Assembly (NCBI GenBank): GCA_036924285.1
Contig: JAYKYS010000010.1
Span: 2,604,001 to 2,668,000, forward strand
DNA: 64,000 nt
Direction: 5' to 3'
DNA from: Asterella californica
Lineage: Eukaryota; Streptophyta; Marchantiopsida; Marchantiales; Aytoniaceae
A model generated the notes under the pieces. That model searched no databases. It was not told the DNA's origin and worked only from the letters and a program-made list of their open reading frames with translations. A program made the translations under genes and the position numbers. Numbering within the stretch: the first letter of the stretch is position 1; every line of letters begins with the position of its first letter. Shown piece after piece: positions 1 to 64,000 of this stretch.

Positions 1-3000
1 AAAAAGATAATGGATGCCTAGCTACTAAGGTCACCTAGCGAATAATCTCTGGATTAGACACCCCGGAAGGCCCTACGGATTAGAGCGAACTTAAAGTCCT
101 CTAGTCGACGTTTAGCCCAAAATAATTTAGTTTCAACTCAGTTTCCACCTTGTATGAAGGTTTGACTCCTCGCGGGCATATGTTTATTTATGACCTTGTT
201 CACTTGTAGCTATTTTATCTAGTCCCTCCCATGCCTCCGGGGATGAAGAAGAAGCGTATACGTTTTCATTTTCCTTTTCTGATTACCTTTCAAACTAGTG
301 AAACAACTAAAGTTGTGTGTGATCGAGTTGTGATCGATTTAAAGTTGAAGTAAACCACCGTAGGATTCGTCTGATCCCCATGATTCTTGCTCACTGACGT
401 TTTACACGTCCATGAATTTACAGGAAATCATAACGATCCTCTATTACCCGCTGTGCTACACTCGGTCCGTAATTTGGTGCATTTGTTTACTGACGCTATA
501 GCAAGTTTAATCACATGCTGGGGCACTTCTACTACTGCAGTCGGTGAGACGGTAGTTGGCCACTTTCACTTCCACGATGCACTTCCACGTTGTGATTTAA
601 GTCGAGGCGGGCCAAAAACAGTCCGCTTTTCTCTTGCTAGACACGGACGGCAACTCACATAATGATCGAGATTTCTGACGTATGTAAAATGATTTGCTGA
701 TTGAAGTACCAGGTCTTCAGCTTGAGCTAGATGAATAGCATGCGTTCTATCGTCATTTCTTCACTGTGGCATTCCGTGAAGCTGAATAGAGCTGCAACCA
801 ACTTGAACAAGACTTGTTCGAGTTACTACGACACTCCCAACGTTGAGTTCGATCAGGTGATTGTCCTTCATTAAGAGAAGATTGAAAAATCCTAAAATAC
901 GCTTCCAGCCTGCATCTGAATTTGGACGACTGAATAACCACTCAGTGCATTGATTTACGCAAATACTCAAGACTTCGGTCCGTTGTTCCAGTGAAGTGCG
1001 ATGATTTATGTTACTTTCTAGGAATCTTAGAACTAATATTAGTCATCGCACTTCTCTGGAAGTAAGAGATAGAAAGATGTGTATGACACTGTCCGTTTAG
1101 TAACTGGAAGCGCGATCCGGTTTTGGTTTAAGAACTTTCAGCTTGCATATCGCTTTCAAATTCCCTTTCAGTTTGTTGATCCTTTGTGGTCTGATAGTAC
1201 TCTTGGGCCTTGTCGGGATCTTCGATGTTCACTGTTGTTTATATGGTGTTGATCTTTCTCCGTGTGCATAAGTATTGTTTGATAGATTGTGTCAAATATA
1301 ATGTTGTCAAGGCAAGTCTTTTCAGTGGCATAGAAACGTTGATAGCATCGGAGCTCTATAATAGAGTCAGCCGCCTTGAGTCGAACCCAAAGCAGTTGCC
1401 TTGTTCAATTCGTGTTGGAGTCAGCGTGACAAAGTTGAATGTACTGATGATCCAGTAAATCCTTCTTTGCCGAAACTTGGAAGGTAAGGACCAATATGCT
1501 GTCCAATCCCAATGTGGCGAGCACCATTCTCGGGGGCGGGCGCCCGAAACGAATGGTGTCATCGACGGTAAGTACTCTTTGTACTTGCTAAGTCTTCTCC
1601 TTCCTAGGTGGCTGTCTCTGCAGCTCTTTCTGCTCCATTCCGTTTTTTCTACACATCTCTGTTTCTAGGACCGTCCAGCCAGAACACGGGTTCTATGGTC
1701 GAAAGGCTACGACATGCCGTGCGTTATGAGTACAATCCCTCTCTCTGACCCCATATACCGATCCTCTCTCGGTTTTACAAACCTTCATATACCCATCCTT
1801 ACATGCAGATTCACGGGACCTCTGAAGAACGTGAGCGTGATGTACATACACGCTCTGAAACTCGCCCGTGATTGATTGATTGATTCATATGAGTTCAATA
1901 TTCATTCATATGAGTTCATATGCACATTCATATGAGTCAATTAGCCCCAATAATCAGAAGGAAATTTTAACCTGTAGTAGGCTCCAGGATGTGTATCAAT
2001 AAGATAATGTAAAGCTCTCATTACTTTGTTAGGTCGAACGTAGCTTGTTTTATAGGTTAATTTTAGACTTAGTTTTCTTTTGATTTCCATATGATAGAAC
2101 CTTCTTCATCGGCCATATGTGGTAAATGTGTTTGGACCATGTTTGTATTTGACGAGATATTGATAACACTACCTCTTAGATGCCTCTAATTTCTAGATCA
2201 GCACAACTGTTAGTAAGGGTTCTCTGAATAACTTTAATCACGCGTTAGGAGCCCCTTTGGGTCAAAAAACAATCCTCGAGGGATCCTCGGGCGCCTGCAC
2301 TCCCTACGTAGCTCTAACATAGAAATGCTTCATTGGAGTCCCTTCGTTTACATCCGACTGCCACTGCCTCGAGCACAGGCATGAACCCCGACCGACGGCC
2401 TGAACAGTGGGTCCCATTGCTCAGAGACTCATATTGGCACTTTTCTTCTCCATGTCTGACTGAGCTCACCCACAGAGCAAAGAAACCTGAAAGTTGAAAC
2501 GACTCCGAAGGACAATCCGAGTACAAGATATTGCCCACGAATAAAATACACCGGCCATCATTACAGCACCACAAGTACTACGTACAAGGACGAAAAGGTA
2601 CCAGCTTTTGTACCCTTCAACTGTACCCTGCCACTTTTCTTGCATGGTAAAGGTTAGCGGGTCTTACATGGCTGGGCAACTACCATCCACCAAAGGACTA
2701 ACAAGTACAGATATTGTACAGAATCTTTACTTTTACCAGCAAGTCCTTACGACTCAGAACTCTTACCGATATCATCTCGAACTAACGCAGATCCAAGCAC
2801 TTGCGCACGTAACCTCGTGCGCCAGATCTTGCTCGAATTATGATCCCGCTGTTCTACCGTACGAGTAGAACTGCTCTAGCTCAGTAAGGCTTCTCAACTA
2901 GCAATGTTCATATGTTTCTTTAGCTACTCAAGTACCATTACTGGCAGTGAAGAAAGCCCGCATAGCCAATCAGGGATCTTAAGAGTATCACTAAAAGCTT

Positions 3001-4100
3001 TTGGCAGATCCTCTCAGTTCTGGACGTCGTTCAACTAGAAGCTTCGCAGTCACATCTTGCAATCATAGCAAGATATAGGGAGGTTAGAGCAATTACTAAA
3101 TTAAGCTTTAGTCAATCTTTCAGGGTCGTCCTAACACAAAAATGAGACGTAGTGCAGAGTCTCAGAGCCACGGAAGTTGAGGAATCAGAGAAATGTTCAA
3201 AGTATTTGAGTCCCCGGCGCTTAAACTTGGCTTGTCTAGATCTGTCTACACGAAGTGAATCACGCATAACAGGAAGGTAACGTGTCTTGTAGGATTCAGT
3301 TCCCCAAATCGGGGCAAGTCTACGAGCAGGGATGTCTGCTTTGCCATAAAGCATACATAGGTGATCTTTGGACACAAAATGAGCTCACCCATTAGATCGT
3401 TTCATGCAATCCAACTGTCATTTACCTTACCATAGCGTTTTCGTTACAAGTGGTAAACGGTATCACCGAGGTAAACTGAAGTCCTACTGCCCACGGGTAT
3501 ATGAAGCTCTGCGCTACTTCCACCTCAGTTCAATCCAAACGTCAGTCTGCAGTGAAGTGCAAAGGACAGCCAGTTCTTGTAATAGATTCAGCACACCGTT
3601 CCATATTCGGAACGCACCACCGCGTAGCCTGTCGAAGCGTGGGTATAGCCTTCAGTAAGATCACCCGAACTCGTCAGCTCCGTAAGTGAGCCATCCGTGG
3701 TGACCTGTTGCTGAATCTTCTAGTACAAAGTTATTTAGCAGCTGCTGGTAAAACTGCCAACCCGTAGTCTGCAATATCTTCCTCCTTCAATGACTTTGAT
3801 TACAGCCGTGAAGTAGAGGAGTCTTGGTTATGTTGTATTGCTGCATTCTGGACTCTATCCTGAAATTAGGAAGTAGTACCTGTTACAGAAATGTAGTACA
3901 ATCTTTATCTTCAGTAAGCTCATTGCAATATAATCTGCAGCGAGTCCTCAGCAGGTCGATAAAGGAAGGCGAAAGCTTGTGATGTCATAATACATGTACG
4001 GCATTAGTATCATGCTTCCTGTATGTCGAGAAATGTAGGTAATGCTGGAGCCTCCATAGGACTCCAACGCGGTCGAAAACAGTTTGTAGAGTTACCAGCT
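1..4100. other. Unassigned region upstream of the first CAX gene
   Basis: I see no convincing coding region in these 4 kb. The open frames are short (under about 95 codons), occur on both strands and match no family I recognise. Local features are a hairpin-forming stretch at 1522-1558 (7-bp outer stem CACCATT/AATGGTG around a GC-rich core) and a small repeat at 1867-1938. Base composition is more balanced than in the AT-rich region from 18 kb onward. The last kilobase may hold the promoter of the CAX gene at 4598, but no element can be assigned. Confidence 0.5.
1867..1938. repeat. GATT microsatellite followed by ATTCATATGAG repeats
   Basis: A short GATT run is followed by three spaced copies of ATTCATATGAGTTCA or its truncated form (about 1883, 1904 and 1926). 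It is a simple local repeat with no visible coding role. Confidence 0.7.
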
Positions 4101-4597
4101 TCTCGTTCTTGAGCAATGGCTACTGAGATCAATGAGCTTACTTCCAAAATGCGTTTTGGGTGATTTTCTGTGAATTCAGGAAAAGTCAAACGTTCAGATC
4201 TGGGAAGGCTCAGCAGCTGTTCTTTGTCTGGTGGGTTGGGCCATTATTGACGAGTTTAATAGCGAGCGAAGATAGCGTCCAGCAGCTTCCATCCGTCCTC
4301 TCGGCATCTCCAGTGGGATATATGCAGGTTGCAAGCCGGTGAGGCAGAACCAAAGGCAGAGCGCTTACAATCTAATGGGTTGACATCACGGTCGGAGTAC
4401 TCACTCCGGAGTCCTACCGAGACTCGTTTTCCTCCAGCCTCGAACAGTGACTGCTGCGATCTAGCAATCGATTGCGAGATCTCTAGCTCCGTCATCCCGG
4501 CTGCTTCACTTTCTGCACAAGCGAACTGCATTGATCCTCACGGACCACAGCAGGAATTTGAAAGCGCTGCTCACGCTGCAGAAGTCGTCAAGAGGAA

Positions 4598-6043
4598 ATG
4601 GCCATGGCAAGGGAGAAGACCGGCACGGAGGATCTTGGAAAGATTTGCCTTGAGTCGCAGCTCGTGCTGCCGTTGCTGGGCAACAGAGCAAATAGTCACA
4701 AGAGACTGCTGGAAAAGCGAGAGAAGTCCTTCACCAGCAGAAGCTCGTGCTCTATGCCGAGTGCAGAAATTTGCTGTAAAGAAGGCAACAATGATACCGA
4801 GAAGAGAATGAGAAGTTATGGCTCAGTTTGGGCGCAACTATTTCTCGGCTTCTCTGAAGTGTGTTTCGGAACGAAGCTGTGTTTGCTGCTCGTTTGCATA
4901 CCCTTCACATTCTTAGCAGTGCATTTGGAACTTGGGCGGGGGTATATCTTTGTTTCAAGCTTGTTGGCCATCGCTCCATTGGCCGAGAGACTTGGATATG
5001 TCACTGAGCAGCTGGCTTTCTACACGGGCCCGACCCTGGGCGGTCTTCTGAACGCCACCTTCGGTAATGCCACGGAGATGATCATTTGCATCTTCGCGCT
5101 CCGCCAGAATTTAATTCGTGTCGTCCAGCTCTCTCTTCTGGGCTCCATCCTCTCGAACATGCTTCTGGTCCTGGGCTGCGCTTTCTTCGTTGGCGGGATC
5201 ACCCATCCGCACAAGGACCAGAAATTCAACAAGACAGCTGCTCTTGTGAGCTCCAGCTTGCTGCTCATGGCCGTCATGGGACTGCTCTTCCCGGCGGTCC
5301 TGCACGCAACCCATACCGAACTTCACCAGTTCACGTCTGAAGTGACCCTTTCCAGGTTCATCAGTGTCATTATGCTAGTGGCTTATGCGTGCTATCTGTT
5401 CTTCCAGCTCAAGAGTCATAGGGCGCTGTACGAAGACGAAGGCGACAACGGAGGTGACGAGGGGGAAGAAGAGGAAAAGCCTGTCCTCTGCAAATGGAAT
5501 GCTATTTTCTGGCTTGGAGTCGTTACAATCTTCATCTCTGTTCTCTCCGAATACCTTGTCGACGCCATGGAGGGGGCTGCACAAACGTGGCATATTCCAG
5601 TGGCATTCATCAGTGTTGTAATTCTTCCGCTGGTAGGCAATGCTGCTGAGCATGGTAGCGCCATCGTCTTCGCGATGAAGGATAAATTGGACATTAGTCT
5701 TGGGGTGGCTATCGGTTCCTCGACTCAAATCTCCATGTTTGTTATCCCTTTCTGTGTTGTGGTGGGCTGGATCATGGGCAGGGACATGCACTTGGACTTT
5801 GAGATATTCGAAACTGCGACATTATTCATCACGGTTCTGGTTGTGGCTTTCCTCGTGCAAGATGGTACTGCTAACTACTTCAAGGGGTTGATGCTGATCC
5901 TGTGCTACCTCATCGTCGGTGCCAGCTTCTTCGGTCATGTTGACACCCCAGACTTCCCTGGAATTACCTCTGCAATCGATACAGTCGGGAAAGCTTTTCG
6001 TGCCTTCTCCCATAGCCTTAAGGCTCTCACCCCTTCGATTTAA
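4598..6043 (+). CDS. Vacuolar-type cation/proton exchanger (CAX family), copy 1
   Basis: Encodes a 481-residue Ca2+/cation:H+ antiporter of the CaCA superfamily. Plant CAX proteins use the proton gradient to load Ca2+ and other divalent metals, usually into the vacuole. The start at 4598 is the first ATG in frame. It gives a hydrophilic N-terminal tail of about 80 residues, the region that is autoinhibitory in plant CAXs. About eleven hydrophobic segments follow. The two alpha-repeat signatures are present: GNATE at residues 156-160 and GNAAEH at 348-353. The acidic loop typical of the family lies at about 279-293 between the two halves. Length is normal and the frame is intact. The coding region has no intron, unlike the multi-exon CAX genes of flowering plants. 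By eye roughly two thirds of residues match the second copy at 51742. Exact substrate and membrane are inferred from the family. Confidence 0.93.
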   Translation: MAMAREKTGTEDLGKICLESQLVLPLLGNRANSHKRLLEKREKSFTSRSSCSMPSAEICCKEGNNDTEKRMRSYGSVWAQLFLGFSEVCFGTKLCLLLVCIPFTFLAVHLELGRGYIFVSSLLAIAPLAERLGYVTEQLAFYTGPTLGGLLNATFGNATEMIICIFALRQNLIRVVQLSLLGSILSNMLLVLGCAFFVGGITHPHKDQKFNKTAALVSSSLLLMAVMGLLFPAVLHATHTELHQFTSEVTLSRFISVIMLVAYACYLFFQLKSHRALYEDEGDNGGDEGEEEEKPVLCKWNAIFWLGVVTIFISVLSEYLVDAMEGAAQTWHIPVAFISVVILPLVGNAAEHGSAIVFAMKDKLDISLGVAIGSSTQISMFVIPFCVVVGWIMGRDMHLDFEIFETATLFITVLVVAFLVQDGTANYFKGLMLILCYLIVGASFFGHVDTPDFPGITSAIDTVGKAFRAFSHSLKALTPSI

Positions 6044-6233
6044 TCCAACTCTACCCACGCTTTTGCAACAGGAGTTGCCGCTTTCACAGCTCGACAAATT
6101 TGCAACAATGCAAGATTGGAGTGCAGAGCGCTGCAGGATTGGAGTTCACAAGTCACACACTGCTAGCAGCTTTTTCGCTTGTACCATTCCCATCGACAAC
6201 ACCTGCCATGTAGTGCTGCCTGTTGCATATGTG

Positions 6234-6298
6234 CAGTTTGTCATGTGTGACAAGTCACACACGACAAACTGTCATCCATTTTCGATGGCCAGAATAAA
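6234..6298 (+). promoter_or_regulatory. CAX copy 1 3' UTR hairpin and poly(A) signal
   Basis: Arms at 6234-6251 and 6254-6271 form an 18-bp stem with one mismatch and a 2-nt spacer. AATAAA follows at 6293-6298, about 250 bp after the CAX stop codon. The AATAAA is the likely polyadenylation signal. Whether the hairpin has a role in the mRNA is unknown. Confidence 0.55.
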
Positions 6299-6818
6299 GT
6301 TACGACCCGACGGCATTTGCTTTTGTTTGATTTGTTTCTAGAGTAGTTTCCGCCGTGGAGCGATTGCTCTTACACGGAGTACACCACACCTGCATTTCCC
6401 CGCTCGCTGGTACACGCGTCGTCCATGGAGAACCCGCCCGAATTTGCGTGACCACCAACAACAAACCCACCCAACCGGGGGTCGAGCACCCCACCTGAAT
6501 TTCCCCGGTCGAGGGCCAGACCAACAACAAGGACGGCGTGCTGGTCTCGACATCTGTCGCATAAGTAAGGCCACATTCGCGTCTGTACATGTGAGTCGTT
6601 GGCGACTGAAGTTTGAGAAAGGCTTGCTAGCGATACTCGTACTTCATTCAACTACAGATCTCCTTATATTAGGTCCGGGTATCGTAGCTAGTTAGTTTAG
6701 TGATGAGCATAGTTTACCGTGGTTGATGTCCAAGGTTGAAAAATGGTCCAAGCATCAATACATCTTTTCCGTCTGTTATGCATAATATAATGTGGTCCGC
6801 CGATTGTCAACTATTAGA

Positions 6819-6843
6819 CATATTTGACGAAGATTCAATAAAT
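6819..6843. repeat. 25-bp direct repeat, left copy
   Basis: The 25 bases are identical to 17990-18014. Immediately upstream, both places also share the octamer GTCCGCCG. Together the two copies bracket the gypsy element and HUH-family copy A, so they may be a target duplication or shared element ends. Confidence 0.7.
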
Positions 6844-7089
6844 CTGCAATTCAACACAGTTACCTTAATGGCTGCTTATTCACCTGGCTGCTTATTCACC
6901 TGGCTAGCGGCGGCGCGCTGTTAATATTTACCTTCCTGCTTGGTCTTGACATATTTTTTGCTTTTCTCCAAGAAATAAAAACTTCGTTTCTTCTGCGATA
7001 TATGACTTCCAAGCCCGCTTCCATCAATTCTACCGACAATTAAGGTGTTTTTGGGTCACGCGCTTTTCTCTCCGCGAAAAAGTAGCTCT

Positions 7090-7152
7090 TATTCTTATTC
7101 ACTCAGGCTTCTTCTTACTCACCCAGGCTTCTTCTTATTCACCCAAGCTTGC
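7090..7152. repeat. Three 20-bp tandem units
   Basis: Three adjacent imperfect copies of a 20-bp unit (TTCTTATTCACCCAGGCTTC). Related sequence occurs at 6880-6915. Simple local repeat. Confidence 0.65.
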
Positions 7153-7544
7153 TTATTAACGTGGTTGGACCCTTCGTGTACATTTACTTTCTCTGTAGGT
7201 GGTCTTCGCACGCTTCTTTCCACTCCCACTGTGCAGTGAGTCTTCATAGCCTTCTTATTCACTATGGCATTCATACGGCCATTCTTGACCACTGTCGGTT
7301 CACTGCCCAATAGGATACTGCCTGGACATTTTACTCTAGTGCCGAAACACTGTTACCACCCACTGCAGAGAGTAACGATTTTATATACGGGACATTCACA
7401 AAATTTGGGGACAAGTAGAAGTGCAATACGAATTTTTACTTTCAGTACAATGGAGACAGCGGAAGTGCGATACAAGTGAAATCTCTGAGTACGATGGACC
7501 TACTGTAACAAGTCTGTATTAATACTCTGATATTGCAAAGCTGC

Positions 7545-8489
7545 TGTAACGTTCGATCGCAGATCTCGGAACAGATTCCTTAATCTCTAATCAATGAACT
7601 GCCGAACGTGAACCTCCCTGGAGACCTGTATACTTTATTTGTGTCTCCAGATCCAGTTCTTTAAACTATCCGCTAATAAGCACAGAGGATTCAATAACTG
7701 TTGAACGAGTTTCGAATAACCAACTAGTCCTTTGTAGGTCTCTGGTCAATCTTAGGTTACTAAATACAGGTGGAACTATTCTAGACCTGGGTTGCATAAA
7801 ATTTGGGCAGCGCTTCCGCTACTGGTGATCAAGTCGGAACGCCAGGACCCACTAGGAGCAACCGCCAAGACTAGGAGACCTAGTAGATGCTAGGAAGTAG
7901 GAAGGCAAAGCAATTACACCGAAATAAAGTCAACACGACACCAGATGCGCCCAACTCAGTTCTGGCACACAACTCAAGCCTAATTATCAGAATGGAGAAA
8001 GTCACGGGCTCATATACATTACATGGCATTACTTGCTGACAAGGTCACGCAGCGCTCTTGGACCGGCAATCCTTCACTACTCAGCAACTCCAGAACTAAG
8101 ACTTCACCAGAGAACCTAATTTCACTCTGAACGCCCTGATTTCTGTTACTCAACAGATCAGACCCCAAGTCAGCTCCCCTAATCAACACCCCAAGTCTGC
8201 TCTCAAGGTCCCTCTTCAAATCTGCTCTCCAAGGAGCTTGATGTGCATCAGTTCTAGCTCCTGATTTCTGACCTCAAAGGCAATGTACACTACACTGAAA
8301 AATACAGTCTCCTCCTTCACCACCAAGAGCTCTCTCTCCAAAACTGAAAAACTGAGAATGGCCTCCTTTAGGGTTCACGACACTCTTTTATCTAGTCTCT
8401 TGAGCCTGCCTTGTGCCATGCAGCTGCCACTTTTGATTAATCACTGCCCGAATGCCATCTGGTTTGGGGAAAAAGCAAAAGGTGTTACA
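7545..8489 (-). repeat. 3' LTR of the gypsy element
   Basis: 945 bp, with terminal TGTAAC/GTTACA. It is identical in length to the LTR at 13723 and differs near 7556, 7566 and one site near 8320. On the minus strand it is the downstream LTR. Confidence 0.95.
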
Positions 8490-8501
8490 ATCGCCCCAAC
8501 C
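8490..8501 (-). other. Polypurine tract of the gypsy element
   Basis: Read on the minus strand this is GGTTGGGGCGAT, directly abutting the 3' LTR. That is the position of the plus-strand primer in LTR elements. The assignment rests on position and G-richness. Confidence 0.6.
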
Positions 8502-8890
8502 AGCAAAACGCAGTTCTTTCACTGAACTGCGGTATCTACAATACCACATTAGAAACAACACTTCCTCAAATCTAGAGGAACAGTACCCCATCCAGGGTAA
8601 GATTAAGCCCTTTCTCAAGGCTATGCTCCATTACCGAGCATCCGTTGAAGCTTTCGGGTGAGACAGAACCCTAGCTTCCAGGTGGTGAACTCGTCAGTTT
8701 CTTTTTATCCACCTCCTTACTATGATACACCATAGTAGCGTCAGCCTAAACCTGATTGACATCCGACAGTCATAAGAAGTCAGCAGACCACAACTCCACC
8801 TTTAGACGAGCAGATTGGCCAGATCTACTCGGTTCCAGTGTCCTTGAAGGGCCCTTTGCATGACTCTACTGACTCGATTCAATCCACCGC

Positions 8891-11800
8891 TTAGCTGGAA
8901 GAGACCACTGCAGATTGTCGTCTCACAAAATATCTACGCAGTGGTTCCTGAAACTTGTACAATGCTAGATCATCTAGGTACTCCCAAGCTTCACTTACCA
9001 ATCCTGGAACTCTACCTGTCCAACGACATAGGTATTGAGTAACGGGTTCTCCAGCTCCATCTGGATTCGGTGATGCTCGATGATCTACTATCTCAATCAA
9101 CTCAAGATCATCAGCTCTTGGTAATGCTTCTAACACTGGATGCCATTTTTGATATCTTCCTGGCAACGATTCTAGTTCTTCACGAAACATTTTCAAGTTA
9201 GAAACATGAATGATGGGGTGATAATGTTTCATGCTAGCTGGAAAATGTAACTTATATGTCACAGGACCTAACTTCTTCTCGATCAGGAATGGTCCTGCCC
9301 ACTTTGGAAGAAGCTTCTTGGCTAAATCCACCCCTGCTGGGATTCTGAAGTTCTTGGTTCTCAACCAGACCCTCTGCCCTTCTTCGAACTGTACGTCTTG
9401 CCTACCACGGTTTGCATACTTGGCATACCGTTGTTGTGCCTTCTCCATGTGTTTCTTGGCTTCTTGAAACACAGTACCCTGAACACGTATGAAAGTCTCT
9501 AGATCTGGAGGATCCTGGTTTGACCTTCCTGTGTTTTCATGCCCCTTGGTAGCCAGAGCTATAGGAGTCCAAGGTGCATGAGAGCCCCGATAAACCACTT
9601 CAAATGGTTTAAATCCTGTACTCGAGTGCTTGGTGTTGTTATATGTAAACTCCACCAAGTCCAAGTGCTCGCTCCAATCACTCTGATCTCGCATGATATA
9701 GTTTCTCAACCCTTGTTCTACTATCTGGATCGTCCTTTCCGTCTGACCATCAGTTTCAGGATGATAAGAGGAACTGAACTTGAGGGTAGTTCCGAGCCTT
9801 CGAAACAAACCCTTCCAAAAATCAGCTACAAACCTCCTATCCAGATCTGAAACAATGTCTTTAGGCATCCCATGATACTTAAAAACATATCGTATAAACA
9901 GTTCAGCGGCACCTCTTGACGTCACTGCTTCCCTACAAGGGATGAGGTGAGCTTGCTTACTGAAACGATCTATAACAACTAACAGAGCATCAAAACCTCC
10001 TGATTCGGGTAAACCTGTGCATAAGTCCATACTTATGCTCTCCCAAGGTCCATCAGGTATTGGCAATGGCCTCAGCAACCCTGCAGGTCTCCTCCGCTCA
10101 GTTCGTTGTTGCTGACATGTCAAGCAAGTCTGCACGTACTTGATTACATCCTCCAACATGGTTGGCCAATAAAACTGCTCTTTAAGTCGTTGTAACGTTC
10201 TATTCTGTCCTCCATGTCCAGCTAGTTCACAATCATGACATTCTTGCATGACTAGTGTCCTTAGAGCGCCAGCTGGAACATAGACCTTGGTTTGCTTATA
10301 AAACCAAAGGCCAGTGCGAAATGAGAGATTACGTACCAATGGATCTCTCCCTTGTTGGCTGGTCCAACTTTGAGCCTGAGGATCATCTGGCAATGCTTGT
10401 CTGATTCGATCCAAAAGCTCTTCACTTGTGTCTTGGGTTGTTAACGCCTGGACACGTCTGCTTAACACATCCGCTGGAATATTTTCTTTCCTCTTTTGAT
10501 ACCGCCATTCGATATCAAAACGTGCAAGCTCCACTTGCCACCTCTGTTGTTTACGTGACAAACGAGGTTTACTCTGAAAGTATGTATTACCCTCACAGTC
10601 CGTTACAACAGTAACTTTGCTTGGTAACAAATAATGCTCCCAACGCTTCAAACAATGGATAACTGCGAACATCTCCTGTTCATGAGCAGGCCATTTTGCC
10701 TCAGTCTCTGAGAACTTGTGACTTTCGTAAGCCACCGGATGCTTTCCTTGCATCAACACTCCTCCAATGGCCCATCGAGAAGCATCTGTGTGAACCTCGA
10801 AAGGTTCTCCCATCTTTGGAAGAGCTAGCACGGGCATCTCTGTCAGTGCTTGTTTCAATCCTTGAAACGCTCGTTCAGCTGCTGGATTCCAAACAACTTT
10901 GGAAGCCTTGCGCAATAAGCCAAACAAAGGTGCGGCTTTATGCGCATACTGATAAACAAAGCGCCGAAAATATGTGGCTAATCCAAGAAAAGATCTGAGC
11001 TCATGAACACTCTCAGGTCTCTTCCATTCAACAATGGCTCGAATCTTAGCCCTGTTAGGATGAATGCCCTGCGCATCGATTAAACATCCTAGAAACACTA
11101 CACTCTCTTGTCCAAAAGAGCACTTGCTCTTCTTGAGATAGAGTTGATGTTCTTCTAGGCGCTTAAACACCATTTCAACATCTACTAGATGCTGATCCCA
11201 AGTGGATGAGAAGATGATGATATCGTCTAGGTACACGATAACACTCTCATCCAAGAGATCTCTGAAGATCTCGTTCATTAGCCTACAGAAAGTACCAGGT
11301 GCATTGGACAATCCAAACGGCAACACTGTATATTCACACAAGCCATACCTCGTCCTTACAGCTGTCTTTTCTTCATCACCTTCTTTGATCCGGATTTGAT
11401 GATATCCAGAACGTAGATCCAGCTTGGTGAAGTATCTTCCAGTGGCCAACCGATCGGTGGTTTCATCCATGAGAGGAAGAGGATACTTGTTCTTGACAGT
11501 AACCTTATTGAGTGCACGATAGTCCGCACACATGCGAATACCACCATCTTTCTTGGCCACGAACAACACCGGGGCAGCATAAGGTGATATACTAGGTCGT
11601 AAGATACCCTGAGCTACCAACTCTTTCAACTGAGTCTTCAGCTCTGTCAGCTCATCAAACGACATCCGTCTTGATGGCACTACAGTAGGGGTAGCCCCAG
11701 GAACCAGATCAATAGCATGATCCAAGGCTCTCCTCGGCGGAAGTCCTGTTGGTAACTGGTCCGGCATTAGGTGAGAATACCTCTCAATTAATGCCTGCAT

Positions 11801-13672
11801 ATCAGGATGTATGGGAAGAGCAGCAACACGTTCTTCCTCATCCGTCTCCACCTTGGGTTTAGACATCACTGCAACCCAAGCTTCGTCAACCAACTTGATC
11901 TGCTTTCCAAACTGTCTGGCCGTGTAGATCTGAAATGCCACCTTGGCTCGTTGGAACTTATGAGCAGCATGGTTTGGCTCCTTGGGTCTCTCTTTGATGA
12001 TCAAAGGATGTGGTTGACCCAAGCCCCATCGATCCATGACTATGACGTTCCCTTCTTGAACATCTAGCTTGGCTTTGGTCTCTTGTAACCAAGACCAGGA
12101 CAAGATACCTTCCATCGTGTCGCCTAAGTTCATAACTAAAAACTCGTGCTTCCTAGTTACCCCTCCAACAGTAACAGGAACACTCATGAGCTTTTCTGTA
12201 ACGGTTGTGCTACCTTGCACAAACCTTACCAACAACGGGCTCATGATCTTGGTTCTAGTCACCCCTAAGGTCCTGACTAGTTTTTCATTCAAGACATTCA
12301 CATCTGCTCCAGTATCAATAAGCAAACAGCACCGGTGGTTTTCTATTTTCACTTCAATCCATGGCAGAAAATCCCCATGCTCTACCAAATGCTCACCAGC
12401 ACATACCTCTGCTTCAGTAGTCGCCTCAACTGGTTCTTCAATACTGGTTGTCTCTTCAGCTGTCAACCCACGCACGTTGCTCGTTGTTGAACGTTGAGGA
12501 CAATCACGAGCGATATGACCGTCTCGTCCGCATCGAAAGCAGATGATCGTCCTTGAAGGTGTAGCACTGCTAGCTCCACTGCTCCTAGCACCTGAAGTCG
12601 AAGCTTGGTTGGATCCTGCATTGGATGCATAGGATCCAGTAGGTCGTGTCTGAGTAGGACCACGAGAAACTCCTTGCTGTTGAGATCCACGAGGAAACCT
12701 CCTTCCCGCTGCACCAAATCTTCCACCACCACGTCCTCTACCATTTCTACTCTGAGAGGACGTTATCTGTCCTTGAGGATTGCGCCAAAATCCTCTACTA
12801 GGCTCGCCACCACTTGTTCCACGCTGAAACTTGGAGGGCTGCACGGTGTAATTACGTTCTCTAGTGTTCTCTGCTGCTTCCAGAAATGCAAACAAGTCTT
12901 GCATGTCCTCGGACTTGTGAAACATAACCCAGCTATCAAACACACTAGCATAGAAACCCTGCAGACCTTTCTTCAAGTGAAACAGCAAGCCGGTGCGATC
13001 CACCATGTGCAAACGAGTAACCAACTCAGAAAATCGCTGGAGGTACTGTCTGATACTTCCTGTCTGTCTCAGATGAATGAGCTCCAGCCGAAACTGTGTA
13101 GCTTCATCCACCGGTACCAGATGTCTTCTGAGTTCATCCTTCAGCTCCGGCCAAGTGGACATAAGAGTTGTACCGTTCAAACTCCTCATCCGCTGTTGAC
13201 CTCCATACCATTCCTTAGCCTCTCCTTCCAGTCTACTAACAGCATAGGTGAACCAGCTGCGCTCATCGAAATTCTCCAAGTAATTCTCCATCTCAGTAAC
13301 CCATAACTCAAACTTGGAAAAGCTTTTCTCACCGTTGAAGGCTGATGGTGTCGCTGGTTCAGCCCACTTCACTTTCCGCTTGTGCCCTTCTTTGGCCGAG
13401 CTGCCTTCTGCAACATTCTCTTGCACCTTCTGTGACCCATCTTCATTCTTATCTGCTTGAGCAATATCAACTGCTCCTTCACCTGGTAGTGCGAAATCCT
13501 TGACTTGCTCGATTTGCAGTACAGGGACCTCCGCTTCCTTTTCTTGTGTCACTTTTGCTTGAGTTAGATCCGCCTTCAGCACCTTGTTCTCAGCTTCCAC
13601 TTGCTCAAGTCGGCCTTCCAACTCTCTCAGCAATGCTTTCATCTCGTCCAACTCGGTCGACACAGCCTCCAT
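8891..13672 (-). CDS. Gag-Pol polyprotein of Ty3/gypsy chromovirus
   Basis: A single uninterrupted frame of 1593 residues carries all functions for retrotransposition. An N-terminal coiled coil (about 5-45) and a retrotransposon gag domain (about 110-275) come first. A CCHC zinc knuckle follows at 378-391. The aspartic protease DTGA motif is at 453-456. Reverse transcriptase spans about 665-870 with YLDD at 814-817. RNase H begins near 957 with Asp962. The integrase has an H-H-C-C zinc site (His1146, His1153, Cys1183, Cys1186) and likely catalytic residues Asp1216, Asp1275 and Glu1312. A C-terminal chromodomain-like segment (about 1517-1580) is expected to guide integration to marked chromatin. 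The ATG at 13672 lies 37 bp inside the primer-binding site. Gag and Pol are fused without a stop or frameshift, as in many plant chromoviruses. I see no disabling change. Confidence 0.96.
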   Translation of the reverse strand: MEAVSTELDEMKALLRELEGRLEQVEAENKVLKADLTQAKVTQEKEAEVPVLQIEQVKDFALPGEGAVDIAQADKNEDGSQKVQENVAEGSSAKEGHKRKVKWAEPATPSAFNGEKSFSKFELWVTEMENYLENFDERSWFTYAVSRLEGEAKEWYGGQQRMRSLNGTTLMSTWPELKDELRRHLVPVDEATQFRLELIHLRQTGSIRQYLQRFSELVTRLHMVDRTGLLFHLKKGLQGFYASVFDSWVMFHKSEDMQDLFAFLEAAENTRERNYTVQPSKFQRGTSGGEPSRGFWRNPQGQITSSQSRNGRGRGGGRFGAAGRRFPRGSQQQGVSRGPTQTRPTGSYASNAGSNQASTSGARSSGASSATPSRTIICFRCGRDGHIARDCPQRSTTSNVRGLTAEETTSIEEPVEATTEAEVCAGEHLVEHGDFLPWIEVKIENHRCCLLIDTGADVNVLNEKLVRTLGVTRTKIMSPLLVRFVQGSTTVTEKLMSVPVTVGGVTRKHEFLVMNLGDTMEGILSWSWLQETKAKLDVQEGNVIVMDRWGLGQPHPLIIKERPKEPNHAAHKFQRAKVAFQIYTARQFGKQIKLVDEAWVAVMSKPKVETDEEERVAALPIHPDMQALIERYSHLMPDQLPTGLPPRRALDHAIDLVPGATPTVVPSRRMSFDELTELKTQLKELVAQGILRPSISPYAAPVLFVAKKDGGIRMCADYRALNKVTVKNKYPLPLMDETTDRLATGRYFTKLDLRSGYHQIRIKEGDEEKTAVRTRYGLCEYTVLPFGLSNAPGTFCRLMNEIFRDLLDESVIVYLDDIIIFSSTWDQHLVDVEMVFKRLEEHQLYLKKSKCSFGQESVVFLGCLIDAQGIHPNRAKIRAIVEWKRPESVHELRSFLGLATYFRRFVYQYAHKAAPLFGLLRKASKVVWNPAAERAFQGLKQALTEMPVLALPKMGEPFEVHTDASRWAIGGVLMQGKHPVAYESHKFSETEAKWPAHEQEMFAVIHCLKRWEHYLLPSKVTVVTDCEGNTYFQSKPRLSRKQQRWQVELARFDIEWRYQKRKENIPADVLSRRVQALTTQDTSEELLDRIRQALPDDPQAQSWTSQQGRDPLVRNLSFRTGLWFYKQTKVYVPAGALRTLVMQECHDCELAGHGGQNRTLQRLKEQFYWPTMLEDVIKYVQTCLTCQQQRTERRRPAGLLRPLPIPDGPWESISMDLCTGLPESGGFDALLVVIDRFSKQAHLIPCREAVTSRGAAELFIRYVFKYHGMPKDIVSDLDRRFVADFWKGLFRRLGTTLKFSSSYHPETDGQTERTIQIVEQGLRNYIMRDQSDWSEHLDLVEFTYNNTKHSSTGFKPFEVVYRGSHAPWTPIALATKGHENTGRSNQDPPDLETFIRVQGTVFQEAKKHMEKAQQRYAKYANRGRQDVQFEEGQRVWLRTKNFRIPAGVDLAKKLLPKWAGPFLIEKKLGPVTYKLHFPASMKHYHPIIHVSNLKMFREELESLPGRYQKWHPVLEALPRADDLELIEIVDHRASPNPDGAGEPVTQYLCRWTGRVPGLVSEAWEYLDDLALYKFQEPLRRYFVRRQSAVVSSS

Positions 13673-13708
13673 TGTCGATGGTGTTTAGCTAAGACTCAAC
13701 TTGAGCCT

Positions 13709-13720
13709 GCTCTGATACCA
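13709..13720 (-). other. Primer-binding site (initiator tRNA-Met)
   Basis: Read on the minus strand this is TGGTATCAGAGC, the classic match to the 3' end of plant initiator tRNA-Met. It lies two bases inside the 5' LTR, where minus-strand DNA synthesis is primed. Confidence 0.93.
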
Positions 13721-13722
13721 AC

Positions 13723-14667
13723 TGTAACGTTCGACCGCAGATCTCAGAACAGATTCCTTAATCTCTAATCAATGAACTGCCGAACGTGAACCTCCCTGGA
13801 GACCTGTATACTTTATTTGTGTCTCCAGATCCAGTTCTTTAAACTATCCGCTAATAAGCACAGAGGATTCAATAACTGTTGAACGAGTTTCGAATAACCA
13901 ACTAGTCCTTTGTAGGTCTCTGGTCAATCTTAGGTTACTAAATACAGGTGGAACTATTCTAGACCTGGGTTGCATAAAATTTGGGCAGCGCTTCCGCTAC
14001 TGGTGATCAAGTCGGAACGCCAGGACCCACTAGGAGCAACCGCCAAGACTAGGAGACCTAGTAGATGCTAGGAAGTAGGAAGGCAAAGCAATTACACCGA
14101 AATAAAGTCAACACGACACCAGATGCGCCCAACTCAGTTCTGGCACACAACTCAAGCCTAATTATCAGAATGGAGAAAGTCACGGGCTCATATACATTAC
14201 ATGGCATTACTTGCTGACAAGGTCACGCAGCGCTCTTGGACCGGCAATCCTTCACTACTCAGCAACTCCAGAACTAAGACTTCACCAGAGAACCTAATTT
14301 CACTCTGAACGCCCTGATTTCTGTTACTCAACAGATCAGACCCCAAGTCAGCTCCCCTAATCAACACCCCAAGTCTGCTCTCAAGGTCCCTCTTCAAATC
14401 TGCTCTCCAAGGAGCTTGATGTGCATCAGTTCTAGCTCCTGATTTCTGACCTCAAAGGCAATGTACACTACACTGAAAAATACAGTCTCCTCCTTCATCA
14501 CCAAGAGCTCTCTCTCCAAAACTGAAAAACTGAGAATGGCCTCCTTTAGGGTTCACGACACTCTTTTATCTAGTCTCTTGAGCCTGCCTTGTGCCATGCA
14601 GCTGCCACTTTTGATTAATCACTGCCCGAATGCCATCTGGTTTGGGGAAAAAGCAAAAGGTGTTACA
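13723..14667 (-). repeat. 5' LTR of the gypsy element
   Basis: 945 bp, matching 7545-8489 apart from about three substitutions. On the minus strand it is the upstream LTR and should contain the element promoter. Confidence 0.95.
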
Positions 14668-14671
14668 CTGC

Positions 14672-15040
14672 GGCCATGAAAACGTGTCTTTCAGAACAAC
14701 CGTGTACAGAAGAAAGTAACTAACTGCAACGTTGCCAGCCGGTATAGACAATGTGCTGTATATACAGCCGGAATATACAGTAGAAAGTGTAACTAGTGTC
14801 AGGGCACCCTGAACGTCGGTGCAAACAAAGGCCGCTGCAGTGCTCTTCACCGGCAGCAAAGCCAAGGCGACAGAACAACCGTGTATAGTAAAGTAACTAA
14901 CTGCAAACAAAGGCCGCTGCTCTGCGTTAAAACCTTCCGGGAACGGACCTCCTGCAGAGCCGAAGTATAAACTGTACGAACCCAGCTCCAGGCACCTCAA
15001 CGAGTCTTTGGAGACGAGTGAACGCACATCTGCTCGAGTC
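14672..15040 (-). other. 3' region of HUH-family copy A
   Basis: This segment lies between the copy A stop (minus strand) and the gypsy insertion. It holds two copies of a motif around AACAACCGTGTA with AGTAACTAACTGCA (about 14697-14730 and 14874-14905). Two copies of GCAAACAAAGGCCGCTGC occur at about 14820 and 14903, and a 14-bp palindrome lies at 14755-14768. A long minus-strand frame stays open across it, but its reading differs from the copy A frame and no family is recognised. Confidence 0.45.
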
Positions 15041-16790
15041 CTACTCAGCTGCACGGTCAGGAAAACGATTCGTTCGATCAGAGCAAAAATACAACAACAG
15101 TCCAAGGCAGACAAAATCCAGTACGGTACCTTGCAGCGCTCGATCGGCCGTTGTTTCCCGTTGTAAAGCACTGCACAGCGGCATGAAATCAGGAAAAACT
15201 TCAACATCCTCGAACTGTGGGCACGGATGGGGAGGCGGGGAAGGGAGGTCCAACGATCGTTCCTCTTCTTCTGGTGTGACAGTGGTAAAGTAGCGCCGCC
15301 TTTCTTCACGCTTAGAGAAGAATATAGTGTCAATGTCAGCCATAGTTACTGTCATCGGATGGACGATTGCCTTCCAAAGCGCCTCGCTCCTGGCACGCTA
15401 TATGCCATTGCCCATTAACCATTTACATGAAGGTGCATACTTCTCCGAACGCACCATAGATCGTAAGCAAGTTTGGAGGGTACTGCCGAGAGGATGACGA
15501 CATCTGTACTTGTTATATTGTAAAGCACGCTGCAATATATTGTTAGAGTTTAACTCCACCCTATTTTTTGTGTCAGCAGCCCCCAAAAGACTGAATAACT
15601 CATCTCCATCGGCAAGCATACCTTCTGTAATATTCTTCATACAAAACCTGTGATGTTCCTCAGATTTATCCTTCATACAGTAGCCTATCATACCTACAAA
15701 AGTATGAAGGCCTCTGTTATTCAGCCTTTTGACACAGACTTCGGCTCCTAGTGGTCTAGTCGTCCCTTTCCAGCCTAGTAAAACAAGCAACCTGTTTTTA
15801 ACATCCACAGGGCTGGTTGCTTGTAAACACAAAACTCCCTGAACATGTAGATGAAATAAGGCCCCCCCTCTTTCGACAGATATTAAACCGCTATGGCATT
15901 CTTGATGCAAAAAGGCACACAAACAGCCCCAACAACAAAGGTCTAAATCACCCCCCGTTTGAGCAATAGTAACGGAGACCTCAAGGGTCTTCAACGGCAG
16001 CGATCTTCTGGATCGAGGAACTGACGGCTCGCTCGCACGTCTGGCGCGAGCGGCCTGTCTCATCTGCATCCGACGGGAAGAGGTAATGACGACAACCAAT
16101 CCTGTAAATTCTAGCGTTCACAGACTTGCAAACACAAGTCAAACACTGCTGCCTATAGACAGAGGTAACGACAGGTTTAAGAAGGCTGTGGTTCTGTTCG
16201 TCCTGAAGATACTTGGGATAACAGAAAATGGTGGACCTACTATCCTTCAACACCAGCCATAGCCCTTCCGATTTGATATACAGAAAAGGACCGATAATGC
16301 ACTGATAGCAGTTGAAAGCTCCCGAGAAAGCATATGACACTTTAACGTAATCTAAGCCTGGAAGAAGAAATTCCGGTGGTTTCAAACAGAACCGAAAATC
16401 AACATATACATATGTCGCGGTCGTGTACAAGATTGTCTCAGAGAAAGATAAATATCGGGAGGGCAGCAAAGGATAGGGGGGAGAAGTGGTGGGACAAGCG
16501 AACTGTAGGACTTGACACTTGTAACCTTCAGTACCATGAAGGCAAACAGGCTGAATGGAATCTAAGCAAGGAACAAGTACAGACGGAGACAGAGGGGCAT
16601 CTACAGAAGGGGAGGCAGGAGGCGGAGGAGAAACATCAATGGGCTGAGATACATGAAAAGGCTGCAGCTCGGGACTGGCTGGTACACAGAGAGGACTACG
16701 AGCAGGAGAAGCAGATACGACATCGAGGCTGTCAGAATCATCATCATCGGACAGAGTTACATCATTGTCAGCATTAACTTCGGTTGACAT
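15041..16790 (-). pseudogene. HUH-motif (Replitron-like) transposon protein, copy A
   Basis: The protein starts at the ATG at 16790 with an acidic Asp/Ser tract and a Pro-rich linker. The conserved body follows. A likely HUH motif (HLHVQGV, His codons at 15853-15845) and a YCMKD motif (Tyr codon 15682-15680) lie about 55 residues apart. That is the layout of single-tyrosine HUH endonucleases, which nick DNA and form a 5' phosphotyrosine link. Downstream is a conserved block (KNRVEL, then W, then VTMADIDTIFF) also seen in copies B and C. From memory, this set resembles proteins of Replitrons, helicase-less eukaryotic HUH transposons. Two lesions break the frame: a one-base insertion near 15970 compared with copy B, and a TAG at 15398-15400. 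The last stretch is acidic and ends at 15041. A host gene family is the alternative, but dispersed broken copies argue for a transposon. Confidence 0.65.
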
Positions 16791-17989
16791 CGTGGAGAAA
16801 GAAAGAGAAGTACCTGAAGGGTGCCCGTGGGAGGAGGCAAATAAATGAAAACAGCATGCATGGAAACTGGCAGAGCAGAGACATGTGGCCTTCGAAGGAT
16901 ATGTCCCCATCACTGTCCATGCCGCAACAATATGCCGAGACGGCAGTAGTTGAGAAAGAAGTGTTCGCTGTACGTCCGAAAACAATAACGATGACGCTGA
17001 CAGCTCCCGCATTGCTCCTGCAGAAAAAGCACAAGTCCGATACCAGTTCCATCCGTCGTGTTTTGTCATCATGCTCAAGTCGCGAGGGCAAGAAACAGAA
17101 GAAAAACGTGAGCAGAAAGACCGCAAAACTGCAGCCAGCAAGCGAAGAAGGAACCAAATGAAGAAAAAGGTCTGCACATAACCGTCCGGCAGCGAGAACT
17201 CGCCGAGAGTGTGATCACTGCTCCATCCTGCAGACAGATCAGTACATCGACGCCAGAAAGGCCACAAAAACGACAACCGAGACCAGTTCCATCTACAGCT
17301 CGTGCCGTCAGAAAAACAACAACTCGAACAGCACGTCCATCCCATCCTCCTCACGTCGCGACGGCAGGAAACGTCAGCACAAACACAGCAAAACCGCAGT
17401 CAGCAAACTCAGAAGGAACGAAATGAGGAAAAACGTGTGTACATAACCGTCCGGCACCGACAACTTCCCCAAAACGTAATGACTGCCCCATCCTGCAGAG
17501 AGACGACTACTTTGACGCCAGAAAGGCAGCAGCGGCTAACGAAAACAACGACACAGTGCGAGCAGTCCCCACGTCCAAGCAGGTGCGAATAGCAGAACCC
17601 GGCAAGCGAGCGGCCAAAGAAGCGAGGGTGAGAAGGACCCCATCGACGAAAGCAACAGAGCCACGCACAGAACCTCGAAGCGAGCAAGGAAACCTCCAGA
17701 CCATGTAGAGCACCATCAAAAGACACAGACGCCAAGGAGAAGAACCGAAAGAGCAAGAGACGAAAAGTTAAGGTTGGAAGAAAACAGCCTCCTAACGCCT
17801 CCTACACGAACCCCAAATAATATCGCCGTTGCCGAGAAAAAAGTGGTTTTCGACCGGGCGCAATTGCCGCCGACCATCTCGCGCCCATTTTCATCTCCGC
17901 CTTTAACAGCGGCTCCGCCAACAGTCTTCTTTTAAATTAACTTCCGCCGCTGAATATGAAGTCAAAACGGCAGTCCGCCGTTTAGAGTT
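16791..17989 (-). other. 5' leader region of HUH-family copy A
   Basis: Read on the minus strand, this is a strongly T/G-skewed leader ahead of the copy A start. It contains diverged tandem units of about 265 bp. Units are recognisable from GAACCAAATG at 17151 and GAACGAAATG at 17416, each followed by ACATAACCGTCCGGCA. The open frame that runs through it has a biased composition and is probably not translated. At 17954-17994 two 17-bp arms (two mismatches) form a hairpin that overlaps the 25-bp direct repeat, possibly the element terminus. Confidence 0.5.
16950..17600. repeat. Diverged tandem repeat of about 265 bp
   Basis: Two clear units and one partial unit share the blocks GACGCCAGAAAGGC, CATCCTGCAGA and ACATAACCGTCCGGCA at 265-bp spacing. 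The divergence is substantial, so the duplication is old. Confidence 0.65.
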
Positions 17990-18014
17990 CATATTTGACG
18001 AAGATTCAATAAAT
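17990..18014. repeat. 25-bp direct repeat, right copy
   Basis: Identical to 6819-6843. It overlaps the outer arm of the hairpin at 17954-17994 and ends in AATAAAT. Confidence 0.7.
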
Positions 18015-18948
18015 ACGTAATTTTAGAAGATTCACATTGTGTGGCTTCTTTAGTTTAGTCAGCAATCACATGCCACCAAAAGGACTTTGATTTATTTGGA
18101 GAGAATATTTTTGCGTTAAAATCTCCAACCTGGTGTATAATAATAATAGAATAAGGGCATGCATGAATTCTTATGTCCAATGGAAGTTCTTCCATTTTCT
18201 TTTTCTTTAGGAAGGGTGACAAGTACACCCAAGAGATCATTAAACAGGGAGAAAACGTACATAGCTCCAGCGGTTTGGCAGACTCACTTCCTTGTATATT
18301 ATATATATATTATATTAAACCCTTGCAAAATATGCAACGGTTTAATTTATCGCCAAATCTGTTGAGCATTTCATGGCATTTTATTTATTGGTTTTCTTTA
18401 TGTTTATTTGACACTTGTCCATACATAACATTTCTTACGAGACTCGATTCTTTTCAGTCTATCCGTGCAACATCTAGATACATTATACTATGTTCAGAAA
18501 TATTAAACATAGTATGTGGTATGAATCTCTATGTTTTCCTCTCTCTCATGTATAATAAAGTGTATACACAATATCCATTTGGGTCCACGAGACACATGAA
18601 AAACAAAATATTCCTCTTCTCAGCAGCCGTTCTTGACCTTTGTCGCCTTGCACGTCTGAACAAGAACCACAAGAACCACAAGTTGGATGCATGTTTTGAC
18701 CTGGCGTTGGATATTTTATTAAAGCAAGCCCAAGACGTCCGTACCAAGCAGCTTATCACACATATAAACCGCAGAGAAAATACTGAATAAAGAAGAGATT
18801 TTTTTCTTTTTTCTTGCTTATTATTATCCGGATGTCACACAACTAAAAAAAAGCTGCTAATAGTCCCTAAAGGTACGAAGTGCATACAAAATCTGTAGCA
18901 TCGTTTGAGCAGATTCGCATATGGGTTGTGTTGCATTGTTTGGCTTGG
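18015..18948. other. AT-rich stretch with one unassigned open frame
   Basis: The frame at 18173-18790 (+) stays open for 205 codons with no recognisable domain. It begins in AT-rich DNA with Phe/Ile-rich translation, and its first codon sits in no clear context. Toward its end the translation becomes more protein-like (KNHKNHKLDACFDLALDILL), so a remnant of an element is possible. I do not call it a gene. Confidence 0.35.
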
Positions 18949-19339
18949 TTTTTTACTTGAACATGCCCCTTTTCGTTAAAGTCTACTAGAACGGACCCTT
19001 AACTTCCTCTCGTTTCTTGAAAAGACCCCCGGCCAGTTTCCCAGTCAAGACGCGCTCAAATTCGTTCGCTTCAAGCGCATTACCCCCAGTTTGACACCTC
19101 GTATAGCATCCACCGTGGCTTGTATGTCGATCGGGGATGGACACATGCCTCCTACTTCCTTAAATGACCGTGACCTCCTATCTGGCAATGGGAGGTCACG
19201 GTCTTACAGATCGACCGAGGATTGACAGTCGAGCGAAAAATAAATACGAAATAGACCGAGGGCCTGTTCAAGAAACGAGGAGAAGTTTGGGGTCCGTTCC
19301 AGTAAACTTTAACGAAATGGGGCATGTTCAAGTAAAAAA
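18949..19339. mobile_element. 391-bp MITE with long terminal inverted repeats
   Basis: The two ends (18949-19034 and 19254-19339) are inverted repeats of about 86 bp with roughly ten mismatches, starting TTTTTTACTTGAACATGCCCC. In the middle, an almost perfect 13-14 bp hairpin (GACCGTGACCTCC and its complement) lies near 19168-19205. There is no coding capacity. A TA dinucleotide flanks the CTTGAACATG core on both sides, compatible with a TA-targeting DNA transposon, but it lies within the repeat and is not decisive. Confidence 0.8.
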
Positions 19340-20879
19340 TTGTGTTTAGCTTGAACTTTCCGAATGACTTCCTCTACGGAAAGCCAACAAAGAAAAGTTT
19401 GTTGTTGACCCTCAAGGAATCGCTGTTTTTGACCCTTGAAGAAGAACAGACATCGACACGTCCAACAAAGTTCTCAGTTAGGAAGTTGGAGTCTTCAATG
19501 CCATTGGATATTTACTTGGCTAAGTCACTTTAGCATTGAGTTTTCTTGATCATATCCATTACTTAGTGACTATTGCTGGGACACAATGCATGACAGTCAA
19601 CCGGTCACATATCTAACATGGATTCTGACGTGGAACTGAAAGTCGACATGGACTCGAGGTGAGAGTTTCTTGAGAACGACGGAACCTTCTGGCTGTGGTA
19701 TGACCGTGAAGACTGTATATGTCTACTCAAGGAAGCGTTGGACTTCTAGTTGTGGTTGCTAACTCAAAGAGGTAGACTTCAGGTTACAAGGTGGCACTGT
19801 AAAACACTCATACATGTCTCTTGGCTCCTCTGATATGTTCAAGAAACGAAAAATCAAGTTGAACTAGTAATGATAAGGTCAGACGGTGAACTTTGACACT
19901 CGGGAATACAAAATATGTGAACGTTTAGACTTCTAAACTTCTCCTACATGGAAAAGAGACCCCACTGAACACACACACGAAGTTTCAGCCTGGGATCAAA
20001 TTCTAGCACCGAGATGTGGACAGAAAAGTTCTGAGTAAGAAAATTACGGTAATTTCTAGTACCCAGATAGCTATTTCAACCTAGAACAGAGAATTGGCTC
20101 GATGATAAACCTAAGTTATGTACTTTGAACATCAAAGATAAGTGTGAATTCACTTGCATAAGCGTGTGAATGCTTGAATAAGATAAATAGCATACTATCA
20201 ACCTACTAGGACTCAAAACATGTAACACAACGGTGTTAACATATGCATAAAGGACTAGGAGTAATATTAAGTTAACTTCTACGGCTACTAACTCTCAAGT
20301 GTCGAAGTAGAAGCGTAACACGTAGTCGTGCCTGCTCACAACCTCCAGAATACACTTTTCTGACGTCTTAACTTCACTCAGAGAGATCAACTCCTGACAG
20401 AGAGGTGAATTATTCACTATGTGAAATGATTCACATCACGAACAAGTAGAAATGTAAGGTTACTTGTTCTCTTTTTCATGAACTCTCTTTGAACATGATA
20501 AAGCAAAGCGTTAGAACGTATCGTGCGAGAAGTTTTTCAAAATGAAGGAGAACTGGTACATTTTGAACATTGTGAGCTGTGAGAGACGAAACTCGAGTGA
20601 CAATCGCGTAACACAGACTTCAAGAATTGAGAAATAAAAACGTGCGAAGACCTTGAGGATGCTGATTTCTTTGAGTAGATTGTCGATCAATTGTACTTCT
20701 CGAGTGATCATTCGAGAGTGAATTTTCTGGATGAAAGTACCAAAAGGTCTCAAGATATGCAAATTACGTTCGAGTGATGGAGAACATACATGGATCAAAT
20801 TCTTGATCATGAGCATGATGTGAATGGCAAGACGTTGGACCATATGCAAGAATTAGCTGGTTGACTAAGGTTAGACGAG
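19340..20879. other. AT-rich region with possible transposase remnants
   Basis: No open gene. Short plus-strand translations near 19375-19560 look protein-like but are broken by stops. The region lies directly upstream of the MULE remnant and may be its decayed 5' half. Confidence 0.35.
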
Positions 20880-21800
20880 GAGTTTGAATGTATTGCACCC
20901 TCGAATGCATCAAAGGCGGTGGAAGGTATCATATCGAATGTATATGTCAGAACTGCAAACTATCGAGCATGCGAGAAAATGCAATACCTCACTGCAAGTG
21001 AGATAGTATCTCGTGATGATAGTGGAGGACTTTCGTCTAAGATGACGACACATCAATACCAGGAGAGTAAGAGCCCAACGAGGAAAAGACCGTGAGTGAA
21101 TTAAGGTTACAGTTTGCAATCTGTTGCACACTAATCTCTGTAACTTGACGGGTTGACGTGGATCAGCTGCAAATTCTATGTTTACTGGTACAATTTTGAG
21201 CAAATCGGGTTGTTGCAGACCCTAATGTTCGAGTACGGAGTCTTCAAGAGGAAATCTGAAACAATTACCAGAAGTGCATGTTTTACATGCCTATTTGGCA
21301 TGGGTGCGAGCATGCGTGGAGATGGATGCATGGAGAGCAAGGTGTCTCTTTCCACAACATACATGCATTATGCAGATGTATTTCCAACGTGGAGAGCATG
21401 ACCATTGTGGATTGACATGATTGGAGGACAATAACCTTCAAACTTTTTGTCGAGCTTTTATTGCATCCGGCGCTTGTAAGTTCATACTTCCGTTTTGTCA
21501 AAAGAACATTGCAATTGATGTGTGTCACAACAAGAATAAGAAGTTTCCCTGTCAGATTCTAATGACATCTGTGCTTGAGGAAGATAATAAGTCTATCATT
21601 TTAGCTTATGCAATGACTCTAGTCGAGAACTTAGAGACTTGGTGATGGTTTTATCAATTGTTACGAGAAATGATTGGGATTGGAATGAGCATCGAGACTG
21701 TTATAATATCGGATCGACAGAAGGGGTTGGAAGCTGTCCCTGCTAAGGTCTTTCCAAACATAGTTCATGGCACTGCACTTATTACTTGCAAATGAATGTT
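20880..21800 (+). pseudogene. Mutator-like (MULE) transposase remnant
   Basis: The segment 21421-21790 translates into the core of a MULE transposase. It carries the stretch with QILM and AYAM, then the ETW-stop-WF block, then ISDRQKGL followed by VFPN and H. In intact MULEs this block holds the second catalytic acid of the DDE nuclease. A TGA at 21643-21645 replaces the Trp codon expected before WF, and another stop follows at 21795. Upstream, from about 20880, a stretch reading IISNVYVRTANYRACEK resembles the region before the nuclease domain, with several frame breaks. The element is dead; no terminal inverted repeats were found. Confidence 0.75.
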
Positions 21801-23939
21801 CGAAGTTGTTTTGAGAAGCACTCGTAAAGTTTGTCGAAGTAGTTGATATATGTGAGCAGCATTGTACATCTGAGTGTTACACTAATCCTTTTTCAAGATG
21901 TCATATGCATGATATTGACTTTTTCGATCCATCATGTTCTTATGTTCGATCTTACAACTCATGTATCCGTAGTAGAATGACATGAATTTGTCATTTGGAT
22001 ACAATATACTGATGTCTGGGTGTCATTTTGTTTCACATATATAACCAATTATTGGACACGCTAGAAAGAATTTGAGATACTTGGAAACCTCTTGCAGTGT
22101 ATATAAAAACTGATGTCGTCAATCATCACTACTTGAAAGTTAACCTTAACTAATGCTCTCACTTTGATCACGAGGTATAGAGTAAGGTACCGTGGAGGTA
22201 CGACCACGAGCAATCGTCTCGGTGTATCAACCTCTCGTATTGTGTAGAAGTATTGCATAAACAAGACGTGTGGAGGATATGTATAAGATGCAGAGTGGAA
22301 ATAAGTGCACCGCGAGAGATGAGCATGCATCAAAAGCAGAAATTTACTTGCTTTCTTGTCTAATTTATTGGTTGTTAGATTAAATTTGCACCCTTTTTGA
22401 GATATTAATCTTGATTTCATCCTTGATGGGATAGCAGATTCAGCAGTTCCATCGTCATGTGGAGACAATGCATAGAACAAATAAAAGATCATACAAACTA
22501 ATAATATGTTGTATAGACGTTTCAAACTAAACTTTCAGTACAAAAATTGTAACATGTTAGACTTTACCATGTGGGCAATTGAGATGCATGACTCACCTTA
22601 AGATGACATGGTATTCTGACCTGCTAACCTGCTGTTGCTAGTCACGATGCGGTCAAGATGAGCGAGCTTAAGAGAGATGCAGTTAGATCCGACAAATGTA
22701 TCAAAGATGCGATCAAGTAAATTTCTCAATCAAAAGAATAATTATTTATGTGTAGATAGTTGTCCAATGTATTTGATATCGTAGTCCACTTCTTATAGAG
22801 TGGATATGAAAATATGTTAGATCACACCTCTGGTAAGTGTGTTGTGCTTGATCATATCTTTCATATCGCCCTTGATTTACTATCAATAATAAAAATAATT
22901 AGTTTATCAAGTTATTTATTACTTCTACAACGCATAAACAAAGAACACAACTTGGCTAAATCCTCTTCCGTTCAAATCATACACTTCAGACAATACATAT
23001 TCAAAAAGCTTATATGGTAGCTTTAGAGACAAAGTTAGTAGAAGTAACTAGCTTTTCTAAATTGATTTCTAGTATTGTTATCTAAAGTTTAACTGAATAT
23101 GCATGCAACATGCAGTTCTCGTCTTGGACAAAGAAAATGACAAACATTTGCTCTGGACGAATAATTCTGTGTTTTCATGTCGTTTTGTCACTTGACTGTC
23201 CTTTTTTAAAATATTGAGTATATTTAGTGTGAAAAATTGTCAAATTAAAACACACACTAAGATTACTTTCCTGCATCTTTTTTATTATTCAGAAGCATCT
23301 ATGTATTGGATTATAGAAATCTGAATACAATGAAGATCTAATAGATCTAAAATAGATAACATGCGATGAGATGTAATATTAATATACTGATATCAAATAT
23401 AATTATTTTATCAACATACTGAGGTTAGTACAGTGGTTGTGTTCCTCGTTTGGAGACTCGATGTCGTTAGCTCAAAACCAAGATCATGCAAGAGAGTGGA
23501 CTCAAAGGACACTTTAAGTAAGTCTAACACGAATTAAAATGAGAACGTTAAAATACATAGAACGAAAGGAGGTCAGGTGAAATGTACACTTTATGAAAAG
23601 GCATGCACAGGGCTCGAGACTAACCGGCATTCTTTGTATTCTTAACTGGCTGGAATTTCTAAAAGTCGGATTCCCAATGATGGTACCCAGATTCGAAACC
23701 GGGACCAAAAGTTTAAAAATCAGATTATCGTCGTGCACATAAGTCAGAATTCAATTTTCTTTTAACCGTATGTCTTCTCTCTTCGGCATGAATAATTTTG
23801 GATTTACATGGTCGACCTAAACCGCATGACGGAAAACAACCAAGTTATAGATATGTGAGACGGATTTAAATTCAACGACTCAGATGTGACGATTAGATCT
23901 AATGATTGAGATTGTATTCATCGGACAGTTATTAATCAA
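21801..23939. other. AT-rich region without recognisable genes
   Basis: Short open frames only, none with a known motif. The frame at 22061-22525 (-) is the longest (154 codons) and has no domain that I recognise. Confidence 0.45.
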
Positions 23940-24840
23940 GATCAAGATATGATCATAGAGGATGCTGCGGATGACGTCAAGATGCTATTAGGATGTTGCG
24001 GGAGATGTTGGACGTGCGAGACGGTGTAGCACTATGACAATCCAGACTCTAGACTTCACAATCGAGACTCGAGACTTGACTCACTTGACACTGTTTCTTC
24101 ATGATTCGAGGTTCCATCGAGATGTTTTGACCTAGAGGTTAGCGGACCGCTGCAGACGACGTATGCCGCTGCACTTTCGCTGATTGATATTGGTTCTTCG
24201 AGAATTGAGGTTCCATCGAGGTGTTTCGATCGAGCGGATGACGTTAGGATGCTGTTAGGGTGCTGCGGGAGAGGTTGGACGTGCACTCATTATTTCTTCG
24301 AGGTTCCATCAATCTTTTTTGACCTAACGGATAACGTTAAGACAATGTTGGGGTGCTGCGGGAGAGGTTGGACGTGCTAGACGGTGCGATACTCCATAGT
24401 CTCGAGTCGAGATTCGGAACTGGAGCGACGGTGGAGCCTGTTATCTATTTCTTTGATTCCGCCGCTGCACTTTCGCTGCTTGGCATTATTTCTTCGAGGT
24501 TCCATCGATCTTTTTTGACCTACAGACGACGTTAGGATGCTGCGGGAGAGGTTGGACATGCCAAACGTTGCGGCAGTCCACAGTCTTGAGTCGAGACTCA
24601 GAACTGGAGCGACGGTGGAGCCTTTAACTTATTTCTTTGAATCCGTCGCTGCACTTTTACTGCTTGGCATTATTTCTTTGAGGTTCCATTGATCTTTTTT
24701 GACCTAGAGGATGACGTTAAGACGCTGTTAGGGTACTGCAAGAGAGGTTGGACGTGCGAGACGGTGCAGCGGTCCAAAGTCTCAAGTTGAGATTTGGAAT
24801 TGGAGTGGTAGTGGAGCATGTAACCTGTTTCTTTGAGCCT
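23940..24840. repeat. Minisatellite array of about 185-195-bp units
   Basis: The core GCTGCGGGAGAGGTTGGACG recurs at about 23996, 24262, 24355, 24540 and 24736. Each is accompanied by copies of GAGGTTCCATCGAT, TTTTTTGACCTA and GACGTTAGGATGC. The last three units are evenly spaced (185 and 196 bp) while the first ones are partial or rearranged. No coding role. Confidence 0.8.
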
Positions 24841-25103
24841 ATAAGCTGTTTTTTTTGGAGTAAGGGCTTACATTTTTGTTTTTCCGTTGCAAACTAACGA
24901 CTGTAAACTTTCATAACGCTAATACTCTAACAGCTACGAGCTTCCATCCTCCATTTTGACTACTGCTCACATTTCTTCATGATAGGTGGATAACTATCCA
25001 TAGCATGTAATCTGAGTTAGACTTGTGAAGACAAGGTTGGTGTTTCTTTTCAATAAGATCACTTGAACTACTCAGGTTCCAGACTGCTCGTAGTTTGCTT
25101 CCT

Positions 25104-25150
25104 TTCCAGTTCCCAACATGAAATCCAGGATTTCATGTTGGGAACTGGAA
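25104..25150. repeat. 47-bp perfect inverted repeat (23-bp arms, 1-nt loop)
   Basis: The arms TTCCAGTTCCCAACATGAAA.. and the complement are perfect over 23 bp, with a single base between them. It abuts a second hairpin at 25151. Confidence 0.95.
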
Positions 25151-25185
25151 CTTTGTCGATATTGTCTACTACAATATCGACAAAG
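25151..25185. repeat. 35-bp perfect inverted repeat (15-bp arms, 5-nt loop)
   Basis: CTTTGTCGATATTGT and its exact complement around CTACT. It follows the 25104 hairpin with no spacer. Confidence 0.95.
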
Positions 25186-25189
25186 GAAA

Positions 25190-27273
25190 AGATCCTCTTG
25201 TTATCCAACATGTCATGTCTAGAGTAGAGGTCCAATGTAAGCTATGGGATGATGCTTGGTATGATTTGTTTGACTAGATATATTTTGATCGAGACCTTGG
25301 AAAAGTATTTTGTAAGGTATGTCATGGTAAGAGTAAGTCACCTTTTGCTCTAGCTGGTGCTGTTAATGTCCGGGTCTCAGCCTTCCATGATCATGCGGGT
25401 ACAACATTGCATAGGACTTTGGCTTAGACTCAACACGAAGGAAAACAAGCTTTCAAGCAAGCTGTCGAAATAGCGAACAGGACTTGCGATCGAACTTTGA
25501 TTACTTTATTTTGTGTCGCATATTTTATAGATAGAGAATGTATTGCATTTTTTAAGTTTCAGTTCTTTGCAGAATGTGAAAATTGTCTCATCTTATATGA
25601 CTGAAAGTATCTATCAGATGACAAGGCGTGCATAGACATTATCACATTTTGCATTAACTTTGTTATGCAAAAACGTACACTTGTCTGAGTTCAGTGCAGT
25701 CGTTTTTTTGGTTCGATGTGTGATGAGACGACCGATATTGTTGTGCATGGTCATTTATCTTTGCAACCTTTTTGGAAGAAGGACATGTGGTAACAACCTT
25801 TCTCGGTCTTATTAGATTGTCTGAGAAGCATTATGAAGCAATTACAGAAACTCTTCTTGAACTACTGAAAGTGTGGGTTGGAACATGAAAAAATGATAAG
25901 TTTTGGTTCTGATGGAGCTTGAGTAATGACTGGTATATAGAACGGAGTTGCATTTCGAATGAAAGGTATTGTCAATCATTTCATACTCTCATTATGTAGT
26001 TCATCGTTCTAATTTAGCGCTTTTAAAGACCTCTAGACACATTTTGTGTGTGATCCTTAGTGAAGATATAGATGATTTGATAAATGCAGTAGCTCTTTAC
26101 TTTAAGAGATCTACTAAACAAAAGAAAGGGTTAGAAGCATTACAATCTAAATTTGCATATTCTCGTAAGTTCCTGAAGCATTATGATCGAACACGTTGGT
26201 TATATCGTCGGAGTGCGGTAACTAGTCTCTGTGACTCTTTGGAGTCTGTTTTGTATTTTCTCTCTGAAGTAGATCTCACTGAGGATCATGGAGTAGGTGC
26301 TCAGCTTTTCACAAAGCTTCATTTTTTCAAGATTGTCTATTGTTTGTTTTTTCTTGCAGATAATTTACAATCTTTGAGTGTGTTGTCGTGGATTTTTCAG
26401 CAGAATTTGTAGATGTTAGTACCATAGGTGCGTTGATTGCGAATGAAGTAGCTATCATCCGAATGCATTATATTGTCGATCTTAGTGTTAACTTCAATAC
26501 TTTCTTCATCAATGAAGATGTTGGATATCATCTTCTGTCGAATTATGATCCGGAAGGTGGCTTCTAGAAGCGTATGCATTCAGAGGTAAGAGGTAGTTTC
26601 TTTCATTCTGTTCAACTAGAGAGGGACCGGTTAGGAAGAGACTTGGAAAAGACGGTGAGTTTCCAGAAAATTTTCTCTGAGTCCATTTGTTCACAGCTAT
26701 TGGAGAGATTATCTAATAATGATCTAGTTGGAGCATTTAAGATTTTATCTCCTTCACAAATGTCATCTCAACTAGTTCCTTTACTTGATTGGGGGTCTAA
26801 GGAACTTCAACTTCTTTGTGCTCATTTTGGAACAGAAAAACATGTGAGAGGGGTCTTACGTGCCCCTTTTGTGCAACCAGTCTCTCTAAAGTTAGAGTTT
26901 CAACAGTTTAAAACTCACGCACATAATGAGTTTAGGTACTCCTCGTTTAGAGATCTGTGGACGATGATAAGTTTCAGTGATACTCTAAAATGTAAGTATC
27001 TATAACTATCTATCTTGGCTGTATTGCTCATGTTCAATGTGTGTTTATAGCACACTGTGAGAGGACATTGAGTATACAGAGTGTTATTAAGACAAAGTAC
27101 AGAAATTGTCTGCAGACAACAAACTTAGACAGTGTTATGCGTTTGAACCTAGAAGGACCTAAGGACTGCTTCAAAAATTTGCTATCAGATGCAGTGGAGA
27201 TCTGGAAAAGCACTGTCCACCACCGTCGCTTCGTAAATAACCCGCAGGTATACATGATTGATGCAGCGAACTA
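25190..27273 (+). pseudogene. hAT-superfamily transposase pseudogene
   Basis: Remnant of a hAT transposase of the type with an N-terminal zinc finger as in ZNF862/C17orf113-like proteins. The zinc-finger part reads FCKVCHGKSKSPFALAGAVN (about 25310-25370) followed by HDH..TLHR. The nuclease core starts near 25710 with SMCDETTDI, which holds the first catalytic Asp, and continues with SFGSDGA..MTG at about 25905. The helical part is partly open at 25969-26412 and 26574-27005. The C-terminal dimerisation region (ERTLSIQ..IKTKYRN) is at 27059-27130. Many stops and frameshifts occur, so it is dead. The order of blocks matches intact hAT proteins. Terminal repeats and the 8-bp duplication were not identified, although the double hairpin at 25104-25185 lies at its 5' edge. 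Confidence 0.85.
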
Positions 27274-27391
27274 GCAATTTTAATTCTAACTATTTTGGTT
27301 TTTAGTTTATCTTCTGTATTTCACTTCTTGCACATAACATACTTTTGTACTTTTGATGTTGTAATTTTTTTTCTTAGATAGACTAGTTAGG

Positions 27392-27461
27392 TCTTCTGGT
27401 CCAAACTGGTGGGGAGATTTAGGTCTTTAACCTGAATACAGGTTTAAATCCTGCCAGAAGA
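27392..27461 (+). other. tRNA-like sequence, Lys(UUU)-like, degenerate
   Basis: Seventy bases fold into a cloverleaf-like form. The ends TCTTCTGG/CCAGAAGA pair over 8 bp. A D-arm-like TCC..GGA surrounds a loop with GG. The six-base stem TTTAGG/CCTGAA encloses loop TCTTTAA (anticodon position TTT). A four-base CAGG/CCTG stem encloses TTTAAAT. Position 33 is C rather than U, and the T-loop is not canonical. It could be a tRNA pseudogene, a SINE head or chance. Confidence 0.25.
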
Positions 27462-27505
27462 ATACTAAATATTTGGAATGATGTGTAAGTTAGTGAGGCT
27501 AGTGT

Positions 27506-27547
27506 GAACGCCGGTAAATTAACGCAATCGGTAATTTACCGGCGTTC
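27506..27547. repeat. Perfect inverted repeat, 16-bp arms
   Basis: GAACGCCGGTAAATTA and its exact complement around a 10-nt loop. Confidence 0.93.
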
Positions 27548-28078
27548 AATAACTTTTACCCCGAGCGCTGGGCATGCAGGTATTCTAAAAGATACAGTTC
27601 TTGGGTATATTAAATTATTCCTTAGATAATTACATTATAGTTCTTATTATCTTTAAAGTTCGCATATCCCTTCTACCATTAGCTCATTTTACTTTCCTTC
27701 CGACAGTTAGAAATTCCAAAGTTCTGTCGTACATGTCGGTGACATGTGGGTTTCTTTTTCATCCACTTTAATTTGTTCGCCTTTTTCCCTTTAGGGTTCC
27801 TTTTCATTCAATTCGTAGTTCTTTCTATGTGGTTTCAGCATCTTGCCGTTACGGCTGAATCGCTTGATGAGACTCATTCTTCTCTTTTTCCTTTTCTCCA
27901 GGGTTGTATTTATGAGTCCAATTATGAGTGTAACTTATTTTGTACAAATTCTTATTCCCTCCGAGTCTGGTCAAAGTTACTTAACCGGTTAAACCACAAG
28001 TTTGCCTGTAAAAGTTTGTAAGGGGATGTTAAAATAAAACTTTTTCTAAATATTCTTGACCCGTAGGAGAGAGTTATG

Positions 28079-28108
28079 AATTCGGTCAGGAATATTCCTG
28101 ACCGAATT
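28079..28108. repeat. 30-bp perfect palindrome
   Basis: AATTCGGTCAGGAAT followed by its exact complement with no loop. Confidence 0.95.
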
Positions 28109-28343
28109 TGTGAACATTTTATGCGAGCATTACCCGAGGTGCTCACAGAAAAACACCAGAGGCGTCTTTACTTGCTTTTCGTTAGTTTCCCCATGAGTTT
28201 CTGCAGTAAGAAAATCTATTATTTAAAATAATGATTTTTCAGAAAAATAAAATATCAAAAAAAGGTCGTACGGATAACTCATAATGACATCTTTGTGACA
28301 CCTCTAATGACATCTTTGTCATTTTGAACTTACCATTAAAAAG

Positions 28344-28405
28344 GGCTCACTTCTAAGTATAATTAAATCGTTAGGTCCAGATTTAATTATACTTAGAAGT
28401 GAGCC
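28344..28405. repeat. Perfect inverted repeat, 26-bp arms
   Basis: Arms beginning GGCTCACTTCTAAGTATAAT are perfect over 26 bp around a 10-nt loop. Confidence 0.95.
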
Positions 28406-28630
28406 ACTTTTTCTCCAATCAAAACATATAATTGTTATTCAATCGAGTTTCGTACAAGTTTTCTATCTATATCTGATTGGAAGTCAGAAGTGAAAATTTG
28501 AGAACGATATTAACTTATGTAACTTTTTGATTATTTCAAGATCTCAAAGAGCTATGTATATTATCAAACCTCGACTAGAGAATGAGTTACTTCTGGTCTA
28601 CATGAATACTTTTAGTTAAACCTGAAGACT

Positions 28631-28960
28631 GATTGTCCAAGTAATTCAAACCCCTAGTCACTTGAAACAAATATTAAAGTAAACTGTTATAGTATTCTAA
28701 GAACTTGCCGTTTTTCTTTGCAGGTAATCTAATAATATATTAATATATTAATATATTTTACATTGCATATTCTCTTCAACACTTTTATAGTGTTGAAGAG
28801 AATATGCAATGTAAAATATCGACCAGAATACTCCGTTGCATGATTGTCCAAGTAATCCAAACCCCTAGTCACTTGAAACAAATTTTAAAGTAAACTGTTA
28901 CAGTATTCTAATAACTTGCCGTTTTTCTTTGCAGGTAATATATAATATAATAGTGTTGAA
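28631..28960. repeat. Direct duplication with period of about 212 bp
   Basis: The block 28631-28728 (starting GATTGTCCAAGTAATTCAAA) recurs at 28843-28939 with about five changes. Each copy ends in TTTTTCTTTGCAG followed by GTAAT. A third partial copy follows to about 29060. The inverted repeat at 28753-28819 lies between the copies. Confidence 0.85.
28753..28819. repeat. Perfect inverted repeat, 31-bp arms
   Basis: Arms starting ATATTTTACATTGCATATTC are perfect over 31 bp with loop TTTAT. Partial copies of one arm recur near 28953 and 29010. Confidence 0.95.
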
Positions 28961-29264
28961 GAGAATATGCAATGTAGAAAAAAATATGCAAAGAATAAAG
29001 TCGCTTGAATAGTGTTGAAAGAATATCCAATATAAAATATTGACCAGATTACTCCGTTATTCAGAGCACCTAACGCTTCCTACAGGGTTAGGTATTAAAT
29101 TAAACTCTGAGTAAATTAATGTATTAATGAATACAGCTTCTCGGACCTGTACTTTCTGAAGCACGGCAGTCGAGTCAAGACTAACGGTTTATCCCCTACT
29201 CTCTTCTTGTTTCCCCGTATATACTAACAAAAACATTTATAAAATACTTCTATTACTATACTCA

Positions 29265-29287
29265 TTATATATATATATATATATATT
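29265..29287. repeat. (AT)n microsatellite
   Basis: About eleven uninterrupted AT units. Confidence 0.9.
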
Positions 29288-29349
29288 TCCCCGATAACAA
29301 CAAGTTCCCAAAAGTTCATCCAACATGCATATTACATAATAAGCATCTC

Positions 29350-30182
29350 CAAGCGGGATTTGCATTTGGAGGGCGTTAGGTTGAACTGTTGCTTCTTTTC
29401 TTTAACTGCCATTGGCTGAACGGGGCTTACTGCTACAAAATTTTATTTCCTCCTATCTGCCGCCGCTTGTTTCGACAGCTTCCAAACGTCTTTTTTCGCA
29501 GGATGAAGAAAGAAGATCGAGGGGTGAAGGACGGCGGGGCCGTGGTTTTGGGGGCATGCGTGTTTTCTCCGTGCTCGTTCTCCATGCTCCACCGTGGACG
29601 GCGGACGTCCTCGGGCTGCTGTTGTCCTGCTCGTTTTTCCTCTGCAGTCGTTGAGCTTTGGTGTTTCTGCTCTGCTGCTCGGGGTCTGCTGCAGGGAGTG
29701 TCGACTTCTTTCTATCGAATCCTTCAATTCTTTCGTCCAGGCTTTCGTGTTTCTGGTAGAGGATTGCTGTTCTGCTCGCCGATTCGTCGTTGCTGTTATT
29801 TTGCTGCTGTGATACATATCGATACTTCTGTGATACATTTCTCATTTGCTCGGTTCTCTTATCGAGAAAAATCGAGCAATCAAGAAATCTTTTGGTCCAG
29901 GTTTCGCATCATCAGCATGTTAGACCCAGAAATGCAGGCAGGCCCAGAAATCTTTTGGCCCAATCTGTCCATGCTTTCCCTGAGTATATGTCATTGTGCA
30001 GTGCATTACTTCGTGACATGACGGCCAGACGAGTGGAAGGTTAGTTTCCAGTCTGTTGTCTCCTTGTCTGTTTGCAGTTGGAAGTTTTTTGGTGTTGTCT
30101 CCTTCGCTGTTTTCTCACTGTTTGTTCGTTGTATAGGTGAAACAAGCAACGAGGGACCGTCGAGCACTTAGGAGAAGCTGAA
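29350..30182 (+). pseudogene. HUH-family fragment: leader joined to a C-terminal remnant
   Basis: The part at 29970-30042 translates as FPEYMSLCSALLRDMTARRVEG. It aligns with the C-terminal part of copy A, FPDFMPLCSALQRETTADRA, on the same relative strand. The stretch before it (about 29389-29900) has the T/G-rich character of the copy A leader, and the block GGAGGGCGTTAGG near 29370 resembles GGAGGCGTTAGG at the outer edge of the copy A leader. The conserved HUH body is missing. This is best read as an internally deleted member of the family, or as the end of a copy into which other DNA was inserted. The coding similarity stops at a GT in both copies, so an intron there is possible but unproven. 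The open frame at 29389-30021 is in a different phase and I do not call it a gene. Confidence 0.5.
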
Positions 30183-31756
30183 TGCAGAAGTAAAACATAG
30201 TTTCACAAGTAGCACAACGGCTACTTTCGCAGTGCACATATTAGACTACTGTAGTAGATAGTAGAATACCGTACTACCGTAACAAGTATTGTGCATAGTA
30301 CTTGTTACTTCCATAGTAGGCAGACGACAAGTTTTTTGTTGACGCTATGGTCTTAAGGCCATGTTGTCCATGTATTTCAACTTCTTTTATAATGAATAAA
30401 GTTTGGACGTACCACCGTTATCTTTTGTTTTGCAAAACCATGTTAACACCTTTGGAAGAAATCGGAGCATGAGAGATGAGGTCACAACACATCCTGAAGG
30501 AAAAAATACTCCATGCAGTTCAACTTAGAGATATACCACACGTTTCGAAGTGGCGGGCGGACCGAGCACGGCCGCATCGAAACGTCTTTTATCTCGGGTC
30601 TGCAAAGTGCAGGAAAAAAATGAAACATCTAGAATAGGAAAAACCAGAAGGAAAAAGAGTTTTAATAGCACCCCACACAATTCCAAGCTGAAGCGAAAAT
30701 AATCACTAATCCGTTCGACGCATTCCTTCAACACCCAGGCCGAAGTGAGGAGGTTAATATGCATCGAAAGGTCAGTTTTTGGTGGGAGGGGGGGAGGAAA
30801 GGCGACAACCTGGAAGGGCGCGGGTAAAAATTCCGCTCGTCGGTAGGACACGAGGGGTTTAGACCTAGCTTTTGTATATTCGAGCAAAGTGCGGAGTGGA
30901 AAATCTTCTCATGGACAGGGCGTGTGAGGGAACTGCAGTTCGCGTCATTTAGAGTTACCTGCTATATTATTTCATCTTCGCTTGGGATTCATTTCGTCCG
31001 CACGGAGGTCGCGTGTTTTTCTTTGTTCTGTGGTAGGACCCTGGTGGCTTGTCGATTTCGATCTGTGGCAAGGCCCTGTTGCCATAGATGGCTGTTTCGC
31101 GGACTGTTGTTTCATTTCAGGTCTGTCGTGGTGGTAGCTTTCGCTGTTGTTTTTTGCTCTCGTATCGCTAAACTGACATGTTTGGACGAGCGGCGGTTTG
31201 GCTAGTTCTACTGACGGTTTCTTTGTAGGGTGTGTCATTTTCATAGTTCTTCTCGTGACGGCAGTGGTGACTTATGCTGAATCAAGCGCGGTATCGTGCG
31301 GTCGTTTTTGTTTGCTTTCGGGCTTTGATTCTGCTTTTCGCTCCGGTTTTCTTCGTTCCTTGGTAATTCAGATCGCAACTTATCGACGGGAAGATGTCGG
31401 AGTTGTTTTTCATGTTATTCTTTTGTTGTCTGTTGGTAACTCACACCTTCGTTCTGACTGTGGACGACGAAGCTATCAGCGGGTATGTATCAGAGCTGTT
31501 TCTCACGTCACTGCAGCCGTGCTGGGAAAGACGACAGCAGACGGAGATGGTGATGCAGGGGGATTCAGGCTGACGGAGAACGGGATGATGAGCCACTTTC
31601 GCGTAGTCAGCATAGTGGTGTTGTTGTGGCAGGTTCCGGAGTCTATGTCCATACTTTCATCGAATTTAGATACGTTCACTGTACGTACTCGTTGGTATAT
31701 ATATTCTTCTCGTTTCCGTCCCGCTTCCACTCCATGATGAGATAGTTACTCCAGCC
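30183..31756 (+). other. Leader region of HUH-family copy B
   Basis: This region is T/G-rich on the plus strand, like the copy A leader, with several short open frames of biased composition. AATAAA at about 30395 may be the end signal of the preceding fragment. One copy of a 21-bp direct repeat lies at 30744-30764. No protein is supported here. Confidence 0.45.
30744..30764. repeat. 21-bp direct repeat flanking copy B, left
   Basis: AGTGAGGAGGTTAATATGCA plus T matches 33788-33808 in 20 of 21 positions. The pair brackets HUH-family copy B. Confidence 0.6.
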
Positions 31757-33212
31757 ATGTATTCGGATGATGAGCTGCTGCTTCTTGCTGCATCCTCAGA
31801 AAGAGAAAAGAGTTCAGACGGGTCACTACATTCTCACCCGTCGGCTGGCGTGGTAGATAGTTACTTACTAGAGACACTCTCCTTATTCCTGACAGTGCTC
31901 TCAGGTTTCCAGTAAACGTCCGATGATCGGTTTTAACGAGGGTGCTCTCCAGTTGATCCGTACTTACATTTACCTAGACCTGGCATATTCTTCGAGCACC
32001 GTCCAGTTCCTGCTCAAGTTTGATTGTGTTAAGATCACAAAAACCTGTTATCTCTGTCCTCTTCACGTTCTACCACTCGTCAATTTAGCTGGTCTGTACC
32101 GCTTCTTCTCTTATTCGGAGGACGGTTTATCACTGTATTTACAGGATAGGCGTTTCTGTATGTTTAGTTACCCTGCCTATTTTGTTCGAGAGGGTGGTAG
32201 TAAGCGTTCCACTGTGCATTGCATTTACAGGTTTCACCATTTATCGTGCATATTTACTGAGCTGGACCCCTCCAGTTTCCGCTTTATCTGCCGCCACCAT
32301 ACGGACTTGAGTCGACAATATGTCTCTACGGAAGCAAGCGAGAGCGAGGATCCCGACCCTGGAATTGTCAGTGACAGTGTGTCGACGGGAAGCGACCTTG
32401 ACCCTTCTCTCTTCCCGCTGCTTTCTACTTTCTTGCACAAACAGTGCGTCTCTAGAATGTTTTCTGTCGAGCGGGGTGGCAGTCTCCTGCATTTGCATTT
32501 CCAAGGCGTTATCTCCATCCATGGTAGATCCTGCCTCGAGGTGAAGAAGAAACTGTTGCAAGCACTTGCATGGGACCAACAGCGTCCGATTGGTGCAGAG
32601 TCTGCGTCAAACAGCTCTCAAACAAGGGGTTGCATACATTTGTGAGCATGATTAAGGACGATCAGCTGCAGCATCACCATGCCGTGATGAAAAACATCAC
32701 TGAGAGTATGGTGGCAGACGATAAGGAGTTGTTTATGTTCCTGGAGCTGCAGATATCAAAATCGTGTTGAGCTCAGTTACATGAATATTTTACCCAGGGC
32801 GCTCCAGTTTAACAGATACAAAAGCTCTCATCCGCTCTCCAATACTTTATCTCGCTGTCTTCGTCAGATGCTGCTGTCAGACAAATACTCACCTTCGCCT
32901 AGATGGATAATGCAGGTAGGAATACAGAAGAAACGCTCGGACTCCTTATGAAACTCATTTATCAGGTCAGAGCAGGTGATGCATATTTTCTTTCACATTG
33001 ACAATAGACGATGCTCACATTGCAGCCGCATGTACTTCGAGGCAGGGATAAACGACGAGGAGGGTGCTGTCGACAGTGAGGAGGACAGAGACGAGCAGCG
33101 AGATGCAGCCGGGAACAAAGACGCAGTAGTAGCGACCCAGAAGGACATCTGTCAGAGTTCATACCTCTCGCAGACGTCTTGCTTAGATGCAGGAATGAAC
33201 CATCGACGTTAA
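31757..33212 (+). pseudogene. HUH-motif (Replitron-like) transposon protein, copy B
   Basis: The likely start is the ATG at 31757 (MYSDDELLLL), an acidic N-terminus. A frame change near 31905 leads into the frame open from 31923. The conserved body matches copies A and C: YIYLDL, then CRHH, then FSVERGGSLLHLHFQGV with the HLH codons at 32490-32498. The segment that should carry the catalytic tyrosine reads TFVSMIKDD, so GYC(M/L) is missing through a 12-base in-frame deletion near 32653. Other lesions are a one-base deletion near 32601, another near 32755, and a TGA at 32949-32951 where copy C has TGG. The C-terminal part holds a CSHCSRMYFE stretch (about 33013-33042) that could be half of a zinc-binding site, then an acidic tail ending at 33212. 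Copy B cannot make an active protein. Confidence 0.65.
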
Positions 33213-33430
33213 CTAGCATCGGGCCTTTCTTGTTTGCAAACGAGGACAAGCAGCAGTCTACATCGTCTGCTTTGTACAGCGTACACATGTTATATAGCCG
33301 GATCTGAGTTAGCAGCAAACTGTCCGTATGTCTTGGCAGTGACGCTGGTGGGCCTTGTAGCAGAAGACGGTGGTGGATCTTGTAATTACCAGCACTATGT
33401 TTCCAGCTTTTGTCTTTAATCTATTACCTT

Positions 33431-33466
33431 CTACTTAGCAGCCCCACATATGCTGCTGCTAAGTAG
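33431..33466. repeat. 12-bp-arm hairpin downstream of copy B
   Basis: CTACTTAGCAGC and its exact complement flank a 12-nt loop, about 220 bp after the copy B stop. It could be the 3' hairpin of the element or a transcription-end structure. Confidence 0.6.
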
Positions 33467-33787
33467 CATCACGCTGTAAGTATGTTCTGTAGCAGCAGCA
33501 AAGTATTCAATGTTTTCTCCAGTTGTGAGTAAAGGTCCCGCTGTACGATCCACTGTGCGGTGAATAAATAAAATATCCACCGTGATTTGCAAATCGAATT
33601 ATTTATTTCGAATTTCGAACTATCGTGCAGCAATACCTTAGAGGACTCCACGTCGATTCAAAATGCTGTACGAAAGGTCCTCACGGAGCATCTATTGGTA
33701 CCGAACATTAAATAAAACTTTCACTTGAAAAATAATACACCCCCAAGCGAACGAAGTAAGCCTCAGTGAATAAACACTGCCAAATAT

Positions 33788-33808
33788 AGTGAGGAGGTTA
33801 ATAAGCAT
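33788..33808. repeat. 21-bp direct repeat flanking copy B, right
   Basis: Matches 30744-30764 in 20 of 21 positions. Confidence 0.6.
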
Positions 33809-36115
33809 GATAACGAGATACGTTGTGATGATAGCAGGTAGGACCTTTCGATTCTCCTCCATCAGAAGACTCGTTCATACCATCGTAGTGTGGTCGGAAG
33901 AAGGATGCGTCCGAAGAAATGGATACGTGGCGCCTCGCGAAACTATGATGAGAAAACTATACGTTGACATGTTATAATGATTATAATTCTGAATTTCCTT
34001 GAAACGAGGTCCATGTGCCTTCTTAGATCCCCTGGATCAGAATGCCCACGTCGGCCCTACGGGATAGGCTCTCATCCTTTCCATTCGTTTACGGGCAGTT
34101 AAAACTATATCTTGTTCCAGTGAAAATAGATTCAGATGTGTTTGGATGTTCTTCTTGAGTGCTTGATATTTTCCAAGCACGTACCTAAAGCTCTAAGTTT
34201 ACAAGTTAGGAAGCATGAATATCATCTCTCCATCTGAAGAGTTTGGTAAAATATTGAACATTGTTTTATATATCTATACACGATAGATTATAATTTTATC
34301 TATGTACGTTCCCAATGCTAGTAGGTTTTTCTCCCCTCTTTTCTGAACACGCAAAGTGGATCTAATGACTTCCTCTACCTAGGAAGCATAGGATAGTAAG
34401 CATGCATATATACACTCTCTTTCAAGTTCAGAAGAGAGAGAATATATATATTTTTTAATTTATGTCTTTATTTTTTTTCTTGGAAGGGTTAGGTCATGAA
34501 TTATAAATTATTAAAAATATTAGTTTATTCATACAAAAGGTTTTATTTATAGTAAAATTTTATATATGAAGTCACTGCATTTCTAGATTTTTTCTTCCTA
34601 GAGTTCACGTGTTATGATCTCATAAATATTTAAATGTTTAATTTAGATTTAGATTTATCTTTATTTAACTGCGCTCCGAGATCCTTGCAGGAAGCAAATA
34701 TTTACTTACTGCACGGAAGATTTTTACTTTTTCAAGAAATTATTTTTGTCAAAATGATCATGTAAAGCGAATCATTTCAAAGAATTTATGGTTGTACTTT
34801 TGTGTCTCTTTGCTCCCTCACTCATTTGGAATGAGTTCATGACTTCCTCTATATGTAGCTCCCATGATGTCTCTAAGTATTGTCTCTCATTTCAAATTCT
34901 GGTAGAAACAATAGAAATATTATTCCTGGAGTTCTCTAGAACAGATATTTTTATAATATTGTTCTCAATATTTCTTTCTCTGTTTATACCACAGTGTCCT
35001 TGTAGACATGATAATAAATCAAAATGGAAATTTAATCTCATGAAAAGTTCTTGTCTTTCTGTGCATTATGGTTCTAAAGTTCATATTGGATACATATCGC
35101 AGTTTAGAACACGTGCATATTCACCTATATCCAAATTCCAGTCCGCTTCTTGAATTTTGATTTTTCTTCTAAGTTTACACCATATTTTATAACGAATCGA
35201 CAAAACAGTCGATAGGCAAGCATGACATAACTAAATCGTGAAGGAATTGAATGGTTGAATTTACATTACGTCGCTTTGGATGCATATAATATTGGAGAAA
35301 AATGACAATATACTTTGATTTGCTTGCCCTCTTGCAAATTTGACGGTTAGCTATGTACATGCATAGCAAACGCTCAATCCTTGCATGGAATATTTCGCTC
35401 AGCAAGTTAAAAAAACTAAGAATAATATTATAATTTCTGCTCAATACCTTAGTAGCTTAATTTTACTACAACAAGAGATTACCATTTACGAAATATGTAC
35501 CTCGCAGGGTCGCAGTCTGACACAGCCGCCAAAAATTGTACATAACTGATAGAGTAACACTAACTTCTAACTTCAATTTCTAGTAGTCTTTATGAAATTA
35601 GATAGAATAACATTGACTTATTAACTTGATTTAAAGAGAGATATATATATATAGTTACAGTTTTCTATCAACTATGAAGAATATAATTGTATGAACGGTG
35701 TGCTTGCGACTATATGTGAATCATGAGACGATGCAGCCACAAACGGCCAAGACGCAGGAGAGGACAAAAAGAGACAAGAGAAAGAGAAGAGAAGAGAAGA
35801 GAAGGTGCCTATAGAGAGAAAAACTGCCTAATTCAGCAAAGGAAATTAAATTTTGCTTCTTGGACATGAAACGAGAGCAGAAATTATTTCCCAAGAATGA
35901 TGTGAATGTGGATGTAATCTATGTGACCTTGTAAATAGAAAAGGATATTAGTTGAATTTTAATGAATAAACATAAGATCATATGATGATATATACGCATC
36001 CTTTTGGTAAAGAGGATTGTTAGGTGCAAATCCTAAACGATCTTGATGTGCTAAGATCTACTACCAAAGGCCACCGGCCCTAGTCGGTACTCATCTCTCT
36101 CTATAAATAAACTAC

Positions 36116-36142
36116 ATAATATAATATAATATAATATAATAT
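36116..36142. repeat. (ATAAT)n microsatellite
   Basis: Five tandem ATAAT units. Confidence 0.9.
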
Positions 36143-37779
36143 GTTACCATCAACAGTGTTTGACTAGGACGCTCCTCTTTTCCGTGCATCCACAAATCAC
36201 TTCTTCCTTCTTCTTTTCCCTTTGTAGTTTTCAGTGGTTTATATTACTAGATAAATCAGCGATATTTTCCCATACATGTCCAGGGTCAGGAAACTGATAA
36301 ACCATAGTTTAGGTTCGGTTTAGGTCTGGATATTAATATGCCATTATTTAGACTCAAAAATCATATTTAGATTCGATTTAATACAACAAATTGATATGCC
36401 ACTGTTAAGGTTCGATGTAAATATGACAAAATTTATATGCCACTGTCTATTCACTAATTTATACTGATAATATATCAATATCAAAAGTGAAATACATGGT
36501 TAATATAACCAAGACCATTTGGAGGTGTATGTAAAACATGTACTGAATGTTTTCATCTATATTTCTTTTAAATATTTATATTTCTAACAAATATAGACTT
36601 GATCCGTCACTTCACCATTGCTTTTCCTTCACTAGACTCTTACTATAGAGCTGCATTGATCAGGTTCCAGAGAGGCTACTATCGGTCACACGTTGCACGG
36701 AGGAAGTAGTGAAGCAACCATGTTATTTATTTATTTATTTCTAAAATTAACGTGGTGTTACCACTGTTCGGAAAGAATTTTGATACAGCTAGGGGTTTTT
36801 TGGCATGAACTAGCATCAGCCGATAATTTCTTAAAGGTTATCCGTCACGGTTTCACTTTTAGAATAATTAAAAATACTATTTTCATATTTTATTCGATAA
36901 TATTCCGACTCTTTTCTCTAAACCTTCGAAAATTCACATTTTTAACCAAAACTCACTACTCTATATGCAGGAACTCCCCGACCATTGTGTGTGACTCCAT
37001 ATGTTCGGGAAGGGAAAGATGCGGTTCCAGTTTCCGAGGGAAGGTAACCTGTTATTGACCTGGCAAACGGTAGAAAACTGATCAAGGAAGCACCATAACC
37101 ACACGGTCTAGCTAAAGAAAACCACTGTCAAAACTTTAGATCAACCGTCATCTAGATTCGGTGTAACTTAACCAGAGAAGTTCACAAACATTCAGCTTGG
37201 GAGTAAAATCGAAACTGGCAAGTACCTGGTGCCAGTTTCCCGGTCGAACCAACTGGCTTCGACCATTCAGCGGTATGCAGTACTGACACCCTTAGTTAGT
37301 CATGAGAAAGTGCAATGATGCTCACCCTTTAACTGAAAAGCTCAGAAAAGAGAATTTTACTTTTTTACTTTATAAACTGAATAAGCATTTGGACGGGAAA
37401 AATATGCATCCCAACTCCACTTCTCCGCCAAGATGGGAAGAAGACAAAAATAGGAACAGGGCTAAATATAGGTTTTTGTATTATTTGTGGTGAGAATAAA
37501 TAGATAAATAATAATGAAAATTATTTTTTCGAAGAGTGTCGAGTATTATTGGTGGGTGTTAAATCTCACTGACAGCATTAATGTCACACAAAGTGATTAA
37601 ACATGGATGGTTGATATTGGGACTAACATAAACATGAATCCTTAGACTTGCCCTACACCTGGATTCTCGGACACGCGACATCAGCTTCATTTTAGATTAT
37701 AAACTTAATGCAGAGAAATGTCTCCACTCGAAAACTTGCTTGCAGATCGAATGGAATAACATTTTTCCTTTTCTAATTG

Positions 37780-37802
37780 TATATATATATATATATATAT
37801 AT
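37780..37802. repeat. (AT)n microsatellite
   Basis: About eleven AT units. Confidence 0.9.
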
Positions 37803-39339
37803 CTATCTAATTTATAAATAATCATTCTTAGATATGCTTGTTTCTTCTTCTTTACAAGAGTGAATGTGCATTTAGACAAGAGTATTTGAGTACGAAGGTT
37901 GCTTATATATTCACCATAAGCAGTTATCACAAAATTGGAATATAACTAGTTTGATTTATACCAAATACTTTATTCTAAAGAATTCAAAATTATAAATATT
38001 TTCATTTTCTCACTGATCAAGACTTTTTGCTTGGAGCCGTTTGGCCCAAAGAGAGCTCTCCGTGCAATTTTTATAAATTTTATGTTGCTGTTTCGATTTG
38101 CGTTTAAGTTCCAGTATAGTATACATGCTAACTGGAGGTTCAACCAGAGGTCAGCAAGTCGACAAGAAGTGGGAACAGATCAAAATCTGATGACGGGGTT
38201 GTGAGACTGATGGCTTTTTTTTGCCTCGATGATATTATCTCCATGACTTATTGAATGCTTGTTTTGAACATGTTTACGCCTTGCACGTTAACACTGCTCT
38301 AGTAAATCCTAACCTTCCTCTCGAAAGGAAGGTTAACAAAAAGGTCCAAGAACTCTAGAATAACATTCATCGGTTGCACTCGAGAGAGAAAAGAACCCTA
38401 AGGGAAAGTAAATCTGGCAAGTTTGAACTCGAGACTTTTTTTCCTAGAAGCAGTTATGAAAACTCTTACCCAACAAAATTGAAAACAGAAACTCGAAGAT
38501 GTCTAATAGCACATCCGCACTACCCTGAAGCGCGGCCCTTACGTCTACGTTTCTGACTTTTTTGCTCAGTTCCGAAACAGAGCGTGAGAGGGAGAAAGAG
38601 CCCTTTCAGTTTCCAAAACCGACTAGTATCACCACATCTCTCTGACTTCCTCCGAGCTAGCTGGTTCCTGTTTTGTCTTGGAGCACTGACGTGGCTATCG
38701 CCTGAGTATACACGTGATGACTTGCAGTGCGCTTCCCGGGAACGAACTTGAGCTGAAAGTAATGAACAGTGATACATACGAACGAACTTAAGAGATGAAA
38801 TGATGAAGTTCCATGAGTTGGCTCTTCTGTGCAGTAGTTTTCTGCACTCTCCGACGGTTGAGCTCCAACTCTCCACTTCAAGATGTCTTTAACATTTATA
38901 ACCAGTTTCCTCTGAAAGTGCAAAATGGATTTGGAGATAATAGATAAAACTGCATAGATGAAGAGCCAACTCTGAAGAGCGAAAAAAAGAAGTACACACG
39001 AACATCAGCCAAGAGAGGGATTGAACCCCTCTAGTAGCATCCATGCTTGACCTCTGGGTCCTGGAACGTGACCCATGAATTTTTTAATGGTTGTGAAAAC
39101 TGAAATTGTACAACGTTGAACCGAACAGCAACAGAAAAAGCCATATGCAATGATCTAGATTTCAGTGAAGATACTACCTCACAAATGCAGAACCTCCTGA
39201 CCCACTCTATCAGCTGAAGGCAACGTATTCAGCTAGCGCTATCCGGACATCATGGCCTGCATCTCCAAGTCGAGAAGTGTTGACACCACGGCAGGACTGT
39301 CAACAATGTGTGAAATCACCGCACCTCTATCTAACATGG

Positions 39340-40190
39340 TTACTCGCAAAATTACGCAATACACAACGGCTGTAAATAATTTTTGCACTCTAGAGACTAC
39401 TACTATTAATGTTAGTGTTGAGAATTTTCCATCGGCCTTTTAAGACTCCAAAGGTCTATTCGATGACGATACGCTCTCTCACATGCCGTTCTGTATACAA
39501 CACCTGGAGCTCGGACGAAGATGGTTGCAAGGAATACGGCATCATCAACCAGGGTGTCATTGTGTATCATGAATCGCCAAGGATATATGATGATAATCTG
39601 AAACCAGAAGGCAATTCCACCACAGGCTCAACCAACACAGATCTATCAAACACTACTTGATAAAAAGAAGACATGCGTAAAACTCTTTTGTCGTTCATAG
39701 AACCTGATCTTCCTCAACTCACATTCAGGAAGAGATCATCGGCGTCACAAATACCCTGCAATATCATAGAGTGATATTGCTTCCGATTATAATAATCTAC
39801 AAGCGTTTGGTGTTGTTCGGGTGTCCAAATGCAAATATGTGTGCCATCAATTGCACTGTGGCAATTTGGCATACCACATTTTCGCTTAAACCATGCGGAC
39901 ACTATTGCATCTCAGAAACAAAAGGTCACCGTAAGTTGGATGGTCCCATCATCCGATTGATAGCTTCCACCACTTCCAGCATTATTTCTTGGCATGTAGA
40001 CTCACCTATCTCAAAACGTTTGCCCACCAGAAAGTAATTAGAGCCAGTAGCTAGACGCAAAAGAGTGCACCCTACTCTCACCTCAATAGGAACAGCTTTC
40101 CAAAACTTAGTATCTGCTCTTGAAATATGAGGTCTTAACTGCTGCACTATCTCCATAAAACATACTTTCGGCATTCGTAAGATACGCACC
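39340..40190 (-). pseudogene. PIF/Harbinger transposase pseudogene
   Basis: On the minus strand, 40189-39926 encodes the N-terminal helical part (IVQQLRPHISR..., PIEVRVGCTLLRLATGSNY, then IGESTCQEIMLEVVEAIN). Next, 39902-39714 encodes the start of the nuclease (MPNCHSAIDGTHI, DYYNRKQYHSMILQGICDA), which holds the first catalytic Asp. Further downstream, 39700-39400 carries GSMNDKRVL, ILGDS, TPWLMMPY and FGVLKGRWKIL, the remaining DDE_Tnp_4 landmarks. Stops break the frame near 39926 and in the GDS-stop-Y stretch. Block order and spacing match intact Harbinger transposases. A Myb-like partner ORF lies just upstream on the same strand. The element is inactive as read. Confidence 0.88.
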
Positions 40191-40639
40191 CATCTTGATT
40201 CTTTGTAGCTATGCCATAGGAAATAATCAAACCATATTAAAGACCTCTCCCTAACCCATCATTCAGCTGCATCAGTGTCAGCCCAAAACTACATAATAGA
40301 AGTTGAGTCATAGAACAAATACGTGAAAGCGGTGTATCCAACTGCAACAATAGGTGATGCACATCCTCTGAAGTATCAACCAACTCTAAGTATTCCATCA
40401 GAACTTGTAGAACCAAGTTCATGATTGAAGCCACAATCAGAAGCATAGATCATACAGATCGACCAGTCGAACCTGCAAAATAGTTGACACGAGTAACTCC
40501 ATACGGAAACAAAATGTTGAACAAAAAGGACAGTAAACATACAAGCAAGTATCATAAAATATTGAAACAATATCTAAAGATCGATACTATCTACAGTCGG
40601 GCTCTACTGTTGAGATTCCCACTTGCTGGAAATCTCGGT
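40191..40639 (-). other. Spacer between the two Harbinger ORFs
   Basis: No convincing coding sequence. It separates the Myb-like ORF from the transposase ORF, as expected inside a two-gene Harbinger element. Confidence 0.5.
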
Positions 40640-41503
40640 CAATGCATCAGCCATCTTTTCCAGAACTCTAACCATGGCATCTGATCTATATTTGACTGCA
40701 GAGTGGTTAGCAATCTACTCTTCTTGTAGAAATTTGAGTTTCTTATCCTCAGAACTCACAAAACTCTCACTAAATTCTGACATGCAATCCACAATTGCTG
40801 TAGCACTACGAGACATGTCTTTCTTTCGTTTTACACCTGAATTCTGTCTAGGAAGTGCATCAGTTCCACTAAATCCACCTCCAGCGAGTTCTTCCTCGGT
40901 AGTTTGATCAGGAGGAGTTGATAGTTCGGGTCTGGATTCTCTCCCGGGTATGGATTCAGTCATACAGTCAAGGGTCATACTCGACCTTTGATCATAGAAA
41001 GATTCAAGACACTCAAAGCATGATTCGGGAAATTTGACTAGAAGTTTGTTTTGCTTTCCTCTCAGCTCTGCTCAGAGATTGGTATGGCTCATTCTCATAT
41101 CGAAAATTCCAATCTTTTACACGTTTGTAACCTCCCAAGGTGGACTCCCATTACCCACGAAGTTGAGAGATGTTGACAATGATACCTTCTCTCTCAATAT
41201 CTCATGTATGCATCTCCACTTTGTATCCGCAGACACCATATGCTCCCTACTGCTCTGCCCTTCTTCTACAGCAGCTTCCAATTTTTTGACCTCTAGAATA
41301 GCGAGCACTTGTCAATGATCCCAGGATGCTCTCGATCGAGTGGAAAGATTACATGGAGCCGGTGAAAGTGATTCCAACAGAACTACAACGGGTCTAGATC
41401 GAGGGGGTATACTACTATGAGGAAGAGATCGACCTGAGGTACTAGGAGTAGCACTCCGTTGTAGATTTCCGACCTTTCCAAATTCTTCATGAAGCACTTC
41501 CAT
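40640..41503 (-). pseudogene. Harbinger-associated Myb/SANT-like protein pseudogene
   Basis: Harbinger elements carry a second gene for a Myb/trihelix-like protein that binds DNA and helps the transposase. Here 41503-41312 gives an N-terminal tail ending SRASWDH. A TGA at 41314-41316 takes the place of the expected Trp, and the frame continues as QVLAILEVKKLEAAVEEGQS and SADTKWRCIHEIL. That is the first part of the Myb-like domain. The frame then breaks and resumes as 40978-40715, with an acidic linker followed by MSRSATAIVDCMSEFSESF and EDKKLKFLQEE, the typical C-terminal helix. Order and strand match the neighbouring transposase. Confidence 0.75.
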
Positions 41504-44500
41504 AGGGACAGCACCAGCCAGACTCTAGCCAAAAGAGAGAATTAACTGAAGGATGAATGTTGAGAACCGAAATGTGGCTGTGAGTCAAGCTGTACACTCC
41601 CAGGAACTTCACTACCCTCAATGCTTTCAAGACCATCGACTCCAATAAAATTATAGCACCTCTACGCATTTTCATCGTTTTTGCTCTAACAGCGAAAATC
41701 GGTACACCAAGATGGTAGCTGCACAGCAACAAGTAGAACTACCAGTCCGAGCACAAATTCAGATGAAGCTACTTGCACAAAAAGCACAGTGATAACTGGA
41801 GTAGCACACATGATATACATCGTCGATCGTAGGTCATTCATGAAGAAATTGAACTTCCCTCTCAGTCATTCCCTCGCTTCGTCTTGAACTCCCGCGTTCT
41901 CTCTCAATTTCGTAGTTTTGTCATGAAGTCTTCCGTCCTCAAGTCTTGGCTGCTAGTGCTCACTCTCGGCATCAATCTGGACCCGCAGCACACCCCGTAC
42001 TCCAAGAAGTGCTTGAGCGATACTCCTTACGCTGCACTTCGTGAAGGTCTGACAGTGTCTTATTTCTGGTCTTCAAACGATAACGTGAAGAGCTTGTAGT
42101 GTAGTGTGGTGACATTGTGTTTTTCCGAGCCTAGTCATCCGCGATAGACGCGTCGACTAACACTCTCGATGGGGTGGTGCGGACGAGCTCTAAACTCTTT
42201 GTTTAACTCCATCACGCGTCTTCGCACTTGCTCTAGTATTCTCATTACTCTCTGTAATATTTAGCACAAGCAGGGCATTAATGACGTACATTCATGACTG
42301 TGCGCTATGCCTGCTCGCATGTCCAACGCAACTTCTAACACCTGAACCAAGAGGAGGAGATTTTCTATAGAGACAAGGACCCTAATGACAGCGGTCTGCG
42401 ATCGCATTTACAGACTCGACAAGGACCCTAAGCAAGCGGCTTACGGCCGCACAGGAATAAAATTTGAACCAGAAATCTCCTTGTACTAATCAGGGATGTT
42501 ACGTAATACGTTACATCACATTGATGTCAAATTACATGTCAAACTTGTCTACGTATGAAACTGACATGAATCTCTACCCAGACACGCCTGCTCGGCTTAG
42601 CACGCGGTCGCCTTAAGTGCGGATTATGGGCTGTTTAACTTCTAAGCTCATTACTACATAAGAGAGGAGAAATATCGCTTAGGTTTTGCTGCAAGTCTTT
42701 TCAACGCTGAAATGGTTTGCTATGAGAATTACCTTCTGGATTAATTTTTTTGGGATGATCTTCGAGACGTAAGATATTTTAGTTAAAACTCCGCTCTTTG
42801 TAATCGCTGCTTTCCTTTCTCACGTTCGACGTTTTGGCTGTTGGGTTAGCCAGACTGCTCTACATCAGTTCACTCTGGCATCATTTCTGAGCGTTTCCTA
42901 ACGGTGGATTCTTCTCACTGGGTACTAAATTGAGAAAAATGTAACATTTTCTCACTGTGGAGTGAATGCAAGGGTCAGCAATATCACAGTTCTGACTGGA
43001 GTCTTCTCGAAAGAATATTTCCTCTAATGGCCTTTGTAGCAGGAAGGGGGTTAGTTAAGGGAAGCAAGGCGTGCAAGTTCTCTGAGGGGCATAGAGGTTC
43101 TGATTACAATTGCAGTTACAATTCTGGAGAACTTTCGTGCGTTGAATGTTAATGGAAAATGTATAAACGTTAAACGAATAATATAGAACAAGCTCAGGTC
43201 ATCAATCAAATATATCATGACTGTTATATGTTTAACTCAAGCGGGAGTTCAGAGAAAACCCATGAATGAAGCGATTGCCAACTGTATAGATGCGATTGCT
43301 TGACAAGTAAAAGGTTTGAGACTTAAATAATGATTTAACGGACAACGATTGGCACGGACAACGGCCACGCATTGTCATTATATTATTACACTGAAAAATA
43401 TTAGATGGTATTGCAAAATATAGAAAAATAAAGTGAAATTATAAACTAAATATCTATGAAAAACCAAAACGACAGCGAGAATTACAAAAAGAATCCATAA
43501 GTGAAGTGCTTGTAAACATGTCCTGAATAATGTTTTTCTCATAGAATGCACCGAGAACCCCGAATAACCCTCTACTACCACGAGAAAAACCACCATAAAA
43601 ACACAGAAGAATAAAATGCGCTCTAAAAACCTATATGAACTACTACATGTAGAGTTAAAACAGAAACAATATTAGATTGAAGATTTAGTTAAGTAATTAA
43701 TCAAGCATCAATGAGTTCTACAGCCTGCCTCATGACCATGGCCACGTGTGCCATAAAGAGGAGCTGATTCTCTCTCATCTCTAGCACACTTCATGAAGTT
43801 CATCGACGTTTCCATGTCTCTATAAACGATAACGCATATATGCCAACAAATGTGATCCCTGAGATTATCAGTGTTTTCTCAATCATACATGCAATAATTA
43901 TTTCTAGCTCTATGTGATAGTAAATGCTTTGAGCAGTTACGACACAACCGATAAAGTCCTCCCTTTTCACAACACTAAATTAAAAAGAAGAATCATAAAT
44001 ATTGATGATAAAAGTCTTTTGTCTTTTCCTTCATCTATCGTTGAGGTCAACTGGTGATAGACTCTCTATGGTATTCTGGATTCTACCATGGTGACACTAA
44101 AGTCCCTAAAGATATGATAAGGGATTAAAAGGAATCGAAGGAGCGACGAGACGATGAACAAATGGATGAAAAGACCCTATCAAGCCGTTCAAGGGGAAAG
44201 AGGGGCCCTAATGGCAAGCACGCAACACCCATAGGAGTATGATATGTAGGGGATAAAGGCTTCCGAAGTTCTCCACTCAACCGCCACCACAGTGACTGCA
44301 TACCCTCCGCGATGCCATTGCGTGTGCCGCCGCTTCACTCCATGAGAGTCACGTGGGACAGGTACTAAAGAACTTTTACCTTTTCTCCCGGTCAATAAAG
44401 TATACTATGAGACCCGAACCGGAGAAAAATGGCGGTGTGAAGCTGGCCTCAGTCCAAAGCGCTTAAATCAGGTTTCTTTTGTTATAAATGATAATTTGAT

Positions 44501-45689
44501 ATCATCGGCCTCAAACATTATATATAAATTTTGTGCTCATAGTTTAAGTTGAAAATCAGTGATTTCTGAATTTTCTTGTTTTCTTTATTTGATAAAAAAT
44601 TGGAACTTATTAAAAAAGGTTTTTTTCATTACATTTCCGTTTTACTCCGATAGTGAAAAGAACACAACGGAAATGAATGTATGTGAACAGTATTTCTAAT
44701 ATTTTATTCATTTATTCATTTATCTAGAATAAATTGGATTTTAATAGTAAAAAATGATCATAGAAAATTATTTTTGATATGAAGAGATACTAAAATTTAT
44801 ATAAAAATTGGGATAGAACTATATAACTTTCTTAAATTATACAATGGATTCCAAATAATTTCTGTGTGATACCAATATTATTAAATAAAGTCGCACACTC
44901 CCATAATCCACTTTCCTCTTTAAAAGATATATTCAAAGTATAAGAGTTTGCTTTTAGTATTTTTTAGTATTTAGAGTTTAGTATTTCAATATTTAGTTTA
45001 GTATCTAAAAAATATTTAAAAATTCCTTTAATAATATGACATCTTACACCAGGAAATCTTTGACCCTTCAACCTGTTACTCAAACAACTCAATGTGCTAA
45101 GACTTGAAAATTATGTCCAATCTCTGGAATATATGTAGTAATAGTTTTTTATGTAAGATATGTTTTGATTTTGAACATAAAGTTTGTGAATTATCATTTG
45201 TGAATTTTTGAAGAGCTTGATTCACATTTTAAAGTCGCTGGCACAAAAAGTGTCCGTACACAGTAATCGGGAAACTGAATCCATACAACTCTTGGTTAGT
45301 AATAGGTAACTCATGGGAAAATAATATGCATCCCGAAGGACCTACGAATCCAAGATGCAAAAGGAGACAAAAGTCCTACAAGAGAAAAATCTGCATTTTC
45401 ATATCATTGTATCTTCCATATATAATAAGTGTGATAAAAAATTAGATGTTTGAATATTGCGGAGATGCATGAGATGGTCTCTAGCACATGGGCTAGGGCT
45501 TCTCATATTTTATATTTTTTACCAACGAACCTACATAAAATATCAGATCTTTTTAATTCTTTTGAAACTTTTCTACCCAAATTTAATTTTTAGCTATTGT
45601 AATTAAAAACTGATTTGTCTATCAAACATAACTATACGTCATTGTGAATAATGAAAAAGAAAGAAGGAATGTTTTGTCGTGTAACAAAA
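41504..45689. other. Mostly AT-rich region without supported genes
   Basis: A 71-codon frame at 41884-42099 (+) starts at a non-ATG codon in the supplied reading and has no known motif. A 14-bp motif with GACAAGGACCCTAA is duplicated near 42362 and 42418. From 44460 to 45640 the DNA is very AT-rich and has no open frame of note. I see no gene. Confidence 0.5.
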
Positions 45690-47860
45690 CGGATGGAGTC
45701 GTCGTGAAAAGTAAAAGAAAATACCGACAACGGACAAAAAGATTGTTGTGAAAACTAGAAAAGAAAAAGAGAAAATAATTCTGAAAAACTGTTAACGCAT
45801 AGTCCGCAATTCCATAATCGCATGTGGAGCTATTTGTCTTTTTTGTGCTTTTGTCTTTTTTTCAAGAGGTATGCACTCCTCTCGAGTCCACTGTTCTTGA
45901 CTGGAATGATTCGCTACATAGACCAAGAGCTAATGTTTGTGGAAGAAGAGAAATAGCATAAGAGACAAGTAGGAAAAATCTCCACCGTGGGATACAAGAC
46001 GAGGATCACCAAACACAAGGCAGAAAAAGAAAGAACTCGAAACACTAGCTATGTCTAGCTAACTACGTAACCTTCTCAAGTAAGGAGGTCCTAGTCTCCA
46101 TGAGCGGAGTCACTGATGACCATCTCTCCTAATGGACGATGAAAACACCTCTACTCTCCTCTACAAAGCCTCCACTAACATCCTCTGCAATACTATACTG
46201 ATTTGCTACTGCAGATAAGTGACATATCATCCTAAAGGTATGGTAGTCCTCTTACAGTTCTCCATCTGCATACGTACCAACGAACTTAACAAGTGAGTAA
46301 ACTTCGGATGAAGACATCAGAAGGTCTCAATCACAAGAGAGAAAAATCTCACAGAAGCACCCCTATCTGAGTAGTCTCGGATGTTCCTCTCAGCCGCCAA
46401 AGAAGCTGCATATCCCGAAGTGTCTCTTGACAAGCATAAGAGTCGGCCATCGGATTCACAATAACCACATCCGTCACATATGCCACTCTCTATTCGTCGG
46501 CGTGAAGGATCTATGGAGGAGGAGGGAAAGAGACCTCTAAACTCCTTTTTCACATGAAGACTCACCTCTCTCATGAGAGAAAGTACAATATCTTGAATGG
46601 TGTCATGCTCCTCAATGATTATCCCTCCATGTGTACATAAAAAAAGATGCCCTCTGATAATATAGATAACATGATCACAACTACACGTTGAGGTACCTAT
46701 GATCAGAGGCTGAGGGAGAACGCATCGAACGCATCGCTATAATGTAAGCTAAAGGTGCGATGTGTAGTCGACGGGAGGAAGGCTTGGCAGAAAGCCAAGC
46801 ACTTGCACCTAGACCATTGCAAGAAAAAAGACGAGCGATAAATGATTTGAAAGTCCATTTGATTGGAGAGGAATAAGGACTAGATGCGAATAGAAACTAT
46901 GGTTGAGTGTCCTCTAGAGCGAAGGCATCTCATCTCTAGCAATGACATCAAAAGGAGACAAGAGAGACAGAATCAGAGTAGGTAATCATATGTACACTAA
47001 CGTAACATTGAAAAACATATAACATTGAAAAACATAGACATCAAGTATTCATATCTTAAGACCTTATATGTGGGTGGAGGAAGGACCCATCTCTTATATA
47101 CATAACTAACTCTCGCAATAGTGGAACATGATGTACGTTGAAATGTAGTGTCAAAGGTGGTACGACTAGCCCAACTGCCCAAGAATGTCAAAGGAATAGA
47201 GACCCTAGAGGCTAGGAGACCTACCCCACAATGCCTACAAGGTCAAGTAATCTAATTCTGATCAACTCTCCCTCTAGACAAAGAAAAGCTCCTGGTCCCA
47301 GAATATCTCCAAAAGTCGTCAACAAGCCTTGATCAAACCGCTCCAAACTATTGAGGAAAGTAGGAGTATGTGACACACATCTTTGCAGAAATGATGGTCT
47401 CTTTACAAAGCAAGAAGATAAAATGGAGAATATGATATGAGGGTCTTCAGTTGAGATAAGAGAGGAGCCAAACGACCCTGCTCTAGTAGATGCTCCTCTA
47501 AGAATGAGGATACAAACTTGGGTGAACCAAAAAAGGTGCCGAAGACTCTAATGTCATCATGATGAGTGAGAAAGCCCTCCAAGTGATGAAAGAAGAATCC
47601 AAACCAGAAGGAGATCAAGCTCGATATTTGGTCATCCTTATAGACAAACCAATGGTCAAAATCTCCTCACGAAGATACTTGAATACTTGTCTTACCAAAG
47701 AAACGGATCCCACAATATAAGTATCATCGTGTAAAGAAAGAATCAGACATCCTAGATGGAGACATCTTTTACAAGGTCTAAAATGAGATGTGGAGAACAA
47801 TGGACCTCTTAGAAGATCGCCTTGTCTAACAACTATCTCCTTGAATCTATGATGAGATGA
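45690..47860 (-). pseudogene. LINE-type retrotransposon with RT and endonuclease-like remnants
   Basis: Read on the minus strand from about 47860, the order is as follows. VRQGDLLRGPLFS is a reverse-transcriptase RQGDPL-type motif. LHDDTYIVG (about 47735-47708) is the active-site block with the two Asp residues. A GFLTHHDDIRVFGTFFGSPKF segment (about 47580-47530) is a common thumb-side signature in these elements. WASRTTFDTTFQ follows at about 47170. Then 46574-46317 carries DPSRRR and SGYAASLAAERNIRDYS ... VETF, which I read as the tail of a PD-(D/E)xK (restriction-like) endonuclease domain. The frame is broken by stops and frameshifts. Sequence from about 45690 to 47318 is repeated in inverted form at the right edge of the window. 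The RT assignment is good; the LINE clade is inferred. Confidence 0.7.
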
Positions 47861-48015
47861 TCACTTTTTCACTTTTTCTCCACCCGAAACAATGTCTGTA
47901 GATCATGATCTCGTCCTCCTCGCTATAGATTCCTTAGACGAAATAGACATAGAAGTCCAAGATCTTTTGCATGTCATAGACAAAGATGTTATCTCATAGA
48001 CTGCAAGCAATTGAA

Positions 48016-48076
48016 GGTCGTTGTTGACTAGTGACTTTGATCTCTCTTTATTCAAAGTCACTGGTCGACAACCACC
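48016..48076. repeat. Imperfect inverted repeat at the 5' edge of copy C
   Basis: Arms of about 24 bp (around GTTGACTAGTGACTTTGA and its complement, about three differences) surround an 11-nt loop, directly upstream of the HUH-family copy C reading frame. It may mark the element end or the junction with the LINE. Confidence 0.65.
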
Positions 48077-48079
48077 GTG

Positions 48080-49364
48080 ATATTACAAAACGAGACTGCT
48101 CCAAGATTCCTTTTCTACTCTAGCAAGTGTCCCGTGATCAGTTTCCATGATAATGTGCTCGAGCTGATCCGTAGTTTTATATACTTGGACCTACAATACT
48201 CAACAACCACCGTGAATTTCCTCTTGAAGTTTGACTATGTTAAGATGAGAAAAACTTGTCATCCTTACCCGTTGCACATGATCCTTATTGTCACTTTGGC
48301 TGAGTCCTACCGATTTTTTATTATTCCAACGACAAACTTGCACTCTATCTGCAAGACAGACCATTTTGGATGTTTAGTTACCCATCTTATTTTACTTGCA
48401 GAACTGATTCAAAGCGTTCACAGTGCATTGTGTTTACATAATTCCTATCCTACACACCGATTCGCTTGTCATCACCATAAAAATTTAGATCGACAATATA
48501 CCTCTATGGAGACAAGCGAGGGTCAGGAGACCGACTCTGGAGTTATCAGTGACTGTTTGCCGGACAGGAAGTGACCTGGACCCTTCTCTGTTCTTGCTGC
48601 TTTCTACTTTCCTCCACAAGCAGTGCTTGTCAAGGATGTTTTCTGTTGAGCGATGTGATAGTCTTTTGCATTTACACTTCCAAGGTGTTATATTCATCTA
48701 TGGAGAACCCTAAACCCTAAACCCTAAACCCATAACTCTAAACCCTATCTTCTGTGGAGATAAACAAAAAAATACTTCAAGCACTTGGATGGGATCAACA
48801 ACGACCGATAGGTACAGAAATGTGCGTGAAGTAACTCTCGAACAAAAGGCTGCACACATCTGTGGGCATGGTTGGTTATTGTTTAAAGGACGAGAAACTG
48901 CAACATCATCACGCCCTGACGAAGAACATCACTGAGAGCATGGTCGCAGACGGTAAGAAATTGTCCATGCTATTAGAAGCTACAGATACAAAAAACCGTG
49001 TAGAATTAACATATATGAATATTCTACCGAGAGCATTGTAATTCAACATGTACAAGAGTTCACAACCGCTGTCCAACACTTTGTCTCGGTACTTATGTCG
49101 AATACTTCTTTCAGAGAAGCACTCTGCTTCGTCCAAATGGATTATGCAAGCAAGAACAAAAAAAGACGGTCTGACTCCTTATGGAACTCCTTCATCAGAC
49201 CTCAACAGGTAACACTCGAGGACATCAATAACATTTTCTGCTACGTCTATAATAAACAGTGTCCACATTGCAACCATATGTACTTTGAAACAAGCAGAAA
49301 CGAAGAAGAGAAAAGAGCGGAGCCGAAGGAACGAAGCTCGGAAGAAGACATTGTCTCATGCTAG
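48080..49364 (+). pseudogene. HUH-motif (Replitron-like) transposon protein, copy C
   Basis: The body matches copies A and B: VLELIRSFIYLDLQYS near 48160, then FSVERCDSLLHLHFQGV with the HLH codons at 48669-48677. Then come VGMVGYCLKDEK with the Tyr codon at 48877-48879, TKNRVELTYMNILPRAL, and KKRRSDSLWNSFIRPQQVTL followed by a CPHCNHMYFE zinc-like stretch. It keeps both the HLH and the YCLKD motifs, so the original chemistry is best preserved here with copy A. Lesions include a frameshift near 48545, a telomeric-repeat insertion at 48706-48746, a TAA in the CVK-stop-LSN stretch at about 48831, another stop after RAL at 49040, and a frameshift near 49160. It lacks the N-terminal acidic part and starts close to the palindrome at 48016, so it is 5'-truncated. 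Confidence 0.65.
48706..48746. repeat. Interstitial plant-type telomeric repeats
   Basis: Three perfect CCCTAAA-type units and one degenerate unit interrupt the HUH-family copy C between IYGE and the VEINKKILQALGW region. The flanking copy C sequence is otherwise colinear with copy B. This looks like filler DNA added at a repaired double-strand break. Confidence 0.9.
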
Positions 49365-49777
49365 GACGCAAGTGAGCAGCAAAATTTATCGCAGTTTATC
49401 CTTTTGACCAATGTACTGTTCAGGTCTCGGGGTTAGGACGGAGCTCATCTCTATTGAATTAGAATGAAGTCCACTTTTACTATAAACATGTAGGTAGAGA
49501 GGAAAACAACTGCCTCTGCTGCATGGGCCGTCGTCCTTGGAGCACCACTAGTATGACCTTTCAGCAGTGACGACTTGTAGGAACATCCCAGATAAAACTT
49601 GGTATTGCATTTCAGTTTTCAACAGTAGAGGACCATATAGTGAAGATTTCCAGCAGATGGTACATACTCGACTCGCTATACTATCTAGTAGTCATGTCAG
49701 ACAATGACGAGTCACTCTTTGCACTTAAATTTTCAGCGATAAAGTAATATATAGTGGAAGATTTGAAGACCTTGCTG

Positions 49778-50063
49778 TCTATCTTGTGTCGAATGAATTG
49801 CTCACTGTCCACGAAATTCGAAGTGGTCCGACTACGAGGACGTGGTCGATGTTAGCTGTGTCAAATATCAGTCAAAAAATTGGAATTTCCCGATCTACTA
49901 AAGGGGTCTCAATTTTGCCGTCTATCGTGTTTCGATTGAACTGCTCAGTATGCACAAAATTTGAACTGGTCTAACTACAAAGATGTGGTCGTCGTTAGTG
50001 GTACGAAGAAATTGACTGAAAAACTAGAACTTCCCGGTCTGCTAAAAGGGTCCGAATTTGCAC
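49778..50063. repeat. Tandem duplication, about 143-bp units
   Basis: Two diverged units start at TCTATC (49778 and 49921). They share CGAA/TTGAACTGGTC, GTGGTCG and CTTCCCGGTCTGCTAAA blocks. No coding role seen. Confidence 0.75.
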
Positions 50064-50829
50064 CTTCACCTCACAGAAGCACCTCCCATTGGACGAGGTG
50101 TTAAATAAAGACATCAGAGAGATAAATAATAGGAGGTGTCAAAGTTAGAAACCTTCAGAAAGATTCCAGACCCATGGGAGTGAATTATGACTTCGTCCAG
50201 ACCTCGACTAGTGTTTCATGTGAGCACCTCCGGAGGTATTCGCAGGAAAACGCCGCGGGCTTTTCTTTCACGCCTCTTCACTCATTTCGTCCGTTACTTT
50301 TTTGCAATAGATTCTTCACTGTTCTGAGTAATTATCTTCTGTGTACAAACTGAAATAGCATCAATTATAAAATCGTGATGTCCAGTCACAGATGTGATCC
50401 AAAATGAGTCACGCTTATATATAAAGTTATATGTTATAAGTTTACGATGAGTCCCTCTCCGCCGTTGAAGAATATTTCTTCTCAACTTTGACACCCCCTA
50501 ATAGACCCGCGCAGGACTCGAGCTAAGGGGAATAGGTGAATATGCACGCTTCTACAACGGATGAGAGGCAGTCACTTACTAGAATCTTGCCCAAGGATTT
50601 AAAATCCCAAAATTTGTGGTATATGATCAACTCTAATAGAACGGACTCTTGGTTAGTCCTCGTTAGGAACAAGTCCAATGCCATGGCATACAGTATATGG
50701 AGGCGTACCGGTAACGATATCTGTCAGCAGGTCAGAGACTGACAGGCTAATGAAAACTCGAGCAGAGCTCTACGGGATTTACTACGCTAATTCTAGTTCG
50801 AGGATTCAAGGACAGATACGACGATAATC

Positions 50830-50862
50830 GTTAGCATCTTTGGAAGCTCCAAAGATGCTGAC
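50830..50862. repeat. 14-bp-arm hairpin
   Basis: GTTAGCATCTTTGG and, after a 5-nt loop, CCAAAGATGCTGAC. One end pair is mismatched; otherwise the stem is perfect. Confidence 0.8.
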
Positions 50863-51741
50863 AAGTAGAGGGCAAGGCTGGGGAAACTGCGCAGCCCAAG
50901 TTGCTCAACAGCAGCTCGGCGTGCCCATATAACACAGTTGGTTCGGATTGAGAGGTTTAACTGATCTATCCATTGGGTGCTCCTGTATGTGGAGAGCATT
51001 AGCTGCTTGCTGCATGCATGTACATGAGCTCAACGTTGATGGTTGGTGAAAAGGAAAACCTGAATGAGCTAGAACCATTATCAGCGGGAATAAGCTTTCC
51101 GCTAGACCCGCCTTCGGAAGTGGATCGACAAAATGGGACCATCCAGATCGAGAAGACGTTCAGAGAACGAACCGAGTGGAGGGTTCCCAGTGGCTGGTGT
51201 CCTATATGTGGAGTCAGCGCACACAGATGCCTCAGTCATTTCCCTTTTGCAGGGGGAGGTGATTCGCAAAGGTGCAAGGTAAGCCTCTGCCTGCACGGCC
51301 TTTCCGGGAAGGGGAGTGCGTTGGCTCCTCTTGTTGCAGTGCTTGTAACGTGTTTTCTTCGAAGATGAGAACCCTTCTCCCTCTTTACCGCTCCTCGTTC
51401 TAGTACGGGTCACTCTTACTCCGACGCATGCATCAAAAGCTTCGTCCGTGGGCTGTCATCGGCCTGTCTCGCTCTTACTCGACTCTCACTTCCTCATTTC
51501 ACTCTTAACCTTCCTTGTCTGGCTGGAGCAGCTGGAGGTAACCCCCAGTGCAGAATTAACATCCCACCAAACTGGGGGATTAAGCAAAACATAGTCAAGG
51601 AGAAGGAGCAGGAGGAGGAAATATTTGACTCTGCGTATGTGCCTACAGTGTGAGCTTCTCGCACCGGGTAGGAAGTGGATCTGCTGTAAGCTTCACACTC
51701 TGTGAATGCTTTGAATTGGACAAATTGGAATTGAGGAGGTG

Positions 51742-53247
51742 ATGATGGACGCCAACGGAATGTCAGGCACAGGTGGTGATCGAGATCTGGAGTTGAAGGT
51801 CTCGAGCGACACTTGTGAGGCACCTTGTCTAGTGAAGCAGGAGCTGGATGGAACCGATAATGTAAGTGATTCGAGAAATGGTAGTTCGCCGTCCCTCAGT
51901 TGCAAGTCTCACAAGGAAATTCATCTTAGTACCGATGATCCACTCGACGAACCTCGCGAAGGTCTGGCTCGAAGGCTGGACAGCTGTTACCGGTCATTCC
52001 GACATGTAACACCGCAGATGATAGTGGGCATGCGAGAAGTGGTTTGCGGAGCGAAGATTTGCTTGCTGTTCTTCGTCATACCCTTCGCCTTCGTTGCGGT
52101 ACAGATGGAGTGGGGTCGTGGGTGGGTATTCTCTTTGAGCTTATTAGCAATTACACCTCTGGCAGAGCGTTTGGGGTTCGTTACCGAGCAGCTCGCGTAT
52201 TTCACAGGCCCTACTGCTGGGGGACTTCTCAATGCCACATTCGGCAATGCTACAGAGATGATCATCTCGATTTTCGCCTTACGGAAGAGACTGATTCGTG
52301 TGGTTCAGCTTTCGCTTCTAGGGTCCATACTTTCCAACATGCTCCTCGTCCTGGGATGCGCATTCTTTGTAGGTGGCCTGACCCACTCCAAGAACGATCA
52401 GAAGTTCAACAAGCAGGCCGCTGTAGTGAGCACTAGCCTCCTTCTCATGGGCTGCATGGGTCTGCTATTCCCAGCTGTTCTTCATGCGACGGGCACCGAA
52501 AGCCATGACTCTGCATCGGAGCTCACTCTGTCGAGATTCATTAGCTGTGTCCTGGTTTTGGCCTACGGATTCTACCTTTACTTCCAGCTTAAGAGCCATA
52601 AAAGGCTTTATGAAACTGCAGACGGGGAAGCGGAGGAGATTTGTGAGGAGGAGGAGTCGGTGCTGTCTTTCTGGTGTGCTGTTATTTGGCTTGGGATCTT
52701 GACGTTGTTCATCGCCATCCTCTCCGAATGTCTCGTGGGTGCCATTCAAGGAGCCGCAGAGTCGTGGAGCGTTCCTGTTGCCTTCATCAGCGTTATCGTT
52801 CTGCCGATAGTGGGCAATGCGGCTGAGCATGGCAGTGCAGTGGTTTTCGCCCTTAAGGATAAGCTGGACATTTCTTTGGGAGTAGCCATCGGATCGTCGA
52901 CCCAAATCTCCATGTTCGTGATTCCTTTCTGTGTTTTAGTAGGCTGGGCGTTGGGGATTGATATGGACCTGAATTTTGAGATTTTTGAGACAACAACACT
53001 CTTCATCACCGTCATCGTTGTCACCGTTCTGCTCCAAGATGGCACTGCCAACTACTTCAAGGGCCTAATGCTCATACTCTGTTATATCATGGTCGGTGCC
53101 AGCTTCTGGCTGCATGTCGACCACATTACCGACCGTTCGCCCCAAGGCCTTGGCTTTGCCAAGCATCTGTTTCACAAATCCTTGTGCTTCCTCTCAGGCT
53201 ACCACTGCCAGGTCGTGGTGGATCCAAAGGTAATCGCCCAGGACTAG
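51742..53247 (+). CDS. Vacuolar-type cation/proton exchanger (CAX family), copy 2
   Basis: Encodes a 501-residue CAX-type Ca2+/cation:H+ antiporter. I choose the ATG at 51742; the codon before it (51739) is GTG and not a likely plant start. The hydrophilic N-terminal tail is about 105 residues, longer than in copy 1 and unrelated to it in sequence. The membrane core contains GNATE at 168-172 and GNAAEH at 358-363. An acidic loop lies between (about 292-305), in the middle of the usual eleven hydrophobic segments. The frame is intact and has no intron. The core is close to copy 1 (for example RVVQLSLLGSILSNMLLVLG is identical) while the N- and C-terminal ends differ. Different tails suggest different regulation or localisation. 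Function as a vacuolar Ca2+ or metal importer is inferred from the family. Confidence 0.93.
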   Translation: MMDANGMSGTGGDRDLELKVSSDTCEAPCLVKQELDGTDNVSDSRNGSSPSLSCKSHKEIHLSTDDPLDEPREGLARRLDSCYRSFRHVTPQMIVGMREVVCGAKICLLFFVIPFAFVAVQMEWGRGWVFSLSLLAITPLAERLGFVTEQLAYFTGPTAGGLLNATFGNATEMIISIFALRKRLIRVVQLSLLGSILSNMLLVLGCAFFVGGLTHSKNDQKFNKQAAVVSTSLLLMGCMGLLFPAVLHATGTESHDSASELTLSRFISCVLVLAYGFYLYFQLKSHKRLYETADGEAEEICEEEESVLSFWCAVIWLGILTLFIAILSECLVGAIQGAAESWSVPVAFISVIVLPIVGNAAEHGSAVVFALKDKLDISLGVAIGSSTQISMFVIPFCVLVGWALGIDMDLNFEIFETTTLFITVIVVTVLLQDGTANYFKGLMLILCYIMVGASFWLHVDHITDRSPQGLGFAKHLFHKSLCFLSGYHCQVVVDPKVIAQD

Positions 53248-53800
53248 ATAGTAAGCTAGTGACAGGTTGATGGAGCTCCCGGCAGCTACATAACAAGGGT
53301 CGAACCTGGCACTCTGTACACTACGAACTCCTAACATTTGAGGCAAACCTTTCATTGTACAGTCATTTCTTGTGAAATCTTACGAGCAGTAGCGGCAGTA
53401 GTCGAGCCCACATCGTCAATAGTTACTTCCAGAGATCCACTGGTCCCGTTTCCTTCCATCCAGGGTTCTGAACCTCTCCGTAGAACTCTGTACCCAGGCA
53501 CTGCTTGATGGATCCGTTTTATCGACTTCGTTTCTTCTGTCCTAGCATTTACCTACCAACGTATGTGCCATAAGCTCTCATTGGATGGATGGGGGCCCTG
53601 GGTGGTGGAATTCAGAGCAGGGACTTCTGCTATTCATCAAAATTTCGTGCTGATCCAGAGTTTGGACGCTGCTACGTTTCAACACTCTGGGTCGACTTGA
53701 CTCGGGAGCTTCGAATGTCACTCGTTCCTAAGAGCAGCTTCAGTTTTTCGCGGCCGGTTTTCGCTTTGGTTAGCTGAGTGATTCTGTTAATGCGAGCAGC

Positions 53801-53836
53801 TCATGTGCTTCTGCTTTCAACCATGGAGGCTGGCGG
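53801..53836. repeat. 36-bp direct repeat, first copy
   Basis: Identical to 54208-54243. Homology continues into AAAAGATGAAT after a 13-bp segment that is absent from the second copy. Confidence 0.85.
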
Positions 53837-54207
53837 ATTCTGGGGCAGGAAAAGATGAATACAGAGAAATTAGAGGGCTCACTTTCAAGGTTTGTAGTTG
53901 ATTCTTTCCGATGCAAAAAAGAGTTAGAGTAATGATCAGTAATCGCACTGGCAAACATAGCGCCAGTAGATCAGAGAAACAGCGTGCTTTGTTTCCAGGC
54001 AAACAGAGCTCGAGAGAAAGCTCGAGGAGACCTTGAAACACACTCCGACAGAGTTTTATGCCCTCCTATGACAGCTCAGTTAAGCTCCGAAGCTGTTATA
54101 TGAAAGGTACTAGCCGTGGATTCTACCCCCGCTGATCTATTCTATCATTTTTCTGGTCCCGAGGTCAGAATGTGGATCCTTCGGTCGAGGAAGAGGGACT
54201 GTGCTAT

Positions 54208-54243
54208 TCATGTGCTTCTGCTTTCAACCATGGAGGCTGGCGG
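54208..54243. repeat. 36-bp direct repeat, second copy
   Basis: Identical to 53801-53836. Just outside it, GAGGAAGAGGGACTGT is itself repeated at about 54187 and 54257. Confidence 0.85.
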
Positions 54244-57019
54244 AAAAGATGAATGATGAGGAAGAGGGACTGTACAGATTTCTAACGTACAACGTCCCGA
54301 ATCCTACTCAAGAATGTACAAGTGACTCTTACTTACCATGCATCTCTTCCGGGGATTCCCGAGCTATTTTCATATGTACTCAGAATCCTCGCTGACTTTG
54401 TTTACTGTTTTTCTCATAGACTCTCGCTGACTTTGATTACTCAATGAACATGCTTTTCCCTCGGCTTAATTTAGACCGAAGCTTGACTTTGGCCCAGTTG
54501 TCGGAGTCTGTTGTCCATGTTTTCTGTCAGCGCCCGTCTCGAGTTTTGGTGTTTGCCCTAAAGTCACCGGCTGTTTTGGACCAGCCGGTTTCTCGCGCTG
54601 TTCGGTCGGTGATGTCTGCTAGTTCTGAATTGAGCCCCTGCCGAGCTGGCGGCAAGCTTCTCCGTGGACGGTATCCCCATGCTGCTGGAATCTCAGTGCT
54701 CGGGGAGTTTTCCCGTGAAAAATGGAAAATTCCTGGTGGAAGGTAAAGCTTATCGGAAATTGTCCGGAATTAAAAGTAGATTTTTCCTTCAAGAAATTTC
54801 CGACAGATTTGGACCAACACCGGAAAGTACCGGAAGTCACTACTCTAAAAACCGGAACTCCGCGAGCATTGTGCTGGATATCATATAGTGATACTGTAGA
54901 CAATTTAACGGTTGTATATTGTCCTTTTTGTTTTACTGACTATACACGTGCCCTGCGGCGAATCGCACCGGCGTGCCCTCGTGTGCTTGCCTCCCTTACT
55001 GTAGCAGCGTAGCTATAGAGCCGTAACCCAGAGATCTATCCTCGTCACCAAAACCAAACATGAAAGTATTCGGACAGCGCTCCGGGGTCACCATCTGTCC
55101 AACTCGAACTAGTCCTGGATAAAAATCTGAGAGAAGTCCGTCGGGTGCACGCAGAAACGCAAGTGACATCAATACGCTAACTTGCGAAGTGAAAACTGTC
55201 ACCGGCAGTTTGTACCGGAACATCTCATGTGGCCCGTGATCGGGAAACTCTATATCGGTTTTGGAAACCGGCATTTTCTTCTAACTTCCGGTGCTTGGGA
55301 AATAAAGAAGTTGATGCGAGCCGTGAAATGCTGCTCAGCACATGCGGTGGTACCACAGTCGATGGATCTGAACAGCTTCACCATTTGTGAGTCTAGACCC
55401 GAAAAGATTTCTGGAGGAGAATAGTCCAGTTTTACTCCGTATATCAATCTTGTCTTTATTCTTTGTTCTCTGTTTCTTTTATTTTTTATTTTAAAGAAAT
55501 GCGGTGCATTCCGTAGATGTGATTGGTTTTTACTGGTATGGGGCCAAACATGCGTTCAAAATAGTATCTGAAATGTATGTGATAAAACATTAAAGAAGAT
55601 ATTTCTAATTTCGTTATTCTTGAGATTTCTGCGTTCGTGTTTTACGTTCTATTCGTTCTTTTTTTTTGCACGAACCCTCAATCTCACTTATCGTGCACTA
55701 GCAAGCAGCTTGGATTACAGATTATCACTTATGCTTCGCTCATCTCTTAGCCATATCAGCGATACTCTCTTGCATCACAGCATTGCGTCCTTCCTTCTCT
55801 ATTTTGTTCTTTGTCGCTAAATCACGTGTTCATCTATGTGCTCTTATTATTTCATCATGATCGTATCGGTATTGAAACTTGGGAGCTAATTTGTGATTTT
55901 ATATTGGACGAGACACGTCCAATTGCCGCCTAAGGCTCTCCTCCTTTCAAACCTGATTGTCCTCTCCTGGACACGCTCACGTTGGACGCAATCAAAACCG
56001 CAATGAAAAACGAGGTTTCTACACTTCTCTCTTTAGATTTTGACTTTCTCTCGTTGCCTCATGTTTTTGCAAGCTGCAAATCATGAACTCATCCTCCTTG
56101 CAAGAGCCCTGCTGGGTCCATGGCTATAGACGACATGCTCTTGTCACATTTTCATACTCTAGCGGTCGTCGATTTCACCCTTCCTGCGTTTGCAATCGAA
56201 CATCACCTCAATCCGACAGCAAGCTTGCGCTCCCGAGTATATCACTCTCAAGCGATTTGCACTTATCTTTACGAGAGAGACATGTGAGAACGTCAGCTGC
56301 GACTTCAAGTACTAACGACAAGACAAGTCTCCCTCTCTATTTTCATTACGATGTTCCAGTTGTCCGTCTCTCGAGGTCAGGCTTTGACAACATCCTTTTT
56401 CTTTCTTCGAGGTCGCACTGTTGCTCATTTCCGTCGGGAACCAGCTATGAACGTCTAGGTTTTGTGTTGCTTTGCCAACCTACGAGGGTAGAAATATTAC
56501 ACTTCTCATCCTGGTGCGAAGACTTCTTAGCAAAACTTTACGTCGAGGTCGGTCATGTCCTCTGTATACGCATCAACCATGCGATGGTTTGCTAAACAGG
56601 TAGTTACGATGGTGTTTTTAGCATATTTTGACATACAATTGTGTTTCATGTAAAAGACAACGAAACACATGTTAGGATGCTTCAGTATGTTCACGTTTAT
56701 ATACTTCTAGAAGGTCCATTGTATCTTAATGTATAACGTGAATAGCCAACATTGGCATTTCTTATAACAAGTAGTTTAGCTAAGTTTCAGCAAGTAGGTA
56801 GATTTCTTTGTCAAGGCTTCGTTTATGCCAACAAGTATTTTATAGTTGTTAATTACTTAGATGAACGTTAAACATTTTTTATGATCAAAGATAACTATGT
56901 AAGTCACTAGAAAATAAAAACATAAATCTTTAGTTTCTCGATGGTGGGTTATTTTTGATACAAATTCCAAAAGTATCCCCTAGGTTACAAATCAATCTCA
57001 CGGTCGCTAGAGAGGTGAT

Positions 57020-57560
57020 CTCGACAGGTTCAGGATATCACTGAAAAGCTCTTCTTGCTGGCTTGCGCACCAAATCAAACATCTGTCAATTTGAGATAAA
57101 GAGAATGAAAATATTCTTGATTGAAGTTTGAGTAGTCAATTTCTAAATGTGCATATTCAAACAGCCATAGAACACACTGTGTGACTGATATGAAGGATAC
57201 TGAAGTGGGGTTGGAAAGCTCTTGACGTCTGATTTGAGTTCAGAGGAAGCAAGATACTCTCGATTGAAGTTTGAGTAATCAATTTTTGAATGTGTGTATT
57301 CAAATAGCCATAGAACGTGTTGTGAGTGATCTGAATGAGATTGAAATGGGGTTGGAAAGCTATTAAAGAGCTGATAACTGTGACTCAACGATTAACTGAT
57401 TTGAGTTCAAACTGAACAAGATATCATCCATTCAAGTTCGAAGAATTGATTTCTAAGTGTTCATCTTCAAGTAGTATAGATATTGCTGTAGATTTTATCT
57501 GAAAGAGATCAAAGCAAGGTTGGAGAGATCAGATCAAGCTGGTGATAATGGTCTTAATTT
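57020..57560. repeat. Degenerate tandem repeats
   Basis: Three to four loosely repeated units share GATTGAAGTTTGAGTA, TCAATTTCTAAATGTG, TATTCAAATAGCCATAGAAC and GGGGTTGGAAAGCT. Spacing is about 125-165 bp. No coding role seen. Confidence 0.65.
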
Positions 57561-59069
57561 TGTGTCAATTTGGACTTGAGAAGACTGAGAGACGACCAAC
57601 TGAAGTTCTGATAAAAAGATTATGCGTAAACGATGACATACTTGTGAATTCTGAAGCATTTTCTTGTTTCTGTGGATGAATCTGGTCCTCAATCTTCAGT
57701 GAGTGTACTGTGTGAATTTTTTCTGCTATGAGTCAAAGTTTCATGTTGATTTGAACCTCAGAGGTCAAGATAACCGGTTGAAGTCTCTACGACATTGAAA
57801 CTTACACGTTTCACAATAGTTTTGTATTTAGCTTGTAGCTTGCGATCTGTTTGTCAGAGAGAGTCTACACTTCACCAAGGGAGACCTGTGAGTACAGTCT
57901 AGCATCCTACAAAGTTCTAGAGAGTGTGTGCAATCAGAACTGCCTCTATTATTTGCTGGAAACACTCACACTGTTACGTCCATCCCTAGGTACTCCTAGT
58001 CGCAACAGCCTCACAGCTGATCAAAGCCATAAGGTTCCATCTTTTCTCAAGAGCTGCTCTCGTCTTACAACAACGCCACTCTCTCATTGTACATACGGTC
58101 ATCTCCGATATTTTGCCATTGTTGCGGACTCATCAAGACGGAGCGGAGGTGTGATAATTCTTGTACATATTGTAAGATTCTTGATTCCTCTTCGTCTCCT
58201 CGTTGTGTTACATGTGTTTTCTCTTTCTTAGACAATACTTTTCCAGTTGCAACGTTATATGCACCAAATAATCCCTCAGAGCAGCTTGGCAATGATCTTC
58301 GGACATCCTTATCTTTCAGAAGTTGGATAGTCGAGCAACGGATAGTGTCACTGGTCCGTCATAAGATTGAAAAAAGACTTTGATGAGACGTCTCCTTGGG
58401 CAAGGTGGCGATCTCGAGTACATAAGTGGATCTTGTGCGCTTGGATGATCTCTAGTCGATGGACCTCTTGAGCCAATCAATAATAGACGTCCGGTTTAGT
58501 GGAACTAGAGGTTATCCCGAGTACATAAGCTGACAATTGCAGGTTGTTGATATTTGTAGTCGAAGAAAGACTTTCGAGCCTCTTGCTCGTAGTGAGCTTG
58601 TTTAATGATAAACATAACCAAGCTTGTAAATAGTAGTCAGTTCTAGAAGCAGTAGTTGCAGAGTCGAAGGTAGCTCGTCAAGTAGTTCGAAGTTGTGCTT
58701 GGAGCCGTGGTTGTTGAAGCACCTTGAAGTCCACCTTGAAATAAGATGATCGAGAAACTAAGAAACAACAGTCGAAGATGACATAAATTAGTAGATGATA
58801 ACTGATTGGGAAGTCACTATGGTGTACAACCGTGTGAAAAGCTAGATGATGTTCTAAAGGAGGGGTGTAAATTTGGTCAAGTACCATCCAGATTAGATCC
58901 AATCCAACAATCCTCACAAGAAACTCATTAAGAAATAGAGAATCTGGTATTACTCTCAACCCTGGTCCATTGGATTTCGGCACCCTCAATTATCCCCTCT
59001 CTCTCTACTTGTAGCTCAATGACCACTGCCAGTCTCTAACAAACTCTCACTCATATGAAGAACAAACTT
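57561..59069. other. Possible internal part of a decayed LTR element, unassigned
   Basis: This lies inside the primer-binding site at 59070, so on the minus strand it may be the internal region of that element, but no Gag or Pol motif is visible. On the plus strand, the frame ending at 58383 reads CHCCG...CTYC...CVTC, a Cys-rich stretch of unknown meaning that lacks an ATG near its start. Confidence 0.35.
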
Positions 59070-59081
59070 GCACTGATACCA
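59070..59081 (-). other. Primer-binding site of a second LTR element
   Basis: On the minus strand this is TGGTATCAGTGC, one mismatch from the initiator tRNA-Met site TGGTATCAGAGC. It lies 2 bases from an LTR-like TGTAAC boundary, the same layout as in the intact gypsy element. Confidence 0.6.
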
Positions 59082-59083
59082 AC

Positions 59084-59810
59084 TGTAACATTCGGATGAG
59101 AGACAAACAAGTAGTGAACTCTAAAACTGAGATGCCCCACTGACCTCTCCAACTTCAGATATAGTCAAAAGAGAACAAGAGAAAGTAGGTCAGATTGCCG
59201 ACGTGGACTAACACAACTAACACACTAACTAGCACACGGATTGTTGACATGGACTAACACAACTAACACACTAACTAGCACACGGATTGCTGACGTGTAC
59301 TAACACAACTAACACACAACTAACACACGGATTGTTGATATGGCTCCTTATCCATCTAGCAAGAGGGATCCACCACATGGATTGTTGATGTTTCCATGAT
59401 CTCATCAACAAGTGAGATCCACTTAGCTGATGTTGAGCTCCTCTTGTCTTAACTATAGCTACTAATGATGGTTACAGCGAGCGTGGAAGTAGACCGTGCA
59501 AAAGAAGAAGTCGAACAACGCAACGCAAAGAACTGAGACCGTAACAAAGAAGACCTCGCTCAATGCATGTTACACCTTCTACCCCTAGCTACAACGAGCG
59601 CCTTGTATTGACGATCAAACATGAACTCCCAAAATAGAGAACAAGATAGCGAGAGTAAAAACGAAACAATAAAATCGTCACTCTCTACCGCCCACCACCA
59701 ATCAAGAACAAGATTTGTGATCATCACTTGTCTTTTTTTCCTCCACATTTGCAAACATACACTTTTCAATGCAATAATATATTATCTCACGTCCATGCGA
59801 GGACGTTACA
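59084..59810 (-). mobile_element. LTR of a decayed LTR retrotransposon
   Basis: The segment begins TGTAACA and ends GTTACA, giving a 727-bp LTR with the same 6-bp terminal inverted repeat as the intact gypsy element, next to a primer-binding site. An alternative outer end is the GTTACA at 59569-59574 (491 bp). The LTR contains 46-bp tandem repeats at 59193-59340. No second LTR was found in the window, so the element is truncated, or its other LTR is too decayed to see. Confidence 0.5.
59193..59340. repeat. 46-bp tandem repeats inside the LTR
   Basis: Units start at 59193, 59239 and 59285 (46, 46 and 45 bp), plus a partial fourth at 59330. Each is GATTG(T/C)(T/C)GAC.. followed by ACTAACACAACTAACACAC. 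Confidence 0.9.
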
Positions 59811-62371
59811 TAAAGAAGCTCCAAAGAAGCCCCAACCGATACAGATTCAAGCTCCAAGCTCGAATGCCACTCCACGCATAAGCGTGACATGGAAGGCTAA
59901 CAGATGAAAGACTAAAAATTTTCTGCTGCCACAATTCTCATCTATGACAACCATACACCATGTTCGGAATGGTGTATTTCCACTCCTCAGTTTTTGAGCT
60001 TGTCGGCTTCTCTCTTCTCCACAAGTGCATCCTTTTGATACATATTCGTTGGGTTGAAGTTATCGACTTGTACAAGTCGTGTAGTACATGGCCTTTCCTT
60101 TTACTTGACTGGCACCTTAATGGACGGGATCCACGAGAGAACAGTAACACAAAACCGAGGCAGCTATTCGAAAAAATTTCAGACCTTGCGGTTGAAGTCA
60201 TCGATGCTAATGCTCCTTATTCTTTTCTTTTCTTCTTTTCTTGTTGAGATTGATGCAGAGGAGTGATGAAGGGAGAGCGTGTGTCTTTCTTTTCAATTTA
60301 TGGTTCCTTACATCTTTCTCCAGATGTAGTCATTCAATGTCATTCTTTTGCTGAAGTGTTCACTATAGAAAGTTGTTCATTTTTATTGTTTCATTTTTAT
60401 TTCTTATTCATTATACATTGAGTTTTCTTACTCTTTAGTTTTTAGTCTTCTTCATTCTTTTTTTACTATGGAGATGAAGTCAGTACGTTTCAAGATGAGG
60501 AGAGCGAAGATGGTCGGTGTTCACATATTGACACTGCTCAATCAGGAATGGACTTCTGTCTCTTTTTGGTTAGTTTTTTCAGATCGTTCTTTTTTGTTGT
60601 TATGCATAGTGAGCTTGATGCATGCACGCACGATGTACATTATGCTATCTTAAATGCATGAGAATTCTTATAATTTTCATTATATTATTATGTTTAGTTA
60701 CTTAGATTTTTATCTCACGTTATTTTTTGTGTCGTTTATTGATTTGATGAGACCGATATGATTTAGCTCTATGTCCACAACTTGACTTCGGGGTCTATTA
60801 GGACTCCTCACCTTATAAACACCCAAGGACATTTTTCTCAGAGACATGTACTTCATATTTCTTGTTTATCTTGTGGTCTTTCATTTACGGCGGTGTCGTG
60901 CTGTGACACGACTGACATGTGAATTTAGCATAGAACTTGTAGAACGGAGACTGATATGAGTTCTGGATCTTCCAATTTTGACTCCGTTCCATATCATGTG
61001 TTTCTGTTTCTTATTCTGAATCCGTTCCATTTTGTTCTACATCCATCGTGATCATTTTCGATAGTGGTTCTTTGCCTACTTTGGTGATGAGTTCATGAAG
61101 AGGTTGATGAATTTGCCTACTCTGGTGATCTTGTTGATCGTCACATACGAGGAGAATTGAGATCTGATTGTGTACATCTTACTTTGATGGGTGAATAGAC
61201 CTGAATTTTCTAGCCAAAGTCCCTTTCAACGTCTAGGTTGATTTTCTGATGTCCCTGCTGACAAAAGATCACTCATCGTGGTGAGAAGTCTTGTAATCAT
61301 GTGATGACTTCCTCATTTCTTTTTGTAGTACCTTTCATCATAGATCGATTCAATGTCATCCTTCTGACTTTGTATTGAATCTTGAGTATTCTCGTGTTAT
61401 TGTAATCTCTATCGTCTAGCGAGGGTGATTATCTTAAGGTTGAGGTCTTAAGTAATTTTGTTCAAGCTTTGAAGAGGTGAGAGTGTTTTGGAGTTACAAC
61501 TCGTTCTATGATGCCAAGTAGGAGATAAAGTGATCTCCAATCACTTTTCTCATTGGTCCATCTTTTATCAATCAAGTTCATCCAAGTTCTAAGGACTGTT
61601 TTGGGGTTTCAGAAACCTATCCGATGGTCATTCGCGGAGTGTAAGGTCTCTTTGGAAAGCACTCAAGCTGGGCTACAATCTGGAGTCGGATATCGATCGT
61701 TTGAAGCTCTTATCGGGGCGTTATGATTGTTCAAAATCAAAGGGATCAAATATGTATCTCAAGTCATATTTTAGAGTGTCTCGAGAGTTTGAGAAATGAT
61801 CTTTCAATATTGTCAAGAGGATTGGATAGTTGATGCTGAGCTGGTTGCATTGATATAAAATAGTCCTACGTTTGGAGTTGGATTTGACCTCAAAATGGTC
61901 TATTGAAGTTAGTTGTGACAGTTGAGAGATAGAAGTAAAACCATTTTTCTTGGATTCAATGATTGAGTTGTTCCATTAGCATGGGATCGAATCTCCAACT
62001 GCAAATTTCCAAGATTGGAGTGTGTCCTATTAGCTTACTTCACGTGAAATTTTAGCTCATTTGGTTAAGAGAAGGTGTTGAGGTCGTGTATTTTAGTCAT
62101 CGAGGTCTATAAAGCTCATAAGTTAGTATCGACGGAAGACTTGGTCCATTTCGGACAATTGGTTTGGTATCTGAAACTGAAATTTCAGAGAGTAGTAGTA
62201 AAAGGTTAGAGAGAATTTCCTGCAAAGTTTGAGCTGAGTTGGAAGTTCGAGTTGGGAGCAAGAGGTTGCCGAAGTTCAGATTACAGTGTGACGGGTTTCG
62301 AAGGAGAAGAGTGACTTTTCCTACTTGGTTGACTTCAACCAAACGACTTGGGTTTTGGGACGACTTTTGCA
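59811..62371. other. Region without recognisable genes
   Basis: Short open frames only. From about 61600 to 62340 the plus strand has the G/T-rich, loosely repetitive character of untranslated repeat DNA. No motif supports a protein. Confidence 0.45.
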
Positions 62372-64000
62372 GATATTCTGGGACCAGGAGCTTTCTTTGT
62401 CCAGAGAGAGAGTTGACCAGGAATTAGGTTAATTGACCTTGTAGGCATTGTGAGGTAGGCCTCCTAACCTGTAGGGTCTCTATCCCGTTGGCATTCTTGG
62501 GCAGTTGGGCTAGTCGTACCACCTTTGACACTACATTTCAAAGTACACCATGTTCCACAATTGCGAAAGTTTTTTATGCATATAAGGGATGGGTCCTTCC
62601 TCCACCCACATATAAGGTCTTAAGATACGAATATTTGATGTCTATGTGTTCAATGTTATGGTGTTTTCAAGTATCATTACGTTAGTGTGCATATGATTTA
62701 CCTACTCTGATTCAGTCTCTCTTATCTCTTTTTTGATATCATTGTTAGAGACGAGATGTCTTCGCTCTAGAGGACACTCAACCATAGTTTCTATTCGCAT
62801 CTAGTCCTTGCTCGTCTCCAATCAGATGGACTTTCAAATCATATTATCGCTCGTTTTTGTTCTTGCACGGGTCTAGGTGCAAGTGCTTGGCTTTCTGTCA
62901 AGCCTTTCTCCCGTCCACTACACATCACACCTTTAGCTTACATTATAGCGATGTGTTCGATTGGATCTCCCTCAGTCTTTGATCATAGGTATCTCAAGGA
63001 GTAGTTGTGGTCAGGTTATCTCCGTTGTCAGAAGGCATCTTTTTTGATGTACACATGGAGGGATAATCATTGTGGAGCATGACACCATTCAAGATATTGT
63101 ACTCTCTCTTATGAGAGAGACGGGTGTGAAAAGAGATCTCTTTCTCTCTTCCTTCATGGATCCTTCTCGGCGACGGATAGATTTATATTCCAGCCATGAG
63201 GGTGTGGCATATGTGGCAGATGTGGTTATTGCGAATCTGATGAATGACTCTTATGTTTGTCAAGCGATACTTACTTCGGGATATGCAGCTTCTTTGACAG
63301 CTGAGCGGAAGATCCGGGACTACTCACATAAGACTGCTTCTGTGAGGTTTTTCTCTCTTGTGGTTGAGACCTTCTGATGTCTTCATCCGAAATTTACTGA
63401 CTTGTTGAGTTCGTTAGTACGTATGCAGATGGAGAACTCTAGGAGGACTAACCTATCTTTAGGATGATATGTCGCTTATGTGCAGCAGCGGATCAGTATA
63501 GTATTTGCAGAAGGTGTTAGTGGAGGCTTTGCAGAGGAGTGTCGAGGCGTTTTCATTGTCCATTAGGAGAGATGATACATCAGTGACGCAGCTCATGGAG
63601 ACTCGGACCTCCTTACTTGAGAAGATTACGTAATTAGCTAGACATAGTTAGTGTTTCGAGTTCTTTCTTTTTTCTGCTTTGTGTTTGATAATCCTCTTAT
63701 TGTATCTCATTGTGGAGGTGTTTCCCACTTGTCTCTTATACTATTTCTTTTCTTCCACAAACATTAGCTCTTGGCCTATGTAGCGAAGCGTTCCAGTCAA
63801 GAACAGTGGACTCGAGAGGAGTGCATACCTCTTGAAAAAAAAAAGACAAAAGCACAAAAAGACAAAGAGCTCCGCTTGCGATGGAATTGTGAGACTATGC
63901 GTTAACATTTTTTCAGAATTATTTTCTCTTTTTCTTTTCTGATTTTCACAACAATCTTTTTGTCAGTTGCCGGTATTTTCTTTTACTTTTCACGACGATT
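62372..64000 (+). pseudogene. 5'-truncated LINE copy, cut by the window end
   Basis: This segment is an inverted, diverged copy of 45690-47318. The homology begins abruptly at about 62372, near AAAGTCGTC in the other copy, and leaves out the whole reverse-transcriptase part. That is what 5' truncation during LINE insertion produces. The frame 62488-62685 matches WASRTTFDTTFQ of the left copy. The frame 63072-63377 carries DPSRRRID, then VADVVIANLMNDSYV, then SGYAASLTAERKIRDYSH and VETF. I read it as a restriction-like endonuclease tail, preserved better than in the left copy. The A/T-rich 3' part continues past the window end. Confidence 0.65.

Follow-up and report, generated by a model that had tools for sequence, protein, structure and literature searches.

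Decayed copies of an abundant helicase-less Replitron with a predicted HUH nickase in a 64,000-nucleotide window of likely plant DNA

Three loci, herewith designated A, B and C, in the window (the whole 64,000-nucleotide stretch of DNA analysed in this study) are very probably decayed copies of a highly abundant Replitron, residing in a likely plant genome, that lacks a helicase and encodes a predicted HUH nickase. Replitrons are eukaryotic HUH transposons without helicase, reportedly named only in 2023 by Craig, and occur in algae, liverworts, mosses, lycophytes and ferns; the combination of HUH and Tyr-x-x-Lys is the signature of Rep-type nickases. The original prediction of a Replitron-type element gains support from the match to the Pfam model Replitron_HUH together with Tyr-x-x-Lys, from the dispersed copies and from the terminal motifs. 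The HUH gene had been caught by that prediction, but a second conserved gene, the true ends of the element, a nested retrotransposon and a fourth fragment had been missed.

Copies of the element in the window

Using relatives as the queries of tblastn, we recovered A (E 0), B (2e-39) and C (5e-49), together with the fourth fragment at 29679..30110 on the plus strand (E 8e-9; translation AFPEYMSLCSALLRDMTARRVEG), which represents the end of the HUH protein. Copy A (6877..17995, minus strand) is a whole element of approximately 4.0 kb, the 3,995 bp or so of the Replitron proper (17995-14668 plus 7543-6877) being split by a Gypsy-type insert. After blastn comparison with a related copy, L032, the segments 17995-14669 and 7544-6877 were covered, with identities of 93% and 76% for the main pieces, and thus the locus, hitherto placed at 15.0-16.8 kb, runs with an interruption from 17995 to about 6877. 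The nested LTR retrotransposon (7544..14667, minus strand) does not belong to the Replitron; its LTRs, 7544-8489 and 13722-14667, are 99.7% identical over 946 bp, and its domains are RVT_1, RNase H and integrase-type. Copy A is flanked by 23-nt direct repeats, counting in the shared ATA, of which the 5′ copy including the terminal ATA is located at 17992..18014 and the 3′ copy at 6821..6843 (both minus strand), while the 3′ terminal motif GGTGAATAAGCA is present twice, 16 nt apart, at 6873..6900 (minus strand). Within copy A, ORF1 (15984..16790, minus strand) is an unbroken frame of 269 aa for a conserved protein, and ORF2 (15401..16069, minus strand; start MQMRQAAR), which is shifted by +1 with respect to ORF1, encodes 223 aa of the predicted HUH endonuclease up to a premature stop after GNGI, past which three-frame translation identified the C-terminal part in the unchanged frame (15041..15397, minus strand).

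Copy B (30744..33808, plus strand) is an element of about 3.04 kb, bounded on the plus strand by 21-nt direct repeats (30744-30764 and 33788-33808, spacing 3,044 bp) that carry one mismatch and 16 identical nt up to ATA; these repeats correct the extent of 31.8-33.2 kb given before. No terminal inverted repeat of at least 16 nt was found in copy B, of which the open frame at 31893..32645 (plus strand) joins a decayed part of ORF1 with a shifted-in HUH part. The coding remains of copy C (48125..49364, plus strand; tblastn 48134-49334) include part of ORF1, the HUH region and the C-terminal block in several frames, and an exact GGTGAATATGCA at 50535..50546 (plus strand) is a candidate for its 3′ end. 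Frame changes and stops are present in both B and C, and thus all three copies are damaged.

The predicted HUH nickase

The order of motifs on the minus strand of copy A is ERGGALFHLHVQGV, GYCMKD with its Tyr 55 residues downstream of the second His, KNRVEL, the W-containing block CKWLMGNGI, and VTMADIDTIFF. On the plus strand, copy C carries ERCDSLLHLHFQGV and GYCLKD, and copy B carries ERGGSLLHLHFQGV followed by SMIKDD at the position expected for Tyr-Cys, indicating that the catalytic Tyr is absent in B. Translation thus placed the E-R block in all three copies and (G)YC(M/L)KD in A and C, where they had been predicted. With respect to the proposed HLH motif, the second His holds for all of the 21 HUH proteins compared, as does the Gln two residues on, but the first His is replaced by another residue in 6 of the 21, and the motif therefore reads H-U-Q.

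As a check by profile, copy A matched Pfam PF21859, Replitron_HUH, with 55.4 bits (E 1e-14) versus the curated cut-off of 28.5, and the same model was matched below this cut-off by the open frame of copy B (17.9 bits, E 0.004) and by two HUH pieces of copy C, 48489-48710 and 48835-49038 (12.9 and 23.7 bits; E 0.14 and 6.7e-5); two further frames of copy C gave no Replitron match in Pfam. The second model, PF21860 Replitron_C, stayed just below its cut-off of 27 (24.3-26.1 bits, including 24.9 and 26.1 for the copies L036 and L047). The catalytic Tyr-x-x-Lys and the metal-binding motif expected of a Replitron are both contained in the predicted HUH fold. The solved folds closest to the modelled HUH domain are circovirus and nanovirus Reps (PDB 6wdz, 7kii and 6h8o; 11-16% identity). 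The model is of modest quality (pTM 0.64), and no match below E 0.001 was obtained with Foldseek alone. The search of PHROGs gave nothing better than an HNH-family match with E 0.13. The proximity to these viral folds and the H-U-Q form of motif II are what would be expected of an endogenous CRESS-DNA virus Rep that spread through integration without any transposon, but we regard this origin as very improbable, because the family carries terminal motifs and target duplications, is dispersed in many copies and passes the Replitron profile cut-off, and neither an S3H helicase nor a capsid match to Pfam was detected in 30 frames of L036 and L047; in addition, the sequence-profile search of solved chains was empty at E 1. 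The setting is that of a transposon, and the helicase domain of the viral Reps is absent here.

The absence of a helicase, already proposed, was confirmed for two better-preserved copies, L036 and L047, in which every open frame of at least 90 aa (30 of 30) was free of a helicase match in Pfam. Helitrons are likewise HUH transposons of plants, and a Helitron or Helentron remnant after loss of the helicase could be considered for the same proteins. This reading is refuted for the copies examined, and is hardly credible for the family, since the profile matched is Replitron_HUH and not that of a Helitron, the frames tested show no trace of helicase, and target duplications are present here while Helitrons, as described in a review (PMC10741241), make none.

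ORF1 and its overlap with ORF2

The +1 overlap of ORF1 with the HUH gene was found in 18 of the 21 copies in which both were recognised, and the +1 relation is also kept in copies B and C. For this count a total of 30 loci were examined, of which five were left out because the motif went unrecognised (L013, L014, L015, L020 and L028) and four because no ORF1 could be recognised (L019, L021, L027 and L029); the three exceptions are L005 and L031, in which ORF1 itself changes frame as it does in L034 and L048, and L026. Among the copies dN/dS of ORF1 ranges from 0.13 to 0.46, and ORF1 is under purifying selection. No Pfam family was matched by ORF1, either for the frame of copy A or for its homologue in L036, no homologue was detected by profile at 0.001, and the AlphaFold2 model (pLDDT 34) was too poor for a fold search. 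As judged from the sequence, its conservation and overlap point to ORF1 as a second protein of the Replitron, for which no Pfam model was matched here.

The ATG of ORF2 occupies one and the same position in each of the 8 copies compared, and given this separate start codon at the overlap, ORF1 is probably made as a separate protein. In one copy, L070 (motif RYCMKD), both ORFs can be read through in a single frame, in our judgement probably due to an indel in a worn copy; this arrangement, together with that of Riccia P0005, argues against ORF1 being always separate. A single fusion protein of ORF1 and ORF2, produced by +1 ribosomal frameshifting within the overlap, would agree with the conserved +1 relation, with the fused appearance of Riccia P0005 and with the end of ORF1 in L051, CCT TTT TGA, at which a +1 slip is easily drawn. 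We consider it rather unlikely, however, because inspection by eye gave no slippery sequence common to the copies compared, the ATG of ORF2 is fixed in position, and L051 has no overlap. Somewhat more weight, though still short of an even chance, is given to an incidental overlap, in which ORF2 would be expressed by alternative splicing or from an internal promoter, or ORF1 would serve as the N-terminal exon for a spliced protein of greater length. In 7 of the 8 copies the conserved stretch of ORF2 terminates with AAG|GTA, which resembles a 5′ splice site and suggests that the gene is probably spliced, and ribosome scanning would hardly reach ORF2 through the 8-16 ATGs between the two starts. 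Against this stand the lack of an acceptor AG conserved at the overlap, as inspected by eye, and the failure to find a conserved downstream exon past AAG|GTA in the comparison, from which L051 was left out.

Element ends, insertion and relation to known systems

The 5′ ends carry ATA(A/T/G)G, and the 3′ ends carry GGTGAATA in 17 of 20 copies (missing in 3), versus 1 of 20 in each of two control zones; short direct terminal repeats in the range given for Replitrons, 5-11 bp, are thus present. With 3′ anchors picked by eye, and leaving out L038, for which no 3′ end was located, and both L039 and L051, for which no 5′ end was located, we detected target duplications, 7-23 nt long, for 10 of 19 copies (permutation p 5e-5), 8 of them ending at the terminal ATA or one base short of it; those of L040 and L043 stop just before ATA. 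The remaining 9 copies show no duplication of at least 7 nt, indicating either that duplication is not obligatory or that the ends are misplaced. The duplications of A (23), B (16), L033 (10) and L032 (9) are longer than 8 bp, and duplication is not cleanly separable from the terminal repeat; for L043 and L050 the repeat coincides with the terminal motif and may not derive from the target. Long repeats were rejected as a feature of all copies, those of at least 15 nt being confined to A and B, and an early idea of preferential landing at 5′ ends of other Replitrons was abandoned because host flank and terminal repeat are inseparable in most copies. A hairpin just outside the 5′ end was found in 3 of 22 copies versus 11 of 457 control sites (p 0.02), too few cases for it to be claimed as a target rule.

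The search for further copies was successful: the 517-Mb genome contains 4,731 occurrences of the end motif GGTGAATAWGCA versus 39 of the reversed control, and the family is present at considerably more than 100 scored loci. All 150 Rep matches scored passed the PF21859 cut-off, 150 candidates being scored per search out of 3,487, 2,536 and 1,557 in three lists that may overlap. Near-identical copies exist, several with both frames unbroken, and since these have clear ends and duplications, the mechanism of insertion is directly testable.

For this insertion we propose that the predicted HUH enzyme would introduce single-strand nicks at the end motif of the element and at look-alike host sites, its Tyr130 taking the 5′ end covalently, and that host replication would copy the element in single-stranded form, with ORF1 acting as the partner of the nickase. 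Cutting of the host target at ATA would fix one edge of the duplication, and a second-strand cut at variable distance would make its length variable; ragged 3′ ends would follow from read-through beyond the 3′ end, by which donor flank may be carried along. The full model, a two-protein class of Replitron with an unnamed partner, ORF1, across an 89-nt dual-coded overlap, and with one-sided target-primed insertion at host copies of the end motif so that one duplication edge is fixed and the other floats (7-23 nt), several thousand ends having been built in this way, is offered tentatively, as one that may well prove wrong.

The nearest named relatives, on which the reading of the host as a plant is based, are found in Riccia (a liverwort), Coccomyxa and Sphacelaria. 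The Riccia relatives are already annotated as 'hypothetical protein', and annotators should therefore be aware that Replitron ORFs may pass as host genes of unknown function. In Riccia sorocarpa P0002, P0005 and P0010 (R1sor_022762, R1sor_001337 and R1sor_005242), the HUH domain is 33-42% identical; P0005 shares an ORF1-like stretch upstream of HUH (hhalign probability 83%), but there the two are joined in one predicted protein by a linker that looks AT-hook-like by eye, and the N-terminus of P0010 matches ORF1 weakly (probability 5%). Helitrons share the HUH-based transposition but differ, according to the account in the review (PMC10741241), in carrying a helicase and inserting between A and T. 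The family is of a known kind, the Replitron, with variant features when compared with the Pfam models and the description in this one review. It shares with Replitrons so described the HUH domain with Tyr-x-x-Lys, the lack of helicase, short direct repeats at the termini, duplication of the target and a size of about 3-4.5 kb, and differs in duplications of up to 23 nt versus the 2-8 bp stated there, in the second conserved, +1-overlapping ORF and in the several thousand end motifs in one genome.

Replitron copies in the window and in the genome

The protein blocks listed in the original prediction were found by translation at all three loci and on the strands predicted. Copy A, on the minus strand, carries in order ERGGALFHLHVQGV, GYCMKD, KNRVEL, CKWLMGNGI and VTMADIDTIFF; copy C shows the same block order with GYCLKD, and copy B carries ERGGSLLHLHFQGV, but the Tyr-Cys of its third motif is gone. 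Every one of these translations is worn, and a fourth Replitron piece lies at 29679-30110. A telomere-like short repeat of CCCTAAA is located at 48706-48740, within the HUH reading of copy C.

The element family is Replitron, and the Replitron_HUH scores bear out the earlier assignment from sequence. Against this Pfam profile (cut-off 28.5 bits), A scored 55.4 bits (E 1e-14), B 17.9 bits and the two HUH pieces of C 12.9 and 23.7 bits, both below the cut-off; two better-preserved copies elsewhere in the genome (L036 and L047) gave 51.9 and 46.4 bits and also contain a Replitron_C stretch that scores slightly below its own cut-off. Across the whole set of 773 contigs (516.7 Mb), all 150 matches scored, from 1,557 first-look candidates, exceeded the Replitron_HUH cut-off, and 0 of 14 control genomes gave a match. 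With the A core as query, 150 of 3,487 candidates were scored, every one with E 3.7e-85 or better, and with the B core 150 of 2,536; the candidate lists overlap to some degree. Named protein relatives belong to Riccia sorocarpa (a liverwort), Coccomyxa and Sphacelaria, and suggest that the host is a plant.

Comparison with a close genomic relative, L032, places copy A from 17995 to near 6877 on the minus strand, bounded by a direct repeat of 23 nt and about 3,995 bp long without an inserted LTR element. This insert, a Gypsy-type retrotransposon at 7544-14667 with LTRs 99.7% identical over 946 bp, is young, has the termini TGTAAC...GTTACA and is flanked by CTGC. Copy B extends over 30744-33808, with a 16-nt direct repeat at its bounds, counted up to the shared ATA. 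Elsewhere in the window, two Na/Ca-exchanger type genes (4562-6040 and 51715-53244) are oriented alike and separated by about 46 kb, and a weak HEPN_Apea match is present at 25963-26409 (20 bits, cut-off 24.4).

Element ends, target duplications and proposed transposition

Further copies, proposed in the original prediction as a means to define the ends, proved numerous; among near-identical ones at different sites, the shared sequence stops sharply at the ends and is divergent beyond. The 5' terminus is ATA(A/T/G)G; that on the 3' side is GGTGAATA, with (A/T)GCA frequently coming next. Of 20 copies retrieved as 9-kb stretches, 17 carry GGTGAATA within the expected 3' zone (all but L038, L047 and L049), versus 1/20 in each of two control zones, and GGTGAATAWGCA occurs 4,731 times genome-wide versus 39 for the reversed pattern. 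In several copies a short extra sequence, different even among near-identical ones, separates the 3' motif from the duplication; we infer that it is captured donor flank. In L037 and L042 an inverted copy of the 3' end directly follows it, making a long hairpin, and in 3 of 22 copies (L034, L036 and L050) a perfect hairpin (8-12 bp stem) immediately flanks the 5' end on its outer side, versus 11 of 457 control sites.

Target duplications were examined in the 19 copies for which the two ends could be assigned, namely A, B and 17 of the 20 retrieved loci, with 3' anchors chosen by eye. A duplication of at least 7 nt at the 5' end was detected in 10 of the 19, leaving 9 without, versus 40 of 342 mismatched pairs, and one of at least 10 nt in 3 of 19 versus 1/342 (permutation test, p = 5e-5, the floor value). 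In 8 of these 10 copies its edge coincides with the terminal ATA or falls one base short; it halts just before ATA in L040 and L043, and is identical to the terminal motif in L043 and L050. L034 and L052 belong to two different Replitron families and follow nearly identical host sequence, CTCTTCCGAACTTGGAA, which suggests a shared repeat as target.

No helicase was identified by Pfam scan in any of the 30 frames of at least 90 aa of L036 and L047, as originally predicted, and the sole non-Replitron match there was a weak one to Transglut_core3 (E 0.03, below cut-off). The enzyme type points to single-strand nicking, after which the host would copy the element; judging from the duplications, insertion may be target-primed, with ATA setting one edge while the position of the other varies.

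Predicted HUH fold and active site

The AlphaFold2 model of the A HUH part (15-row alignment, pLDDT 82, pTM 0.64) gave only weak Foldseek matches, the best being papillomavirus E1 (E 3e-3); by VIA-align the top matches were Reps of PCV2 (10.2), duck circovirus (10.2) and FBNYV nanovirus (8.9), with unrelated folds starting at 8.1. Glu66, His75 and Gln77 are invariant across the 15 aligned proteins, and Tyr130 and Lys133 are kept in all rows covering them. With six more proteins added, the second His of the predicted HLH motif (His75) and Gln77 held in 21/21, while the first His of that motif is replaced in 6/21; motif II is therefore H-U-Q, a form found in CRESS-virus Reps.

Two overlapping genes

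Among 30 loci examined, ORF1, the second conserved gene, lies one frame behind ORF2, the HUH gene, in 18 of the 21 copies with both recognised; worn B and C retain this +1 order, C with ATA instead of ATG as start. ORF2 starts with ATG in 8 of 8 copies, and in 7 of them the ORF1 stop lies 89 nt beyond it, the ORF1 stop of L051 standing 1 nt ahead of the ORF2 ATG. Simple scanning is unlikely to reach the ORF2 start, because 8-16 ATGs, including that of ORF1 itself, precede it. The conserved part of ORF2 stops at a splice-donor-like AAG|GTA in 7 of 8 copies (L051 not resolved), and a search for a conserved next exon found none.

Across the eight copies compared, ORF1, which lies upstream of the HUH frame, encodes 222-276 aa when counted from its first likely ATG. 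It gave no Pfam match, no relative at 0.001 in profile searches of databases and no usable model by structure prediction. Both genes look protein-coding in these copies because ORF1 has a dN/dS of 0.13-0.46 (24 of 28 pairs) and the HUH gene one of 0.04-0.20 (13 of 28 pairs, the remainder saturated). With the Replitron proteins of Riccia sorocarpa, the ORF1 alignment is barely there for P0010 (probability 5%), whereas in P0005 ORF1 aligns upstream of the HUH part (probability 83%).
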